Positions 1 to 64,000 of a stretch of 64,000 bases of DNA are shown piece after piece. Origin of the DNA: Haliclystus octoradiatus (taxonomy: Eukaryota > Cnidaria > Staurozoa > Stauromedusae > Haliclystidae); NCBI GenBank assembly GCA_916610825.1, contig OU744448.1, positions 3,573,465 through 3,637,464 of the forward strand, written 5' to 3'. How positions within the stretch are numbered: the first letter of the stretch is position 1; every line of letters begins with the position of its first letter. Below the pieces are notes generated by a model. It was not told the DNA's origin. It worked only from the letters and a program-made list of their open reading frames with translations, and did not search any database. Made by a program: the position numbers and the translations under genes.

Positions 1-1150
1 CAGAGTTCCACGCGTTTAATTGCGATCTTCAGAAGGTATATTAAATAATTAAAACACCCAATTATCTGAAAAATATAAATTGGAGCTCCATTTTTTGTTT
101 TATTCGCTGATTTTTTCTATGGACTTAAAATATTTCAAGAGTTGCATAAATACCGTGTCTTCATTAAAGGGGCGAAATTGACCGGCGATCGCTGCGAGCA
201 CAAATTGAATTTATGCTTAACGTAATTTAACCGTCTCGCTTTGAAACAATTGTTATACGCAGACCGAACTTGTAATAAAATTCATGTCAACAATGAGCAT
301 TGTGTTATAACAATAAGCGTGCACGTGATCCTAAGTGCCTTGTGCCTGCCGGTTATTTTTGCTCCTTTAAGAAGGATTTGTCTGAAGAATTAGAAAATAG
401 CGAGTTTGTTGACAGCAGGTAATTCTGATATTGTATTGTTTACAAAACATTATTAATGATAAGCCTTTCCTTTATTAATTTCATTATTAAGTAACTGATT
501 TTTATTTGCTGTAGAAGTTCAGATCCAATTTTTTAAATCAGCGGGACTGACGTACTTATACGTATTACGATGTTAATAGAAAATTATTGCTCGCGCTGAG
601 AAACGATTATTTTTCTGATTGTTGACCTGTGCTGATTATAGATTAGCCGCACAATATTTCATGTAAATCAATTTAAAATCCATTTATTAAATTTTCTAAA
701 ATTCCCTATATAATATGCAACCTATATTCATGACTTTTTAAATTGGCCTATTTTTTGCAGAGCTGGTTCGGGTATTATTGTTATAGGTTGAATAATATAG
801 ATATAGAAATAGTTGAGCTACAATCTACTGTTCTCGAATTGTTTTGGCCTCAATTGTGCAGAAGAACGAAACACGATGGAAGAACGTGAAATACAATGCA
901 AAACGTGAAATCTAAATTTGACTTGTGAGATGGACATTAGCAATATGAAACAATGGCAGTACAAGTTTGAAAAGCAACGGTGATGTAAACCCTGTCTGGT
1001 CACAGATATTTCTGAATTACAGCATGCCTGACCAAATTAAAAAGGCTTTGATTTACAAACAAGAAATTAGGAATTGAAAAGTTTGTGTAGAGTTTTGTTA
1101 CAGTTTACATATTCTAAATAAATACGACACTGTAAACCTGGAATGCACAG
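1..1150. other. 5' flank, no supported gene
   Basis: I see no exon that I can support here. The first bases (about 1-32) resemble the end of the fold-back family seen at 9652-9931 (a CACGCGTTT and GCGATC...CAG pattern), so the window may start inside such an element. A short T-rich acceptor followed by an open stretch at 761-785 is too small to judge. The signal-peptide exon of the gene at 1953-11092 could lie here or further upstream. Confidence 0.4.
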
Positions 1151-1264
1151 GATCAAGAGTCAAACTACGACTTCACTGGGACTATTTCAGCAGGATTCGG
1201 ACTGAATATTAATTTTTATGAGATAGATGCAGGATATGAAGCTGGAGTCCAGAATGAAATTTTT
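1151..1264 (+). CDS. Possible coding exon upstream of the secreted/anchored protein gene
   Basis: A stretch of 38 codons is open after an AG acceptor (1149-1150) and before a GTAATT donor (1265). The peptide starts DQESNYDF and contains GFGLNINFYE and AGYEAGVQN, which reads like protein rather than random AT-rich DNA. It lies about 690 bp before the first well-supported exon (1953) on the same strand. Read as written it is phase 0 at both ends, while exon 1953 needs an incoming phase-1 intron. If it belongs to that gene, an intervening exon of 3n+1 bases must be missing from my reading. It could also be chance or part of another gene. Confidence 0.3.
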
Positions 1265-1952
1265 GTAATTTATTAATTTAGCATTGCAAATTGGAAACTA
1301 CAGTATCTAGATATTCCTACATTAGGCTAAATTGTCTGCCTATATAAGATTATGTTAACTTAGGTTGTACCTTCCTATGTTTGCTCAATATTGGGTTGAA
1401 ATTTAATCCTTTTTCAGACATTTTGCAGGAGTTTTTCCGAAATATTTTTGAGCTGAAGTACCAGTTGGGGTCTATATTTCTTAAATTAGCGTCGACGGAC
1501 TTTGAGTCAAACGACTCTATAACGACTTATTCGGAGTCGGAGTCTCAAAATTCTGACTACGTACAATGGTACACCTCTGATGTAAACCGCAGATATTTAT
1601 CGATATAACTATAGTACAACAGTGTATAGCTGCACTTGCGTGGCTGTAAGAACACCCAAAAGGCGCTCAAACATCACTGGCGCGGATTTTGATTTTCCAT
1701 TGCCTTTCTCGTGTTCTCACTACGCCGCGCTCGTGCAATTTCCATGCTGAAATTCATAGCTCCCTGTTCATGATCTATTAAGAGTTGTTTCCAAGCTAAA
1801 GGCAAACTCCTACTCTTGAAAGACTCTTGCGTGTTTTATCCGCCAAACTGGAGAATCTGTCGGGGCTTGAGCCTAGGATGCTATTTATTTATTTCGCAAA
1901 AAAACACTGCAAAGTTTTTCGTTGCTTTTAACTCACATTATTTTTCTTTCAG

Positions 1953-4900
1953 GGGTTGGAATTCTGTTGAATATAACTACAACTATCCTTGGTGGAATAA
2001 CATGTACAGCTGGCTCCAAATTTACATGTAGCATAACAAGTCCTTCTGTTGTTCGATACAGTAGTGCAATAAACGGTAGTACAGATGTGGCTACGTTCAG
2101 CCTCTTTTGTGACTCTGACTCTTTCAATGTCAATGTATCTGGAACCATCTATGGAACAGCTATCAATAACATCGAGTTCAATGCTATGAAAACAACAGAA
2201 ACTGGTCTTAGGTATATAAGTTTTATTTATTCACTGTGCTTACGAAGCCATTAGAGAGTTTCACGTGCGCATCAAACCTCACGACAATGACAAAAATCAT
2301 CAAGCGCGATGCGTCTGCGCAGCTTAAGCGGGAATCACCTTTTCAACATACCGCTTATGTGAGTGAAAGACAACCAAATTTCCTGAAAATTTCGTCGTGG
2401 GCATCCATCTTCTGGTGAAAAAAATATTCGCTTGTTCATTTTAGTTGTTTTAACCTTTGGTGGAATTAGAAAAATGTATCAGATATATATCGAACTTGTA
2501 TTCACTACGTTATATGTCATTTGGTAACGGGTAGAGTTAAATTTTAAAGAGGAGAAATTTTTGTTGGTTTTGTTATAATGACAATCTTTCGTGATCTTTG
2601 ACAAGGGGCAACTTTGTCATTAAATAATGACCTAAAACACTATTTTACAAGATATTTAATAAATGTTTATAAACATTTAATATATTTATGCATGCTTTCT
2701 TCATTTCTTTCCATGGTAAATTAAAAATAATGTTTATTGCTAGTATAAAGCCGTGATTTTATAGGTTTGCGATTGACGGCGTTTGACTGCCCTGCCGTTT
2801 TGCCTTTTTTTTTTGAAAACAAGTTTTTCTCAATTCATCATGTTTGTGAAAGTTGAGAGAAGTATTTGAGATATAAAATCCCGGGTATACAATTATATAT
2901 TCAAGGCGTGAAATGTTGTCATCATGTTGTCATCAAAATTTTGTTTGTAAATTTTGTTCCCTTTCTGTTTTTGTTACACTTTTTGACATTGTTGACACTT
3001 ACTGTCGTCTTGAATGGTTTTACTAATCTGAAATGCCAAGAACAGAGACGAAAAACGGAGAGGATCAAATCTTAGCCACGTGAGCATTTTCGTCGTCGCC
3101 GTGAGATTTCAAGCGGAGCTGAGACTCCCAATTATTACAGTAGAACCCTAATAAAGTACTTTTCTATGATCGGCATTCTGATTGGTTGCTATCATTCTAT
3201 TATTCATACATCTATTATACAGCTATTATAGATCCATTATTATGGTAACATTGTATTGGCATCGATTAAGACTTCTCCTTTTGTGTAATTAGTTTGTACA
3301 AACAATCGATTTCTAAGAAAGCAATCAAAAATCTCATACCTCTCGTGTTTTAACATCTGAATTTGGCGTAACTCAGTCTCGGCTTCTAACGGTTAAATCG
3401 AAATTTGTGAAATTTTATTCCCTGATTTCCTAAGTATAATAAGGAGCCTGCAACCTCTATATTTCCCCTCTATCTTTCTTGAGTAGGTTCGGGGCATAAG
3501 AAATCATTATGAAATAAGAAAAAAGTCACCCTATAAATATTATCAAAGCAAAGTTATGGATTGGGTAATTTTTAATATATGTTGGAAACGAAATCGTTAT
3601 CTATTGATGTCCTGCATGTTGCCGATACAGCAATATCAGATTTCACTGTTGTTTCCATGACAGCATGTGATATGATATACTATTGTACGTTTTTTGCCAC
3701 GACTTGAAACAAAAACGTATCAGATTGAAAGTATATTTTTGCCTCAATAAACAAACATATTTAATTATTTTAACAACAAATATGAATGTAGATCAGTCAT
3801 TCCAAATTCCTCATCTCTTCATTCATTCAATCCTAGACAGTTACTCATCTCTACAAAGTTTCTCAATTTTATTTGCTTATGGTGTTGCTTGATTATCCAT
3901 ACTCGCAGATTACAAAAAGATAGGATTTCTTATGTGCAAAATACGATCATAGTCTATTTATGCGGTATTTATCGTCTATAGCTTGAGAAATTTATTGAAC
4001 ATAAAAAGTAATCAAGGAACAGTATCAGCCGATGAATAAGTTAATAAGTATTCAATCTATTGAAAACTTTTATTAATTATTCTGAGAAAACTTAGAGTGT
4101 ATTTTCTGTCATGAATTGTATTCATGCGTCGCGCACCATCTCATGATAGAACAGACAAGAATAAGAAAGACTGCTACCAACGGGGCTACCAAAGACTTCA
4201 ACTTCAGCTTTTCGATGTTTATAATATAATTCGTCTTCATTATTGTTTTAGTTTCAACATCGACGGTACATCTCAAAGTAGTAATATGGTTGCTTCCTTT
4301 TACTTGGCTCCTGGTGATAACACGATTCAAACTATTGCCAGTAAGTATCAAGCCACATTTTATTTAATTGAAATATGTTGTGTATTTGTTTTCTCCTGAT
4401 TACTCAAACAATTGTTGCTTGTTGTTGTTGTTGTTGTTTGCTGTGGTGGCTGATTTTGTTCTTATGTTTCGTGTGGTCGATGCTTTTCTATTGAGTCTAA
4501 ACTTTAGATGACCCTCATTAGTATTGAAGCAGCAATATTTATTTGCAAGTGTTTACGATGACTGTTCTCAGTCAACAGCTATTCTATAGGTTATCGGATA
4601 TTTGACACTGTTGTACATCAATCCAGGGCCGTCCCTAGTTCGGGGGGGGGGGTATTTGTAGCATGGCACCCTCGCCTTATGAAGACTCGGTCAATCTAAA
4701 TCTCGTCCTTTTGAAGTCTCCAGTCAGCAAAGAGGGGAGAAATGGCAAATGTGATGTTCACTTTCTTAGAGTATAAGTAGGATAGCTATTTTAGTTCTTG
4801 TCTGTTCACCTGTCATGTCTGTCATGTCCACACAAATCATTAATACTGTAGATAGAGAAAACTTCAAATTTCGGTGTATGATTACATACACAGTTATAAA

Positions 4901-7900
4901 CACAGCTACGTCACAGGATGCTTCGAATTTACCGCTCCATATCCGGAACGGACTCCGGTGAAGTCAGTAAATTTGTTGCTATACACCCGTTCCTCCTCAA
5001 AGAAAATTCCTCGAGTCGGCCCTACATCAATCCATTTTGTTCATTTTGCTTACTTATCTTTATCATTGCTAGATCAATAAAATAAAACTTTTTGATCGGC
5101 ACAATCGCGACTATGCAGTCGATATTGGAAATCAAAAATTGTTCGTTTCCAGTTATAACATCAATCATAACGTTTTTGATAATAATAATCATTCTGTAAC
5201 ATGAATAATCCAAAACTAGTGTGACATGTATTGTGATCAATAATTTGATATAAACTGATAAAAATTTTCATATTCCTGAAAATGCGTGTAATTTTAAATG
5301 ATTTTTTCCCAATTTAAAATATAAAACCGTTTAAAAAACAAGAAAATCAAACTCCAACTTTGAAAAACAAGATACTACCGAAGAAATCTCAAACATAGTT
5401 TACTGATCCATTCTTTATCATATCGAGGAAAATTGATGCTTAAAATTTATTTCCAAATATCCTGCGTGGCTTCAACATCATACTACGCATGCCTAATGGC
5501 TTATTTCGACGCGCAAAATTTGCTGCAGTAAAATTTTCGCCTAGTGGAAATCAGCCTTAGAGTTAGAGCTTTATCAGTGAAAATATATTAATAATTAAAG
5601 ACCAGTATCTAGAATAAAAGTCTGAAAAAAAATCTCATTTATTCTGTTTATGTTTTTATTTCAATTATTAGCCATCATTATAACCATGAAATTGTATATC
5701 AAGGTAGCAAAATTTGTAGAGCATTTGTCCGATAAATTTGTTGATGAACGTTTTTTGAGAATAAATCGTCATTAATCACTCACGGAGGCAGCAATAACTT
5801 GTATTTGAAAATTTGACAACAAACAATAAGAAAGAACTCATTGTTGGAGAACTAATCCTGAAACGTCAAGACAGCATTTCTATGATATCATTGACTACAG
5901 TATTATGTTAAAATTTCGGTTTTTATTTTGATGGCTGTGGTAATTCACTTGAGCAATATTTTTAGTTGGAACTGTTCCTACCTATTTGCGATTCTCTTCC
6001 ACTGGAAATATTCGAAGGGAATATACGTTCACGGGAATATATACAATATAAATTTACCTTATATTTTAACTCTTTATACACCACCTATTGATATCTCTCT
6101 GCATCTTTATTATGCTTTACTATGCTTTATTATTAGAAATTTTAAGGCCACATATAAATGAGGATATATTTAGAAATAGCCTCATTTGCTTCATTTGCCT
6201 GTTAGCCTTGTGTTATAAATATATATACATACAGAGCATTGCATTGATGTTGTCATCGTATCAGTATCGAGCAATTATGCCGGACAATACTTTTGTAAAT
6301 AAAAACACTCTGCTGCCATGATGGATTTACAAAATTTCAACTTATGAAACCAAAAATGTTTCACACATCTGCAGTGGAAATCATGCAGCGAAATGTTAGC
6401 CTTGAAATTCCTCACAAAAAACTCACTGCTGAGAAATTTTCGTCTAGTTGGAATCATCTTTACTTCACATGAATTAATATTCAACTTCATTGTCTGAACC
6501 AAGGGTCTGAACTTTAACTTTTTCTCTCGACCTAGCTCTCCCCAGTCTCGCAGATGATTACAAGGAAATCGGTGACATCACATTTGACACTGCTGATCTA
6601 AGTGGCTTTGAATGCGGTAAGTATCAAAGTACTGATAAAACAATGCTGCATGTTGTTCTTGACAGGGAATTTGAAGAAATTCTACAAGTTTTTATTGTTG
6701 TATATAACATTGAGACATAGATCAGGCGTTTATTATTCTCTAATCAATACTAAGATATATACTTGATATTCCCATAATTCCCTGTCATAAATCAGTGAAA
6801 ACTCATGTGAATCTAATGTGACTGATCACATGCTTTACCTTTACGTTATATAATACGGAGAATATAATTGACTACGTATAGACTTTAGGAGGATTAGCTC
6901 GGATGGCAGAGCAACCGAACTTCAGATCGGATCATATCTGATCGACTGTGGTTCAAATCCCCCTAAGGTCAACTCAGCCTTGACTTTATCTGAAACATCA
7001 AATGAGTACCATTTGAGGATGGCGGATGGAATGGTCCAGAGGGAATTGCTTTGTGAGTAGCTGCGGCGCATCGTTGCGCATTGACAATCAACACCTATCT
7101 GCCATGAAATCTGTTGAAATTGATCTGCAGTGTCGCGGCTGAGATCAACAAAGAGCGTTTAAAATCATTGCTTCCAGCGAAAAAAGCCACTCGTCTAGAA
7201 ATAGAGGGGTGGTACGGGTGCCTTCGGTAGGGCGACACCGTCTACACTACAATAGACTTTATATTATAATTTATGATGAAATCATGTGGTGACGACATCA
7301 CAATTATACTAGGAAAAGCAAACGTCCACTTTATATATACTAATAATGCATTTACTTCTAAAATTAACATTATGTAATTCTAACGAGGGTCATAATAGTT
7401 ATCAATGCAGTTTGCATTTTTCTTTTCCAATTTCAATTTTTAACAACCATGTTTATACTGTAATCATAAATCTCCATTTAAAAACAGAAACTGTAGTCGG
7501 GTACAGGACGTTCGGAAATGATATAATATAAAAAAGCTGGATTGCAAGATGAACTACCTCAATATTCAAGCTCTTCCTGATCCCTCTCAGATTTTAGGTT
7601 ACAATAATAGTGCTAAATATCATGTATTCGCTTCAGATAGAGAAATACATGAAAGAATAGCAAAATTACAAATACCTGTCAGAGCAGCCAGCGTTGAGAT
7701 CCAGCAAAGATAAATTTGACCACTAACGTGTATAGCTAAGTGACTTTTATATACAGGGTTGGATGAATATATATAAGTTATTTTATACATTAATAGAATG
7801 AATAGACAAGTGTTAGATGTATAGAGATGATAGATAAGAGCCAATTAGTAAACTTGAAAGGTAGCCAATAAAACTAAAAATAATTCTTCTTAAATGTGGT

Positions 7901-10900
7901 CATTTATAGTTTATTCCCCAATGTCAATTACCGCATACATTAAACTTGAATTTCTATTAATTGTTATCTATAGGTTTACCATCAAGCTCCAATCAATTGA
8001 CTTCATGTAAGTATTATATTACTCTTGCTATCAATAATAAAAAGAGGCAATCCCTTTCAGCTCAAATAGCAAAGCAGCTGAACTCTATAAGGTCTGAGGT
8101 TTTAATCCTTTAAATCCTCCATAGGTCAAACCATGACCTTAGCCAGAATTTAAATAATCTATCGCACAGCCTTTTCACAAGTGAGAGGATATCCCTAAAG
8201 AGAATTGCATGGTGAATAGCTGTGAGGAATTGCGATGCTTGGACAATCAATGTTTATTCGCCATGAACTCTATTGAAATTTCAGCTATGTCTGACTTTAT
8301 TTATAGCAGATAAGTTTAAGGCTAAATAGAGAAATGTGTAAAATAGGCCAAAGTGGGATGATATATATTCCCAAGATATATGATCATATATGAGCTTCTA
8401 CAATACTACTAGCATAATTCTATACATAGCAGCAGACATTAAAAGTGGGAATGTATCCAAGACTATTTCCTCATATATGTAGTAAAACAACACGATTTGT
8501 TAGATAGATGCAATTCCTATTTTTCCTCGTCGACATTTGGGTCAAAACACCACTTTCAAGGCATTTTTCACCGAGAAACAATTGCCAGATCAGAATCATA
8601 CATTATTGTTCTTTCACATTGGATTGTAAGATATGTGTAGATAGTCTCGGAATTTATTCCCCCTTTGAACATTTATGAAAACTGTTTCAAATTTGGGATA
8701 TCAGATACTTTATTACTCAATTTGTAATTTTTTCCTGAGCTCGATATCAAGTGATAGTTCAAATTTATAAACCTGTCTGTTGGTTTTGACAAATGTCCTG
8801 ACATACTAAAGGATTTCATTCAATAGTTGCGATGCTTACGCATTATTATATGAAGTTTACGATTGTAATTACTGCCTCGAATTCATGTGAACATATTCAG
8901 AGATTAGTCTGATAATAAATTTTTAATTATTTCTTAAATCCGATAGGGACCAATGGATTGGCCGCTTTGAAAATCACACTGTTTGAGGTTCAAACTGTTG
9001 GTGAGTTATTCTAATAGTTTTAATAATACAAATTCAATTCAAAAAAGGATTCAATGTGTGACTCAAACTCTGACGGGATTACAGACATTTCAACCGGAAC
9101 GAGACTAATGGATATCTTCAACTTGAAAAGTGCTTGAGTTTGACTTAGATTATGGGATAAATGTCTTATAAAAAGCTATATTGTACTTAATTCTGGGATG
9201 CTCATCTAGATTCATATATTAGGCTTTCTATTTGATTTTACAATAGATCTTATAGTGTAGGAGCCAAGGACTACTATTTTTAATTTCACAGTAAGAATCC
9301 CTCCCAGGGTTAAACTGTATACCTCAAAAGAAGATATTTTAAAACGCACCGTAAAAATTTTAATCAGTTTTGAAAAGGTACACTCTTATATTTGAACGTC
9401 GCCCTATAACAAAATGAAATTGTACCAAAAGGAATCCACTATATTGACTCTTCCTAGATTCATACTATTTCAAATTTGACTCGAAGTACGTCTGTTGACA
9501 ATCAGGTTACTTCCAGGTCTTTATTGTGCCCTCATCACATTGAAACAATGATGAACAATGATTTCAATGGGAATATAGTACCTATATGCACTATGTGGGG
9601 GGGTACTGTCAGTTGGTTTGTTGACTTACATAATTCTGATGTTTAAAAAACCTGATCGCAAAAAATCGCGTGAAGCTCCGAGTAATGGAAAAGTCTTTTG
9701 CCTCCTCTTTACGGTTTCAATTATATATGTCACTATACGCTATAGTGTGCCGCACAAATATAAATTAATAACGATGTTATGGTATGATTCATACTATAAC
9801 ATCGTTATTAGGTTATATTTGTACGGCGCACTATAGCGTATAGTGACATATATAATTGAAACCGTAAAGAGGAGGCAAAAGACTTTTCCGTTACTCGGAG
9901 CTTCACGCGATTTTTTGCAATCCGATCATCAGTCGGTTTTTTTCTATCTGAGATAGTGATGATGATGAAATTGATAAATAAAATAAAAGAATTAAAATAT
10001 AATCCAAAATTAGTATCAATTGCAATTACAATCTCCTCAACATCCAACTGCATTCATATTATATATTAATTTATTAATTTATTTATATAATATGTAGACC
10101 GCTATTTTATCTTATTAGCCTTGTATTTGAAAATCAATCATGTAAGATAAAGTTACTGTTCACAAGTTTTAAAACAATAACATAAAATAAAATAAAGATT
10201 ACTATAAGAATTTCAAGCTTCTCCTTCAAAATCCCACCAACGTTCTACATATTTATTTATTGCCTTCCTAATTTACCACTATTACTTAGAGTGCCAGTAT
10301 TTTACAATATATCCTGTTAAAAGAGCTTACCATGATTATTCTGAATAAATTTAGCCTGCGTGTAGACAGATTTTTATTCGTATAGTCCGTCTGCGTATTT
10401 GCACCGAGTATCGCATAGCAAGCGTTTTTTCTGAATTCATATTAAATTAATGTTCGTATTGAATGTGGTCGCCTGCCATTACTCAATTTCCTTTTTTTTC
10501 ATATTTGCCAATTGTTCATTTAATTTTTAGTAAATCACGACATGCTACTAAAATTTTGATAGTGAAAAGAACAATCATTACGCTAAATTTGGCACAAATG
10601 CGCAGACGCAGGCTAGAGTAAATGGTGATGATAATAATGCCCGGGGGGGTAACTCCACTATGACGGCTATGGAGACGTGCCACTTTTTTGGGTCCATATT
10701 CCAAATGAGAAAAAACTTTTTGGGTATGAGATTTCAAAGTTTGGAGCTTTTGAGTATCCTATTTTTGACTTTTTCAAGAATTTTTGAAAACATTTGCATC
10801 ATTTTTGCATATTTACTTGAAATCAAGCAACTTGCTAGAAGTTTTTTGGTAGCATCAACAGAATTTTTGGAACTTTTTGGGTACTTTACCGTTTAACAAA

Positions 10901-11092
10901 TTGGCACCTCCTCGTCCCTAAAGAGCTGGAGTCACCCCCCTCCCAGAGTAATAATGATTATCATAATGTGTCATATATTTACTTTATAACTCCATATTCT
11001 CGTTTGTATCAGGTCAAATGGTGACAATCATTACTCAGCTTCATCCTATGATTCTTGTTATTGCTGCTGCTCTTTTGGTTGTAGTGGTATGA
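1953..11092 (+). CDS. Six-exon gene for a small secreted or GPI/tail-anchored protein (5' end missing)
   Basis: I do not recognise this protein. Exons are 1953-2211, 4252-4340, 6536-6616, 7974-8006, 8947-9000 and 11013-11092, each with AG before and GT after (GTATAT, GTAAGT, GTAAGT, GTAAGT, GTGAGT). The phases agree at every junction (2, then 1, 1, 1, 1) and one frame runs to TGA at 11090. Exon 1953 is Ser/Thr/Asn rich with three cysteines (TCTAGSKFTC, LFCDSD) and looks like beta-sandwich ectodomain sequence. A fourth cysteine is in FECG near the end of exon 6536. The last exon ends in about 17 hydrophobic residues (MILVIAAALLVVVV) directly before the stop, as in GPI signals or tail anchors. 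Exons 6536, 7974 and 8947 are all phase 1-1, so each can be skipped without breaking the frame. The incoming phase 1 at 1953 and the lack of an early Met mean that at least one 5' exon, probably with the signal peptide, is missing. Confidence 0.7.
2212..4251. other. Intron 1 of the secreted/anchored protein gene
   Basis: AT-rich intron from the GTATAT donor after 2211 to the acceptor before 4252. I see no coding exon, LINE or clear inverted repeat. Confidence 0.5.
4341..6535. other. Intron with short simple repeat
   Basis: Intron between exons 4252-4340 and 6536-6616. It holds a (TTG)n microsatellite at about 4411-4440 and a G-run at about 4640. I see nothing else that I can support. Confidence 0.5.
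6889..7248 (+). repeat. tRNA-derived SINE, copy 1
   Basis: A repeat of about 360 bp inside an intron. Its head is tRNA-like: an A-box-like TAGCTCGGATGGC at 6895 and a B box GGTTCAAATCC at 6950-6960. A conserved non-tRNA body follows, ending ...GCGACACCGTCTAC. The same unit occurs reversed at 23680-24040 and 32056-32412, with older relics at 8055-8290 and 40083-40262. It is a retroposon and not a tRNA gene: the stem sequences are degraded and the body is shared by all copies. Confidence 0.85.
8055..8290 (+). repeat. Old, diverged SINE relic
   Basis: Same order of landmarks as the SINE at 6889: a Leu/Ser-tRNA-like head with a decayed B box, then GAGAATTGCATGGTGAATAGCTG-like and GACAATCAATG...CCATGAA blocks. 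It is strongly diverged and truncated, and lies in the intron between exons 7974 and 8947. Confidence 0.55.
9652..9931. mobile_element. Fold-back MITE (arms of about 134 bp)
   Basis: A near-perfect inverted repeat: the left arm (about 9652-9785) is mirrored by the right arm (about 9787-9931) with almost no loop, centred on GGTATGATTCATACT. The ends carry CTGATCGCAAAAAATCGCG and its complement. Similar ends occur at the window start, at about 51450-51535 and around 51739-52735. It lies in the last intron of the secreted/anchored protein gene. Confidence 0.8.
10640..10946. mobile_element. MITE with G-run/C-run ends, copy 1
   Basis: About 307 bp. It starts CCCGGGGGGGTAACTCCACT, continues with GACGTGCCACTTTTTTGGG, and ends GAGCTGGAGTCACCCCCCTC, so the ends form an inverted repeat. 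Related copies lie at 20735-21131, 45855-46162 and 57760-58066, with more distant relatives at 39271-39599 and 60073-60400. No internal gene. Confidence 0.8.
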
Positions 11093-11284
11093 GATGATCA
11101 ACTAGACATGGCTGTTTGGATGGTTTTAAACTACATGCACTATACATGAGGACTTCTAACGGAGCGCTATTTATATATAAGGGGGATCATTAAAATATAT
11201 TATTATATATTTCAATTACACGACAATTATTTATTTACACAGACAGGGAATTTTAATTATATTATACTATAATTAACTGCATAT

Positions 11285-11509
11285 ATGCATTGGAGAAAAC
11301 TTTCACAACTATCTGTTTCATTCTTTGTTTATCACCTCCTAATTTTAACCTTTTCAGTTACAAAGCAATCAGCCTGTCCGGAAGGGTATCTGAAAATGGT
11401 ACCTCAAGAATGCAGTTGTAGAAAATTTATAGAAAATGATATTTATGCTTGTAATTCTTTTGAGCTGTATAAAGGTTCATCTATAAGGCACTTAGTATGC
11501 GGGACGTAG
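11285..11509 (+). CDS. Cys-rich open frame: small secreted peptide or alternative 3' exon
   Basis: An ATG at 11285 opens 74 codons with a hydrophobic start (LSVSFFVYHLLILTFSV) and a Cys-rich tail (SACPEGYLKM, QECSCRKF, YACNSF, LVCGT). It could encode a small secreted peptide. However, the hydrophobic part coincides with a pyrimidine-rich tract ending TTTTCAG at 11351-11357, a strong splice acceptor. Read as an exon from 11358, the frame enters in phase 1, the phase used by the preceding introns of the gene at 1953-11092. It may therefore be an alternative last exon without the hydrophobic anchor. No homologue is recognised. Confidence 0.35.
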   Translation: MHWRKLSQLSVSFFVYHLLILTFSVTKQSACPEGYLKMVPQECSCRKFIENDIYACNSFELYKGSSIRHLVCGT

Positions 11510-11767
11510 TGACATGCCAAAAGCGTACGTTTGGGTAAATTGAGAGGGGGTGTCAATCATCAACTTACGGAGGCATCTTGAATTTATCTGTAGCACTTTT
11601 CAAAATATTATAATGCAAATTATTCAAGTACAGTTAATTGGGCACCTATATTCAACAAAACAGAGAAATTAGTATTTATCAAAAGTAAGTATTTGGAGTT
11701 TACAATTACTAGATAAATTCAGGGAGAAAAGATAACTTCAATTAGATTACTAATCATTATATTTCAG

Positions 11768-11907
11768 ACAGTAACTTCCGTTGGAAGCGTTTAAATATAG
11801 ATTTTAAAGCAACATCACTTTTCGATAGTGATAATGAAAAGATGGGGATACCCAGGCTTTTTGAGTTATTATCCAAATCTGTCCTCTATCTTGCAAGAAC
11901 GGAGTAA
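11768..11907 (+). CDS. Possible terminal coding exon
   Basis: After the acceptor TATATTTCAG (ends 11767), 45 codons stay open in a phase-1 frame to TAA at 11905. The peptide includes SNFRWKRLNIDF, LFDSDNEKMG and LFELLSKSVLYLA. It shares acceptor phase and strand with the exon at 11358 and with the introns of the gene at 1953-11092. No upstream donor within the 11285 frame joins it convincingly. It could be another alternative end or part of an unrecognised gene. Confidence 0.3.
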
Positions 11908-12220
11908 ACGGAGTCCATTAATGTGGCCATGGTAGCATAAGTTATGCATATAGAGTTGACTTGCCCAAGTCTCACTTTTACTTTTACGATTTTGATATGT
12001 TGGTAAGTTGACCGCTTACCGCTCGTCAAAGTGCGGTATATCAAAGCGGGACTTATAGATCAGTCAACATATAGAGGTGCTGAAACTTCCAAACGTTTGG
12101 GCTACACAAAAGAATACAAAAGTGTAAAATCTAATTTCTTTACAAGGAAATGCTTCACTTCGTGACGTGCCATAATGTCATGGCTCATATGCTAATTGGT
12201 TAATTGGTAATCATAGCATA

Positions 12221-12835
12221 GTCGTCAAATCTTTTACCCAAAAAGTGACCTTTTCAACTGGTATATAACGGGACTGGAAATGATCTAGAATCAATCAGTT
12301 ACTAACTTAGATCCAATCCAAAGAAAATATTCTGAAAAAGTGCGAACCTGAACTAGTCCCAGGCCCTTTTGTCAAAATTAAGTAGGTAATCTAGAAACAC
12401 AAACGTGTAAATTCTGTTTCAGCCGATTTTCAAAATTCTTTTTGCATCTGGTACCGTGGTATATTTACTACAAATCTACAGCGAGCTTTTTAAATAAAAT
12501 GAAAAATAAAAAGTTATTAACTTTGAAACTGCACGTGTTGGTCAGCGTTTTTGTTTGACTAATATTTGATGTTGTAACTTTTCTATTTTTCATTTTATTT
12601 AAAAAGCTTATTTGAATTTTGAAAATCGGTTGAAACAGAATTTACACGTTTGTGTTTCTAGATTACCTACTTAATTTTGACAAAAGGGCCTGGGACTAGT
12701 TCAGGTACGCACTTTTTCAGAATTTTTTCTTAGGATTGGGTCCAAGTTAGTAACTGATTGAATCTAGATCATTTCCAGTACCGTTATATAAAAATTGAAA
12801 AAGGTCACTTTTTGGGTAAAAGATTGGACGATATT
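12221..12835. mobile_element. Large fold-back element
   Basis: Left arm (about 12221-12525) and right arm (about 12570-12835) are inverted copies. Both contain TTTTACCCAAAAAGTGACC, CCTGAACTAGTCCCAGGCCC and CTAGAAACACAAACGTGTAA or the complement. The right arm lacks about 55 bp near the loop. The arms diverge by a few percent. A long open frame at 12795-13112 starts inside the right arm and is probably fortuitous. Confidence 0.75.
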
Positions 12836-14169
12836 GCTGGTAATGATACTATTCTTGTTAGTTACATTAAATTATCGTAACTTTCAAGTTATTTACTTTT
12901 CTCGCATTATAAAAATTCAAACTCTAAAAATCGTATGTCTATCATTCAATTTCTCGCTACTCGTCGCCATTTTCAAAACAGGTGTTGTAATTGTTGGGGT
13001 AAACTCTTGGGAATATATTAGTCAATCGCCGTTAGCCTGTGTGCATTACGTCAGAACTCCATTTTATACGAGTGCAGCGATTCTCAGTATCATAGAGCGG
13101 AACACGGGATAGAGGCTCTTTCCTAGGAATATATCATATACCGGGGTATTTAGATATTATAGGGGCTGTTTACTACACTTTCACTTCGGTGACACGCATG
13201 TTCATATTGCCGGATCGGAATATCGGATTTAATCAGACGCATTTAGATAAATTAGATTCAAGATGAAATGATGGGTGACAGTATTTGTATATAATTCAAA
13301 TGAATCTCAATCCGTTTCTCAATTGATTGACATAGAAACGCTCTCGTCACATGCTTGAACACATTCAAACGAATTGTTGCAATTAACACACAATCAATAA
13401 TTTTCCCAATTTATTCTTCACTCAAGAACACCAAAAACTCACTCAACTACTTACAAATTACTCTCTATTTATACTATATTCTATTTACGTCAATGCTAAA
13501 GTCCAAATAATAAAAATACAAAACAAAGTCATTAAGACAGGAACAATTTTACATGATACGGAATAAACACATTCAAGCTAAACTATTATTAAACATTAAA
13601 CTATTAACACGGGAACAATTTCAATCTATCGTCATTTTTATGTTCCGCATTTTATTATCATGCAAGCTACGTATACACCCGCGTTAACATGTATGACGTC
13701 AACCTGCCTATTCCATTAACAATGTATTAACTAATATCACAAACGAGGCAAATCAAACATAACGGCCCTCAACTAAAATTATAATAACAAATATAGGCAC
13801 ACGAATTTTTTGATCAGCTCAGTTGTATCATTGCTCGTCAATACCACTGGCAATAAAATAGTAAATTTCAAGATGGCGTCAGTATAAATAATAACATAAT
13901 TGTTCTTTAGTTGATTATAAATTTTTGTTTATAAATTTATCAAAATTACCATTTTTCTTATATTCGGTTCAATTATTCTTAACGACAAGTTTTCAATATT
14001 TAATTTTGGTATTTATTTTGTAATAAATTATTGTGATGGTCGTTATTATTATTCGTAATATTAATTGATCGACACCTGCGTCACGATTACAACTTTGAGG
14101 TCGTAGAAAATTTATTGTTTATCACTTCATCAATATTTTTTGCTTCTCATTTTTTCAACAATTAACATG
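12836..14169. other. Intergenic, nothing supported
   Basis: AT-rich sequence with several AATAAA-like strings on both strands. Those near 14030 could serve as polyadenylation signals for the minus-strand exon at 14170-14429. I see no repeat or coding exon. Confidence 0.4.
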
Positions 14170-14429
14170 CTAGTTACCGAAAATCTTATATATCGCTTGT
14201 TCGCTCGAGTCACCGATTGGCAAATTGGCTGAAAAAATAACAATAGACATAGCCATGTGGGAGTTTTTACATACAAAATTTGAGATTAATTTTGCCTGTG
14301 TGTCAGGATTGTTCAGGGTCAGAATTTCCAAAATATTTTCACAAGACTGTTCGCAGAAATTGCACGCGTTGCAAGTCTTGATTTCTGATTGAAATTCAAA
14401 GTAGCTTCTCATGTCGCTTCTACGTATTT
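14170..14429 (-). CDS. Possible minus-strand last exon, Cys-rich
   Basis: On the minus strand an acceptor (AAAATTTCAG) is followed by an open frame of about 85 codons ending in TAG. It begins IRRSDMRSYFEF, then a cysteine cluster (TCNACNFCEQSCENILEIL), a later FVCKNSH and a C-terminal SSEQAIYKIFGN. The frame stays open back to the acceptor and the composition is protein-like. The spacing of the cysteines vaguely recalls saposin-like modules, but I cannot assign it. No upstream exon was found at 14430-16100. Confidence 0.35.
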
Positions 14430-16144
14430 CTGAAATTTTAATAAAATGTCTTGTGCTTCACCAACCCGAAGGGTTTAAGTGCATGCTCAAGCGGTGGCAC
14501 CATTAAAAATTCAGGACGTAGGACGGTTGGCTTGTGATGCGCTGAAAAAGTGCTATTATACCCAAACGGGAGCCTCAATCTTTTTCAAAATGCTCGTGAT
14601 TGATATCATTTCACTTGCAAAACAATTATAATAATATAGAAATTCTTAAGAAAATTTCTTAGAGAGCTATCTGCAACAGCGGATTCAGGAAAATTGCTAC
14701 AAATTTGAGGTATTTTAGTCGCAGCGTGCACTTCAACGTTCAATATGTTGATCCAAAATTATACATAAAGGGAGTTAAAACGTCGATGAACTTCCACTAT
14801 TGTTTTATTAATCTCTACTTTATAGTGATGCTCCAGCCCAAGCAATCGCTTTTCTAACAAAAGTCTCCAGGGCGACAATTTAAATGCTGTACATATACGG
14901 GAATAGGGGTGTGTAGATGGAGAGAGAGACAGATATTAAGGATTTGTTTACGGTAATTTTCTATTATATCTGTCGATAAACAATTTCTCCTCTATACTGC
15001 TTGAGTCTTGCAATAACTTTTCAAGGAAGTTGTCTTGACATTTATTGCAAATTCTTACATATATTACTTTCGAACTCAATTGCTATGAATGCAACAGCGC
15101 TTGTTCTTTATTCTTGTCCTATACAAATCAGATATAATATTTCTTATTCTCTACCCTTAATATCTTAAACTTAATAAGTCTTTATTGTACTACTTGACTA
15201 TTAAGTTTAAAAATTAAGTTGTAAATATAGAAATATACAATTCAAACAGCCAGATACTGCATGGTGTTCTCTACATACGGTTATACATAATTATTTTGTT
15301 TAGTTGCATGTCATTTAAGTGGATGTTTCCGCGCAAGGTTGACGGATCACTACATCCCATAAACGGACAATTCTGCGCTGACTAAATAACGTTGGTAGCA
15401 TATCAATAATATAAAATATCCTCATCAAAAATTCATTTTGTTGGATTACTAATTCTCATGTTCATATCAGCGTGGAAGCATCAGAACAAATTAAAGCGAC
15501 TCTACAAACAATGTGTACTACCTAATGTGTTTTTCATTGGATTATTTCCTAACAACCTTGATATCCTTGGCAAATTTGTTATGAGTTGCTATGCAGCTGC
15601 CAATCAACTACGTCTAAGTAATACCATACCTATGAAATTTTTCTAAATAATTTGCAAATAATCAAGGGTTATCAAAGGATGGGGACCGTTTATCCGACTT
15701 CAGATTTACCTGTATAATTTGGAGGCGTAATTGCAAGAGGTATGGAGGAGGTGTTTGCATTTAAATACACGTTATCACTGAGGTGTGTGGGTGCGCATTA
15801 ACTGGTTAAATTGCATCAGGCGTATGTAATATGCGCTATAAGGAGTATTTCTGGGAAATACTAGGCGTAAATAATGCTCAGATTTGAATACGCTTGCATT
15901 ATTTTCTCTCAAACTATGCGGTTTAGCCTAACATAAGCGGAGAGAAATGGTATACATAACATTTACAGCGGATTACTGAAAGAAAAAAAGTTCAAAGTGT
16001 GATGTCTGGTTGAATCATATAATAAGTTCAGGATGCAGTCATGGTTAAAAACAATGTTTTGAACCATGTTTGAACTTGATTCAAAGTAAGAAAAATTATG
16101 AAGCGGATCAAAACCGCAATTATCAAAAACTATCAATAATGGCG
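14430..16144. other. Intergenic, nothing supported
   Basis: I see no splice-flanked exon or inverted repeat. A 62-codon open frame at 15458-15646 has no supporting context. Confidence 0.4.
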
Positions 16145-16148
16145 TTCC

Positions 16149-16364
16149 TGTATGTTTACGACATCATTTAACAAGAAAACAAAAATAAAGATAGCTTTTT
16201 CCTCTTATTCATGCTGTGGTCAACGCTAGAATCGCAACATATAGTAGCGTTACCTGTTGTATGTTGACATCACTCAACAAGAAGCTATACTAATGAATGT
16301 TGCTTTTTCGTCTTATTCATGCTGTGGTCAACGCTAGAATCAGATATAATAGCGTTACCTGCAA
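16149..16364 (+). repeat. Two-unit tandem duplication upstream of gene A
   Basis: Two head-to-tail copies of about 110 bp (about 16149-16258 and 16259-16364) share TCTTATTCATGCTGTGGTCA, AACGCTAGAATC and TAGCGTTACCTG. They sit just before the first transposon copy and about 1 kb before the gene A start. They could be part of its regulatory region, but this is inference. Confidence 0.65.
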
Positions 16365-16427
16365 AATGTCATCTATATATATATCCCTTGTTCAAAAAGT
16401 ACATCATTTGGAAGTTGAAGTCTCTTA

Positions 16428-17258
16428 CCCCTAGGTTATACGCCGTACTTTCGAGAGGCGATCCATCAAAAATGGATCGGCACGCCTGAAAGTACGGCGT
16501 ATAATCTGGCAAAGTACGGCGATTAATTTTTGGGTCGACCCAAAATCGAAAGTACGGCTGATCCAGGCGTACCAAACTGAAAACAGCCGTACCGGTACGC
16601 CTGAAAAAGCAGTTGGAATATACGCCGTACTTTCGTGAGGCGTACCATTTCGAATTTGGAATGTTTTCGTCATTTCCAGGGGGTTTCTGTATGAATTTCT
16701 TATTGTTTCCTGCCTGTTGCTAAGTAACCGTGGTTAGTAATCGTATCATAACAATAGCGGTGGTGTAGTATTACGTTTTAAATTCAAATAAATGAATAAA
16801 CTACTGTTGTGATCACATTTGTGTATTCTTTGCCATTTTTATATTTTATCATGATTTTATCGAAAGCAAATAATCTATCTATCAATGATATATTGTTTTT
16901 GAGCACTTTAAATATGAAAAATATTTTAAGTATGAAGATAACATAATCTCGAGCATCGTGATTGTAAACCAAATATATTTTAGTGGCTTTGTAAATACGC
17001 GTATGTCGACAAATAATAATTTGCAGTAAAAACTATGCAGATTTCGAATTAAAAAGTCTTTCTATTACGGATTCTCAGAACAGAATGTCACAGCTCTTCT
17101 CACAGGAAGCGGTAAAGTTCAAACAAAAATCAACTGGGACGCCACTTTTGGATCGGCGTATAATCCCACTTTTATAATTTTTTGTGTTTGGTCGAATTGG
17201 TACGGCGTACCAAAAAAAGTTGGTACGGCTCTCGAAAGTACGGCGTATAACCTAGGGG
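16428..17258. mobile_element. Non-autonomous DNA transposon, copy 1 (831 bp), in the gene A 5' flank
   Basis: The ends are a perfect inverted repeat of about 30 bp (CCCCTAGGTTATACGCCGTA ... and its complement). They are flanked by TTA on both sides (16425-16427, 17259-17261), a 3-bp target duplication. Subterminal GTACGGCGTA motifs recur many times inside. No transposase. The 3-bp TTA duplication resembles PIF/Harbinger elements, but the ends do not let me assign a family. It ends 57 bp before the start codon of gene A, in its promoter or 5' leader. Confidence 0.9.
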
Positions 17259-17475
17259 TTAGCATATTATTATAAAACTAAGAACAGCTACAAGTCTTTT
17301 TATACTTAGTAAACAATGATGTTCTTAATATCATACTTATGTCTGTCGATCAACTCTATTCATATTGTCGGCGCAAGTCAAAGAATGTGCCATGAGAAAG
17401 GCAACAAAAATGATTTTAAGGGAAGAATATTCCTCGGACAACGAATTACGAATGATTTTATTAACGGCCATCTGA

Positions 17476-18309
17476 CCCCTAGGTTATACGCCGTACTTTC
17501 GAGAGGCGATCCATCAAAAATAGATCGGCACGCCTGAAAGTACGGCGTATAATCTGGCAAAGTACGGCGATTTATTTTTGGGTCGACCCAAAATCGAAAG
17601 TACGGCTGATCCAGGCGTACCAAACTGAAAACAGCCGTACCGGTACGCCTGAAAAAGCAGTTGGAATATACGCCGTACTTTCGTGAGGCGTACCATTTCG
17701 AATGTGGAATGTTTTCGTCATTTCCAGGGGGTTTCTGTATGAATTTCTTATTGTTTCCTGCCTGTTGCTAAGTAACCGTGGTTAGTAATCGTATCACAAC
17801 AATAGCAGTGGTGTAGTATTACGTTTTAAATTCAAATAAATGAATAAACTACTGTTGTGATCACATTTGAGTATTCTAGTTGCCATTTTTATATTTCATC
17901 ATGATTTTATCGAAAGCAAATAATCTATATATCAATGATATATTATTTTTGAGCACTTTAAATATGAAAAATATATTTAGTATGAAGATAATATAATCTT
18001 GAGCATCGTGTTTGTAAACCAAACATATTTTAGTGGTTTTGTAAATACGCGTATGTCGACAAATAATAATTTGCAGTAAAAACTTTGCAGATTTCGAATT
18101 AAAAAGTCTTCCTATTACGGATTCTCAGAACAGAAATGTCACAGCTCTTCTCACAGGAAGCGGTAAAGTTCAAACAAAAATCAAGTGGTACGCCATTTTT
18201 GGATCGGCGTATAATCCCACTTTTGTAATTTTTTGTGTTTGGTCGAATTGGTACGGCGTACCAAAAAAAGTTGGTACGGCTCTCGAAAGTACGGCGTATA
18301 ACCTAGGGG
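17476..18309. mobile_element. Non-autonomous DNA transposon, copy 2 (834 bp), inside gene A exon 1
   Basis: Nearly identical to the element at 16428-17258, with the same perfect terminal repeats and few substitutions. It is flanked by TGA at 17473-17475 and 18310-18312. It sits inside the coding sequence of gene A between codons for HL and the LPTF region. Near-identity of the two copies, about 1 kb apart, indicates recent activity. Confidence 0.92.
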
Positions 18310-18491
18310 TGAGTTTGCCAACGTTTGCTGAATGTGAGGATAGATGTTCAGTGACTGATTGGTGTTATGCAATGAGCTATAACCACAAAACATCTAACGT
18401 TTTGGGGAAGAACTGTTTAATGAGTGGAAATTCTGCTATCAGGGAGAAACTCAACTCGGATTCTGCTTTCACTACTATATTCTTTTCTTGG

Positions 18492-20566
18492 GTAAGCATA
18501 TAAAACATCTTTGTTCACGCATTCTATTGCAACCGAAAATATTCTGAATGTAAGAAAGTTCTATAGTGTTAGAGAGGGCACTTTATATTTTTCTGATTTT
18601 ATTCTTGATTGTGTATAATAATCAATCCTTTTATGTGAATTTATTTTCAGTATTCATTTGACTTATTTATCTTGCACCGGCCCTGTCCAAATGCTAGAGT
18701 ATCATCAAATCAATATATACTTTTTGTAATAAATTTCGGTTATATTTTTTTATTATTTGTTTTTAGTATTATAATTTTTATAGTTTAACTTTCGGTTATA
18801 GGAATTTTTTATATTTTATTTTTAATTATAATATATAGCAAAGGTCTGATAGTGCAACAATGAACAGAGTTGTACATATATTGGCTTTGTCAAATTTATA
18901 ATTTATTTATTATTTTAAACATTTAAATTATCGTAAAAACTTGACACAATAAAAGAGTTGTATATGAATTGAAATTGAGAAGAAAAAAAAAATAATAAAA
19001 AAATACATGTAACATAGGTTCTAAAGCCGAAATACTATATCTTCTGGTAGAAAGTTCCATGATGGTAGAACTCGGTTAAAGTAGTGATATTTTGTAACAT
19101 TTGATTTGGAGCATAATGATGATGATAACTTTAGATATGTGGCCCCTCATGTTGTATTTATTTATCTGATATTTGCAGTAATCATTTATATCTATATCTA
19201 CAAAGTTGTGTACTATCCCCGGTACTATCTTATATAAAAAGCAAATATCTTGTTTTAATCACCTCAACTCAAGGGACTCTAGATCCAGACTCTAGGTCAA
19301 GAAGACGTTTACTTCAAGATATATCTGGATCTAATTTTTTAATATTATAAATAAAACGAGTAAATCTTTGCTGATCAGATTCAATTCTTTAATGTCTTTT
19401 GATAGCGATTGGATCCAAAATAGGTCTGACATATATTTTATAAGCTTGTAACAAAATTAAAGGATCACGCGAAGTAAAACATTTCTTTAATAAATATAAC
19501 CTTCAGTTTGCCTTTGCTGATATCATAGCGCAATGAGAGGATGCCTTCCAGTCGGTTGTTCAAAATATTCCCAAGTCTTTGATTTTATTATCATTATTTA
19601 GGACGTGGTCATCTAAACTTATTGAAGTGCGTACATTTTGTTTGTTGCTTTAACCCAGGAAAGAAAGTAAAACACTTTTCATGGGCAAGTCTAAGCTTCA
19701 ATTTAAATGCCAGACTGGGACGTTGTCTAGAGTAGACTGCAAAGTATTTTCTATAGATGTGTGACAGGAAAATATTTTTGTCCCCGGGTTTTTGTCTCGT
19801 CAGCAAAAGGTTTGATTTGGCATCTTTCTTCAATGCAATCAACGATGTCGTTGATGAAGAGAATGAAAAGTAGTGAGCCTAGGACTGAGCCTTGAGGTAC
19901 ACCACCAACTACAAATGTAGGATGAGATAATGTGTTTTCGATGCATTCAGATTTGAGAAAGATTTCAACAATGAACATTGAATGTCTTTAATAAATAAAT
20001 ATTATGACATGATTATCAAATGATAACAAAGTTTGATTTGATCCGATCCGAACTTTTCAAGGAGAAGAACGGTCTAATCCGATCCGAAGTATAAAATATG
20101 ATCCCCAGTCAGACAAAAATCCGATCGGTTCGGATCGGAATCGATTTCAGATATGATTCGAGTCGGTTTCACAGACCCCCTGGTCACTCTGGTCCTGATG
20201 TGTTTGCAAATTCTAGGATAAAGATTTGCCTCAAAATTCCAGTCTAAATTTGACGATAAATATACCATCAGAGACTCAAAGCAGAAAAAGAATACAGGAA
20301 ACTGCAATGCACTAAAAAAATGATATCAACAAAGCTATTTGAGAAAGAGGCTACTAAATTTAAAAATTTTTCCAAGAGGTAAAATTTGATCCAAGGACAA
20401 TTTAGTAAGTAAAAACATTCATTTTGACAATTTTTACTACAGGCTCCTAAATTGAGCGAAGGAGCCTCTTTGAGGAGGCCAAAGGCTGACTAGCCCCGGG
20501 TGCAGGCCGCAAACCAAAGTCTTGTATTTGAATAATAATTTCATTATTTTCTTGCTTCTTCGACAG
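18492..20566. other. Intron 1 of gene A
   Basis: AT-rich intron. It contains a decayed LINE reverse-transcriptase piece on the minus strand (about 19610-19978) and a stretch at about 20036-20165 rich in GATCCGATC-like repeats. I see nothing else that I can support. Confidence 0.5.
19610..19978 (-). mobile_element. LINE reverse-transcriptase fragment (CR1/jockey-like), decayed
   Basis: On the minus strand a short frame carries GGVPQGSVLGSLLFILFIND and then FADETKT, matching the PQG and (Y/F)ADD motifs of non-LTR reverse transcriptases. The second Asp of the ADD motif is changed (ADE), so the active site is lost. Frameshifts follow. It lies in intron 1 of gene A. Confidence 0.75.
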
Positions 20567-20734
20567 GAGGAAAACAACAGCACCCAAGTTTACGGTAAGT
20601 GTTGATCATCCTCATTATCATAGGCGAGCAGATTCAAATGAGTAATTACCAAGACACAAATCAATTTCATTATAAACTTGTCAATGACATTTATCAAAAG
20701 TATTGTAATCCAAATGTGGGAAGAGAGAGTCTGG

Positions 20735-21131
20735 ACCCGGGGGATAACTCCCATACTACTGCTATACGGGGACGTGCCACTTTCAAATTTGGGTCCATAT
20801 TTCAGCTTAAATTTATACTTTTTGGTAGGAAATTTTGAAATATTAAACGTTTTGGGTCCCATTTCGATTTCCTAAAGAATTTGGGAAAAAACTGAATTTG
20901 AAGGCTGAAAACTGAAAACTGGATTTGAATATTTTACCCATAAAAATGAAACATTTCCGCAGAGAGGCTATATGAAAGTACTCTCCCTGGACTTTTTGAG
21001 TAGCATTTTTAAGTATTTAAAACAATTTGGGTAGCTCTTAAAGGAGGCTTTTGGGACTTTTCGGGTACTTCACATTTTACCAAAGTGGCACCCTCCATCC
21101 ATGCGTCACTTGGAGTTACCCCCCTCCCGGA
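20735..21131. mobile_element. MITE with G-run/C-run ends, copy 2
   Basis: Starts GACCCGGGGGATAACTCCCA, contains GGGGACGTGCCACTTTCAAA, and ends TTGGAGTTACCCCCCTCCCG. About 397 bp, longer and more diverged than the copy at 10640. It lies in intron 2 of gene A, about 310 bp before exon 3. Confidence 0.75.
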
Positions 21132-21896
21132 TCCTGGACTGTTTTATGATAATCCCAAATATTAATTGCTCATCAATTTCATTGTCAAACATACAATCAT
21201 ATCACAGTGGTATACTGATATACATAATTCCGATAAGCAAATCAATTACAAAATAAATAATAAATAAAACAAAGAAATTTTACCAAATCATATAAGAAGA
21301 AGTAGCACATCACTGTAACAATGTTATTATGCTTTCATTTAATTTTTTTTATTATTTATTCTATAATTTTGCATGAGTCATGACTATAACATCATTTCAG
21401 GCTTTTCCTCTCTGTTCTACACGGTTTTATCTTTTTTATGATAGGACACATGACTTTGAATGATGCTTGTAATAACCTCGATAGTGATCGTGATTCGCTT
21501 GTTGTAACAGAAATGAAAATACCGAAAAACGTGAGGCTTTTAAAATGGATCATAAAAACTGGTAGAAGCGGGACTGGAGCCTTGTTAGTTGTTCAAAGAA
21601 GTTCAATGTCCACTTTCAAAATTCTCCATCAGACTGATTACTCCCTCGTTGCTGGGACACATGAACTATTTATTAACGATAACAGTTTTGTGACACCTTC
21701 AAATGCGTTGATCGCTTTTTCTAATGTTGGCCGTGGGTGTATTATTGGGTGTTTCAATCTTGTGGATTCACAACAAATTACCCAGTTTGGTTTAACAGGG
21801 GATGAGCATATCGGATCAACAATACCCTATTCGTCTAAGACTTTTTCTGGTGAAAGGATGTACCACGTTGCATTAAAAGTGACAAATAATCAATGA

Positions 21897-23569
21897 AGAT
21901 ATCGACAAAACGTCTATTGGCATTGTAAGCACTATTTGATTCAATAATTTCAAAAAGTCCTATATATAATCATGTACATTCATTTTTTGTTCTAAAAGCA
22001 TTCGGTGTTTGAAGTAAACTATTTAAAATATTTCATATTAATTTCATTTTGTAATTGAACTTTATTCTTTCATTGTTTTAATATATTATATACTATACGT
22101 ATCACACATATCACACAACGCCATTAAGTATTTCTATGTAGTTTATACCGCATAACAATTTTATTATTAGTCTGAGTTCTGAAGAATATATAGTTGAATA
22201 AACAAAATATTGATTGATGAAAGATGCATAGACATATTCAATATCAAAGAAATATCTAATACACATAAAATACCTTTCTCCTTTTTTGTAAATATGAAAA
22301 ATAAGAAATCATTGACTGTAAGCGATAATTTCTGATATTTCATTCCACACAATTCGTTTATTTATAAATTCCTTGGAAGTCATTCCTAAATCGTGCTATG
22401 TATAGAATCTGTCCCATAACAGTGCAGTCACAATGTCAGTTAGTGTTAGTATTGAATTTACACAGAAAGAACAGAAAAGAAAATACTGTAAAGATTTTAA
22501 ATACATTATGTAATTAATTGATTGTTTATTGTAACATAAAGCCCTGGGCAAACGACGGAAACTTTTGGGCAACAAATATGTTTTTGTCTGACGTGTGTTT
22601 TTCGTGTTCTGAAGCAGTCTTATCAAGAGCGGCTATACAGACCAGACTTTCACAAGACTTTTCTAGAAAAACTCAGACTGAACTTACAAAGAAGCCATGA
22701 AATGACCACAAGAACGAAAGGGTTCGAATAGGATAACGAAGGCCTTCGATAACAAACATCCTTGGATTGACTTGGAAAATGTTTCATGGCCATCAAACAC
22801 GATGCGACAAATAATATACACGATGCAAGACGTCAGACAAAATCGAAAGAGTGGCTAAACGACAAGGATTTTCGAAGGATTTAAAAGTCGCGCAAATGTT
22901 GTCGTCGTTTGCCCAGGGCTTAACAGGTTAATTTTTTAATTTTAATGTTAATCTCTTTTTAATTTAAAATGGAATTCTCAGCACATTCAGTATATATCAT
23001 CATTATTAACACTGACAGAATTATTGATTACTCAACATTTATTATTGCCTTAAAAAACTGTCTCTATTTATTGGTCGTCTTTATACCGTCCAAAACATTT
23101 GTTATCAATTATTCTTCAAAGTACACTCACAATAAGTAAATTTGGCGTTTATATTACTTTTAAACGTTAGTCCTTGACGGAAGGCACTTCTATGAATCAT
23201 TCAGATACACATCATATTTCGAAAAATGATCCATTCGGATTGGAAATTAATAACACATTCTAAAAGCATAACAATGCGTTGTTAAATATCCAAATCGTCA
23301 AAATCGACGTGCCGATATGACAGGAAGAAGTTTTCTATTTTTGATTTAATAAATCCCATGATGGGAAGTATTCAGCTAATCCCATGATTTTCATAATATG
23401 AAGTATTTTATAAGCTATTTTTGAATTAAAACCATCGGCAATTTTCATTCATTACATCAGAGTTCTATAAACATTAATATTTCTATAATATCTGCACGGC
23501 ATAAGACATGAATAAATTAAAGTTCATTGTTTAAATTAAACTAAATTCGTAACACGTTCAATGCACGTA
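21897..23569. other. Intergenic between gene A and the exon-1 relic
   Basis: Contains the 3' flank of gene A (AATAAA at 22197-22202) and a MITE at 22540-22920. The rest is AT-rich with nothing that I can support. Confidence 0.5.
22540..22920. mobile_element. MITE, 381 bp, with TAA target duplication
   Basis: The ends AGCCCTGGGCAAACGACG and CGTCGTTTGCCCAGGGCT are inverted repeats, flanked by TAA on both sides (22537-22539, 22921-22923), as in PIF/Harbinger-type elements. No gene inside. A truncated relative lies at 49237-49490. Confidence 0.85.
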
Positions 23570-23635
23570 ATGTGCGATAAGAAAGGCAATCGTGTTGATT
23601 TTAGAGGAAGGGTATTCCTCTCAGAACGAATTACA
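23570..23635 (+). pseudogene. Relic of a fifth PAN-family exon 1
   Basis: 22 codons translate as MCDKKGNRVDF then RGRVFLSERIT. This aligns with the start of the mature part of gene A exon 1 (MCHEKGNKNDF, KGRIFLGQRIT). No signal peptide precedes it. The frame stops soon after (GTATGAG), where homology is lost, and a reversed SINE begins at 23680. No later part of a gene copy is seen before gene B at 24684. It appears to be the remains of another tandem copy, deleted apart from this piece. Confidence 0.8.
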
Positions 23636-23679
23636 GTATGAGCATGCAGTCGCATTTTTAAGATTACATTAAAAGTAAT

Positions 23680-24040
23680 GTAGACGGTGTCGCCCTACCG
23701 AAGGCACCCGTACCACTCCTCTATTTCTAGATGAGTGGCTTTCTTCGCTGAGAGCAATGATTTTAAACTCTCTTTGTTGATCTCAGCCGCGACACTGCAG
23801 ATCAGTTTCAACAGATTTCATGGCAGATAGGTCTTGATTGTCAATGCGCAACTATGCGCTGCAGCTACTCACAATGCTATTCCCTCTGTACCATTCCATC
23901 CGCCATCCTCAGATGGTACTCATTTGATGTTTCAGATAAAGTCAAGGCTGAGTTGACCTTCAGGGGGATTTGAACCACAGTCGATCAGATATGATCCGAT
24001 CGGAAGTTCGGTTGCTCTGCCATCTGAGCTAATCTTCCTG
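23680..24040 (-). repeat. tRNA-derived SINE, copy 2
   Basis: Reverse orientation of the element at 6889-7248: it begins TAGACGGTGTCGCCCTACCG and ends with the complement of the B box (GGATTTGAACC) and A box. A second TCCATCTGAGCTAG-like string just after it suggests a small rearrangement at the tRNA-like end. It lies between the exon-1 relic and gene B. Confidence 0.85.
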
Positions 24041-24683
24041 GGTTAGATAGAATCGAGCCGAGCTCGAGTCCATCTGAGCTAGATTGCATTGAGAGTTATA
24101 ATAAATATTTTGATATGATGATTATGGATAAATCCACAGATAGACTCCAATTTGTGGTGTCGTTCTAGGTAGAGTACACGATTGCATTGTCTAAATAGGA
24201 CTGATTTCTAATTGCGAACTATAATTTCCATTTTTAATACAGAATCGGGGTCAGAATGATATGATTTACAATTACACAATAATCGCAGCATGTAAGCATG
24301 CGCTTATTCTTATATGAGTACGTCACAGTTCAATATCTTCCAATTATTCTCATATAATTTGATTTCTAACAAGATATATAGGCCTTGAAAACTGATTCAC
24401 GTAATAATTGGTGTCCCAGATGACGAAGTCTCGTTTTATAACTGCTTAGATCATTTCTAGCTTTCTATTAAACTCAGTAACGATTTTGGTGTATGTATTT
24501 TCTTTGTCATTTAACAACGAGTCCGAGTGCGTAGCGGAATATCTTTCTTTGAAAATGTTCAAAAAGAGTTGTGACACCTGCTTTTCAATTCACATGTCTC
24601 TGTCTGGGAAATTAGAAATCGACGTTGGTTCATCGTGTAATCTGATATAAGCCTCTTGTTACTAATTATCTCTTGTTGATACT

Positions 24684-27600
24684 ATGGATTTTGTTTTACA
24701 TTTATTATTCCAACTTTTTATTACATATTTTGTTGATGCAAATGTCAATATATGCCTAGAGAAAGGTAACATAAGCGATTTCAGAGCAAGGATATTCTCA
24801 GGAAAAAGAATAATCGATAATTTTGTTTTGAATCGACAACTGGTTTCCACATTTAAAGAGTGCGACGGTTTATGTTATGTAAGAAATTGGTGTTTTGCAG
24901 TAAGTTATTATCACAAAGCTTTGCCTGGCCAAAGTAATTGTCTTTTGAGTGGAATTAAGTCTTTAAATCAATATTCCGAGCATAATAATGCATTTACAAC
25001 ATCATTCTTTCTTTGGGTAAGTAATACAACTGATTATCATCTTCACCTTTGAAGAACTAAACTTGGTATTATAACAGCAAATTTATGCAAATTTATTAGA
25101 GATATTGATGCTAGTTATTCAAACTATCGATATACTTAAAAATATACAGTGTAACCCGCTTATGTGCAATTCGGATAAGTGAAATTCCCGCTTATCTGCA
25201 ACCTGGCTTTGAAACCCGTTACACAATTTTCTGGTCAAGTCCATGGTGAACGATTTCGGATAACTGCAAATTCATATACATACAATTAAAACCGTTGGCA
25301 ATTTTGACTTGCACTTAAGCGGGTTACACTGTAGAACGAATTCTGATAATTTGGCTAGAAATACATTTGTCTACAAATTTTGTTTTGAAATACTGCATAC
25401 AAATGTTCATGTTATTAATTATAGCCATGGTAAAGAATTGTGAATTTTTATCACACGGCATAATTTTCATTCAAAGCGATTTCGAGCGATGTCAGTAATA
25501 TCATACATCTGTTAACAGTACAGTGTAACTCGCTTAAGTGCACGTAAAAATTGTCAAAGGTTTTCATTGCATTTATCCGAATTTGCGGTTATCCGAAATT
25601 GTTTACCAAGGGCTTGAACAAATAATAATTTATAGGGTTTCAAAGCTAGATTGCAGATAAACGGGAATTCCCCTTATCCGAAATGCACTTAAGCGGGTTA
25701 CACTGTAGTAAGCAACATATCAAGCATAAATGTGATGTTGATATTTTGTGCAGCTGTTCTCCTTTCAAATGATCAACATTTTATTGAAATTTGTTAAGAT
25801 TACTGGTACAAACGTTACTATTAGTTACAACGCTACATTTCCATTCAAAATATGATGTCCCCGACTGGCGATTTTTATTCTCAAAAGATCCGATGTCAAA
25901 CGATGCTCGATTTTAAAAAATCCTAATGCATTAGCGAATAACAACAGTGTATAAAGGCCAATGTGTTAAGTCTTAATGGTCCTATAGAAGATTAGAAATA
26001 GAGATAGAGAGTTATGATCCTATAAAAATCAAAGAAACGTCACTTGATTCAAGATCTACGATTCACGACGTGTAAAACAAGATTGTTTGGCTATCCGGTA
26101 GACAAAGCTAATACATCATCAAAGTGACGATAGCTTTGATACAGAACAACTAGGGATTTTCACATTAGCATTTTTAATAATTCTTATTTCTTTCACACTA
26201 AAAATATAATGTGATAAAAGACTATGGATTTGCCAGAAATGCATTATATTTTCAAAGTAAACGATTTTTTGATAAAACAGTTTAGAAAAATCGTTTTCAT
26301 AGACTTTTTTTTATAGAAGTGGCATAACAACTTTAAATAAAATATTTTAAAGAATACTTATCCTCATATTCATCTGCTTGCTATTGCCATGCGCATGTAA
26401 AAAATAAACTAATCCGGGATCAACCAAAGTTTGTTTCCACACTGCAGCTAATCCAGCTCGAACCCAATGAGGCTAGGATCGAACCCATCTCATGAAGGTG
26501 GGCTAAAAGTCTCAAAACTAACCCAATTTAAGGTATATAACCCGGGTTAGTTGCATTCCCATAGCCTTTGCTTTGAATCAGGTTAACATTAACCCAAGCT
26601 AGTCTGTCTAGTATGAGAGGGGAATATGTATTCACGAAAAATTGGGTTTTCGAACATCATATCTTTACTCTAACGTTAAGTTAGCTATCATATGAACAGT
26701 GACATTACCTGTGCCTGTATAAGATCAGATTGTAATTCCGAATAATTGTGAATTTTCAGGATGAACAACCTTTCATGCAAAAATATGGTGAGTTCAGCAA
26801 ATATATATATATTTACAATATTGATCACCAACCTCACGTGTGTGTATCAAGTAATTTTACAAAAGCTACGGGGATCGTGCAGTTTCTGTGGCAGCGCCGT
26901 TATTATATTTTGCTCTTGAATTCTTAGGGCATTCAGTGTTTTCCCCCAAGTTGCAAGTGTTAGGTCTACAGTTCGACATCAATCGATTGTGCATTCACAA
27001 GGAACATCTCCAGATAAAACGATTGAAAAACGCAATAAAATCATGTTGATATATTACATAAACATAAAATCAAGTTTAAAAACTGCAAACCTTGGTTTGA
27101 GCTACGAGAAAACATCCAAGTTTCGTTCGAGCCAGCGTTTTATTAAAAAGTGTAAGAATATTCGATAGTTTATAAACTTTATTAAGCAGGCACATCTCCT
27201 GATAAAACGAATTAAATACCCATAAAAGCATGTTGATATTTTAAATAAAATTAGGATTGAGCTCAAAACCTTCAAACCTTTGGCTAAAATACTACGAACA
27301 AAAACACTTACAAAACGAGCAAAGTGTAACTGCTTGGAGCTTTGAAAAGACGTTTGAAAAGTATTTTGCTCTTTAACAAGTTTTATCATGATATAAGTCA
27401 CCAAATAATTTCATAAATTAGGCAATTAGAGCAATCCCTGCATAGATCCTACAAACGTCACAGCTGCTTGGCTGTGATTGGTTGTTTCATTTTTCCAAAG
27501 TGAGTACATCACTTTTTCACTTAAAGTTTACATGTCCCCATAAGTGAAGGTCAACTGGCTGGTCAGCCGCAGTTAAAGTGCTGCACAGGTCTATTACGTC

Positions 27601-30600
27601 CATTGTGGCCCTTATATGGATCGCACGATCTGACGCAATTGCTGCTTTGAATCATTCCTAACAATAACAATAATTTGGAAGCATGATCTTAATGCATGTG
27701 TTGTCTTATTTGCACTTCATATATTGCAAATCTCAGCAAATTTCATAAATGTAGTATGTCAACTATATGTGATATGTCCTACATCCTGCACACAAATTAT
27801 TTTGCCGCACATATATTGCAATAATTAGGTCTAGGTTATCAATCAGCTTTAGATGAGGTGGGTCTGATTTGTAGGCTGTCTCAATTACGGGCTAGAAATT
27901 TTATTCAGATAATGATGTCATGATTGTATTATATATTAAGGTGTTTGACATTGTGTAGTTAATTTAAGAAAAGATTGGATTATTGCCATAATTGTAAAAT
28001 TGTTTCAATTTTTTTTTTTTTTTGATTTATCATTTATCCATAAACCGGGTAAGCTTGCAGCTTTTTTTCACGGGGGTGGTTGGTTTAATTGGTTATTATT
28101 TTGAATTTATACACATGGTTGAACTCCTTTAATTTTTCTGCTGCTCTGCCAATAATTGTTAGTTATAGATAGTTACAGTATTACTTCAAATTGATAACAT
28201 CTGAACTACATTTTTTATACTTTAATGATAGTCAGGTCTAGTGATACTTGTTTGCAATTATTAAATTCAATTTGACAATACAATGAAACCTGTCTATAAC
28301 AGCCACCTGACCTCTGAAGGGAGGTGACCTTTCTAATGAGGCTAAATTCAAAGAAATTAACATATTATAACATTACAAAATGGCCACTATAGACAGCTAG
28401 CTGATATATAGGGTATCGTTTATACACCTGTAGATTTCATTATAGCCTAACAGAACACTTTTTTTTATGAGATGTCAACTAGGAAGTTCAAGTGTTTGAT
28501 ATAATTTTGATCAGTTGTGCTTTACTATGTAATTAATTGCAATTAAAATGTATCGTTAGATTTGATTTGTGAACGCTCATTAATTACATGTGCTAATTCA
28601 ACGATATTTATGCTCCGATAAAAGGAGTTATCCTGGAATCCTAGATTCCCGACAGGTTAATGCAAATTCAGCTATAATACTATACATGCGACAATGTATT
28701 TTATAGGCTTTATACTTATTAGCCTGCGTTACAGACCGCGATTCATTCACAAAAGAATATGGCCTGAGTGATTTATGCAGTTCTCTGTCCAGCCACTTCT
28801 CAAAAACCTAGAGCGGAAGTTTCTGATCGATGCATGGTAAATCTATTGTTCTTAGTGAATAAATTCATCATATCTGCTCGATCAATTAATTGTCATAGCT
28901 ACGAAGCCTAAGATAGAACTTATTTCAATCATTTCAACTGGAGTAAACAAAGTAATGTGAGAATCCCGGTGAGAATCATCTTAATCTTGCATAATGATGT
29001 GACATCAATCTTATTCTGATACGAGACCCGGACAGGGAAACCGGGCAATTCACACATACCCTATTGGATACGCAAAATTCGCAAGAAGCTAACTCATACT
29101 TTACAGTAATTTATTGCAATATCTAATATTAAAGCTTTGTAAATTCAATAAACTCATCTTTGCTTACAGCATTATAACAATTTATAACTCATACAGTTAA
29201 TGGAGTACTACATGCCTACATGCAATGTATTTTGTAGGCTTCATACTTATTGGATACGCAAAATTCGTAGGAAGCTAGCTCATACTTTACAGTAATTGAT
29301 TGTAATATCTAATATTAAAGCACCAATTTATTTATAAAAACACGCTTATTTATATGAATATATAGGCCTACACCCTTTCAAAGGTTTAGTATCTCGTAGT
29401 CATCTCGCAATACTGAATAGGCATCCAGACCATGTGGTAGAAGATCTAACAGCAAAATAATTCTTTGGGCCGCTAAAAAAACTAAAGCCTGACCATGTTA
29501 GAATTTCAAATGTGTCTCCTCCTCCGCTAAGTATAGATCTTTGGTATCGCTTATTATAAATCTTTGTGGTTAATGGACCTTAAATACAGGGTCTGGCAAA
29601 AGTAGTAGTCATGGGATTCTAGATCTGGAAGGCTAGAGTATATTAGAAGAAAATTGATATTTTAATGATTTATAGGTCAAACTTCAATAAAGGATTTTGG
29701 TATAAAGTCGAGTTATAGCCAGCTTTGCTTTGTAATGATATGTTTTAAACTGATTCTAGGATCTTACTAGTACGATAAATCATACTTAAACTGCCAGCTC
29801 TATATATCAATCACCTGTGTGCAATTTACTGGCCATTTAATTAAGCGGGATAGTTAGAAATTATACAAACCCTTTATATATAGACCACCTGTCTTTCAAG
29901 GTTAATGAATCTAGATCTTATAGCTAGCTGTTATATACGTTGTGTACTGTATCATATCTTTATCTAATATATATCTGTATATATAGACCACATGTCTTTC
30001 AAGGTTAATTAATCTAGATTTGATAGTTATCACATTATATACAATTATATTGAACACTTGTCATCAATGTTCAAGGTACCTAGATCTGATAGTTAGCTGT
30101 TGTATGCATTTTGCTCTGTTTCAATTCTTAATCTAATATATACCTGTATATATAGACCACCTTTCTTTCAAGTTTATTGAATCTGGATCTGATAGTTAGC
30201 TGTTAGATACATTGTGTACTGTATCAAGTATTTATCTAACATATACCTGTATATAAAGACCACCTTTCTTTCATGTTTAAAGTAGATTTGATAGCTAGCA
30301 CATTATATACAGCCTGCACTGTATTAATCCTTTATTTGATGTATATGTGCCTGCATATATAGGCCATTTGTCTTTAATTGACCATGTATCAGCTTTGGAT
30401 ATTTAGCTGTCATATACAGCTTTCACTAAAGAAATTGGATTAAATCATATATCTGATTCCATTTTACGATATACTGTCTAGCCACAAGTTATTGGTATAA
30501 TTTAACAATTTGAAGATGTTGTGATAAGAAAACATATACAAGTACATATTTAGCGTGCTAAAATAGGAAATAATAAGAATAATTAATAATGATCAAAGTA

Positions 30601-31999
30601 ATAATGAATAAAAATATTTATTATAGACAGTACGGAAATAAAGTATTAAATACAATGGAAAATAATCATTTCCAAAATATTACTCGGAACATCTAGACTT
30701 ACTGATTATCCCTGTCTAACACCATTTACTTTACATTCAAACCTAGACGCAAATAAATAGGAGGCGTTGGAACTAATCAGCAGAGCATAAAAAAGAATAG
30801 GAAACATAGATGCAGTGTGAAGCCTTCTCATTGCTCAGAGTTTCTCAAATTGAATTTGTGATCGTCAGTCATTGATTTTAATATTACGTTCTTCATCTAT
30901 CCTCGGGCATACCTTACTCTGCGAAACACAGTGTATAACCGTGCAGAAGAAATTGGCTGCCAGGCAATTAGTTTGTTCTTACTTCTGTATAGATCTAATC
31001 TGGCATAGCTATTGACATTGAAAAAGGATAAAAAAAAATGACCTCAAAGCAATCTAACTGTTCAGTGAAAGAAACTTAATTGACATGTTATATTCTCATC
31101 AGCCATAGCAATTTCTGTAATGCGACCATCTCCTGTCTATAACATTTATTCATAGCATTACGATAGTAAAAATTTTTTGAGAGAAACACGTATCCAGATG
31201 CCGTTTGAAATCCATTCGATACTGTACAGCTCCAGTTCTAATTGCTCATGCAATACAAGTATATGCTTGTGTGGAAATAGATTAACGGACTTAGCTGAGT
31301 AGCAGTATGTTCAAATTATAAAGGAAAGACATACAACAATGCATAGCAGTGTATCGTTGATGGTGAACTAGATATAGCTTGAACACATGGTAGAAATTTA
31401 AATGATTTCTTTGAGCAGACAATTTAGTAAAACCTATAATGATAATTAGTAAAACATTGTTATATACAAAATTTTTTACAAGAAAATAATTCATCAGCAT
31501 CTTGATGAATAATATAAAACTAATTTAAAACGTCCATTTGCATTTATAAAAGTTAATGAAGGCTAAAATTGATCTTCCTGCAGTTGTTGGATAAAATTCT
31601 GTCATAAAACACCACCTCGTCTAAATGGCTCTGATGGTTTATTGGCTAGTGCCAGTAACAGGGCCAAGGTGTTTCAGGACGGCATGAGATGTGGTTGACA
31701 AGAGAGATACGTTTCCTCTTGACTGTTTCTTCTGCTTTCAGTATACCAGAACTAAAGTAAATTTCGTCGTTAGAAATAATATTTGGATAATGAATTCCAA
31801 GGGCGTGACGAATCAGGTTTCGATGAGTTGAATTCAACTGAGATGTGAACGTTGAAGTAAATGTCCAAGATTCGATTCCATAGAAAAGGATGCTTTCGAT
31901 ACAAGCTCTGAATAAATGACACTTTAACTTTAATAATGGCTGATGATGACCAAATTGTATCTAGTTTGCAGACAACGATCCAATCAAGTTTTCTAGGCT

Positions 32000-32058
<59 letters not shown>

Positions 32059-33997
32059 GACGGTGTCGCCCTACCGAAGGCACCCGTACCACTCTTCTAT
32101 TTCTAGATGAGTGGCTTTTTTCGCTGAGAGCAATGATTTTAAACGCTCTTTGTTGATCTCAGCCGCGACACTGCAGATCAATTTCAACAGATTTCATGGC
32201 AGACAGGTCTCGATTGTCAATGCGCAACGATGAGCCGCAGCTACTCACAATGCAATTCCCTCTGGATCATTCCATCCACCATCCTCAGATGGCACTCATT
32301 TGATGTTTCAGATAAAGACAAGGCTGAGTTGACCTTAAGGGGATTCGAACCACAGTCGATCAGATATGATCCGATCTGAAGTTCGGTTGCTCTGCCATCT
32401 GAGCTAATCCACCTAGGCTTGATGATTTCAGAATTGCTATGTAGAATGGTGCACCCAAGATATTTTGCATCATTGCAGACAGGAAGTACAATTCCGACAT
32501 TGCCCAAAACGGATAATATTCTGCAGTCTCTGATGTCCATCATTTCAGTCTCCGATTGATTTACATCTAATCTAACGGCGTGTGAAGCTTTGTCGAATCT
32601 TGAGAATTGTCTTCGTACATATTCTATGTTGTTAGATATAAGGGCGGTGTCTTCGGCGTACTTTAGAGTAGGAAGTTTAACTTCCGCATTTCTACGCCTC
32701 ACGGTGAATGCATCGTCTGACTTGAAAGAAATTCTCATTACATAGTCCATCGCAAGGAAGAATAAAAGTGGAGCCAGTGTGTCTCCCTGTAGAACGCCAG
32801 ACGATGTCAGGAAGGTATTGGTGTTTCCTGACGGAGTACGAACGTACGCTTTTGTGTTGGTATACATTGACATAATTTCGTTAACGATAGAGGGGGAGGA
32901 CCATACAACGAAAGAATATTTTCAAGGTCAATTGGATCGACGCTATCAAATGCCTCAGCATATAGTCAATGAAAACCAAAACTGCACTTTCCTTGCATGT
33001 AATACAGCTTTCAATTATCAGGCTTTGAAGTAACACCTCGTATACAAGTATTAAGGAACACCTCGACATTGATTTTCTCAACCATTTCAAATGATCAAAC
33101 AGAACATTATTCGATAGATAGCTGCAAACAGTTGTACTTAACCCGCTTATTTTTTTCGAACTTTTCCTTTGCTTTGTTTAACAAAAGAAAATGATATTAT
33201 TCACACTGATTTGTTTCGCTTTTCCAAGTAAATATGATTTACCCTATACGTGTAGACTGATATCTACCAAATGCACTTTCACGTTTACACTTTCGTTAAG
33301 ATAGGTTTTAGTCTGCACGCAGGCTTCCATGCTTGCAACATACTTCGTTGCTTCGCGATTCAATTGTTTTACATTTTCAAGAAGGTGGTCAATTAATTGA
33401 ACCAATATTATCCCAGCAGAGCGGACAAAGCATATCTAGTTATTTAGAAATTTTAACTATATTTTAATATTAGAAAAGTACCTCATTTTTATATAAAATC
33501 TTTTCATATATTCTGTTGATTTAGGAGATTTCGCTATGGATCGCATTTGCAATGGTGCTTTGAGCAGCGATACAGCTCACGACATGATAATAATAACTTC
33601 AATTAAAATCCCAGAAAGAGCTAACCTATTGAAATGGATGATATTTATTCGTCATCAAGGTGTTGGCTCCTTACTCCTGGTAAAAAAGCACTCGAATAAT
33701 TCATTCACAATTATTCATCGTTCTAATTATGACGAAAGCTTAGAAGTTGGATCGCATCGGTTGCATATTGATAACTATGGTTTTGTGACCCCAACTGGCA
33801 CTTACATTGCCATTATTAACAATGGGATAGGATCGATTGAATATTGTGATGAAAGTTCATTGGGTGAATCGTCTGAAGTAACAATATACGATTTGAAAAC
33901 AAATGAAAACATTGGATCAACAGTGACTTATGATCAAGTCAAATATACAGGCAGACGAAGATATCGAGTTGGAATTTTAGTAGAATATCATTCATAA
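24684..33997 (+). CDS. Gene B: PAN/apple-like secreted protein, 277 aa
   Basis: Exons 24684-25016, 26760-26787 (28 nt) and 33525-33997, with GTAAGT and GTGAGT donors. The ATG gives a signal peptide (MDFVLHLLFQLFITYFVDA). The PAN/apple-like module has cysteines at residues 24, 60, 64, 70 and 86 (KECDGLC, NWCFAVSY, SNCLLSG), and the exon ends FFLW. The micro-exon encodes DEQPFMQKY. Exon 3 encodes GDFAMDRICNG, then the unrecognised beta-rich domain with LLKWMIF, GSLLLVKK, YDESLEVGSHRL, GFVTP and IEYCDESS. PAN modules bind proteins or carbohydrates outside cells, so a secreted recognition role is plausible, but it is inferred. Intron 2 is 6.7 kb because it has collected LINE and SINE insertions. 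Full length, no premature stops. Confidence 0.82.
25147..25331. mobile_element. 185-bp TA-flanked MITE, copy 1
   Basis: The ends CAGTGTAACCCGCTTATGTG and its counterpart CACTTAAGCGGGTTACACTG form inverted repeats, flanked by TA. This is typical of non-autonomous Tc1/mariner or pogo-type elements. In intron 1 of gene B. Confidence 0.85.
25521..25705. mobile_element. 185-bp TA-flanked MITE, copy 2
   Basis: Same length and ends as the copy at 25147 (CAGTGTAACTCGCTTAAGTG ... AAGCGGGTTACACTG), TA on both sides, 190 bp downstream of it. The interior differs clearly, so these are two separate insertions or an old duplication. Confidence 0.85.
28720..29060 (-). mobile_element. MITE inserted into one arm of a direct repeat
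   Basis: Starts AGCCTGCGTTACAGACCGCG and runs to about CAATTCACACATACC. It is the reverse of most of the element at 55277-55635. It interrupts one copy of a short direct repeat: the flanks (AATGTATTTTATAGGCTT ... ATTGGATACGCAAAATTCG) occur joined at about 29222-29323. That gives the empty site and shows the end of the insertion. Confidence 0.7.
29876..30420. repeat. Degenerate tandem repeat, period about 103 bp
   Basis: Five or six units each carry TATATAGACCACCTGTCTTT, then TCTAGATCT(T/G)ATAGCTAGCTG, a CTGTATCA block and (T)ATCTAATATATA. The units have diverged and the third is incomplete. It is a minisatellite-like array inside intron 2 of gene B. Confidence 0.75.
31600..33090 (-). mobile_element. 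RTE-like LINE fragment, interrupted by a SINE
   Basis: Minus-strand reverse-transcriptase fragment. In order it has a frameshifted upstream part with FIDY (32900-33090), then SGVLQGDTLAPLLFFLAMDY and LKYAEDTAL at 32241-32873, and KYLGCTILHS. After the SINE (32004-32412) comes a C-terminal part with HLFRACIESILFYG and HALGIHYPN (about 31646-31930). The catalytic YADD is changed to YAED. Dead copy with at least one frameshift. The GDTLAP motif fits RTE-related LINEs, though I do not fix the clade. Confidence 0.8.
32004..32412 (-). repeat. tRNA-derived SINE, copy 3, with (TA)n tail and 11-bp target duplication
   Basis: Reversed SINE (body from 32056) with a long (TA)n tract (about 32004-32055) at its 3' end. 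The sequence CTAGGCTTGAT flanks it on both sides (31993-32003 and 32413-32423), the target-site duplication expected for LINE-mended retroposition. It splits the RTE-like LINE, so it is younger than that LINE. Confidence 0.9.
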
Positions 33998-35982
33998 ATA
34001 TGCCAGAATCTACTGTATAACATGCAGATACAGGTTAACAGGAAAATAATGGTTGCTCTATTTTGGGAATGGATTGAAATTTACTTGACGAAGAAGATAA
34101 GTAAAACTTTTGATTTATCACTCACTTACAATATACAATATAACATATATACTGAGGCATAGAATATAAATATAATTCATATTCACATTCATATTATTGT
34201 TCACTATTATTATTGAACTCCCTTATATTTTGCAAGCCAGAAATCTGGGACATTTTAAATCACGCATTTCGTATAGTTTTTCCACCTTTTTCATTGTGTT
34301 GCATGATTTAGTAGTATTTTAGCCATATCTTAAAAAGAACTTTCGTATTTGCCGCACTTTTTCAGATAAAAATTGTAAGCTTATATACTTGTTTAGTCAA
34401 TCAACCAACACGTCAATATGGAAATTGAAATTCGATTTTTCGATTTATAGTCGTACTCCGGTCGATTTTGAATTATATTGACCTCTCAGTGTTTTCTAAC
34501 AGTTGTGGTTAAAAGACGCCCAATGGATATTTACGTCTTTGAGGCATTTCACTACATTAAAATTCAAATAATGAGTATATGCTTAAAAATTGAGCTGTTA
34601 AAGCAGATAAAAGTGTAAATATGTAAATTTAAAAAACATAATCAAGTTTTACCGTGACTCTGAGTTTCGCTCTTATGCGCTCTTCAGACATAGTTTATTC
34701 TAATGTAAACAAGATCAGTATTTCTTCAGTATATTATATATATGTAACATATTCCTAATTGGCCTCATTTTAGTAATGCCTCACATTCATGTAAATCCGA
34801 ATTTACCGAATAAGTAAGTTATCACAACCCCACATATACATGTATTTGAGTTTATTATGGTAATAATTTACACTTACCTATATTATCTATTTATCTGGTA
34901 TACTGTATCTATTATTTATTTTTGTGGCAGCACTCTGAAATCAGTTTTAACCCTCTATTCAATAGGTTTGAACTGTTTGTTGACTGGCTGAAGTCCCGCT
35001 TTCTTTTTTCTGCCCCATTTTCATCACTTCCCAATCCATCAAGATGGGCATAACACAGCAGTGAGACTGGAGCAAGTCAATACTGTTTGTAGAATATTAT
35101 CAAATTTCGGAGAACAAAAACCATTTTCTGTTTAACGGCTTGTAAACTTTTCCAAGTAAACATTGATCCGTTGATGATTGTCACGAGTTCACGGCTTCAA
35201 AACAATAGAATTAAGGCGAGGCTAACTCTGTTTCAAAACGAGTACTTGAATTTGGTATGAAGAATTCAAGTGCGCACGCAACGTTCCCCGGTCAATCATC
35301 TCCCTTTAATATAATAAAAGGAGTCAAAGACTACGCCTTCATAATTGATACTAATAGAATAGTTTCATGCTTACGCGATCATCAGACAAATAAACTAATA
35401 AAGAAATTAATATTTTATTATAATATAATAATTTAATAGGTTATCTTAATATATATATATAATAGAACATGCACTCACTTGATGTTGCGATAAGGTCAGG
35501 ACTTCCTTCAGATGTAATGAAAGTACAGAAAGATGCGGGGATAGATGTTAATATTTGTTACCTGTTGAACAATTCAAATATTAACAGATAAAATCAATCA
35601 ATTAATTGATATGTTTCCAATATAGCTTGCGCTTATATGACACCGGTCGTGTCACAACACAGCGCTATCTTTTGATGTTTTGAAACAAGGATCTGTTATT
35701 TATAGTCTAAATTAGAATGTTATCGAATCGATGATAAAATCTATCATTTGCAATACAAACCACGTAAAGAATTCATGTGCGAGGAAAATTTCAATCAAAT
35801 GAGAATTAATCAATTTTCTATCATTTTAAATAAATGATTTTATTATCTCTTTCATATGCAATGGTTGAAAAATATTTGAAATTAACTTCAATCATTCGCT
35901 ACAATACCTGCATTTGTGCTTCATGTGTTGCATATATCTTCTGGATGCTTTGTTTTTTACACTGTTGCCTTGAGATTTTTTC
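33998..35982. other. Intergenic between genes B and C
   Basis: AT-rich with a short TA microsatellite at about 35442. I see no transposon ends or exons that I can support. The promoter of gene C should lie in the last few hundred bases, but no motif stands out. Confidence 0.45.
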
Positions 35983-38900
35983 ATGGAACTCATTATGTTT
36001 ATACTGTTGCAATGGTGCTTGGGAATCTCGTTTGTAAGTACAAATGAAATTTATGGAAAATGTTCAGAGAAAAGCAACAAAGAAGATTTTAAGGCAAGAA
36101 TTTTCCTAGGAACACGAATTATGGATCATTTTGTTGATTTCTCTTCATGTTATTCAACATTTGCTCAATGCGAACGTGTTTGTCAATCATCAAGTCGGTG
36201 TTTAGCAATGAGCTATGATCATAAATCTACTTCTGTTCAAAGCAATTGCCTTTTGAGTAAAAATACTGCCTTAAAGAAATATGTATTGGCAAATAATGGT
36301 TTCACTACGTTATTTTTCCTTTGGGTAAGTAACTGTTTAGGATTGTAACACACTTAATCTATCTTGAGCTCATATTCGAAGTGTACAAAACATTGTTAAA
36401 ACCCTTGGTTCGAACATTGAACAAAACAAATACATGAAAACAGTGCAATCTATATTTTTATCGGCATTTACTAAGTAATGAATAACAAAGGAATACATCA
36501 CAATTGTTGTGATTGTTATGGATAAAATTCATAAATGATCTGGCTATGTCGTCTATGGCGTCAATTGGCCTATGGCTTCAATGGGCCACGTGAAACTGTT
36601 TAATGTTTTTTTGTATTTTACTATGGCTTCGATGGGCCACCCATGGACATTTTTTTTAACTTTGGTGTCAATGGGCCAATAAGGTTTTTTTTTTTACTAT
36701 GGAGTCAATGCCAGGCCAACAAGTTATTTTTTTTATTTTTTTTAATAATAAAAGGAAACATGAGAATAAAAAACGCTGTGGCTTCAATGGACCATCATAC
36801 TCTTGTGAGTGAGTTAGTGAAATTGATATTTCGGTGACCCACAAACAAGAGTGATGTAGCCATTTAAATAATCATGTATTATAGCCTTTGTCTCGAACAT
36901 CAATTATCTCTAATCAATTCCACGCAAACAATGATTTCCGTGCAAACAATGGACGTTCATGGAACTCTCCGTGAACGTTTATTTTCGTCCATCCACCCTG
37001 GACGTTCAGTGAACATTCACCGTGAACGCCCGTGGCATTCTTGAAATGGTTATTCCAATCGGACATTTCTCGAACCTTTAGAGAACTGAAACATTATATC
37101 AAGATATTACACCTTCACGGGAAAGTTTTTAGAACGCATTCAAAAATCGTAATTCCAAAAATCCTACCAACCAATAAATATAGTAAATAGTGAAGAAACA
37201 GTATATAGATAAATCTGAATAAGCGGTCGATTGATCCAGCAGACAAAATTGCGTTGAAATGACATAAGAAATTAAATAATAAATATAGAATAATAAATAA
37301 TTAATTTTTATGAATTGTTTCTGTAGAAAATCAATGACTGTGTATTACTTACAAAACTTGAAATGTGATGTTTCACAAATTAATTAAAAGTTTCTTTGTA
37401 AAACATTTCAAAGCAAAAGATAGCCAAATAATGGAATTTTTGTAGCTATCTTTTGCTTTGAAATGTTTCACAAATTAGAATGAAAAAAGTAGATCGAGAT
37501 GCCAGGTTTGGTATTCGTATTTTCGACTAAGATGATTTACGTGGATGAGTCAATATCAAATCATCGCTTCCTTCTACGCGTATTATTAAATTGATTTTCC
37601 ATATTTTCTTGGACAGAGATTTCGAAACGTCAGGCTAGTTGATTAGCTACTTGAGATCTTGAGCAAATGAGCATCAGATTATTCTAACATTACAAACTAT
37701 ATTTCCTTCTCATACTTTGTAGATTGTCAAAATAGATTGATCTGAGTTTCATTTTACGAACTGTTTATAAAGAATAATTATCAGCAAAGCTATGTAGAAG
37801 ATTTCCTCCATGTAGGTTGCAGCTATATATGATATTGCACTGGTTCAATATACTGTTATTTGAGTCGTTAATCAATGGCGAAACAAGGAGGAATAACAAA
37901 CGTAAGACAGTTGGAACAATAAACAGCTCTCTGCCTATATTTATGAATAAATTACCTTTTGTCATAATGTGCTGATATACCTATGCTACAAATATATTAT
38001 TACCTTGAAGAACTTTGCTTCGGGTATTCTTTGTAAGGATAAGGATTATTTTAGCTCAAAACACTCTGCAAACTTCTTCTTTAAAAAATAATGGGAAAAG
38101 ACCCGCATCAACCTTTTTGACATGTCATTATATGCTCTGATTCGCTAGACTCTTCTCTTGCCATGACAACAGTGTTGAAAACGTGGCTCACGGGAAATTC
38201 CAATTGCTGGAAAAAAATAATGGAGCATCTCTTGTTTTCACTCTGCGATTATAATAAATGATGCATGATTACAAAGAAAAAAGAGGGTAAATACTGTAAC
38301 AGTTTACAAAATATATTTTGAGATAAGAACTAACATTTGTTATTTCCAATCATGAGCTTTTCGATCTTCAACCTACAAAGAAACATGTAAACAAAACTCG
38401 TTAGTATGATTTGTAAAAAAACTCTTCTTTGAGGCATTTTTGAATAAATTAGCTTGATTGTTGATTTAAAGTGTGCTGCGAAAATTTATTAATAAATTTG
38501 ATTTATATTAAGCACTTCATTAATAATATTCTCTTTTTTGAGTTATACCTTGGTTTTACCTTGAACTGCGACAAGTTTAATAACTTTTCAATAAATAATA
38601 TCAAAAGTACTTTGTGATTAACAATTTCAATTTGGAAAGTTTAAAAAAAGGAACAGCTAAGGAGCTGCCACATTTAGATGTAACAATTGTTTGTATGAAT
38701 TTCATTCAAATTGTATTTTAAGCCTGGTTCCCATATAGCAAATTTGTCTGCGTCGTTGCCTGCGACATTTGCCCGTGTCACATCCGTAGACATTTAATGA
38801 TCTTTTTATATTGTTTCGACCGGATATTGTTCGTCATGCCTTGTTGATTTCAAAGTTGGAGTGAATTCAACTTTGAAATGACGCAGGCAAGACTAGTAAT

Positions 38901-41587
38901 ATCGGGTCGAAACAATAGAAAAAAGATCATTAAATGTCTACGGCTGTGACGCGGGTAAATTTTTGAAAAAAATGAATGACCAATCAAATTAGAAAACAAT
39001 AACTGTTATGGTGAAATTGATGATAGATAATTCAAAAGAAAAGTTGATGTTCAAGACAAAAGTTATCTCACACGATTATTATAATGAATACATCATTCTT
39101 GTTCGTGTGTCAGCGGAATTTAGACGTAGTCGCTCTCTAACAACAAACTGGTCGGTCTAAATTCCGGTAACAAACAGATGTAATCTTTGAAAAAACTACT
39201 GTTTAAAAAGGTGTCATATAATGACACTTACAAAGCTGAGAGAATTAAATTAAAATGTCAAGCAAATTAAGCCCGGGGGGGTAACTTAAGAAATTTCAGG
39301 GACGGGGAATGCCAATTTGAATTCAGAATTTTACCTACCCCCCAAAATTCTGTTTTTCCAAAACTGATACCTCAAATATTTTATTCAGGCCAAAATGTAT
39401 ACCGCAAATATTTTTTATCCAAGCAAATTTATTACAGTTTCGTGGGTTTACATCAACATTTTTGCTCATTGAAAAACAATCCCTCGAATATTTTGAAAAT
39501 TCTGAAATAGATACCTCAAAAATTTTCGGAGATCGTGAAAAGGTACCCTCAATAATTGGCACGTCCCCGTATACCAACCATTTGAAGTTACCCCCGGGGA
39601 AATTAAGACATTTATTTCTGCAAGATCAAGGATTCAAGGTCATAGAATCATTCAATATTGAATATAGCCATGATATTTATGCAATAAGCAGTATTATTGT
39701 GATTGTATTGACTGTATTATTTGTATCATTTTCTAATCATACAATCGAGGTTATCTATATTAAATAGAAGGGTTGCTTGTAAAGTAAGAAATTATGTACC
39801 ATGTTATTTAGTATTATATATAATGAGCTAACAAACATTCTTCAACAAATAACATGTATTTATAAAACTTTGCTTTATTTCAGGATGAAAGGTATTTCAC
39901 TAAGAGATATGGTAAGTAGTTAAATTGTGAAGTATTTAGAAGTTATGGAATGGAATACCTTTTTGAAGTTGGAAGGGGAAAAGCAATCATTTGATGATTT
40001 TCATCCATTCAAATCAACAATAACATCACAGAATTAATTTTAGCAAACCTTATTGACACTCTACTCAAATAAGTAGTAATTGAGCCGTTACCACACTACC
40101 GGAGCCACCCAAACCACTTCTCTATTTCTTGATTAGTTGCTCTTTTCGCTGTGAACAATAATGAATCTCAGCCGACACTGCAAATCAATTTTAACAGTTT
40201 TCATGGCAGATTGGCTTAGATTGTCAATACACAACGATGCGCTGCAACTACTGACAATGGATTTCCATATGGAAGCAGAGCTTTCTAAATATATCTGGCA
40301 AGCCAAAGGCAACAAATTTTAAAGCATCAAAAATTATCGTGATCAAGCATATATAAATGTAATAAGAATTGATGGATGTTTATTCAATCATAATAACATT
40401 TACTCATAAAAAAAATTTCCAATGATAGCTTTGAAATGCTACATGATCAGGTCATTCCGTAAGCGCTAAAGCATGTTTGTTTGGTAGACCTTATAGGCTC
40501 ACATAAAACAGGAAATAAATTGATAAGCTATAAAATATTTGAAATCAAATTGAAACTGAACGTATTTGAATTTAAATTTTCAATACAGTGGTAGATTATA
40601 TTAATCAAAGGAAAGGATAATAACTTGAGGCAAGTAGCCTAGAGAAGAATAATGTATATGGTTGGTAAGGATTAGTAGAACATTCCTTCCAGCAAATGTA
40701 GCAGTCTGTAATTGTACATGTGTCATACAATCCAAACCTATCAAAACCATGACTGGAAACGGTGGTGTAACTGTAACTTGTCTATGTGTAATGTTTGAAT
40801 AATAAATTACATCTAGTTCAGCCGTCGTTGGTAGCATTAATCTAGGTACCATTATCCTGTTAATTCCAGGATAATGCTACCCAAAATTTGATTTGATTTT
40901 TTTCACTGTTCCTAAAGTTTCAAACTTCTCCAGAAAATCGAAAAAGAATCCAACAAAAGTTTCAGAATCTGAAATTTCTTACCCACGAAGTACTTTTCTC
41001 AGCAGAAATATGGACTGCGAAAGGTGGCACCTCATAAAGTAGCCAGCATAAAGAAGTTACCCCCACGCACCTGGGACCGGATGACAACGATTCTAAATCT
41101 GATTCTTATTATTCAAATTGTAGGGCAAAAAACAATGGATCGAGTATGTCGCACAGGATTGGTATCCGATTCCGCTCAAAATATGATAAGCGTAACGAAG
41201 CACGAGGTCCCAATCAATGCCAAGCCCTTTAAATGGATTATAACTATAAAAGAGAGAGGAAATGGAATGTTGATGCTTGTTCAAAAGATTTCTGATACAT
41301 CATTTAGAATTCTCAAAAAGTATAATTATGATAGCTCTCTTGGACAGGGATCTCATGAGGTTGCTATTGACGACAATGGATTTGTTACGCCCCCTAAAAC
41401 CTTCATTGCTATTGTCAATCATGGTAAAGGATCAATTGAAGGATGTTTTGACGTTCCAACTGAACCCACAGTTTCACATTTCTATTTGAAAGGTTTCGAA
41501 TCTGTTGGATCTATAGCCACATACGAGAAGGCTGATCATATAACAAGGAGATGGTATAAAGTTAGCATTATTGTAAAATTTGATTAG
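35983..41587 (+). CDS. Gene C: PAN/apple-like secreted protein, 277 aa
   Basis: Exons 35983-36324, 39884-39911 (28 nt) and 41124-41587. Signal peptide MELIMFILLQWCLGISFVST, then the five-cysteine PAN-like module (YGKCSEKS, AQCERVCQSSSRCLAMSY, SNCLLSK), ending FFLW before GTAAGT. The micro-exon encodes DERYFTKRY. Exon 3 encodes GQKTMDRVCRTG, KPFKWIITIKERGNGMLMLV, SLGQGSHEVAIDDNGFVTP, NHGKGSIEGCF and, at the end, RRWYKVSIIVKFD. The cysteines in DRVC and EGCF are probably paired, because both are missing together in gene D. Same coding length as gene B although exons 1 and 3 differ by 9 nt in opposite directions. Intact. The end of intron 2 carries a G-run MITE remnant that runs almost to the acceptor of exon 3. 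Confidence 0.83.
36541..36830. repeat. Imperfect tandem repeat, ATGG(C/A)(T/G)TCAATGGGCCA units
   Basis: Five or so units with a core TGGCTTCAATGGGCCA alternate with T-rich spacers (TTTTTTTTTTACTATGG). Spacing is about 50-70 bp. Degenerate minisatellite in intron 1 of gene C. Confidence 0.65.
37401..37468. other. Perfect 24-bp hairpin (loop 20 nt)
   Basis: The sequence at 37401-37424 (AAACATTTCAAAG...) is the exact reverse complement of 37445-37468, separated by 20 nt. The size fits a microRNA precursor, but a perfect stem is as expected of a tiny fold-back transposon or a recent inverted duplication. Located in intron 1 of gene C. Confidence 0.5.
38738..38957. mobile_element. Fold-back MITE of about 220 bp
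   Basis: Arms with GTAGACATTTAATGATCTTT and ATTGTTTCGACC are mirrored by GGTCGAAACAAT and AAAGATCATTAAATGTCTAC. The outer parts (GACATTTGCCCGTGTCAC / TGTGACGCGGGTAAATTT) are also inverted. An inner smaller palindrome (TTCAAAGTTGGAGTGAATTC) forms the loop. No gene. Confidence 0.75.
39271..39599. mobile_element. MITE with G-run/C-run ends, diverged relative
   Basis: Begins GCCCGGGGGGGTAACTTAAG and ends TTTGAAGTTACCCCCGGGG. It contains GGCACGTCCCCGTATACCAA, matching the complement of the GGGGACGTGCC block of the family. Lies in intron 1 of gene C, 285 bp before the micro-exon. Confidence 0.7.
40083..40262 (-). repeat. SINE relic, reversed, partial
   Basis: Diverged reversed piece of the 6889 family: the tail (CCACTTCTCTATTTCTTGAT), the middle block (CGACACTGCAAATCAATTTT) and GATTGTCAATACACAACGATG are recognisable, while the tRNA-like head is missing. 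In intron 2 of gene C. Confidence 0.65.
40880..41065. mobile_element. MITE remnant next to exon 3 of gene C
   Basis: Only the right half of the G-run family is left: AAAGGTGGCACCTCATAAAG and AAGAAGTTACCCCCACGCAC. It ends about 60 bp before the exon 3 acceptor of gene C. Confidence 0.5.
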
Positions 41588-43039
41588 CATGCAGATGATT
41601 CCAGTAGAATTATACACATTGTATCAGGGATGAATGTCTGAAGATATAGAAATTAGTATATAGAGAATATTACCTAGCTTCTATATTACGATTATCGTAG
41701 CTTACAGTGGCAGACAAAATGTCTATTGATGTATTAAGATTGCTTTATCTGATGAAGATTTGAAAATTACATTTATTCCTCTGCAAATAACAAGACATTT
41801 GTGGACGTCATAGAAAATATTATCAGTCAACAATAATTCACTCCCCAGTCAAGCATGTAGCAGTTTTTCTCCTTATAACATCCCTGGATTTCACAAGGAA
41901 AGATGATTTCTGAAATCAGAAAGATAACATAACAAGATATAATAAATGATTCAAATCTAAAAACTTTGATTATTATTACGAAAAACAGATGAAAACTATA
42001 ATGCCATTGAAGTTTTACCGGATCTAATTCAAATGTATAGAAATATATAATTCACTTAAAAAGAATGCAATGAAAACATAGGTTTAAGATCTGAATTATC
42101 TAACAATGCAAGTTACTAGCAAGAATATTGAATATTTATGCTTACATCGGTGGATTTCTTCAACACGGGCTTTGGTAAACTATAAATCCACATCGAATAT
42201 TGCTTATACTTTTGCTGCAATGGCATCGACTTCTGTTTCGATTGACTCTCCAACTATTTACTAATTTACAAATTATTTTACATGACTTTTATACTAATTT
42301 ATCAAAACAGGAACATACACTATTTGATTGACATCTCATTAATAATTTTGCTTCCACGGGAAAGTAACTCTAAACAAGCTATATATGGCAATAATATTTT
42401 TGAGTGGAAGTAACTTAGTAAAGAAATTTCCTTGTAGCTACGATTCCTTTTACTCTACTAAAGTTTATTCATAACGATCATACTTACAACAATAATAATA
42501 ATTAGACTCACGAAATCACTAAAAACAAAAGAAAAATCTGTATCGTAAACGAGGCCAATGACTCCCTTAGTATACCAAGTTAAAGAAGAAGTTGCATGCA
42601 GCCAGCTTTATTATTGTTTTGAAAATCACTTTTTGCAATATTCTAATTTGGTGTTAAAACTCTTTCAGAGACAGTTAATTTTGTAGTTACATTTTGCTTA
42701 TTAAGTGAACGAACATGTCCAAATGACAGCTGCTACATTGAGATATTTTTTGGATATTAAAAAAGCATTTGATTCTGTCTGTCATTCCATTCTCCTCTCG
42801 AAGTTGTCTTGTTATTGCCTCTAGAACAAAGGACTATACGTGAATGGTTAACTATCGATGTGAGTAATAGTACAGTCATTATAGAAAATGACCTCACACA
42901 AATTGCAACAGAAGCATTTATTTTAAATCGGAGTAGGCAAAACGCCTTAATTTCGCAATTTGATTAATAGCATTCCAAGTTGAAACATGAAAGCGAGGCT
43001 CTCAAGTTTCAGTGCAATCATGTGATTTAATTTGATGAA
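41588..43039. other. Intergenic after gene C
   Basis: AT-rich. A short LINE piece lies at 42745-42811. No other feature that I can support. Confidence 0.45.
42745..42811 (+). mobile_element. Short LINE reverse-transcriptase piece (KAFDSV motif)
   Basis: One frame reads FLDIKKAFDSVCHSILLSKL, the first catalytic Asp region of non-LTR reverse transcriptases. It is then lost. It belongs to a different insertion from the LINE at 43218, because that one sits inside a separate duplicated segment. Confidence 0.65.
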
Positions 43040-43217
43040 ATACCATCAGACATATGGTTTGTCCCATCTGGACGCCGTGGAATAGAGTTACGATATCTTG
43101 ATTTTTCAACGTAAACAAAAAATTGATGAGTATGTCACACAATAACACCAATAAGAGATGAGACACAGAAATATATTCCCTCGAAGTAAACGTTGTGGAA
43201 ATTGTTGCAGCGGTTAT
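43040..43217 (+). repeat. Left half of an interrupted duplicated segment
   Basis: Matches (roughly nine bases in ten) the reverse complement of about 45150-45310. With 44371-44560 it forms one copy, split by the LINE at 43218-44370. In the frame that is open in the other copy this one has a stop (AGATGA where the other has ACAGGA), so it is decayed. Confidence 0.7.
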
Positions 43218-44370
43218 TAAATAGCTTAAATTTTTTTAAATCTTAATTATTGAATAGAAAACAAATTGTTAATGTAAATAGTGTAAATTCAAATTTAGGT
43301 GTAATTAAATACGGAGTTCCTCAAGGGTCAATCCTTGGGCCGCTACTCTTTCTTATTTATATAAATGATATTTGTAACTCTGTAAATAACTGTAAAATAA
43401 ATCTATATGCAGATGATACGCTTTTGTATGTAGCCCGTAAAGATTTGAAAGACGTTGAAGAAATTTTACAGTCAGAACTGATTGAAATACATGCCTGGCT
43501 GTGTGCAAATAAACTAACATTAAATATAAATAAAACTAACTGCATGGTGATAGGCTCCAGGCCAAAACTTAATAAACAAGAACACGTCGATTTAATAATA
43601 AAGCTGGATGACAAACCTGTCGAAAGAGTAGATCTTTTAAAATACCTAGGCATTCTAATAGACAATACCCTATCTTTCGACAAACATGTCATAGCAATTA
43701 ATAAGAAAATCAATAGAAGCTTGGGCGTTTTGAAATACGTGAGACGCTTCATACCGCAAGAAGCAGCTAGAACTATTTATAACACCATTGTTTTGCCACA
43801 CTTTGACTACTGCGCTGTCGTATGGGGGAACTGTAAAACCGAACATCTAGATCGCCTCCAGAGATTGCAAAACAGAGGAATGAGGACAGTGCTCCGTTGT
43901 AACTATCGCACTCGTGTCTCTGATATGCAAAGTCAACTAGGTTGGCTTTCTGTTAGAGACAGAATAACATCGCATCAACTAATGTTCACTCATAAAATTA
44001 AATTCAAACTAGTTCCTCCTTTGCTTTCCGACTTTTTCCAACTGCCGTATTCCACCAGAACAAGATCTCACGCCCACAATGACATTTACATCAAGTCGAG
44101 CCATCGTCATTCATTTCAAGACGCTGGTGCGCATAAGTGGAACGATCTACCGTCTGCAATGAAGGAAGTCCAAAGCAGGCCTACTTTCAAATGTCTCCTT
44201 GAGAAGCACTTACGTTCTTAGTATACTTTACACTTACCACTCTTTCCTGTTATTTATGCCTGTTTTTTTACTTAATGTCTGTTTTCCTGTCGACTTAGCT
44301 ATATATCAGTCCTTTGAAAAAAAGTTTGTATAACTTAAAGGTTCTGAATAAATGATGATGATGATGATGA
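43218..44370 (+). mobile_element. 5'-truncated CR1/L2-like LINE with intact reverse-transcriptase C-terminal half
   Basis: An open frame of about 323 codons (43250-44221) starts inside the reverse-transcriptase domain. YGVPQGSILGPLLFLIYIND is near residue 20 and the catalytic YADDT near residue 60. Then come LKYLGI, the C-terminal block VLPHFDYCAVVWGNC and RLQRLQNRG, and at the end RPTFKCLLEKHL. The 3' untranslated part ends in an (ATG)n tract (44350-44370), as in L2/CR1-type elements. The N-terminal endonuclease and the first reverse-transcriptase motifs are missing (5' truncation). No stop or frameshift in the remaining part, so the insertion is young. The flanks share GGTT. Confidence 0.9.
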
Positions 44371-44560
44371 TGATGGTTTGAAAAGAAGCACCTGTATGTT
44401 TTTTGAAATGATTACTCCAATTGAACATAAAGCAATGGCTTACGATAGCACGTGTTGTGTAATTGAGGTAGTCGGGGTTGTTGTTGCGAAAGAGACACCT
44501 TTGTTTTTTGAGATTCATACACCGGTTGATGACACTGTAGACAGTTATCATTATAACAAT
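44371..44560 (+). pseudogene. Right half of the duplicated segment, small repeat-protein fragment
   Basis: About 97% identical to the reverse complement of 44970-45160. The frame from the FFEMITPI block on is open (YDSTCCVIEVVG, ETPLFFEIHTPV). Compared with the other copy it has two extra bases (CCTGTATG against CCTATG), which shifts the frame just upstream of that block. A dead copy by this comparison. Confidence 0.6.
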
Positions 44561-44920
44561 GAAATTTTAGGTCTGTTGGTGTGAGCTTTAGCCATTCTTT
44601 TTGTAATAATAAAGTAAGTGAAAAACAAGAAAGAAGTTTATAAGGATGAAGCAAGAACTAGAAAAGAGTCAATCACCAAAACTGTAGCCAAGCTCATCAA
44701 TCTTTGATTCCATAGAAAATATGATTTTAAGACATTGCAAGAGTGACCATTTTGGACAGATGGTCACTGTATAGAGATGGCTGTTGTAACAGGTTTGATT
44801 GAATATGAATATGGGATATAGTCAACATTGTGGGCATAACCTTTAGGTGAAGTTCCTGCGTTCAATTTTCATTCCATAGTTAAATTAGTAACATGAACAA
44901 CAGGGTAACTGTAGTCTATG

Positions 44921-45265
44921 CTATACGAAGTTACATTGATGTCCTGTCAAGGAGTAATTAAATTGTTCATTGTTATAATAATAACTGTCTACAGTGTCAT
45001 CAACCGGTGTATGAATCTCAAAAAACAAGGGTGTCTCGTTCGCAACAACAACCCCGACTACCTCAATTACACAGCACGTGCTATCGTAAGCCATTGCTTT
45101 ATGTACAATTGGAGTAATCATTTCAAAAAACATAGGTGCTTCTTTTGAAACCGCGGCAACAATTTCCACAACATTTACTTCGAAGGAATGTATTTCTGTG
45201 TCTCCTGTCTTAGTGGTGTTATTGTGTGACATACTCATCAATTTTTTGTTTAGGTTGCAAATCAA
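44921..45265 (-). CDS. Fragment with internal repeats of about 34 residues, unrecognised
   Basis: Minus-strand frame of up to 114 codons. It contains two consecutive similar units: VVEIVAAVSKEAPMFFEMIT and VIEVVGVVVANETPLFFEIH, each followed by about 12 residues. The tail of a third unit precedes them (TGDTEIHSFEVN). Such beta-type repeats suggest a piece of a larger repetitive protein. No acceptor, donor or start is clearly supported, so it may be an exon, a gene fragment carried by an element, or a degraded duplicate. A second copy, in inverse orientation, is at 43040-43217 plus 44371-44560. Confidence 0.4.
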   Translation of the reverse strand: MICNLNKKLMSMSHNNTTKTGDTEIHSFEVNVVEIVAAVSKEAPMFFEMITPIVHKAMAYDSTCCVIEVVGVVVANETPLFFEIHTPVDDTVDSYYYNNEQFNYSLTGHQCNFV

Positions 45266-45427
45266 GATATCGTAACTCTATTCCACGGCGTCTGGCAAAA
45301 CAATGCGAAAATCACCAACCATCGATTATCCTTTCATTACTAATCGTCAACATATTTTCGTAACTTTGAATACAAATGAGTAAAACTGTAGGGTTCACAA
45401 TATCTGTTTGGCATCTCTTCATAATAT

Positions 45428-45619
45428 CCCTACGAAAAGCAGTTCAAGAATCCATGAACAATTCATGAACGTTCAATGGCTACAAGTTTTCATGAACTGT
45501 TCATGAACTGTCCGTGGAGGTTCATGAACTGTTTATGAATAATTCATGAATTGCTCTTAAACTGTTTATGAACAGTTCGAAATTGTTCATAAAACCCATG
45601 AACTGTTTTTCGCAGGGGA
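45428..45619. mobile_element. Small palindromic MITE (GTTCATGAAC-rich)
   Basis: Starts CCCTACGAAAAGCAGTTC and ends GAACTGTTTTTCGCAGGGG, an imperfect inverted repeat. The interior is made of repeated CATGAAC / GTTCATGAA words. Confidence 0.7.
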
Positions 45620-45854
45620 TGTAAAAAAATCTGTTATATAATAATATTTCTCAGGAAAATAGTTCATAACTGTTAAATGGCGTAAATTTCATGAACAATT
45701 TATGAGCATTTCATGAACTACTAAATTTATTTATAACTTGTCAATGAGCATTTCATGAATATTCAAATTTCAATTAACAGCTCATGATTGATAATTGATT
45801 CAAACTCATTTAATTGATATTATGGATGCAAGAACTGGATTACGTTCACAAAAA

Positions 45855-46162
45855 GCGGGGGGGTAATTCCACTAGGACGGCTAAACGGAGATGTGCCAGT
45901 TTTTTTGGGTCCATATTCCAGCTGAGAAAAATCATTTTGGGTATGAGATTTCAAATTTTAGAGCTTTTGGGTATCCTATTTTTGACTTTTTCAAGAATTT
46001 TTGAAAAAATTTGCATCATTTTTGTGTATTTACCTAAAATCAATCATCCTGCTAGAACTTTTTGGGTAGCATCAAGAAAACTTTTGGAACTTTCTGGGTA
46101 CTTTACCTTTTGCCAAAGTGGCACCTCCCCGTCCCTAAAGAGCTGGAGTTATCCCCCCCGGG
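45855..46162. mobile_element. MITE with G-run/C-run ends, copy 3
   Basis: Starts GCGGGGGGGTAATTCCACTA, ends GAGCTGGAGTTATCCCCCCC. It closely matches the copies at 10640 and 57760 along its length. Intergenic, about 2.4 kb before gene D. Confidence 0.8.
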
Positions 46163-48554
46163 ACAAAAAGGCAACATTAGCGTTTTCAATGCAAGAGTAA
46201 TTCTTTGAACTCGAGTAATGGATGAATATGTGTAAAACAGGAAATGAATTTTATTGGTTATATAATTTTCCTAACATGTCAGAAAACATCGTATATGAAA
46301 TCTGATAGAATACATCCCGGCAGACACGGATGCTTGGATCAATGTTGGTGCAATGTCGTTTCGTGGGATTCGTGTCGAACAAATTTTGCAATAAATAAGC
46401 ATATTGAATTTAAATTGTTTTTAGGATAGGACCGGCGAAATAAATTGAAATATCTCTGTCATCAAATTTAATATAGAGACCCAATCGGTTCCAAACCAAA
46501 GGTGTCAAATGTCACCTGCATTTCCTCACAGGACCAAATGATGTCACCCGCACTTCTTTCACATGATATGCTTTTTACTGTGAACGCTTATCAACTTTGG
46601 CTGCAACCAATCAAAAGGCTGTACTCGAGCCTCAATTCGATTCGATTCTTTTCAAAACTTTATTATTTTTTACACTTTTCCCGTTTTCACGGCTTTCCAC
46701 GTGTTGTGAATTGTATTAACGGCAAATAACGTATTATCTGACTTATTGAAATGGAGATTTTATGATATCATTTATTGTATATGGTGACTATATCGTATCT
46801 AGCTGGATGAAGACATTATACTGTACTCAGCGAATGAAATGCCGACAAAGCATTGGATTTATGAGCTTCCATTTGATGGATAGTTGGTGATATACCGTAA
46901 AGAATGGACCAGAGTTAAGGTATGGTGGATTATCATTTTAACCATTTGCTTTTGATTCAAATTTGCAATCACTGCACAAATCTGTGCACCACTTTAATGG
47001 AACATTGTTTCATTGATATAATTATTCTGCCGAACAGAGATGACAGCCAATGCAATATATATTGTATCATTCAATCATGGAAGCTTTGTTGAAACTCTCT
47101 TAGTTGGCAGGTATGTGCATTTTGTTAAGTATTCAGTAAGCTATATATAAGCCTATATATTCTGTTTGAGATTGTTAGAATTTATTACCGCTAATAATCA
47201 TATTTTATTTCTTGATGATTTTGTGATTAAATCTTATGTTTAATATTTTCTTTGTAGATTTGCTTACTAAAGTGTACTGAACATCACTGAATGGCCACAA
47301 ACCTTCAAGACATAATAAGGTGTGTATATATATTTCATAGCCTATATCATGATTAATATCAAAGTTATGCTATATTCTCTTATTCATTTGTCCTTCTTCA
47401 TTTTTGTTTTCAGTAATGAATGAAGATCAGATTTTACTATCGGCGCAATCTTCTATATATATTACAGTCAAACTCGGTTAATATCCCCTCTTTTAATATC
47501 CCCTCTTTTAATATCCCACCTTGCTTAATATCCCCACATAAAACTGATTTCTATTTTACAATCTCCATACAAACTCTCATAATCCTACATCGCTTAATAT
47601 CCCACCTTGCTTAATGTCCCACTTTTCATCTGTATCAGAGGGGGGATATTAAGCCAGTTCGACTGTATTGCATAAAGGCCATGGAATACAAACGCCGCTG
47701 CTATTTTTACCAGAAAAGCCGCCGAAAAAGACATGAACGATGAACAATAGTTTGATTATGATAAAGTATTTAATGTTAATGGTGTTTCCATTGTGTTTCT
47801 TATGAACAATGATGTGTATTTCAACATGAGTATCTATCCACTTTCATTCTAATTTTATTATATGCATGTAGTTGTAATATTTTTTGAGAATGTAGTATGC
47901 ATACTTATTAAACTGTTTTTATCTGCTTTGAAATTGGACACCGTGTACCGTTGTATATATTCTGTAAATTGTGACCGTGACCGCAGATCTGGGATAATAT
48001 GAACCCGCGTTAGAAGGGTTGGATCGGCGCTGGATTCGCACCGGCGAACGACGTTGGTTTAGCGTTGGTAATGTCTGTCGGTCCATCTTTCCAATCCGTA
48101 CTATATTCCAGCCGTAAAGCAACGGTTGGTCCAACCTAAATCCGATGTCGATCGACATTGTTCCAACATTGGTTTGCCTGCTGGGATAGTCTATTTTCAC
48201 GTATGAGAAAAGGGATATACTGATTGGCTGGCTATTGCATACGTCAAAATGCGGATGGAAAAATGTTCACAATCTCCTACTGACAAACCTCGCTGGCTAT
48301 AGGATGAAGTTGAAAAGCAATGTATAAGCGATAAATAATTAATTTTAAAAACGAAATCCGAAAATGTTTTGAATTGTCGATTCTGAAACGAGCCCTACGT
48401 ACAGCGGTTAATAGGTAAAACAGTTTGACAGGACAAAGAAACGTTTTAATTTAGTGATTTTTTTGAACAAGCTGATCTCGATACGTCAACAATATCAAAA
48501 TTCCGACGGAGAGAGTATTTTGAAATTGCACAATAAGTTCTCATAAAGTAAATT
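46163..48554. other. Intergenic before gene D
   Basis: Holds a 201-bp TA-flanked MITE (47465-47665). A stretch at about 47990-48190 has Tyr-rich GGTTGGATCGGCG / ...CAACATTGG words and may be another small element with one unclear end. The promoter of gene D is not recognisable by eye. Confidence 0.45.
47465..47665. mobile_element. 201-bp TA-flanked MITE (mariner/pogo-like)
   Basis: Ends CAGTCAAACTCGGTTAATAT and ATATTAAGCCAGTTCGACTG are inverted repeats, with TA on both sides. Internal TTAATATCCC words repeat several times. Typical of non-autonomous Tigger/pogo-type elements. Confidence 0.85.
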
Positions 48555-51500
48555 ATGTTTATCATACTATACTTGCTTGCTGTGTTATGTTTAGAGAGTT
48601 TTACAGAAGCAAGCATTGGCATTTGCTCGCAGGAAGCAAACAAGAACAATTTTACAGCAAGAATTATCCTTGGTACACGAATTATTAATGACTTTGTTAA
48701 AATTTCTGAATATCGCTCAACGCTGGCTGAATGTGAACGTTGGTGTATATCAAAAGTTTGGTGTTTTGCAATCAGTTATAATCATAAGAGTGCTGGTAAT
48801 CAAGCAAATTGCCTTTTGAGCAAAAATACTGCAATTAAGAGATTTTCTATACCAAATCATTCCTTCACTACATTATTTTTTCTTTGGGTAAGTATATATT
48901 GTGATGCAGTTAATTATTTTTAATGAAACCTCGAATACTGATCTACGTAAAATAATGAAATAATAATAATAATAATGACTACATATAATGAAAGTCACGA
49001 AAAAATAGAAGTCGCATACGGTCATCTTAAAGTCATGAGGTATAGGAATAATTTGAAACTTTTCCCGTTTATCTATTATTTCTTCTTATTATAGTAGGAA
49101 ATGACTCGATAGGAAGTAGGGAATTATTTTTATAAAACAATACTGATTACATATTTTGTTTTCAGCATTCTTGAATGATAAGGATTTACATGAAATTTGT
49201 TGAACGATTTTTACATGTCGCACTTGTTAACTATAAAGCCCTGGGCAAACGACGGCAAATTTCACGCAACAAATCTGTTTTAGTCTGACGTGTGTTTTTC
49301 GTGTTTTGAAGCAGTCTTTTCAGAAGTGGTTAAACGACAAAGATTTTCTCAAGACTTTTCTAGAAAAAGTCAGATTGAGTTTAAAAATAAGCCATGGAGA
49401 AGCAACGACATCGAAAAAGTTCGATACATTTCGAACAAAATGGTTCGAAAAGAATAACGAAGACGTTCGATAAAAAATCCTTGGAAAGACAATTTTTAAT
49501 GTAGTTGGATTTTTTACGCTAATTTAAGATTATAATTATAACCATTTTAAAACTCTTGAAAATTCAAGTTTTAGTGGCAATATCCTACACAGGGAATTCC
49601 ATGATCTAGAGTGGATGTATTTTCTTGATTCGAGAATGTTTCGGATGAAAGAAGCAAAAGATTAAAAAAACATTTACTTAAGAAAAGAACTTGGCACATT
49701 CTTGCTTCAAGCAAATAGTGTTGATATTAAGAAAATATTTTAAAAGTAGAGGTTGTTTGCTATTAAGAAGCATTATTATTAATGGCAAGTTTTTTCTAAC
49801 GTTTTCTTGCTTCCTATTGGTTAATCGAACACCAACAATTCCTAGTGTCTTCGAACGTGACGTAATAATCTGAGACAATAGGGTAGAGCTCTAGACAATT
49901 AGGTCGCGACAATTAACAATTATCGAACGAGATTGAGCACGACACTGAGAATTATCAGGCCGAGGCGCGTGTTATCCGCCGAAGCCGTAGGCTGAGGCGG
50001 ATAACACGCGCCGAGGCCTGATAATTCTCAGTGTCATGCGAAATCGAGTTTGATAATTGTTTTATTATAAATCCATACCTTTATTAATCCCATGAAAGAT
50101 TCAAGAACATCTGCGTTTTGAGAAATATTACGAATTCATCGCAACAAGTTTGTTTAATTATATCTTCATAATTTTGAGACTTTAACGCTATCAACTTGAT
50201 TAGATGAAGACTTCTTTGCATTTCGTTGTCCTCTTTCTAATTATTCGCACCTTTTTTATAATAAACTTATTGTATAAAAATCTGTATTGTAGTAAATCTT
50301 TATTTTGAAAAATCAAAAATTTGTAAAAAAGAGTGTTTCTATCACGTCAGTCTTGAAGGCTTGGAGATGCTATTGTCTCGACGTATTATCGCGACCTAAT
50401 TGTCTCGAGCTCTACCCTATTGTCTCCGATTGTTACGTCATGTTCGAAGACACTAGGAATTGTCGGTGTTCGATTAACCAATAGGAAGCAAGAAAACGTT
50501 CGAAAAAACTTGCCATTAATAATAATTCTCAGTGTCGTGCTCAATCTCGTTCGATAATTGTTAATTATATACTATGTATAGTTATTACAGTATTATAATA
50601 TCTTGCTATCATACCTATAATACATATATTGTCCATCAGTAGTGTTGCTTATCATCTTCAAATCCTTTTATTATCTTTTTGCATTTTTAGGATGAACGAT
50701 ACTTCTTAAAAGAATACGGTGAGTTTTCATATATGTGTGCCAATTATTCACTTTGGTATAATTATGCTTTTTCATTATCATTTATATATATTCATATAAT
50801 AATGATATAATATTATTAATAGTGGGATTGTTTCGCGCCAGTTCTTGGTATAGTGCTCAATGAAATTAATCAGAGCATTTATATAAATTGAGAGTCAAAA
50901 ATGAAACATTCTAGATTTCCTCTTCTTCAAGTTTCACACCTGAAGGTTATCATCAGGCGATTTATTTCAACTATCCTACAAAAAACATCAACATATAACA
51001 ACAACATCAACTGGTCAATATTAGCAATCAGTGCAGCCTACAACAAAACCTCAAAAAAATGTAACCTATGCCTAACCGAAAAATATCACATTATAACCTA
51101 CAAGAAAGACAACCTACTCAACAGAAGATCGGAATTGATTTCCAAATGCCGCCACGAGAAAAAATTTTATCTCATTAATCTGAAGACATCGTAAGAACTA
51201 AAACCGGAATTTTATACGATAGCCATAATTAAATAAACAATAGCATAGTCAATAGCCAATCAACTGTAAAACTTAGTAGCTCATATAGGATAGGGATGAA
51301 TTTTTGTAGGATAGTTGAAATAAATCGCTAGATGATCACCTTCTGGTGTGAAACTAGAAGTAGCGGAAACCTAGAATGTTTCATTTTTGAATCTCATTTT
51401 ATATATATTCATATAACAAGAGACAAAGGTAAGGCAGAACCTTGATTCGTTACTCGGTGTTTCACGCGTTTTATTGAACGTTTAAATGGCACGCGTTTAA

Positions 51501-54500
51501 TTCCTTTAAAATGCGTGAAACTCAGAGTAACTGGAACATGCTTTTCCTCATCTTTGTCTCTTAATTTATAATGCTCTGTTTTACCAAACATTGAGCACTT
51601 TTATGTTATATGTGTAGCTGAGTTTGCACTCATTATAAGTAATTTCATAAGTAACTTAATAATAATGATTATTATTTATGTCATACAGTATAAGTAAATA
51701 AATAAAATAAGGCAAAAAAGGAGACATATGGTTCTCGCTATTCCGAGTTTCATTAAATACGGCGATCATTAGCCGGCTCGCAGACTCACTGTGAAAATGT
51801 AAATTTGGTAAACAGTGGAGTCTGCTAACTCGAGGACAAAAGCTTGCTTTTGCCGATTCAGCACGGGGCGTGGAAAGGTGTAAAAACTATTGTCTTACAG
51901 GGGGCTGTGATCGACGCCAAGATTTTCTGGCAACGAATCAGCGAAGAGTATTTCAAAGAGATTCTTGGTGGGCTAGACTGCAATACCTCCCCTTCCTTGT
52001 TGTTTTCTATCAAGTTGCATGCCTTTCGAAATCGTTTTGAACATTTGAGATAAACTTCGATGCCAAGAATTGAGAATTAATATCATTTCCAAGATGTGTT
52101 GGAACCATTAACTGTCGTAATTGCATCAATTATTTAGCTATATCTCTGATTAGTCTCATAAATTTATGAAATGTTTTGGACAGCGTTTTTATTCAAAAGC
52201 TATTGCAAGCGGAGAGGCTCTACACGAAAACAACATGGCAATGAAAATTAATTTAACAAACAACAAACACTTCAGTTCAGCCGCAGTATTTAATTGCTAT
52301 AGAAGGGAACCTATTGTTGAGCCACGGTTTTTCGTCATCTTCTTACTTTCATTATGATTACTCTATATTTGCTTCGTCCGTTCGACAAAATAACTCTATC
52401 ACACGGCTAATTTAAATTCGTAGCGGTTCGAGTTTAATTCCAGTGAAGCAATAGACCAGATTTATTGAAAACTAGATATCTTCCCTAAAATTAATTATGA
52501 AAATACTTGCTGTAAATGAGTTTCAAGTAAATTAATAACATGGTTGTAGTCGTTGGTCTTTTTCTTGGCTTGACTTTCATGGCCAAGCATTCTTAAGCTA
52601 AAGAGAGGCAGCCAATTTCCACGCCCAGTGCTGAATCAGCAAAAACAAGCTTTCACCCTTGAGTTAGCAGGCTCTACTGTTTACCAAGTTTACATTTGAC
52701 AGTGAGTCTGCGAGCAGGCTAGGCGATCATCAGTCAAGTATAGATTTTTTATTTACAAAAAAACATATCGATGCACAACATTATGGAATGTTACACCTCA
52801 TTGGGTTTAAAATGTCACCTATTGTTTAATTATTGTCGTTCACCTTTAAGTATTTGAGGTCAAATTTATTTTCGTGTCTGCATGCATTTACTTATGATTC
52901 AATGATATAATTATAATAATTTACATGTAGTAATGAATAAATATATAGAAAAATTGAATCCCAATGTGAGACAAATGAGCATCAGCCTGCCGCAAGCCAA
53001 CATTATTGAAGTATTACTTTCATAATTTGAAAAGTAGATATTATATTTACTGTAATTATTTAAACACTTTTCTTTCCATTTTCTTCTATAATAGCAACAT
53101 AATTTTTTTATAAAAGCACCAGTGATTTTTGTTTAAAAATAGCATTACTGTATTGTCTTTCAAATTTAAGGCTGAAATTGTCTTAAAATATTGTTTTAAA
53201 ATATATTTTAAAATTGGTTAGAATTGTTGTTGCAGAAGACATTATTGAAAATCGATCTATAACTGTGCTGGATCGAGATCCTATGTTTATCAGTTAGGCT
53301 TGAGTTATCAATTAATTAATGTTATGGAACATTGCAAAGGCATTGTTTCATTCTATTGATTATTTTTCATTGTTTAAAGTCTTCCTGTTTTGAATAACCT
53401 GAATTAAAAACTCAATAAGCAGAGCAGGTAGCACGAATCAAAGCTTCTGAATCATAAATTTCTTGTGATCCAACTGACAGTCGTTTCTCAAATTTCTCCA
53501 AAGAACCACCGACAACCTTGTATTTACATGGAATCACACGTTTCATGCAATAGCAACAAGCAACAGCAGACGTTTTAGACCCGGCAACTCGTTATCTTTC
53601 ACGGGTCTTTCACGCGGAGCTGGTAAGGAAAACTGTTGCGCCATTCAATGGAGATCCATCCCAGTTTTCACATGGAAGTAAGTTTAGAGCAGAAAATGAA
53701 AGAGTTGCTTCTAAGTGCATGTGACTATACTGATATACATATACTGATATACAGTTAGTGTCATACAATTAGAGAACCCCAGAAAGTCGTGCAGGCGTAT
53801 AAAGTAGCAGATGGTGTTGATTCTGAGCAATGTTTAAAAATTATTTTGAAACAACTTTAAGAACGACATGGTTGCTCAGTTCGAATCACAACAAAATTGA
53901 GAAAGCAACCTAACATCTTTCCCTTGTTATATGGAGCCATCTCATACAGAATTAGAGAATTACAGGACACTTGCGATTGATAAAGATCCAAATGAACCAT
54001 TTTGAAGACTTAATCACATTCAATTATACTACCGATCAATGTATATAACAATCAAGAAACTGCCGAAAGGACATGATTAACAAATGGGGTGAAAGAGTCG
54101 CAAGATTTCGAGACAAGAACAATGGAACGCAACCATCTTTTGAAAATTTGTGTCAATTTCTCAGATAAAGAGCCAGAGTGGCAAATGATCCTGTTATGGC
54201 ACAAATTACATCCACCACTGTCTCTTCAGCAATTCAATTGATTTCAGACAAGCAAATCACATTACGTACATTGCAAACAACTTCAGATCAACATTAAGAA
54301 AGATTTGAAAAAGAGAATGTTACTCGAATGGGTATCTTCCATCGCTCATCAAATCACACTTTAGATCATCAATGTCATGTTTTGCTTCATTATCCCTTCA
54401 AGACAAACTAGAAGCCATCAAAGGATTCAAGGTCTGCTATATTTTTCTGGGTGAACATTTGAAAAGAATCTGAAAAGAGACTGGACAGAAATGCAGCACA

Positions 54501-57500
54501 TGCTACTCAACAGAACGTCATACACTGTTCCATAAAGAATATCCCAAAGTTAACCGTGGCGATAATGAAACATCAATAAATCAGGTTGCACTAACCTCAA
54601 TTTATATTTCAGCTGAACAGAGGGGAGAGAATTCTAGCAATAAAAACATCTCACTCTGCACTGCTGTTGGTGAATTAAAACTCGTACAGACATGTGGAAA
54701 GACCCTACTTGCTGAAGTAATCCATCCAACCAATCCAAGCAACATCCTAGAAGGTTATGCTATTTTGGATGAACAATCAACATCGTCCCTTTCAGATCCA
54801 ACTTCATTTGAACACTTTGGTGCAGAATCGACGCTTCATTGCATATCTCTATCTACACTTGGCACCAAAACACAGTAACATGACAGACGGATATCTGGTC
54901 TAAATATAAAAGGAAAATTAGAAATTAAGACTTATCATCCCCAAGCCTTAATGAGATATCAGAAATGCCAGGCACGATTGATGAAGTTGTATCGCCTGAA
55001 ATAGTTACACAATATGCACATTTGAAACATTTGGTGTCCAAAATTCCAAAAGTAGAAAAAGATGTTCCTGTCCTGCTGTTATTAGGACTCGACAGTGGCG
55101 CAATAATGAAACCGCTAGAAGTTGTCAATACTTAAGAACTGTTTGGAAATCACACAACTCTAGGGTGAGCAGTTGTTGGTTCTGTTAGCAACGAAAACAG
55201 CAAAAGACCAATATGCCTGTTCTACATACATCAGAAATATGTCATCCTTACTTTACAGCAAAGTCGCAGTCTCCAATAGCCTGCTTTACAGACCGCAATT
55301 CATTCACGAAAGAATAGATTGTGTGTGAATTGCTCGGTTTCTCTGTGCGGGCCTCGTATCAGAATAAGATTGATGTCACATAATTATGCAAGATTAAGGT
55401 GATTCTCAACGGGATTCTCACATTACTTTGTTTACTTCAGTTGACATGATTGCAATAAGTTCTATTTTGGGCTTCGTAGCTATGACAATTAATTTATCGA
55501 ACAAATTTATCGGTTAACCATGCATCGATCAGAAACTTCGGCTCTACGTTTTAGAAAAGTGGCTAGACAGAGAACTGCGCAAATCACACAGACCCTGTTC
55601 TTTTGTAAATGAATCGCGGTCTGTAACGCAGACTAAGTCTCGTGTCATCTGCCGTCGCCTTAGAGGAAAACTAGAAACTCAACTAATGGCAGACCCGCCG
55701 CCAGATCGTTTAGAGCCTGCTCCGCCATTCACAAACGTTGGACTCGATGTATTTGGATATTTCAAATTTCGATATGGTACTGCTACACGAAGGTCTGGCG
55801 GAGAGAAAAAAGTATGGGTAGTACTCTCTACATCTCTTTCAAGCGGATCAATCGATTTGGAATTAATGGATGGGATGAATGCACCTACATTTAGGAATGC
55901 TCTGCGTCGCATCCTTGAATTCGAGTTAAAGGAGCACTTTTTTGGAGTGATTGCGGTACAAATTTTATTAGCTCCAAGAATGATGAAATTAAGGCTTCAG
56001 TATACTAATACTATATTGAAGAAATGCAAGAAATTCTACAAGATAAAAATAGCGACCGGATTCGAGGACCATTTTGGAGGAGTCTGGGAAAGGAATATTG
56101 GGTCAGTACGAAACGTTTTACATGGTACACTCCAAATGACTTGTCGGGCGTCTTCTTACCATAGATGAATTACACATCTTGTTAGTCGAATCAGCCGCAA
56201 TAGTTAATTACACTCCACTGTGGGAAGTTTCTGGTGACCCAGAAGCCCCACAACCTTTATGTCCAGCGATGATCTTAACCCTCCGAGAAGATATTCCTCA
56301 TCCTCCGCCTATTGGCCTTTTTGACAAAAAAATCTTCTAGAATCTGGATGGAAGTCATGGAGAAGAGTCTACTATTTAGCCGATCACTTTTGGGACAGAT
56401 GGGGGCTGAATGCTTTTGATTTTAGGCATCCACTGCAGAGCCATCTATTTACAAGAGTTGGGACACGCTTTCATGTGCCGCTATCGTCTCCTATTGGACA
56501 GATGCCATTCACGTGATTTTTTGGACGCCATTTTCGTTCTGTCGGCACCAGGGTTCTTGTTCTTTTGGCGCCAGGTTTCCTGTTTTAAGCGAAGCGCGCG
56601 GAAAAATACAACTTTTATCAGTGAAAACAAACATAGGCTATTAAATTATTAATTGTTGTGATAATAGGCACAATAGTAATCGAAATAAAAGTATTGTTTA
56701 CTATTCCAACTGGGGACAAGAATTAGAAAAAGTTGTCTTTGACTGCAAAGAATAAGCGTAAGAGCGTAAGAGATACTCTTTTAACTCTACAAACTCCTTG
56801 TCCATTTAGCAATTCCAATAGCATTGATCTGATTTACTCTTGAGCAATATGCTGATGCGATCAATAACATAGTATACATTGAAATAAATTTGTATTCTAA
56901 TTTTGAGAGTCCAGCAAATAAATATGGAGAAAGACAACTCATAAATGTTTATATTACTCCTGCTAAACAATCGCAAACCATTTCACAGAGTTCCAAAATG
57001 GCTGAAAAAACACAACATTCTCTTGCACATGCGCACTGCTGTTGAAAACGTGCTTGGGTCCAGGCCAAAAAAATAAATGGCATCAGTGTCCCAACTCTTG
57101 TAAATAGATGGCTCTGATCCACTGCAGGTGCAGAAGTGCAGCAGAGCCAGCGAGAAAGAGAACCGAAAGAAAATTAGCATAGGTCAGCGTTGCAATATAC
57201 ATGACTGTGAAATGGATACAAAACAACTTATGCCAAGCCAGATACATATTTTTCATTTTTGCATATTTTACAAAGTAGACCATAACTTATCTATTTCTTA
57301 AATCAGTAAATTTCAGAGTTCAGATTTTTGAATATGTAATGAGTTTGACAAAATCGAGGTATCAAAATCAATTTTTCATTAGTTGACCATTTGAGAAAAT
57401 AATGCAGATTTCTGCTATCCACTGAGATTGTATAGGCAGCTAAATATTTACTAATGATTTAATGATTCAATGATTTAATGATAATAATTTCAATTTACTA

Positions 57501-58648
57501 ATGCATATATTTTACTAATGAGTCTATATTTATAAAAACTAAAACCCGCTGTGAGCCGTTTGAGCCTCAGCCTCCGGGCTCAGCCTGCAATCCAAGATGA
57601 TTAAAGTCTTATTTTTATAATTGTAAAAGTTGGTGGTTTATTTGCTGTAATTATTTGCACACTTTTCTTTCCATTTACGTGTATAACGGCAATATAATAT
57701 TTTCCAAGCACCAGTAATATTTGTTTGAAAATACCATTGTACAATGTCTTTCAAACCATGGGGGGGGGGTAACTCCACTATGACGGCTATACGGGGACGT
57801 GCCACTTTTTTTGGGTCCATGTTCAAGCTGAGAAAATCTTTTTGGGTATGAGATTTCAAATTTTGGAGATGCTGGGTATCCTTTTTTTGACTTTTTCAAA
57901 AATTTTGAAAAAATGTTGCATCATTTTTGTGTATTTACTTAAAATCAATCAACCTGCTAGAACTTTTTGGGTAGCATCAACAGAGTTTTTGGAACTTTTT
58001 GGGTACTTTACTATTTTCCAAAGTGGCACCACTCCGTCCCTAAAGAGCTGGAGTTACCCCTCCCAGGCTTCAAATTTGAGACTGAATTAAAAATATTTTA
58101 TATGTCTATACCCGTGACTCCAGCGATTTATACAGTTCTTTGTGTTTCGATGTAAGTTGGTTGCAGGTGATCTAACAGTGGCCAACAGTAATAATAATAC
58201 TGCCGACTTTGAAGTGGATACTACAGAATATCTCATCAGCATAACTGAAAAGAAAATACCACCAAATGTGAAACCATTCAAATGGCTAGTAGCAATAAAG
58301 GAGATTGGAGATGGAGCATTGGTACTTGTTCAAAAGTTTCCAGCAACAAATTCATTCAAAATCATTCATCGATATGATTATGATACATCCCTTACGGTTG
58401 GTTTACATGAAATAGTTATTGATGACATCGGATTTGTGACACCTCCTGAAACTTACATCGGTCTGGTAAATTATGGAAAAGGATCAGTTGCTGGTTGGTT
58501 TTATGGTAACCACTCTAATAACAAAGCGGTACAACAGTTTTTCTTGTATGGATATGAGTCTTTAGATTCAATGTTTTCGTTATCAGAAGTACATTGGGAT
58601 AGCGAGCGATGGTACCAAGTTGGCCTGACAGTAAAGTATGAGCCGTAA
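48555..58648 (+). CDS. Gene D: PAN/apple-like secreted protein, 280 aa
   Basis: Exons 48555-48887, 50691-50718 (28 nt) and 58167-58648. Signal peptide MFIILYLLAVLCLESFTEA, then the PAN-like module with cysteine at residue 24 and AECERWCISKVWCFAISY, ANCLLSKN, FFLW at the donor. The micro-exon encodes DERYFLKEY, close to gene C. Exon 3 starts GDLTVANSNNNTADF and keeps KPFKWLVAIKE, GALVLVQKF, GFVTP, NYGKGSV and RWYQVGLTVKYE. Both cysteines found in exon 3 of A-C are gone (AGWF replaces GCF, and there is no Cys near the start), while the PAN cysteines remain. Intron 2 is 7.4 kb and carries a BEL/Pao relic, a Mutator-like element and a G-run MITE that ends 100 bp before exon 3. Intact frame. Confidence 0.82.
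49237..49490 (+). mobile_element. Truncated copy of the 22540 MITE
   Basis: Left end AGCCCTGGGCAAACGACGGC after TAA, with the shared block GTCTGACGTGTGTTTTTCGTG. The right end is missing. In intron 1 of gene D. Confidence 0.75.
49779..50522. mobile_element. Long inverted-repeat element with an inner hairpin
   Basis: The arms 49779-49913 and about 50385-50522 are inverted copies (AATGGCAAGTTTTTTC, TAATCGAACACCAACAATTC, AGGGTAGAGCTC). Inside the left half, 49912-50060 is a second palindrome (CACTGAGAATTATCAGGCC around a GAAGCCGTAGGCTGAGGC loop). A related GAATTATTATTAATGGC / CTCAGTGTCGTGCTCAATC stretch follows the right arm. Nested fold-back DNA in intron 1 of gene D, just before the micro-exon. 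Confidence 0.75.
50886..51402 (+). mobile_element. Inverted-repeat element carrying a retroelement-like C-terminal fragment
   Basis: Arms of about 98 bp at about 50886-50988 and 51301-51402 are inverted copies (ATGAAACATTCTAGATTTCC, GTTTCACACCTGAAGGTTAT, TTATTTCAACTATCCTACAAA). Between them a frame (50901-51194) reads INWSILAISAAYNKTSKKC, NLCLTEKYHII, LLNRRSELISKCRHEKKFYL. I recall this LNRR-(S/N)EL-CRH pattern from C-terminal ends of retroelement proteins in cnidarians and other invertebrates, possibly Penelope-type, so the attribution is tentative. The inverted flanks are consistent with Penelope-like terminal repeats or a MITE that picked up the fragment. Confidence 0.55.
51770..52721. mobile_element. 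952-bp Mutator-like non-autonomous element
   Basis: The terminal inverted repeats are about 75 bp: TAGCCGGCTCGCAGACTCAC ... to TGCTTTTGCC, and the right end reads CTGCGAGCAGGCTA. GGCGATCAT is repeated directly on both sides (51761-51769 and 52722-52730), a 9-bp target duplication as made by Mutator-type transposases. There is no transposase. Internal open frames at 51844-52053 and 52166-52357 are short and unrecognised. The insertion target looks like the end of another fold-back element (CGATCATCAG). Confidence 0.8.
52722..53690. other. AT-rich part of intron 2 of gene D
   Basis: Sequence between the Mutator-like element and the BEL/Pao relic. I see no exon or inverted repeat that I can support. 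Confidence 0.4.
53700..56400 (+). mobile_element. Decayed BEL/Pao retrotransposon relic
   Basis: Pieces of a BEL/Pao polyprotein appear in order on the + strand but in different frames with stops. A protease-side segment is at about 54530-55130 (with short readable blocks such as LCTAVGELKLVQTCGKTLLA). The integrase is at about 55640-56340, including GLDVFG, NALRRIL, WEVSGDPEAPQPL and LTLREDIPHPPP. The reverse transcriptase is not recognised and is probably deleted. No LTRs found. A MITE (55277-55635) is inserted between the segments. It is a long-dead element, described only as a remnant. Confidence 0.8.
55277..55635. mobile_element. MITE inside the BEL/Pao relic
   Basis: The ends TAGCCTGCTTTACAGACCGC and GCGGTCTGTAACGCAGACTA are inverted repeats. 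Reverse of the element at 28720-29060. It separates the protease and integrase pieces of the BEL/Pao relic, so it is younger than that insertion. Confidence 0.8.
56432..57123. mobile_element. Element with 36-bp inverted ends
   Basis: CCACTGCAGAGCCATCTATT at 56432 and its complement ...AAATAGATGGCTCTGATCCACTGCAG near 57123 are inverted ends, both followed inward by ACAAGAGTTGGGACAC. The interior (about 620 bp) has no recognised gene. It immediately follows the BEL/Pao integrase relic. Confidence 0.6.
57760..58066. mobile_element. MITE with G-run/C-run ends, copy 4
   Basis: Begins GGGGGGGGGTAACTCCACTA, contains ACGGGGACGTGCCACTTTTT, ends GAGCTGGAGTTACCCCTCCC. Close to the copies at 10640 and 45855. 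It ends 100 bp before the exon 3 acceptor of gene D. Confidence 0.8.
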
Positions 58649-60072
58649 ATCTTATCAAATCTGGTAGTGTCTAATTATAGATGATATAGAGTTGCTGGGG
58701 GATGGCATAAGTTCTTATGACGCATATAGAAAATGAACTGAAAACTTTAATTATTATAGGACATTATTCTTAACAAACGAATAATGAAGTGCATGCAATT
58801 AATGTTCACACGGGTATGAGCTGTTTTAAAGTTTTGTATTTGTATAGCCAAAGTATATTGCCTGAATATAATCTCAAATGTAACCTATTGCTTTTCCTTT
58901 ATTGGTCATGCATGCATTTAAATATTGTAGAATTAATCATTATTCATTATTATATATTTCAAATGGGAATCATGTACTGTTTTGTATCTCAAACATTTAG
59001 CAAGCATATCTGACGGTTTAATGAATTAAGTGCGATCTTTAGACATTGACTTGATTACTATGTTATCTCGTGGGATGCCAAATTGAAGAATTGATGATAA
59101 GATATGATTTATTTACTAAAATTGTGTCATTACAACGACACTGGCTTGTTGATTTCAAAACCTGACAAATCACCGCTATATCTGGAAAATTTAGCTTTGA
59201 ATTCATTAATTAGAATTAGATTTTGTACTTTCTTCAATCACATTTCTGCAAACGTTTTTCTATAAATAGACTCCTCATCTGGAAAGGCGGTTAGTCTCCT
59301 ATTCAGGGAAATCCTATAAGTGCCACCCCTGTGTTACCCATGTGTGAGCGTGATGTTTTATTTTGAAGGCATTATATGGAAAATTAAGTAAACATGAGGC
59401 GATGCTCTGGCTGCACTGAATTTCAAATTCGGGGGTGTTCGCATCGTCTTTGCTAGAACCGCGGTGGAATAGTTATTAATGATTAAGAATAGCAGATTTG
59501 TCTGAGTCGTCAATTTCCAGCTCACCTTCAGCGTTGTCTATAGGAGGTATCAAAGACTGTAAATTATTGTTCCTAATAAAACTACAGTATCCTAAAATAA
59601 ATCATTGTATGCCGAATCGCAGTAACTCTTCGGTATAGTCCAATCAATGGAGGGAAAAATTCAAAGTTTTCAAAATTAAAACATGGCCGAAATAACAACC
59701 TGACACAATAAACAATAACTGAACATAATGTATTGATTTGAGATAGAAACAATCGAAGGTGGATTGTAAACACTTACTAATCGTTGATTCTCTCTTGATG
59801 AAAAATTGTCAAAGTCATAATGACATAATTAAGCTATCGATATATTATTGTATTTATAGTTTAATATTTGTGTTGACAATTAAAGAGTACATTTTTCTAT
59901 GCCTAGGCATTTTAAAACCAACAGGTGAATTGCATTATTAAGCTCGAAGAAGTAATATTTTTACGGTGTTGCACTGTTAATATTTGCTTCAATCCTCCTC
60001 TCTTGTAGGTGTAATTTGTTTTGATTCGGTTGTCAATATGAGCACATTGCTCATTTTACTGTTCCGAAATTC
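58649..60072. other. 3' flank of gene D and intergenic DNA
   Basis: AT-rich, with several AATAAA-like strings. No exon or inverted repeat that I can support. Confidence 0.4.
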
Positions 60073-60400
60073 TGGGGGGGGGGTACTTCAATACCCTATT
60101 GTACAGGGGTGTGCCAATTTGAAAATCCCGCTAGTACACCGAAATTGCCGGTTTTGCTCAAAACCATACCCCAAAAATTGCAAAAAATTGTCATTTCCTG
60201 GAATTTTGCATGAAAAATGTCATTTTGGTGCCTCACAGCGGGAATATTTCCGGTTTTTAAAGTTTGAAAGGGGAAATTTTGCAGCAGAATTCCCAAATTG
60301 AATTTTGATACCCCAAAATTGCCAGCATGATGCCAAAATGATACCCCAAAGTATTATGGCACATCCTCGTACAGTAACTCTATGGCAGTACTCCCCAGGC
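60073..60400. mobile_element. MITE with G-run/C-run ends, diverged relative
   Basis: Starts TGGGGGGGGGGTACTTCAAT with TACAGGGGTGTGCCAATTTG, ends CTATGGCAGTACTCCCCAGG. The layout matches the family at 10640, but the bases are different enough to be a separate subfamily, closer to 39271. Confidence 0.65.
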
Positions 60401-60692
60401 CAAAATTATAATAACTCAAGTTAGCCCCTTAGTTAAACTGAACTCAATACAATTAAAATACATAAATATAAATGGAATGATAAGCGATCTTACATACCAC
60501 CTGTCGACTTCTGTATAACCATAGATATCAAAGTTTTTCTGTTTGCAGATGTTGATTTTATATAGTATTATATAGGCTTATTGCATTCCCAGATTTGTTT
60601 CAATTTATCCTCTGTGAAACCATTTTGGAAATATATTGTCCAATTTATGTTCCACTTTACATGTATTACGTATGTAGACTTTTCATGACTAA

Positions 60693-60836
60693 CCCGGCAA
60701 ACAGTGGATGTTCCGTGAAAGTTCCGTTCAATTTGCGGTCAATCGAACGTTCTGCAAACGTTCACGGAATGTTCAGGGCGGACGGACGAAAATAAACGTT
60801 CACGGAACGTTCACGGAACATCCACTGTTTGCCGGG
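60693..60836. mobile_element. 144-bp palindromic MITE
   Basis: CCCGGCAAACAGTGGATGTT at one end is mirrored by AACATCCACTGTTTGCCGGG at the other, with GTTCACGGAACGTTCACGGA words inside. A decayed relative with GTGAACGTT words lies at about 36926-37035. Confidence 0.85.
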
Positions 60837-60972
60837 AAGTCCAAGTCCGAAATTGATCACAATCATAGCTTAAAAGTTTCCCTCGATATTTTCAAATATA
60901 TTCTGCTCGATTTCGAATAGTTTGTCCGACCCGATTTAGTTTCACGTGACGCAAAGAATGACGTTGTAAGAA

Positions 60973-60991
60973 ATGCAAATGAGATGCAAAT
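60973..60991 (+). promoter_or_regulatory. Two tandem octamer (POU/Oct) motifs
   Basis: ATGCAAAT occurs twice with 3 bp between (60973-60980 and 60984-60991), preceded by a CACGTGACG string (E-box and CRE-like half site) at 60943. Octamer motifs bind POU-domain factors. They lie about 270 bp before the candidate first exon at 61257, as expected for a proximal promoter. Function is inferred. Confidence 0.45.
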
Positions 60992-61256
60992 GAGTAGGCC
61001 AAGTCTTTAGAATGGAATGTGCGTCTGCGATCACCAGACTGGGAGAAGTGCAGCAAATATGTCGTTTTTGAAGCGTTTACCTGCCTTTGATTGAATTTAC
61101 AGAGCGAGCTGTTTAAAGTTTATATGTATCAAAAGTATAATTTGGTTCTTCAATTACAAACATGTCGCCTTGTTTCATAAGTTTTGTCACCGGATAGTGC
61201 ACAGTAATGCTGGTTTTCAAAGATTCCTAATTCCTATTTATGAAAGAGAAGCGAAG

Positions 61257-61333
61257 ATGTCCAACATTATGAATTGTGTATCAGCAAATAACAGCGGGAG
61301 AACGAACAGGAAAGCTTTGAAGAAAGGCTTCAG
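61257..61333 (+). CDS. Possible first coding exon of a gene running off the window
   Basis: GCGAAG-ATG-TCC at 61257 opens 25 codons plus two bases (MSNIMNCVSANNSGRTNRKA, then LKKGF) up to CAG|GTGAGA, a good donor. The upstream 300 bp are less AT-rich than their surroundings and carry two octamer motifs. No second exon was identified at 61334-64000, so the intron would be long. The short peptide is basic and unrecognised. Confidence 0.35.
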
Positions 61334-64000
61334 GTGAGAATGAATATATTAATTCAACATTTTGATTTTAACTGTTTTGGACGATGATTTGATATGAATT
61401 GACAGAAGATTTCCTTCGGAAAATGTTTTTGAGGTAAACATTTTTGCTTCATGATATTATTTCACGGCATTTATAAATCACGATGTTGTAATATTATTGT
61501 TTAATTTTGAAAATTATCCAATGTATTCATTGTTTAAATAAATAATATTATTTTCAACAAATAGGCCTACAATTTAAGAATACTTATAGATTATTGATTG
61601 GCTACAGGGTCAAAGCATAGCAAAGCCATGTTGTTCTAGATTGTTCAACATCAATTGTTAAAACCAGTCTGTTTTTCAAGAATTGTCCAAGATATACAAA
61701 CACGATTGATTCGACTTGTTATTGTAAAATTAAACTTTGAATTAGGGTTTTCTCGCCCGTTTGATGAGTGTTTTGCTTGTCACGTAGAGTTTAATTTGGC
61801 CCACGCTTTCTCGCCTGATGATTAAAATTTGATTAATGTTTTGATCAAACTTACTTTATTGTTTAGTTTTTGAGTCCCGCCTCCATTTATTCATTCGGAA
61901 ATTAGAACGTTCCTGTATTGCTATGATATGTTTGGATATCGAATCAAACAACAAAAATTGTTCTTTTTCAGCTATTCAAAGATGCTTTTAATTTCTTACT
62001 GTGCTAAATTCAATCATTTTGACACTTCGTGTTTTGTCAACATTGTCAACAACAGTTCGCGAATAATTAAAACTTTTTTACTACAAGGTGACTATTTGAT
62101 GAGGTGTGTTTTGATATTTCAACCCCATTTCACCCTGAGACCTTTATATATTATTGTGATAACAAAGTTTTAATTGGATTAATATGTGGATTTGATCATT
62201 ATTAACATGCATCTTTTTTTCTGCGGGATTTTACCTGGTCTATTGATAATTCACTGTCATTGAAACCAACAACACATTTTTATTTTGTTTTCAAATGATG
62301 AATCACATGCATGTTCTAGCAGATTAAAAATGACCTGTATCTGTTTTGGACAAGTCGACTCACAAACTGTTCAACTTTTGCTAACATTTTCTTTGAAAAT
62401 TAGGAAATTTCACAAATGTTCTGCATTACATAGCAGCCACATATAATATCAAACAAGTCTATACTATGTAATGTTGTGAACTTCAATCAAATTTGTAGGT
62501 GTATCAATCTAGCTCAGGAGCATTGAAAGTTAATCAATTCATCACAAAACAGCAAAGCTATATTGATCAAAGCTGCGATCGATCAATGGTGACTGCCTCT
62601 TTTTTAGACCTGTGCCACATTAGAGCGGCAGCCAGACAGTTTTAATCACGTGAAGATCGTAAAAGCAATTGACTATTGACATATAAGGGAAAAGCCATTA
62701 TATGTCCGAGAAGTGATTGCTTGCAAATCGAATCTGTGCCAAAGTGCCATTTCGGGGCTTGTTTTAAACAAAATGTAAACAAAACAGAGCGACTGCACCG
62801 AGCGATATAAAACTTTTAATTAAGACAAAATCAAAACATTAAATTAATGAATTTTCGAATACAGAAATTTTATATTGAATTTCATTGTCTGGAAACAATC
62901 GGTTTAACGATTGACAAAGTGGTTGATTTGCCGATGCCGATTATTTTCCGATTAGTAGAAATTGGCGCCGATAATCGGCAAATCCGATGGTTTTTAGAAC
63001 AATCGTCTCATCCCTACTTGTTTATGGGGGTCAAAATACATGTCTAATCACATAGAGGTGTTCAAGCAAAAATTGAACGTAGAAATGATGGTACTATTAG
63101 GCTCATTCTAAAAATATATTTGCCAGCTAAAACATCTGTGCCAAACCCCTTGCCAGCAATGTCGCAATGAGGCTATAGGTGGATTCCACGATTGGATCAA
63201 CCAAGGCGTCAAAATAAAAACATTAACATTTACATTTTTATAAAGCTGATATTATCCACATGATCAAGAAGTGTACATATTTGTGTTTAGATGATCTTTT
63301 TGTTCATGTACTCACCATAAACTAATAAGTTTTCTGCGACACGTCGAGACTCTCTGAGGCTAGAATATTTTTCGCTGCGTAGGAAAATATAATTTTATTT
63401 AGTTGCGTTTCGTGTTTTTGATTTCTAATTCCTCATTTTCGATGTTTTTTCACACGCTGAATCCGTTTCCATAAAAAAATTAACGTTAAATCAACTGCAT
63501 CTTGTGTTTCGTGGCAGCTAAATTTGTCCTGCGTAGGCATGTTCGCAAGTCACAGAAAAATGCTAAAAGTAAAGATGGCGGAGCAGTTTTATGAGTCATT
63601 AATTATTCCTTTCCTATGTAAAGTTAGCTAGTGGCTACGTAACTAATTATGTAAAAATATTCAGCAATTTCCGAATAGGACGGCTCAATTATGAATGAAG
63701 AACAAACAATTTCAAAGTTCGTTCATGACGTTCGTTCGTCACTCATTGAAACACTGTGATCAAGCCGCAAACTTGTGAAGGAATCAAAAGTCGAGGTGAG
63801 CATGATCACAGCATGCTAATCGGTCATATCAGAGATAATTTCTCTCACCTAGTCATTTGCAAGTTATAAATAATGTTGTGATGTTCTATTTCAGACTGCT
63901 TGATATGTTCATGCAAAGTTTTTCATGAGCAGAAACATTAGTAATTTCTACGTAATTTTGTAGTTCGCTAAGGGCCGCTAAGTTAGACTCGCTTCAATCT
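61334..64000. other. 3' end of window, nothing firm
   Basis: AT-rich. It contains a short imperfect repeat of CGATTATTTTCCGATTAG / GATAATCGGCAAATCCGA words (about 62925-62990) and an AAGATGGCGGAG at 63573 that could be a first codon or a YY1-like site. No exon, LINE or MITE with two ends. Confidence 0.4.

Follow-up and report, generated by a model that had tools for sequence, protein, structure and literature searches.

On balance, we consider that a tandem of four genes in the stalked jellyfish Haliclystus octoradiatus (Cnidaria, Staurozoa), here designated A to D, encodes secreted two-domain proteins in which the domain of the last exon most likely binds glycans, and that these genes are part of a family whose last exon is exchangeable. 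By sequence comparison, they are a small side branch of a much larger, genome-wide family. To our knowledge, stalked jellyfish have been little studied at the molecular level, and the titles and opening lines of the abstracts listed on staurozoan and cnidarian PAN domains, lectins and expansions, on Nematostella and on Haliclystus lectins contained nothing on this family. For the assembly, jrHalOcto1.1, the published figures are 261,898,343 bp in 33 scaffolds, the longest of 39,977,743, with an N50 of 28,991,210 and an N90 of 20,733,292 (PMC9975415). Our searches covered 261,861,806 bases in 33 contigs; the window, meaning the whole stretch of 64,000 nucleotides that was analysed, is C4:3573465-3637464. 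Going by size, C4 (35,873,919) corresponds to chromosome 3 of that assembly and C10 to chromosome 8.

Gene models and the PAN-related front exon

The features of the window are listed below, with signal peptides assessed by eye and hence presumed.

17316-17475, + strand: gene A exon 1, 5' piece; covers the presumed signal peptide and the beginning of the PAN-like module (exon-1 profile, E 1.3e-9)
17476-18309, no strand assigned: inverted-repeat element in gene A exon 1; 834 bp with terminal inverted repeats
18310-18491, + strand: gene A exon 1, 3' piece; remainder of the PAN-like module, ending FFSW (exon-1 profile, E 1.3e-17)
20567-20594, + strand: gene A micro-exon, 28 nt (shuffle test)
21445-21896, + strand: gene A last exon; beta-sandwich domain, related to the last exons of B to D
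23549-23635, + strand: truncated relic of a further PAN-like exon 1, between A and B (exon-1 profile, E 1.3e-4)
24684-25016, + strand: gene B exon 1, ending FFLW in phase 0; presumed signal peptide and PAN-like module
26760-26787, + strand: gene B micro-exon, 28 nt (shuffle test)
33525-33997, + strand: gene B last exon, 473 nt; protein search matches to the other copies
35983-36324, + strand: gene C exon 1, ending FFLW in phase 0
39884-39911, + strand: gene C micro-exon, 28 nt (shuffle test)
41124-41587, + strand: gene C last exon, 464 nt; domain used for the structure model
48555-48887, + strand: gene D exon 1, ending FFLW in phase 0
50691-50718, + strand: gene D micro-exon, 28 nt (shuffle test)
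58167-58648, + strand: gene D last exon, 482 nt; protein search match

The sequence-only reading had proposed four three-exon genes of a single layout, in tandem and all on the forward strand. The coordinates agree with this arrangement and for B, C and D the layout is exact: the junctions 25016/26760 and 26787/33525 hold to the base, the predicted products have the stated 277, 277 and 280 aa, and the last exons lie within the range given, 452-482 nt. Gene A departs from the layout in that its exon 1 is split by the 834-bp element, and by our arithmetic the 272 aa claimed for its product fit only with the element omitted, an omission that the sequence-only reading does not mention. The motif FVTP occurs in all four genes and exon 1 ends in the expected FF(L/S)W throughout, whereas the five cysteines attributed to exon 1 are present in B and D but number six in C, counted past the presumed signal peptide.

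For the 28-nt micro-exon, all open candidates of the form [CT]AG-28-GT[AG] in the introns (three in A, five in B, one in C and seven in D) were compared, with 300 dinucleotide-preserving shuffles of the introns as the null. The best-matching set was the proposed one; likeness among B, C and D scored 90 against a shuffle maximum of 21 and was reached in none of the 300 shuffles, while the four micro-exons jointly scored 123 against a maximum of 22. Likeness among the micro-exons is thus far above chance, and this element of the proposed structure stands. The last exons are clearly related, a search with that of gene B returning C, A and D (E 2.7e-34, 1.2e-24 and 7.1e-24 respectively), and the large coding divergence noted previously is borne out, with pairwise identities of 36-44% among the four last exons, 43-53% among the first exons of B, C and D, and 36-54% over all comparisons.

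Two reverse-transcriptase fragments (PF00078) lie among these genes, one inside intron 2 of gene B (32241-32921, - strand) and one between C and D (43247-44221, + strand). Elsewhere in the window, a 125-aa frame open from stop to stop (1877-2254) contains several cysteines and matches nothing in Pfam at E 0.01. Scanning the window for tRNAs and Rfam families gave no matches.

Exon 1 had been described as PAN-like. The Pfam gathering cut-off for PAN (PF00024) is 21.4 bits, and the exons of B, C and D fall below it at 18.6, 19.7 and 19.1 bits; the description holds through their homologues, two of which exceed the cut-off, namely an exon on contig C2 (L021, 31.5 bits, PAN_1) and one on C10 (L081, 24.9 bits). 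With D as the query, the C2 exon was recovered at E 6.1e-5, under the name L013 but at the location of L021. A wider exon-1 profile, which includes B to D themselves, matched these three at E 9.7e-31 to 5.6e-29 and L081 at only E 0.0043, and among weak matches of an exon-1 profile to the PDB four of five were plasma kallikrein. Position after a presumed signal peptide is also as in PAN/apple proteins; the low scores of B to D, and the odd number of cysteines in exon 1 of B and D, are not. Overall, the data fit a diverged, PAN-related module.

A family with several kinds of last exon

A last exon of the A-D type was found at nine places in the genome: the four genes of the window, two on C1, two on C10 and one on C8. 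Those on C1 are at 15100266-15100721, whose 5-kb upstream region showed no PAN exon, and at 15140357-15140797, with an internal TAG. One of the C10 copies has a PAN exon (24.9 bits), a 28-nt micro-exon with good acceptor and donor, and a last exon in the same phase, so the gene plan is not peculiar to the A-D tandem. The front exon is far more widespread, since a C2 PAN exon as query gave at least 150 genome matches at E <= 0.01, 150 being as many of the 274 candidates as were scored.

In a large sister set, the domain of the last exon is related in sequence and fold to AJLec (PDB 6a56), a galactose lectin of Anthopleura japonica that heads the structure list for a model of this domain, itself a beta-sandwich. 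An AJLec-type domain lies downstream in 28 of the 35 best PAN-exon matches. The calcium ligands of AJLec are incompletely kept. Of 24 domains fetched, 11 were used, and among these E141 is retained in eight, D150 in three (N in seven) and N151 in ten, while cysteines 48 and 61 are both present in all 11. PAN/apple domains are not mentioned in the text of the AJLec paper. In two places, C10:6605976-6946909 and C2:36158173-36203492, AJLec-type domains stand in series and score the same or almost the same, as if they arose from recent tandem duplication.

We examined the 7-8 kb downstream of five further relatives (L052 to L056). L052 and L054 have a 25-nt micro-exon common to both and an AJLec-type last exon, which in L052 appears frame-shifted; L055 is followed by an AJLec-type domain and L053 by an AbfB domain (PF05270), while neither an AJLec-type nor an A-D domain was found in the 7 kb behind L056. 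No micro-exon could be picked for L055 or L056, the 28-nt candidates of the latter having poor pyrimidine tracts. Where it is readable, the shared plan is a phase-0 front exon, a micro-exon of 25-28 nt and a phase-1 last exon, and three types of last exon stand behind related front exons: AJLec-type, AbfB-type and A-D type. The pairing of PAN exons with last domains is based on distance, and splicing between them is predicted.

On contig C5, PAN exons and AbfB domains succeed one another on one strand in a single cluster (C5:10304286-10353599), in which one AbfB domain has an in-frame TAG. The PAN exon preceding that copy (L015) grouped with B, C and D in a small tree with support of 95/98; the AbfB domain itself differs in sequence from that of A-D. 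The rows of that tree, 23 in all, were B, C and D, L015, L081 and 18 of the 30 loci from the C2-exon search. Of its 20 inner branches 13 are weak, and L081 and L015 sit on long branches, so the grouping may be artefactual. A direct search with L015 matched many other PAN exons before C and D of the window, and direct searches do not place this PAN exon especially near B to D. By eye, six of the eight AbfB matches lack a PAN exon within 25 kb, among the matches listed.

Predicted fold and putative ligand of the last-exon domain

The C-terminal domain of A-D had gone unrecognised in the sequence-only reading, and profile searches agree. The last exons of the window have no significant match in Pfam and only a chance-level match in NCBIfam; the best PHROGs match of the domain is at E 0.041, and its profile found nothing significant among PDB sequences, where only 5vmk appeared, at E 5. 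In protein searches, full-length gene C matched none of 125 candidates at E <= 10, an alignment of the domain none of 1152 at E <= 1 and a wider alignment none of 967 at E <= 1, results that say little about other cnidarians.

The structure model of the domain, taken from the last exon of gene C, is confident and is a beta-sandwich. Foldseek gave nothing at E <= 1e-3; its top rows by E-value were an uncharacterised Thermotoga protein, a PHR domain, a plant cysteine oxidase and PirA. The best model-normalised TM-score among the 50 rows listed is 0.58, and within those rows only chains of Cwp84, a protein with a lectin-like domain, exceed 0.5. The nearest structures include lectin-like domains, carbohydrate-binding domains and domains from phages, and other folds follow closely. 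Cwp84 (PDB 4ci7, 4d59) is bacterial and shares 8-12% identity, and the beta-sandwiches of phage baseplates and capsids belong to a phage context unlike that of A-D. The beta-sandwich is a widespread fold, and fold alone reveals no function. Our preference for glycan binding draws on two things, that both other types of last exon behind related front exons are sugar-binding types, and that this fold is so used elsewhere.

The products of A-D would be secreted, each consisting of a diverged PAN module that may serve in assembly, a nine-residue linker supplied by the 28-nt micro-exon, and a beta-sandwich that would bind glycans. Across the family, the front cassette of exon 1 and micro-exon would be kept while the last exon varies between an AJLec-type calcium lectin, AbfB and the A-D domain. 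Such proteins might recognise microbial or other foreign glycans, mucus or algal surfaces. Several results weigh against parts of this proposal: the fold is common and the Foldseek matches fall short of E 1e-3, A-D have no sequence relation to the AJLec-type domains, one of the five relatives examined (L056) has no recognised last exon, direct searches do not single out the AbfB gene as a close relative of A-D, and 111 of 149 PAN exons lack an AJLec-type domain within 25 kb, among the matches listed.

The same genes could instead carry a beta-sandwich that binds protein, or that acts as a structural or oligomerising unit of matrix, mucus or capsule wall. We regard this as a serious but somewhat unlikely alternative. 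The jelly-roll is generic, with PHR, Eph receptor and SUN domains also matched by the model, no sugar site is recognisable in the A-D domain, and the PDB matches of exon 1, weak as they are, go mostly to plasma kallikrein; yet the two companion types of last exon are sugar-binding, and Cwp84 is the sole entry above TM 0.5 in the rows listed.

A reading of the A-D domain as an AJLec-type lectin that has diverged to an extreme, a single exon having evolved beyond recognition, is improbable. Gene position and phases are the same, size is similar and both models are beta-sandwiches, but hhalign of the two domains gave a probability of 0.2%, that is, no sequence relation; a search of the window with an AJLec-type profile came back empty at E 0.05; and 6a56, which heads the list for the AJLec-type model, is missing from the 50 rows listed for A-D, an absence that is no proof. 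AJLec-type domains fill the last exon of the large sister set. Between exchange of last exons by exon shuffling and divergence beyond recognition, exchange seems the likelier, since the exon boundaries, phase 0 and phase 1, are common to genes whose three types of domain are unlike.

Gene A, selection and a proposed recognition repertoire

Gene A is interrupted by a mobile element and is not intact here. The element has inverted ends (CCCCTAGG...CCTAGGGG) and is flanked by a 3-bp duplication, TGA; a second copy of 831 bp, 97% identical and with the duplication TTA, lies just upstream of the gene at 16428-17258, the two being 217 bp apart. As it stands, the reading frame continues into the inserted sequence, where it meets a stop after 73 codons; otherwise the gene is recognisable, the two later exons as well as the two pieces of exon 1. 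That the element is spliced out as an intron and gene A still expressed is quite improbable: close to its ends there are four GT-AG pairs that would leave an open frame, in one case with a product just two residues longer than the 272 aa, but the donor (AG/GTTATA) and acceptor contexts look poor and a disrupted allele is the simplest reading. At the relic exon between A and B, the wider exon-1 profile gave no match.

The family had been likened to rapidly changing recognition or immune genes. Rapid change is not supported by pN/pS, which is 0.44-0.67 and thus never reaches 1 in any of the nine comparisons, of which six concern exon 3 and three exon 1, so that selection on A-D is purifying on average; positive selection is correspondingly unsupported as an average. 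With dS ranging from 0.93 to undefined, the low pN/pS indicates copies that are old and, on average, constrained. It is scarcely credible that A-D are decaying copies rather than expressed genes. The interruption of gene A and the neighbouring relic exon would fit decay, but the frames of B, C and D are uninterrupted, their splice sites are kept, and pN/pS is below 1 in every comparison.

Returning to glycan binding and exchangeable last exons, a broader reading, which we advance tentatively, is that a fixed, secreted cassette of PAN module and micro-exon placed before interchangeable, unrelated glycan-binding domains of at least three types forms a large modular recognition repertoire, and that the last exon of A-D represents a new lectin family. 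If so, an early-branching animal would build its recognition repertoire by exon exchange, and the A-D domain would be a new kind of lectin whose ligand is readily testable.
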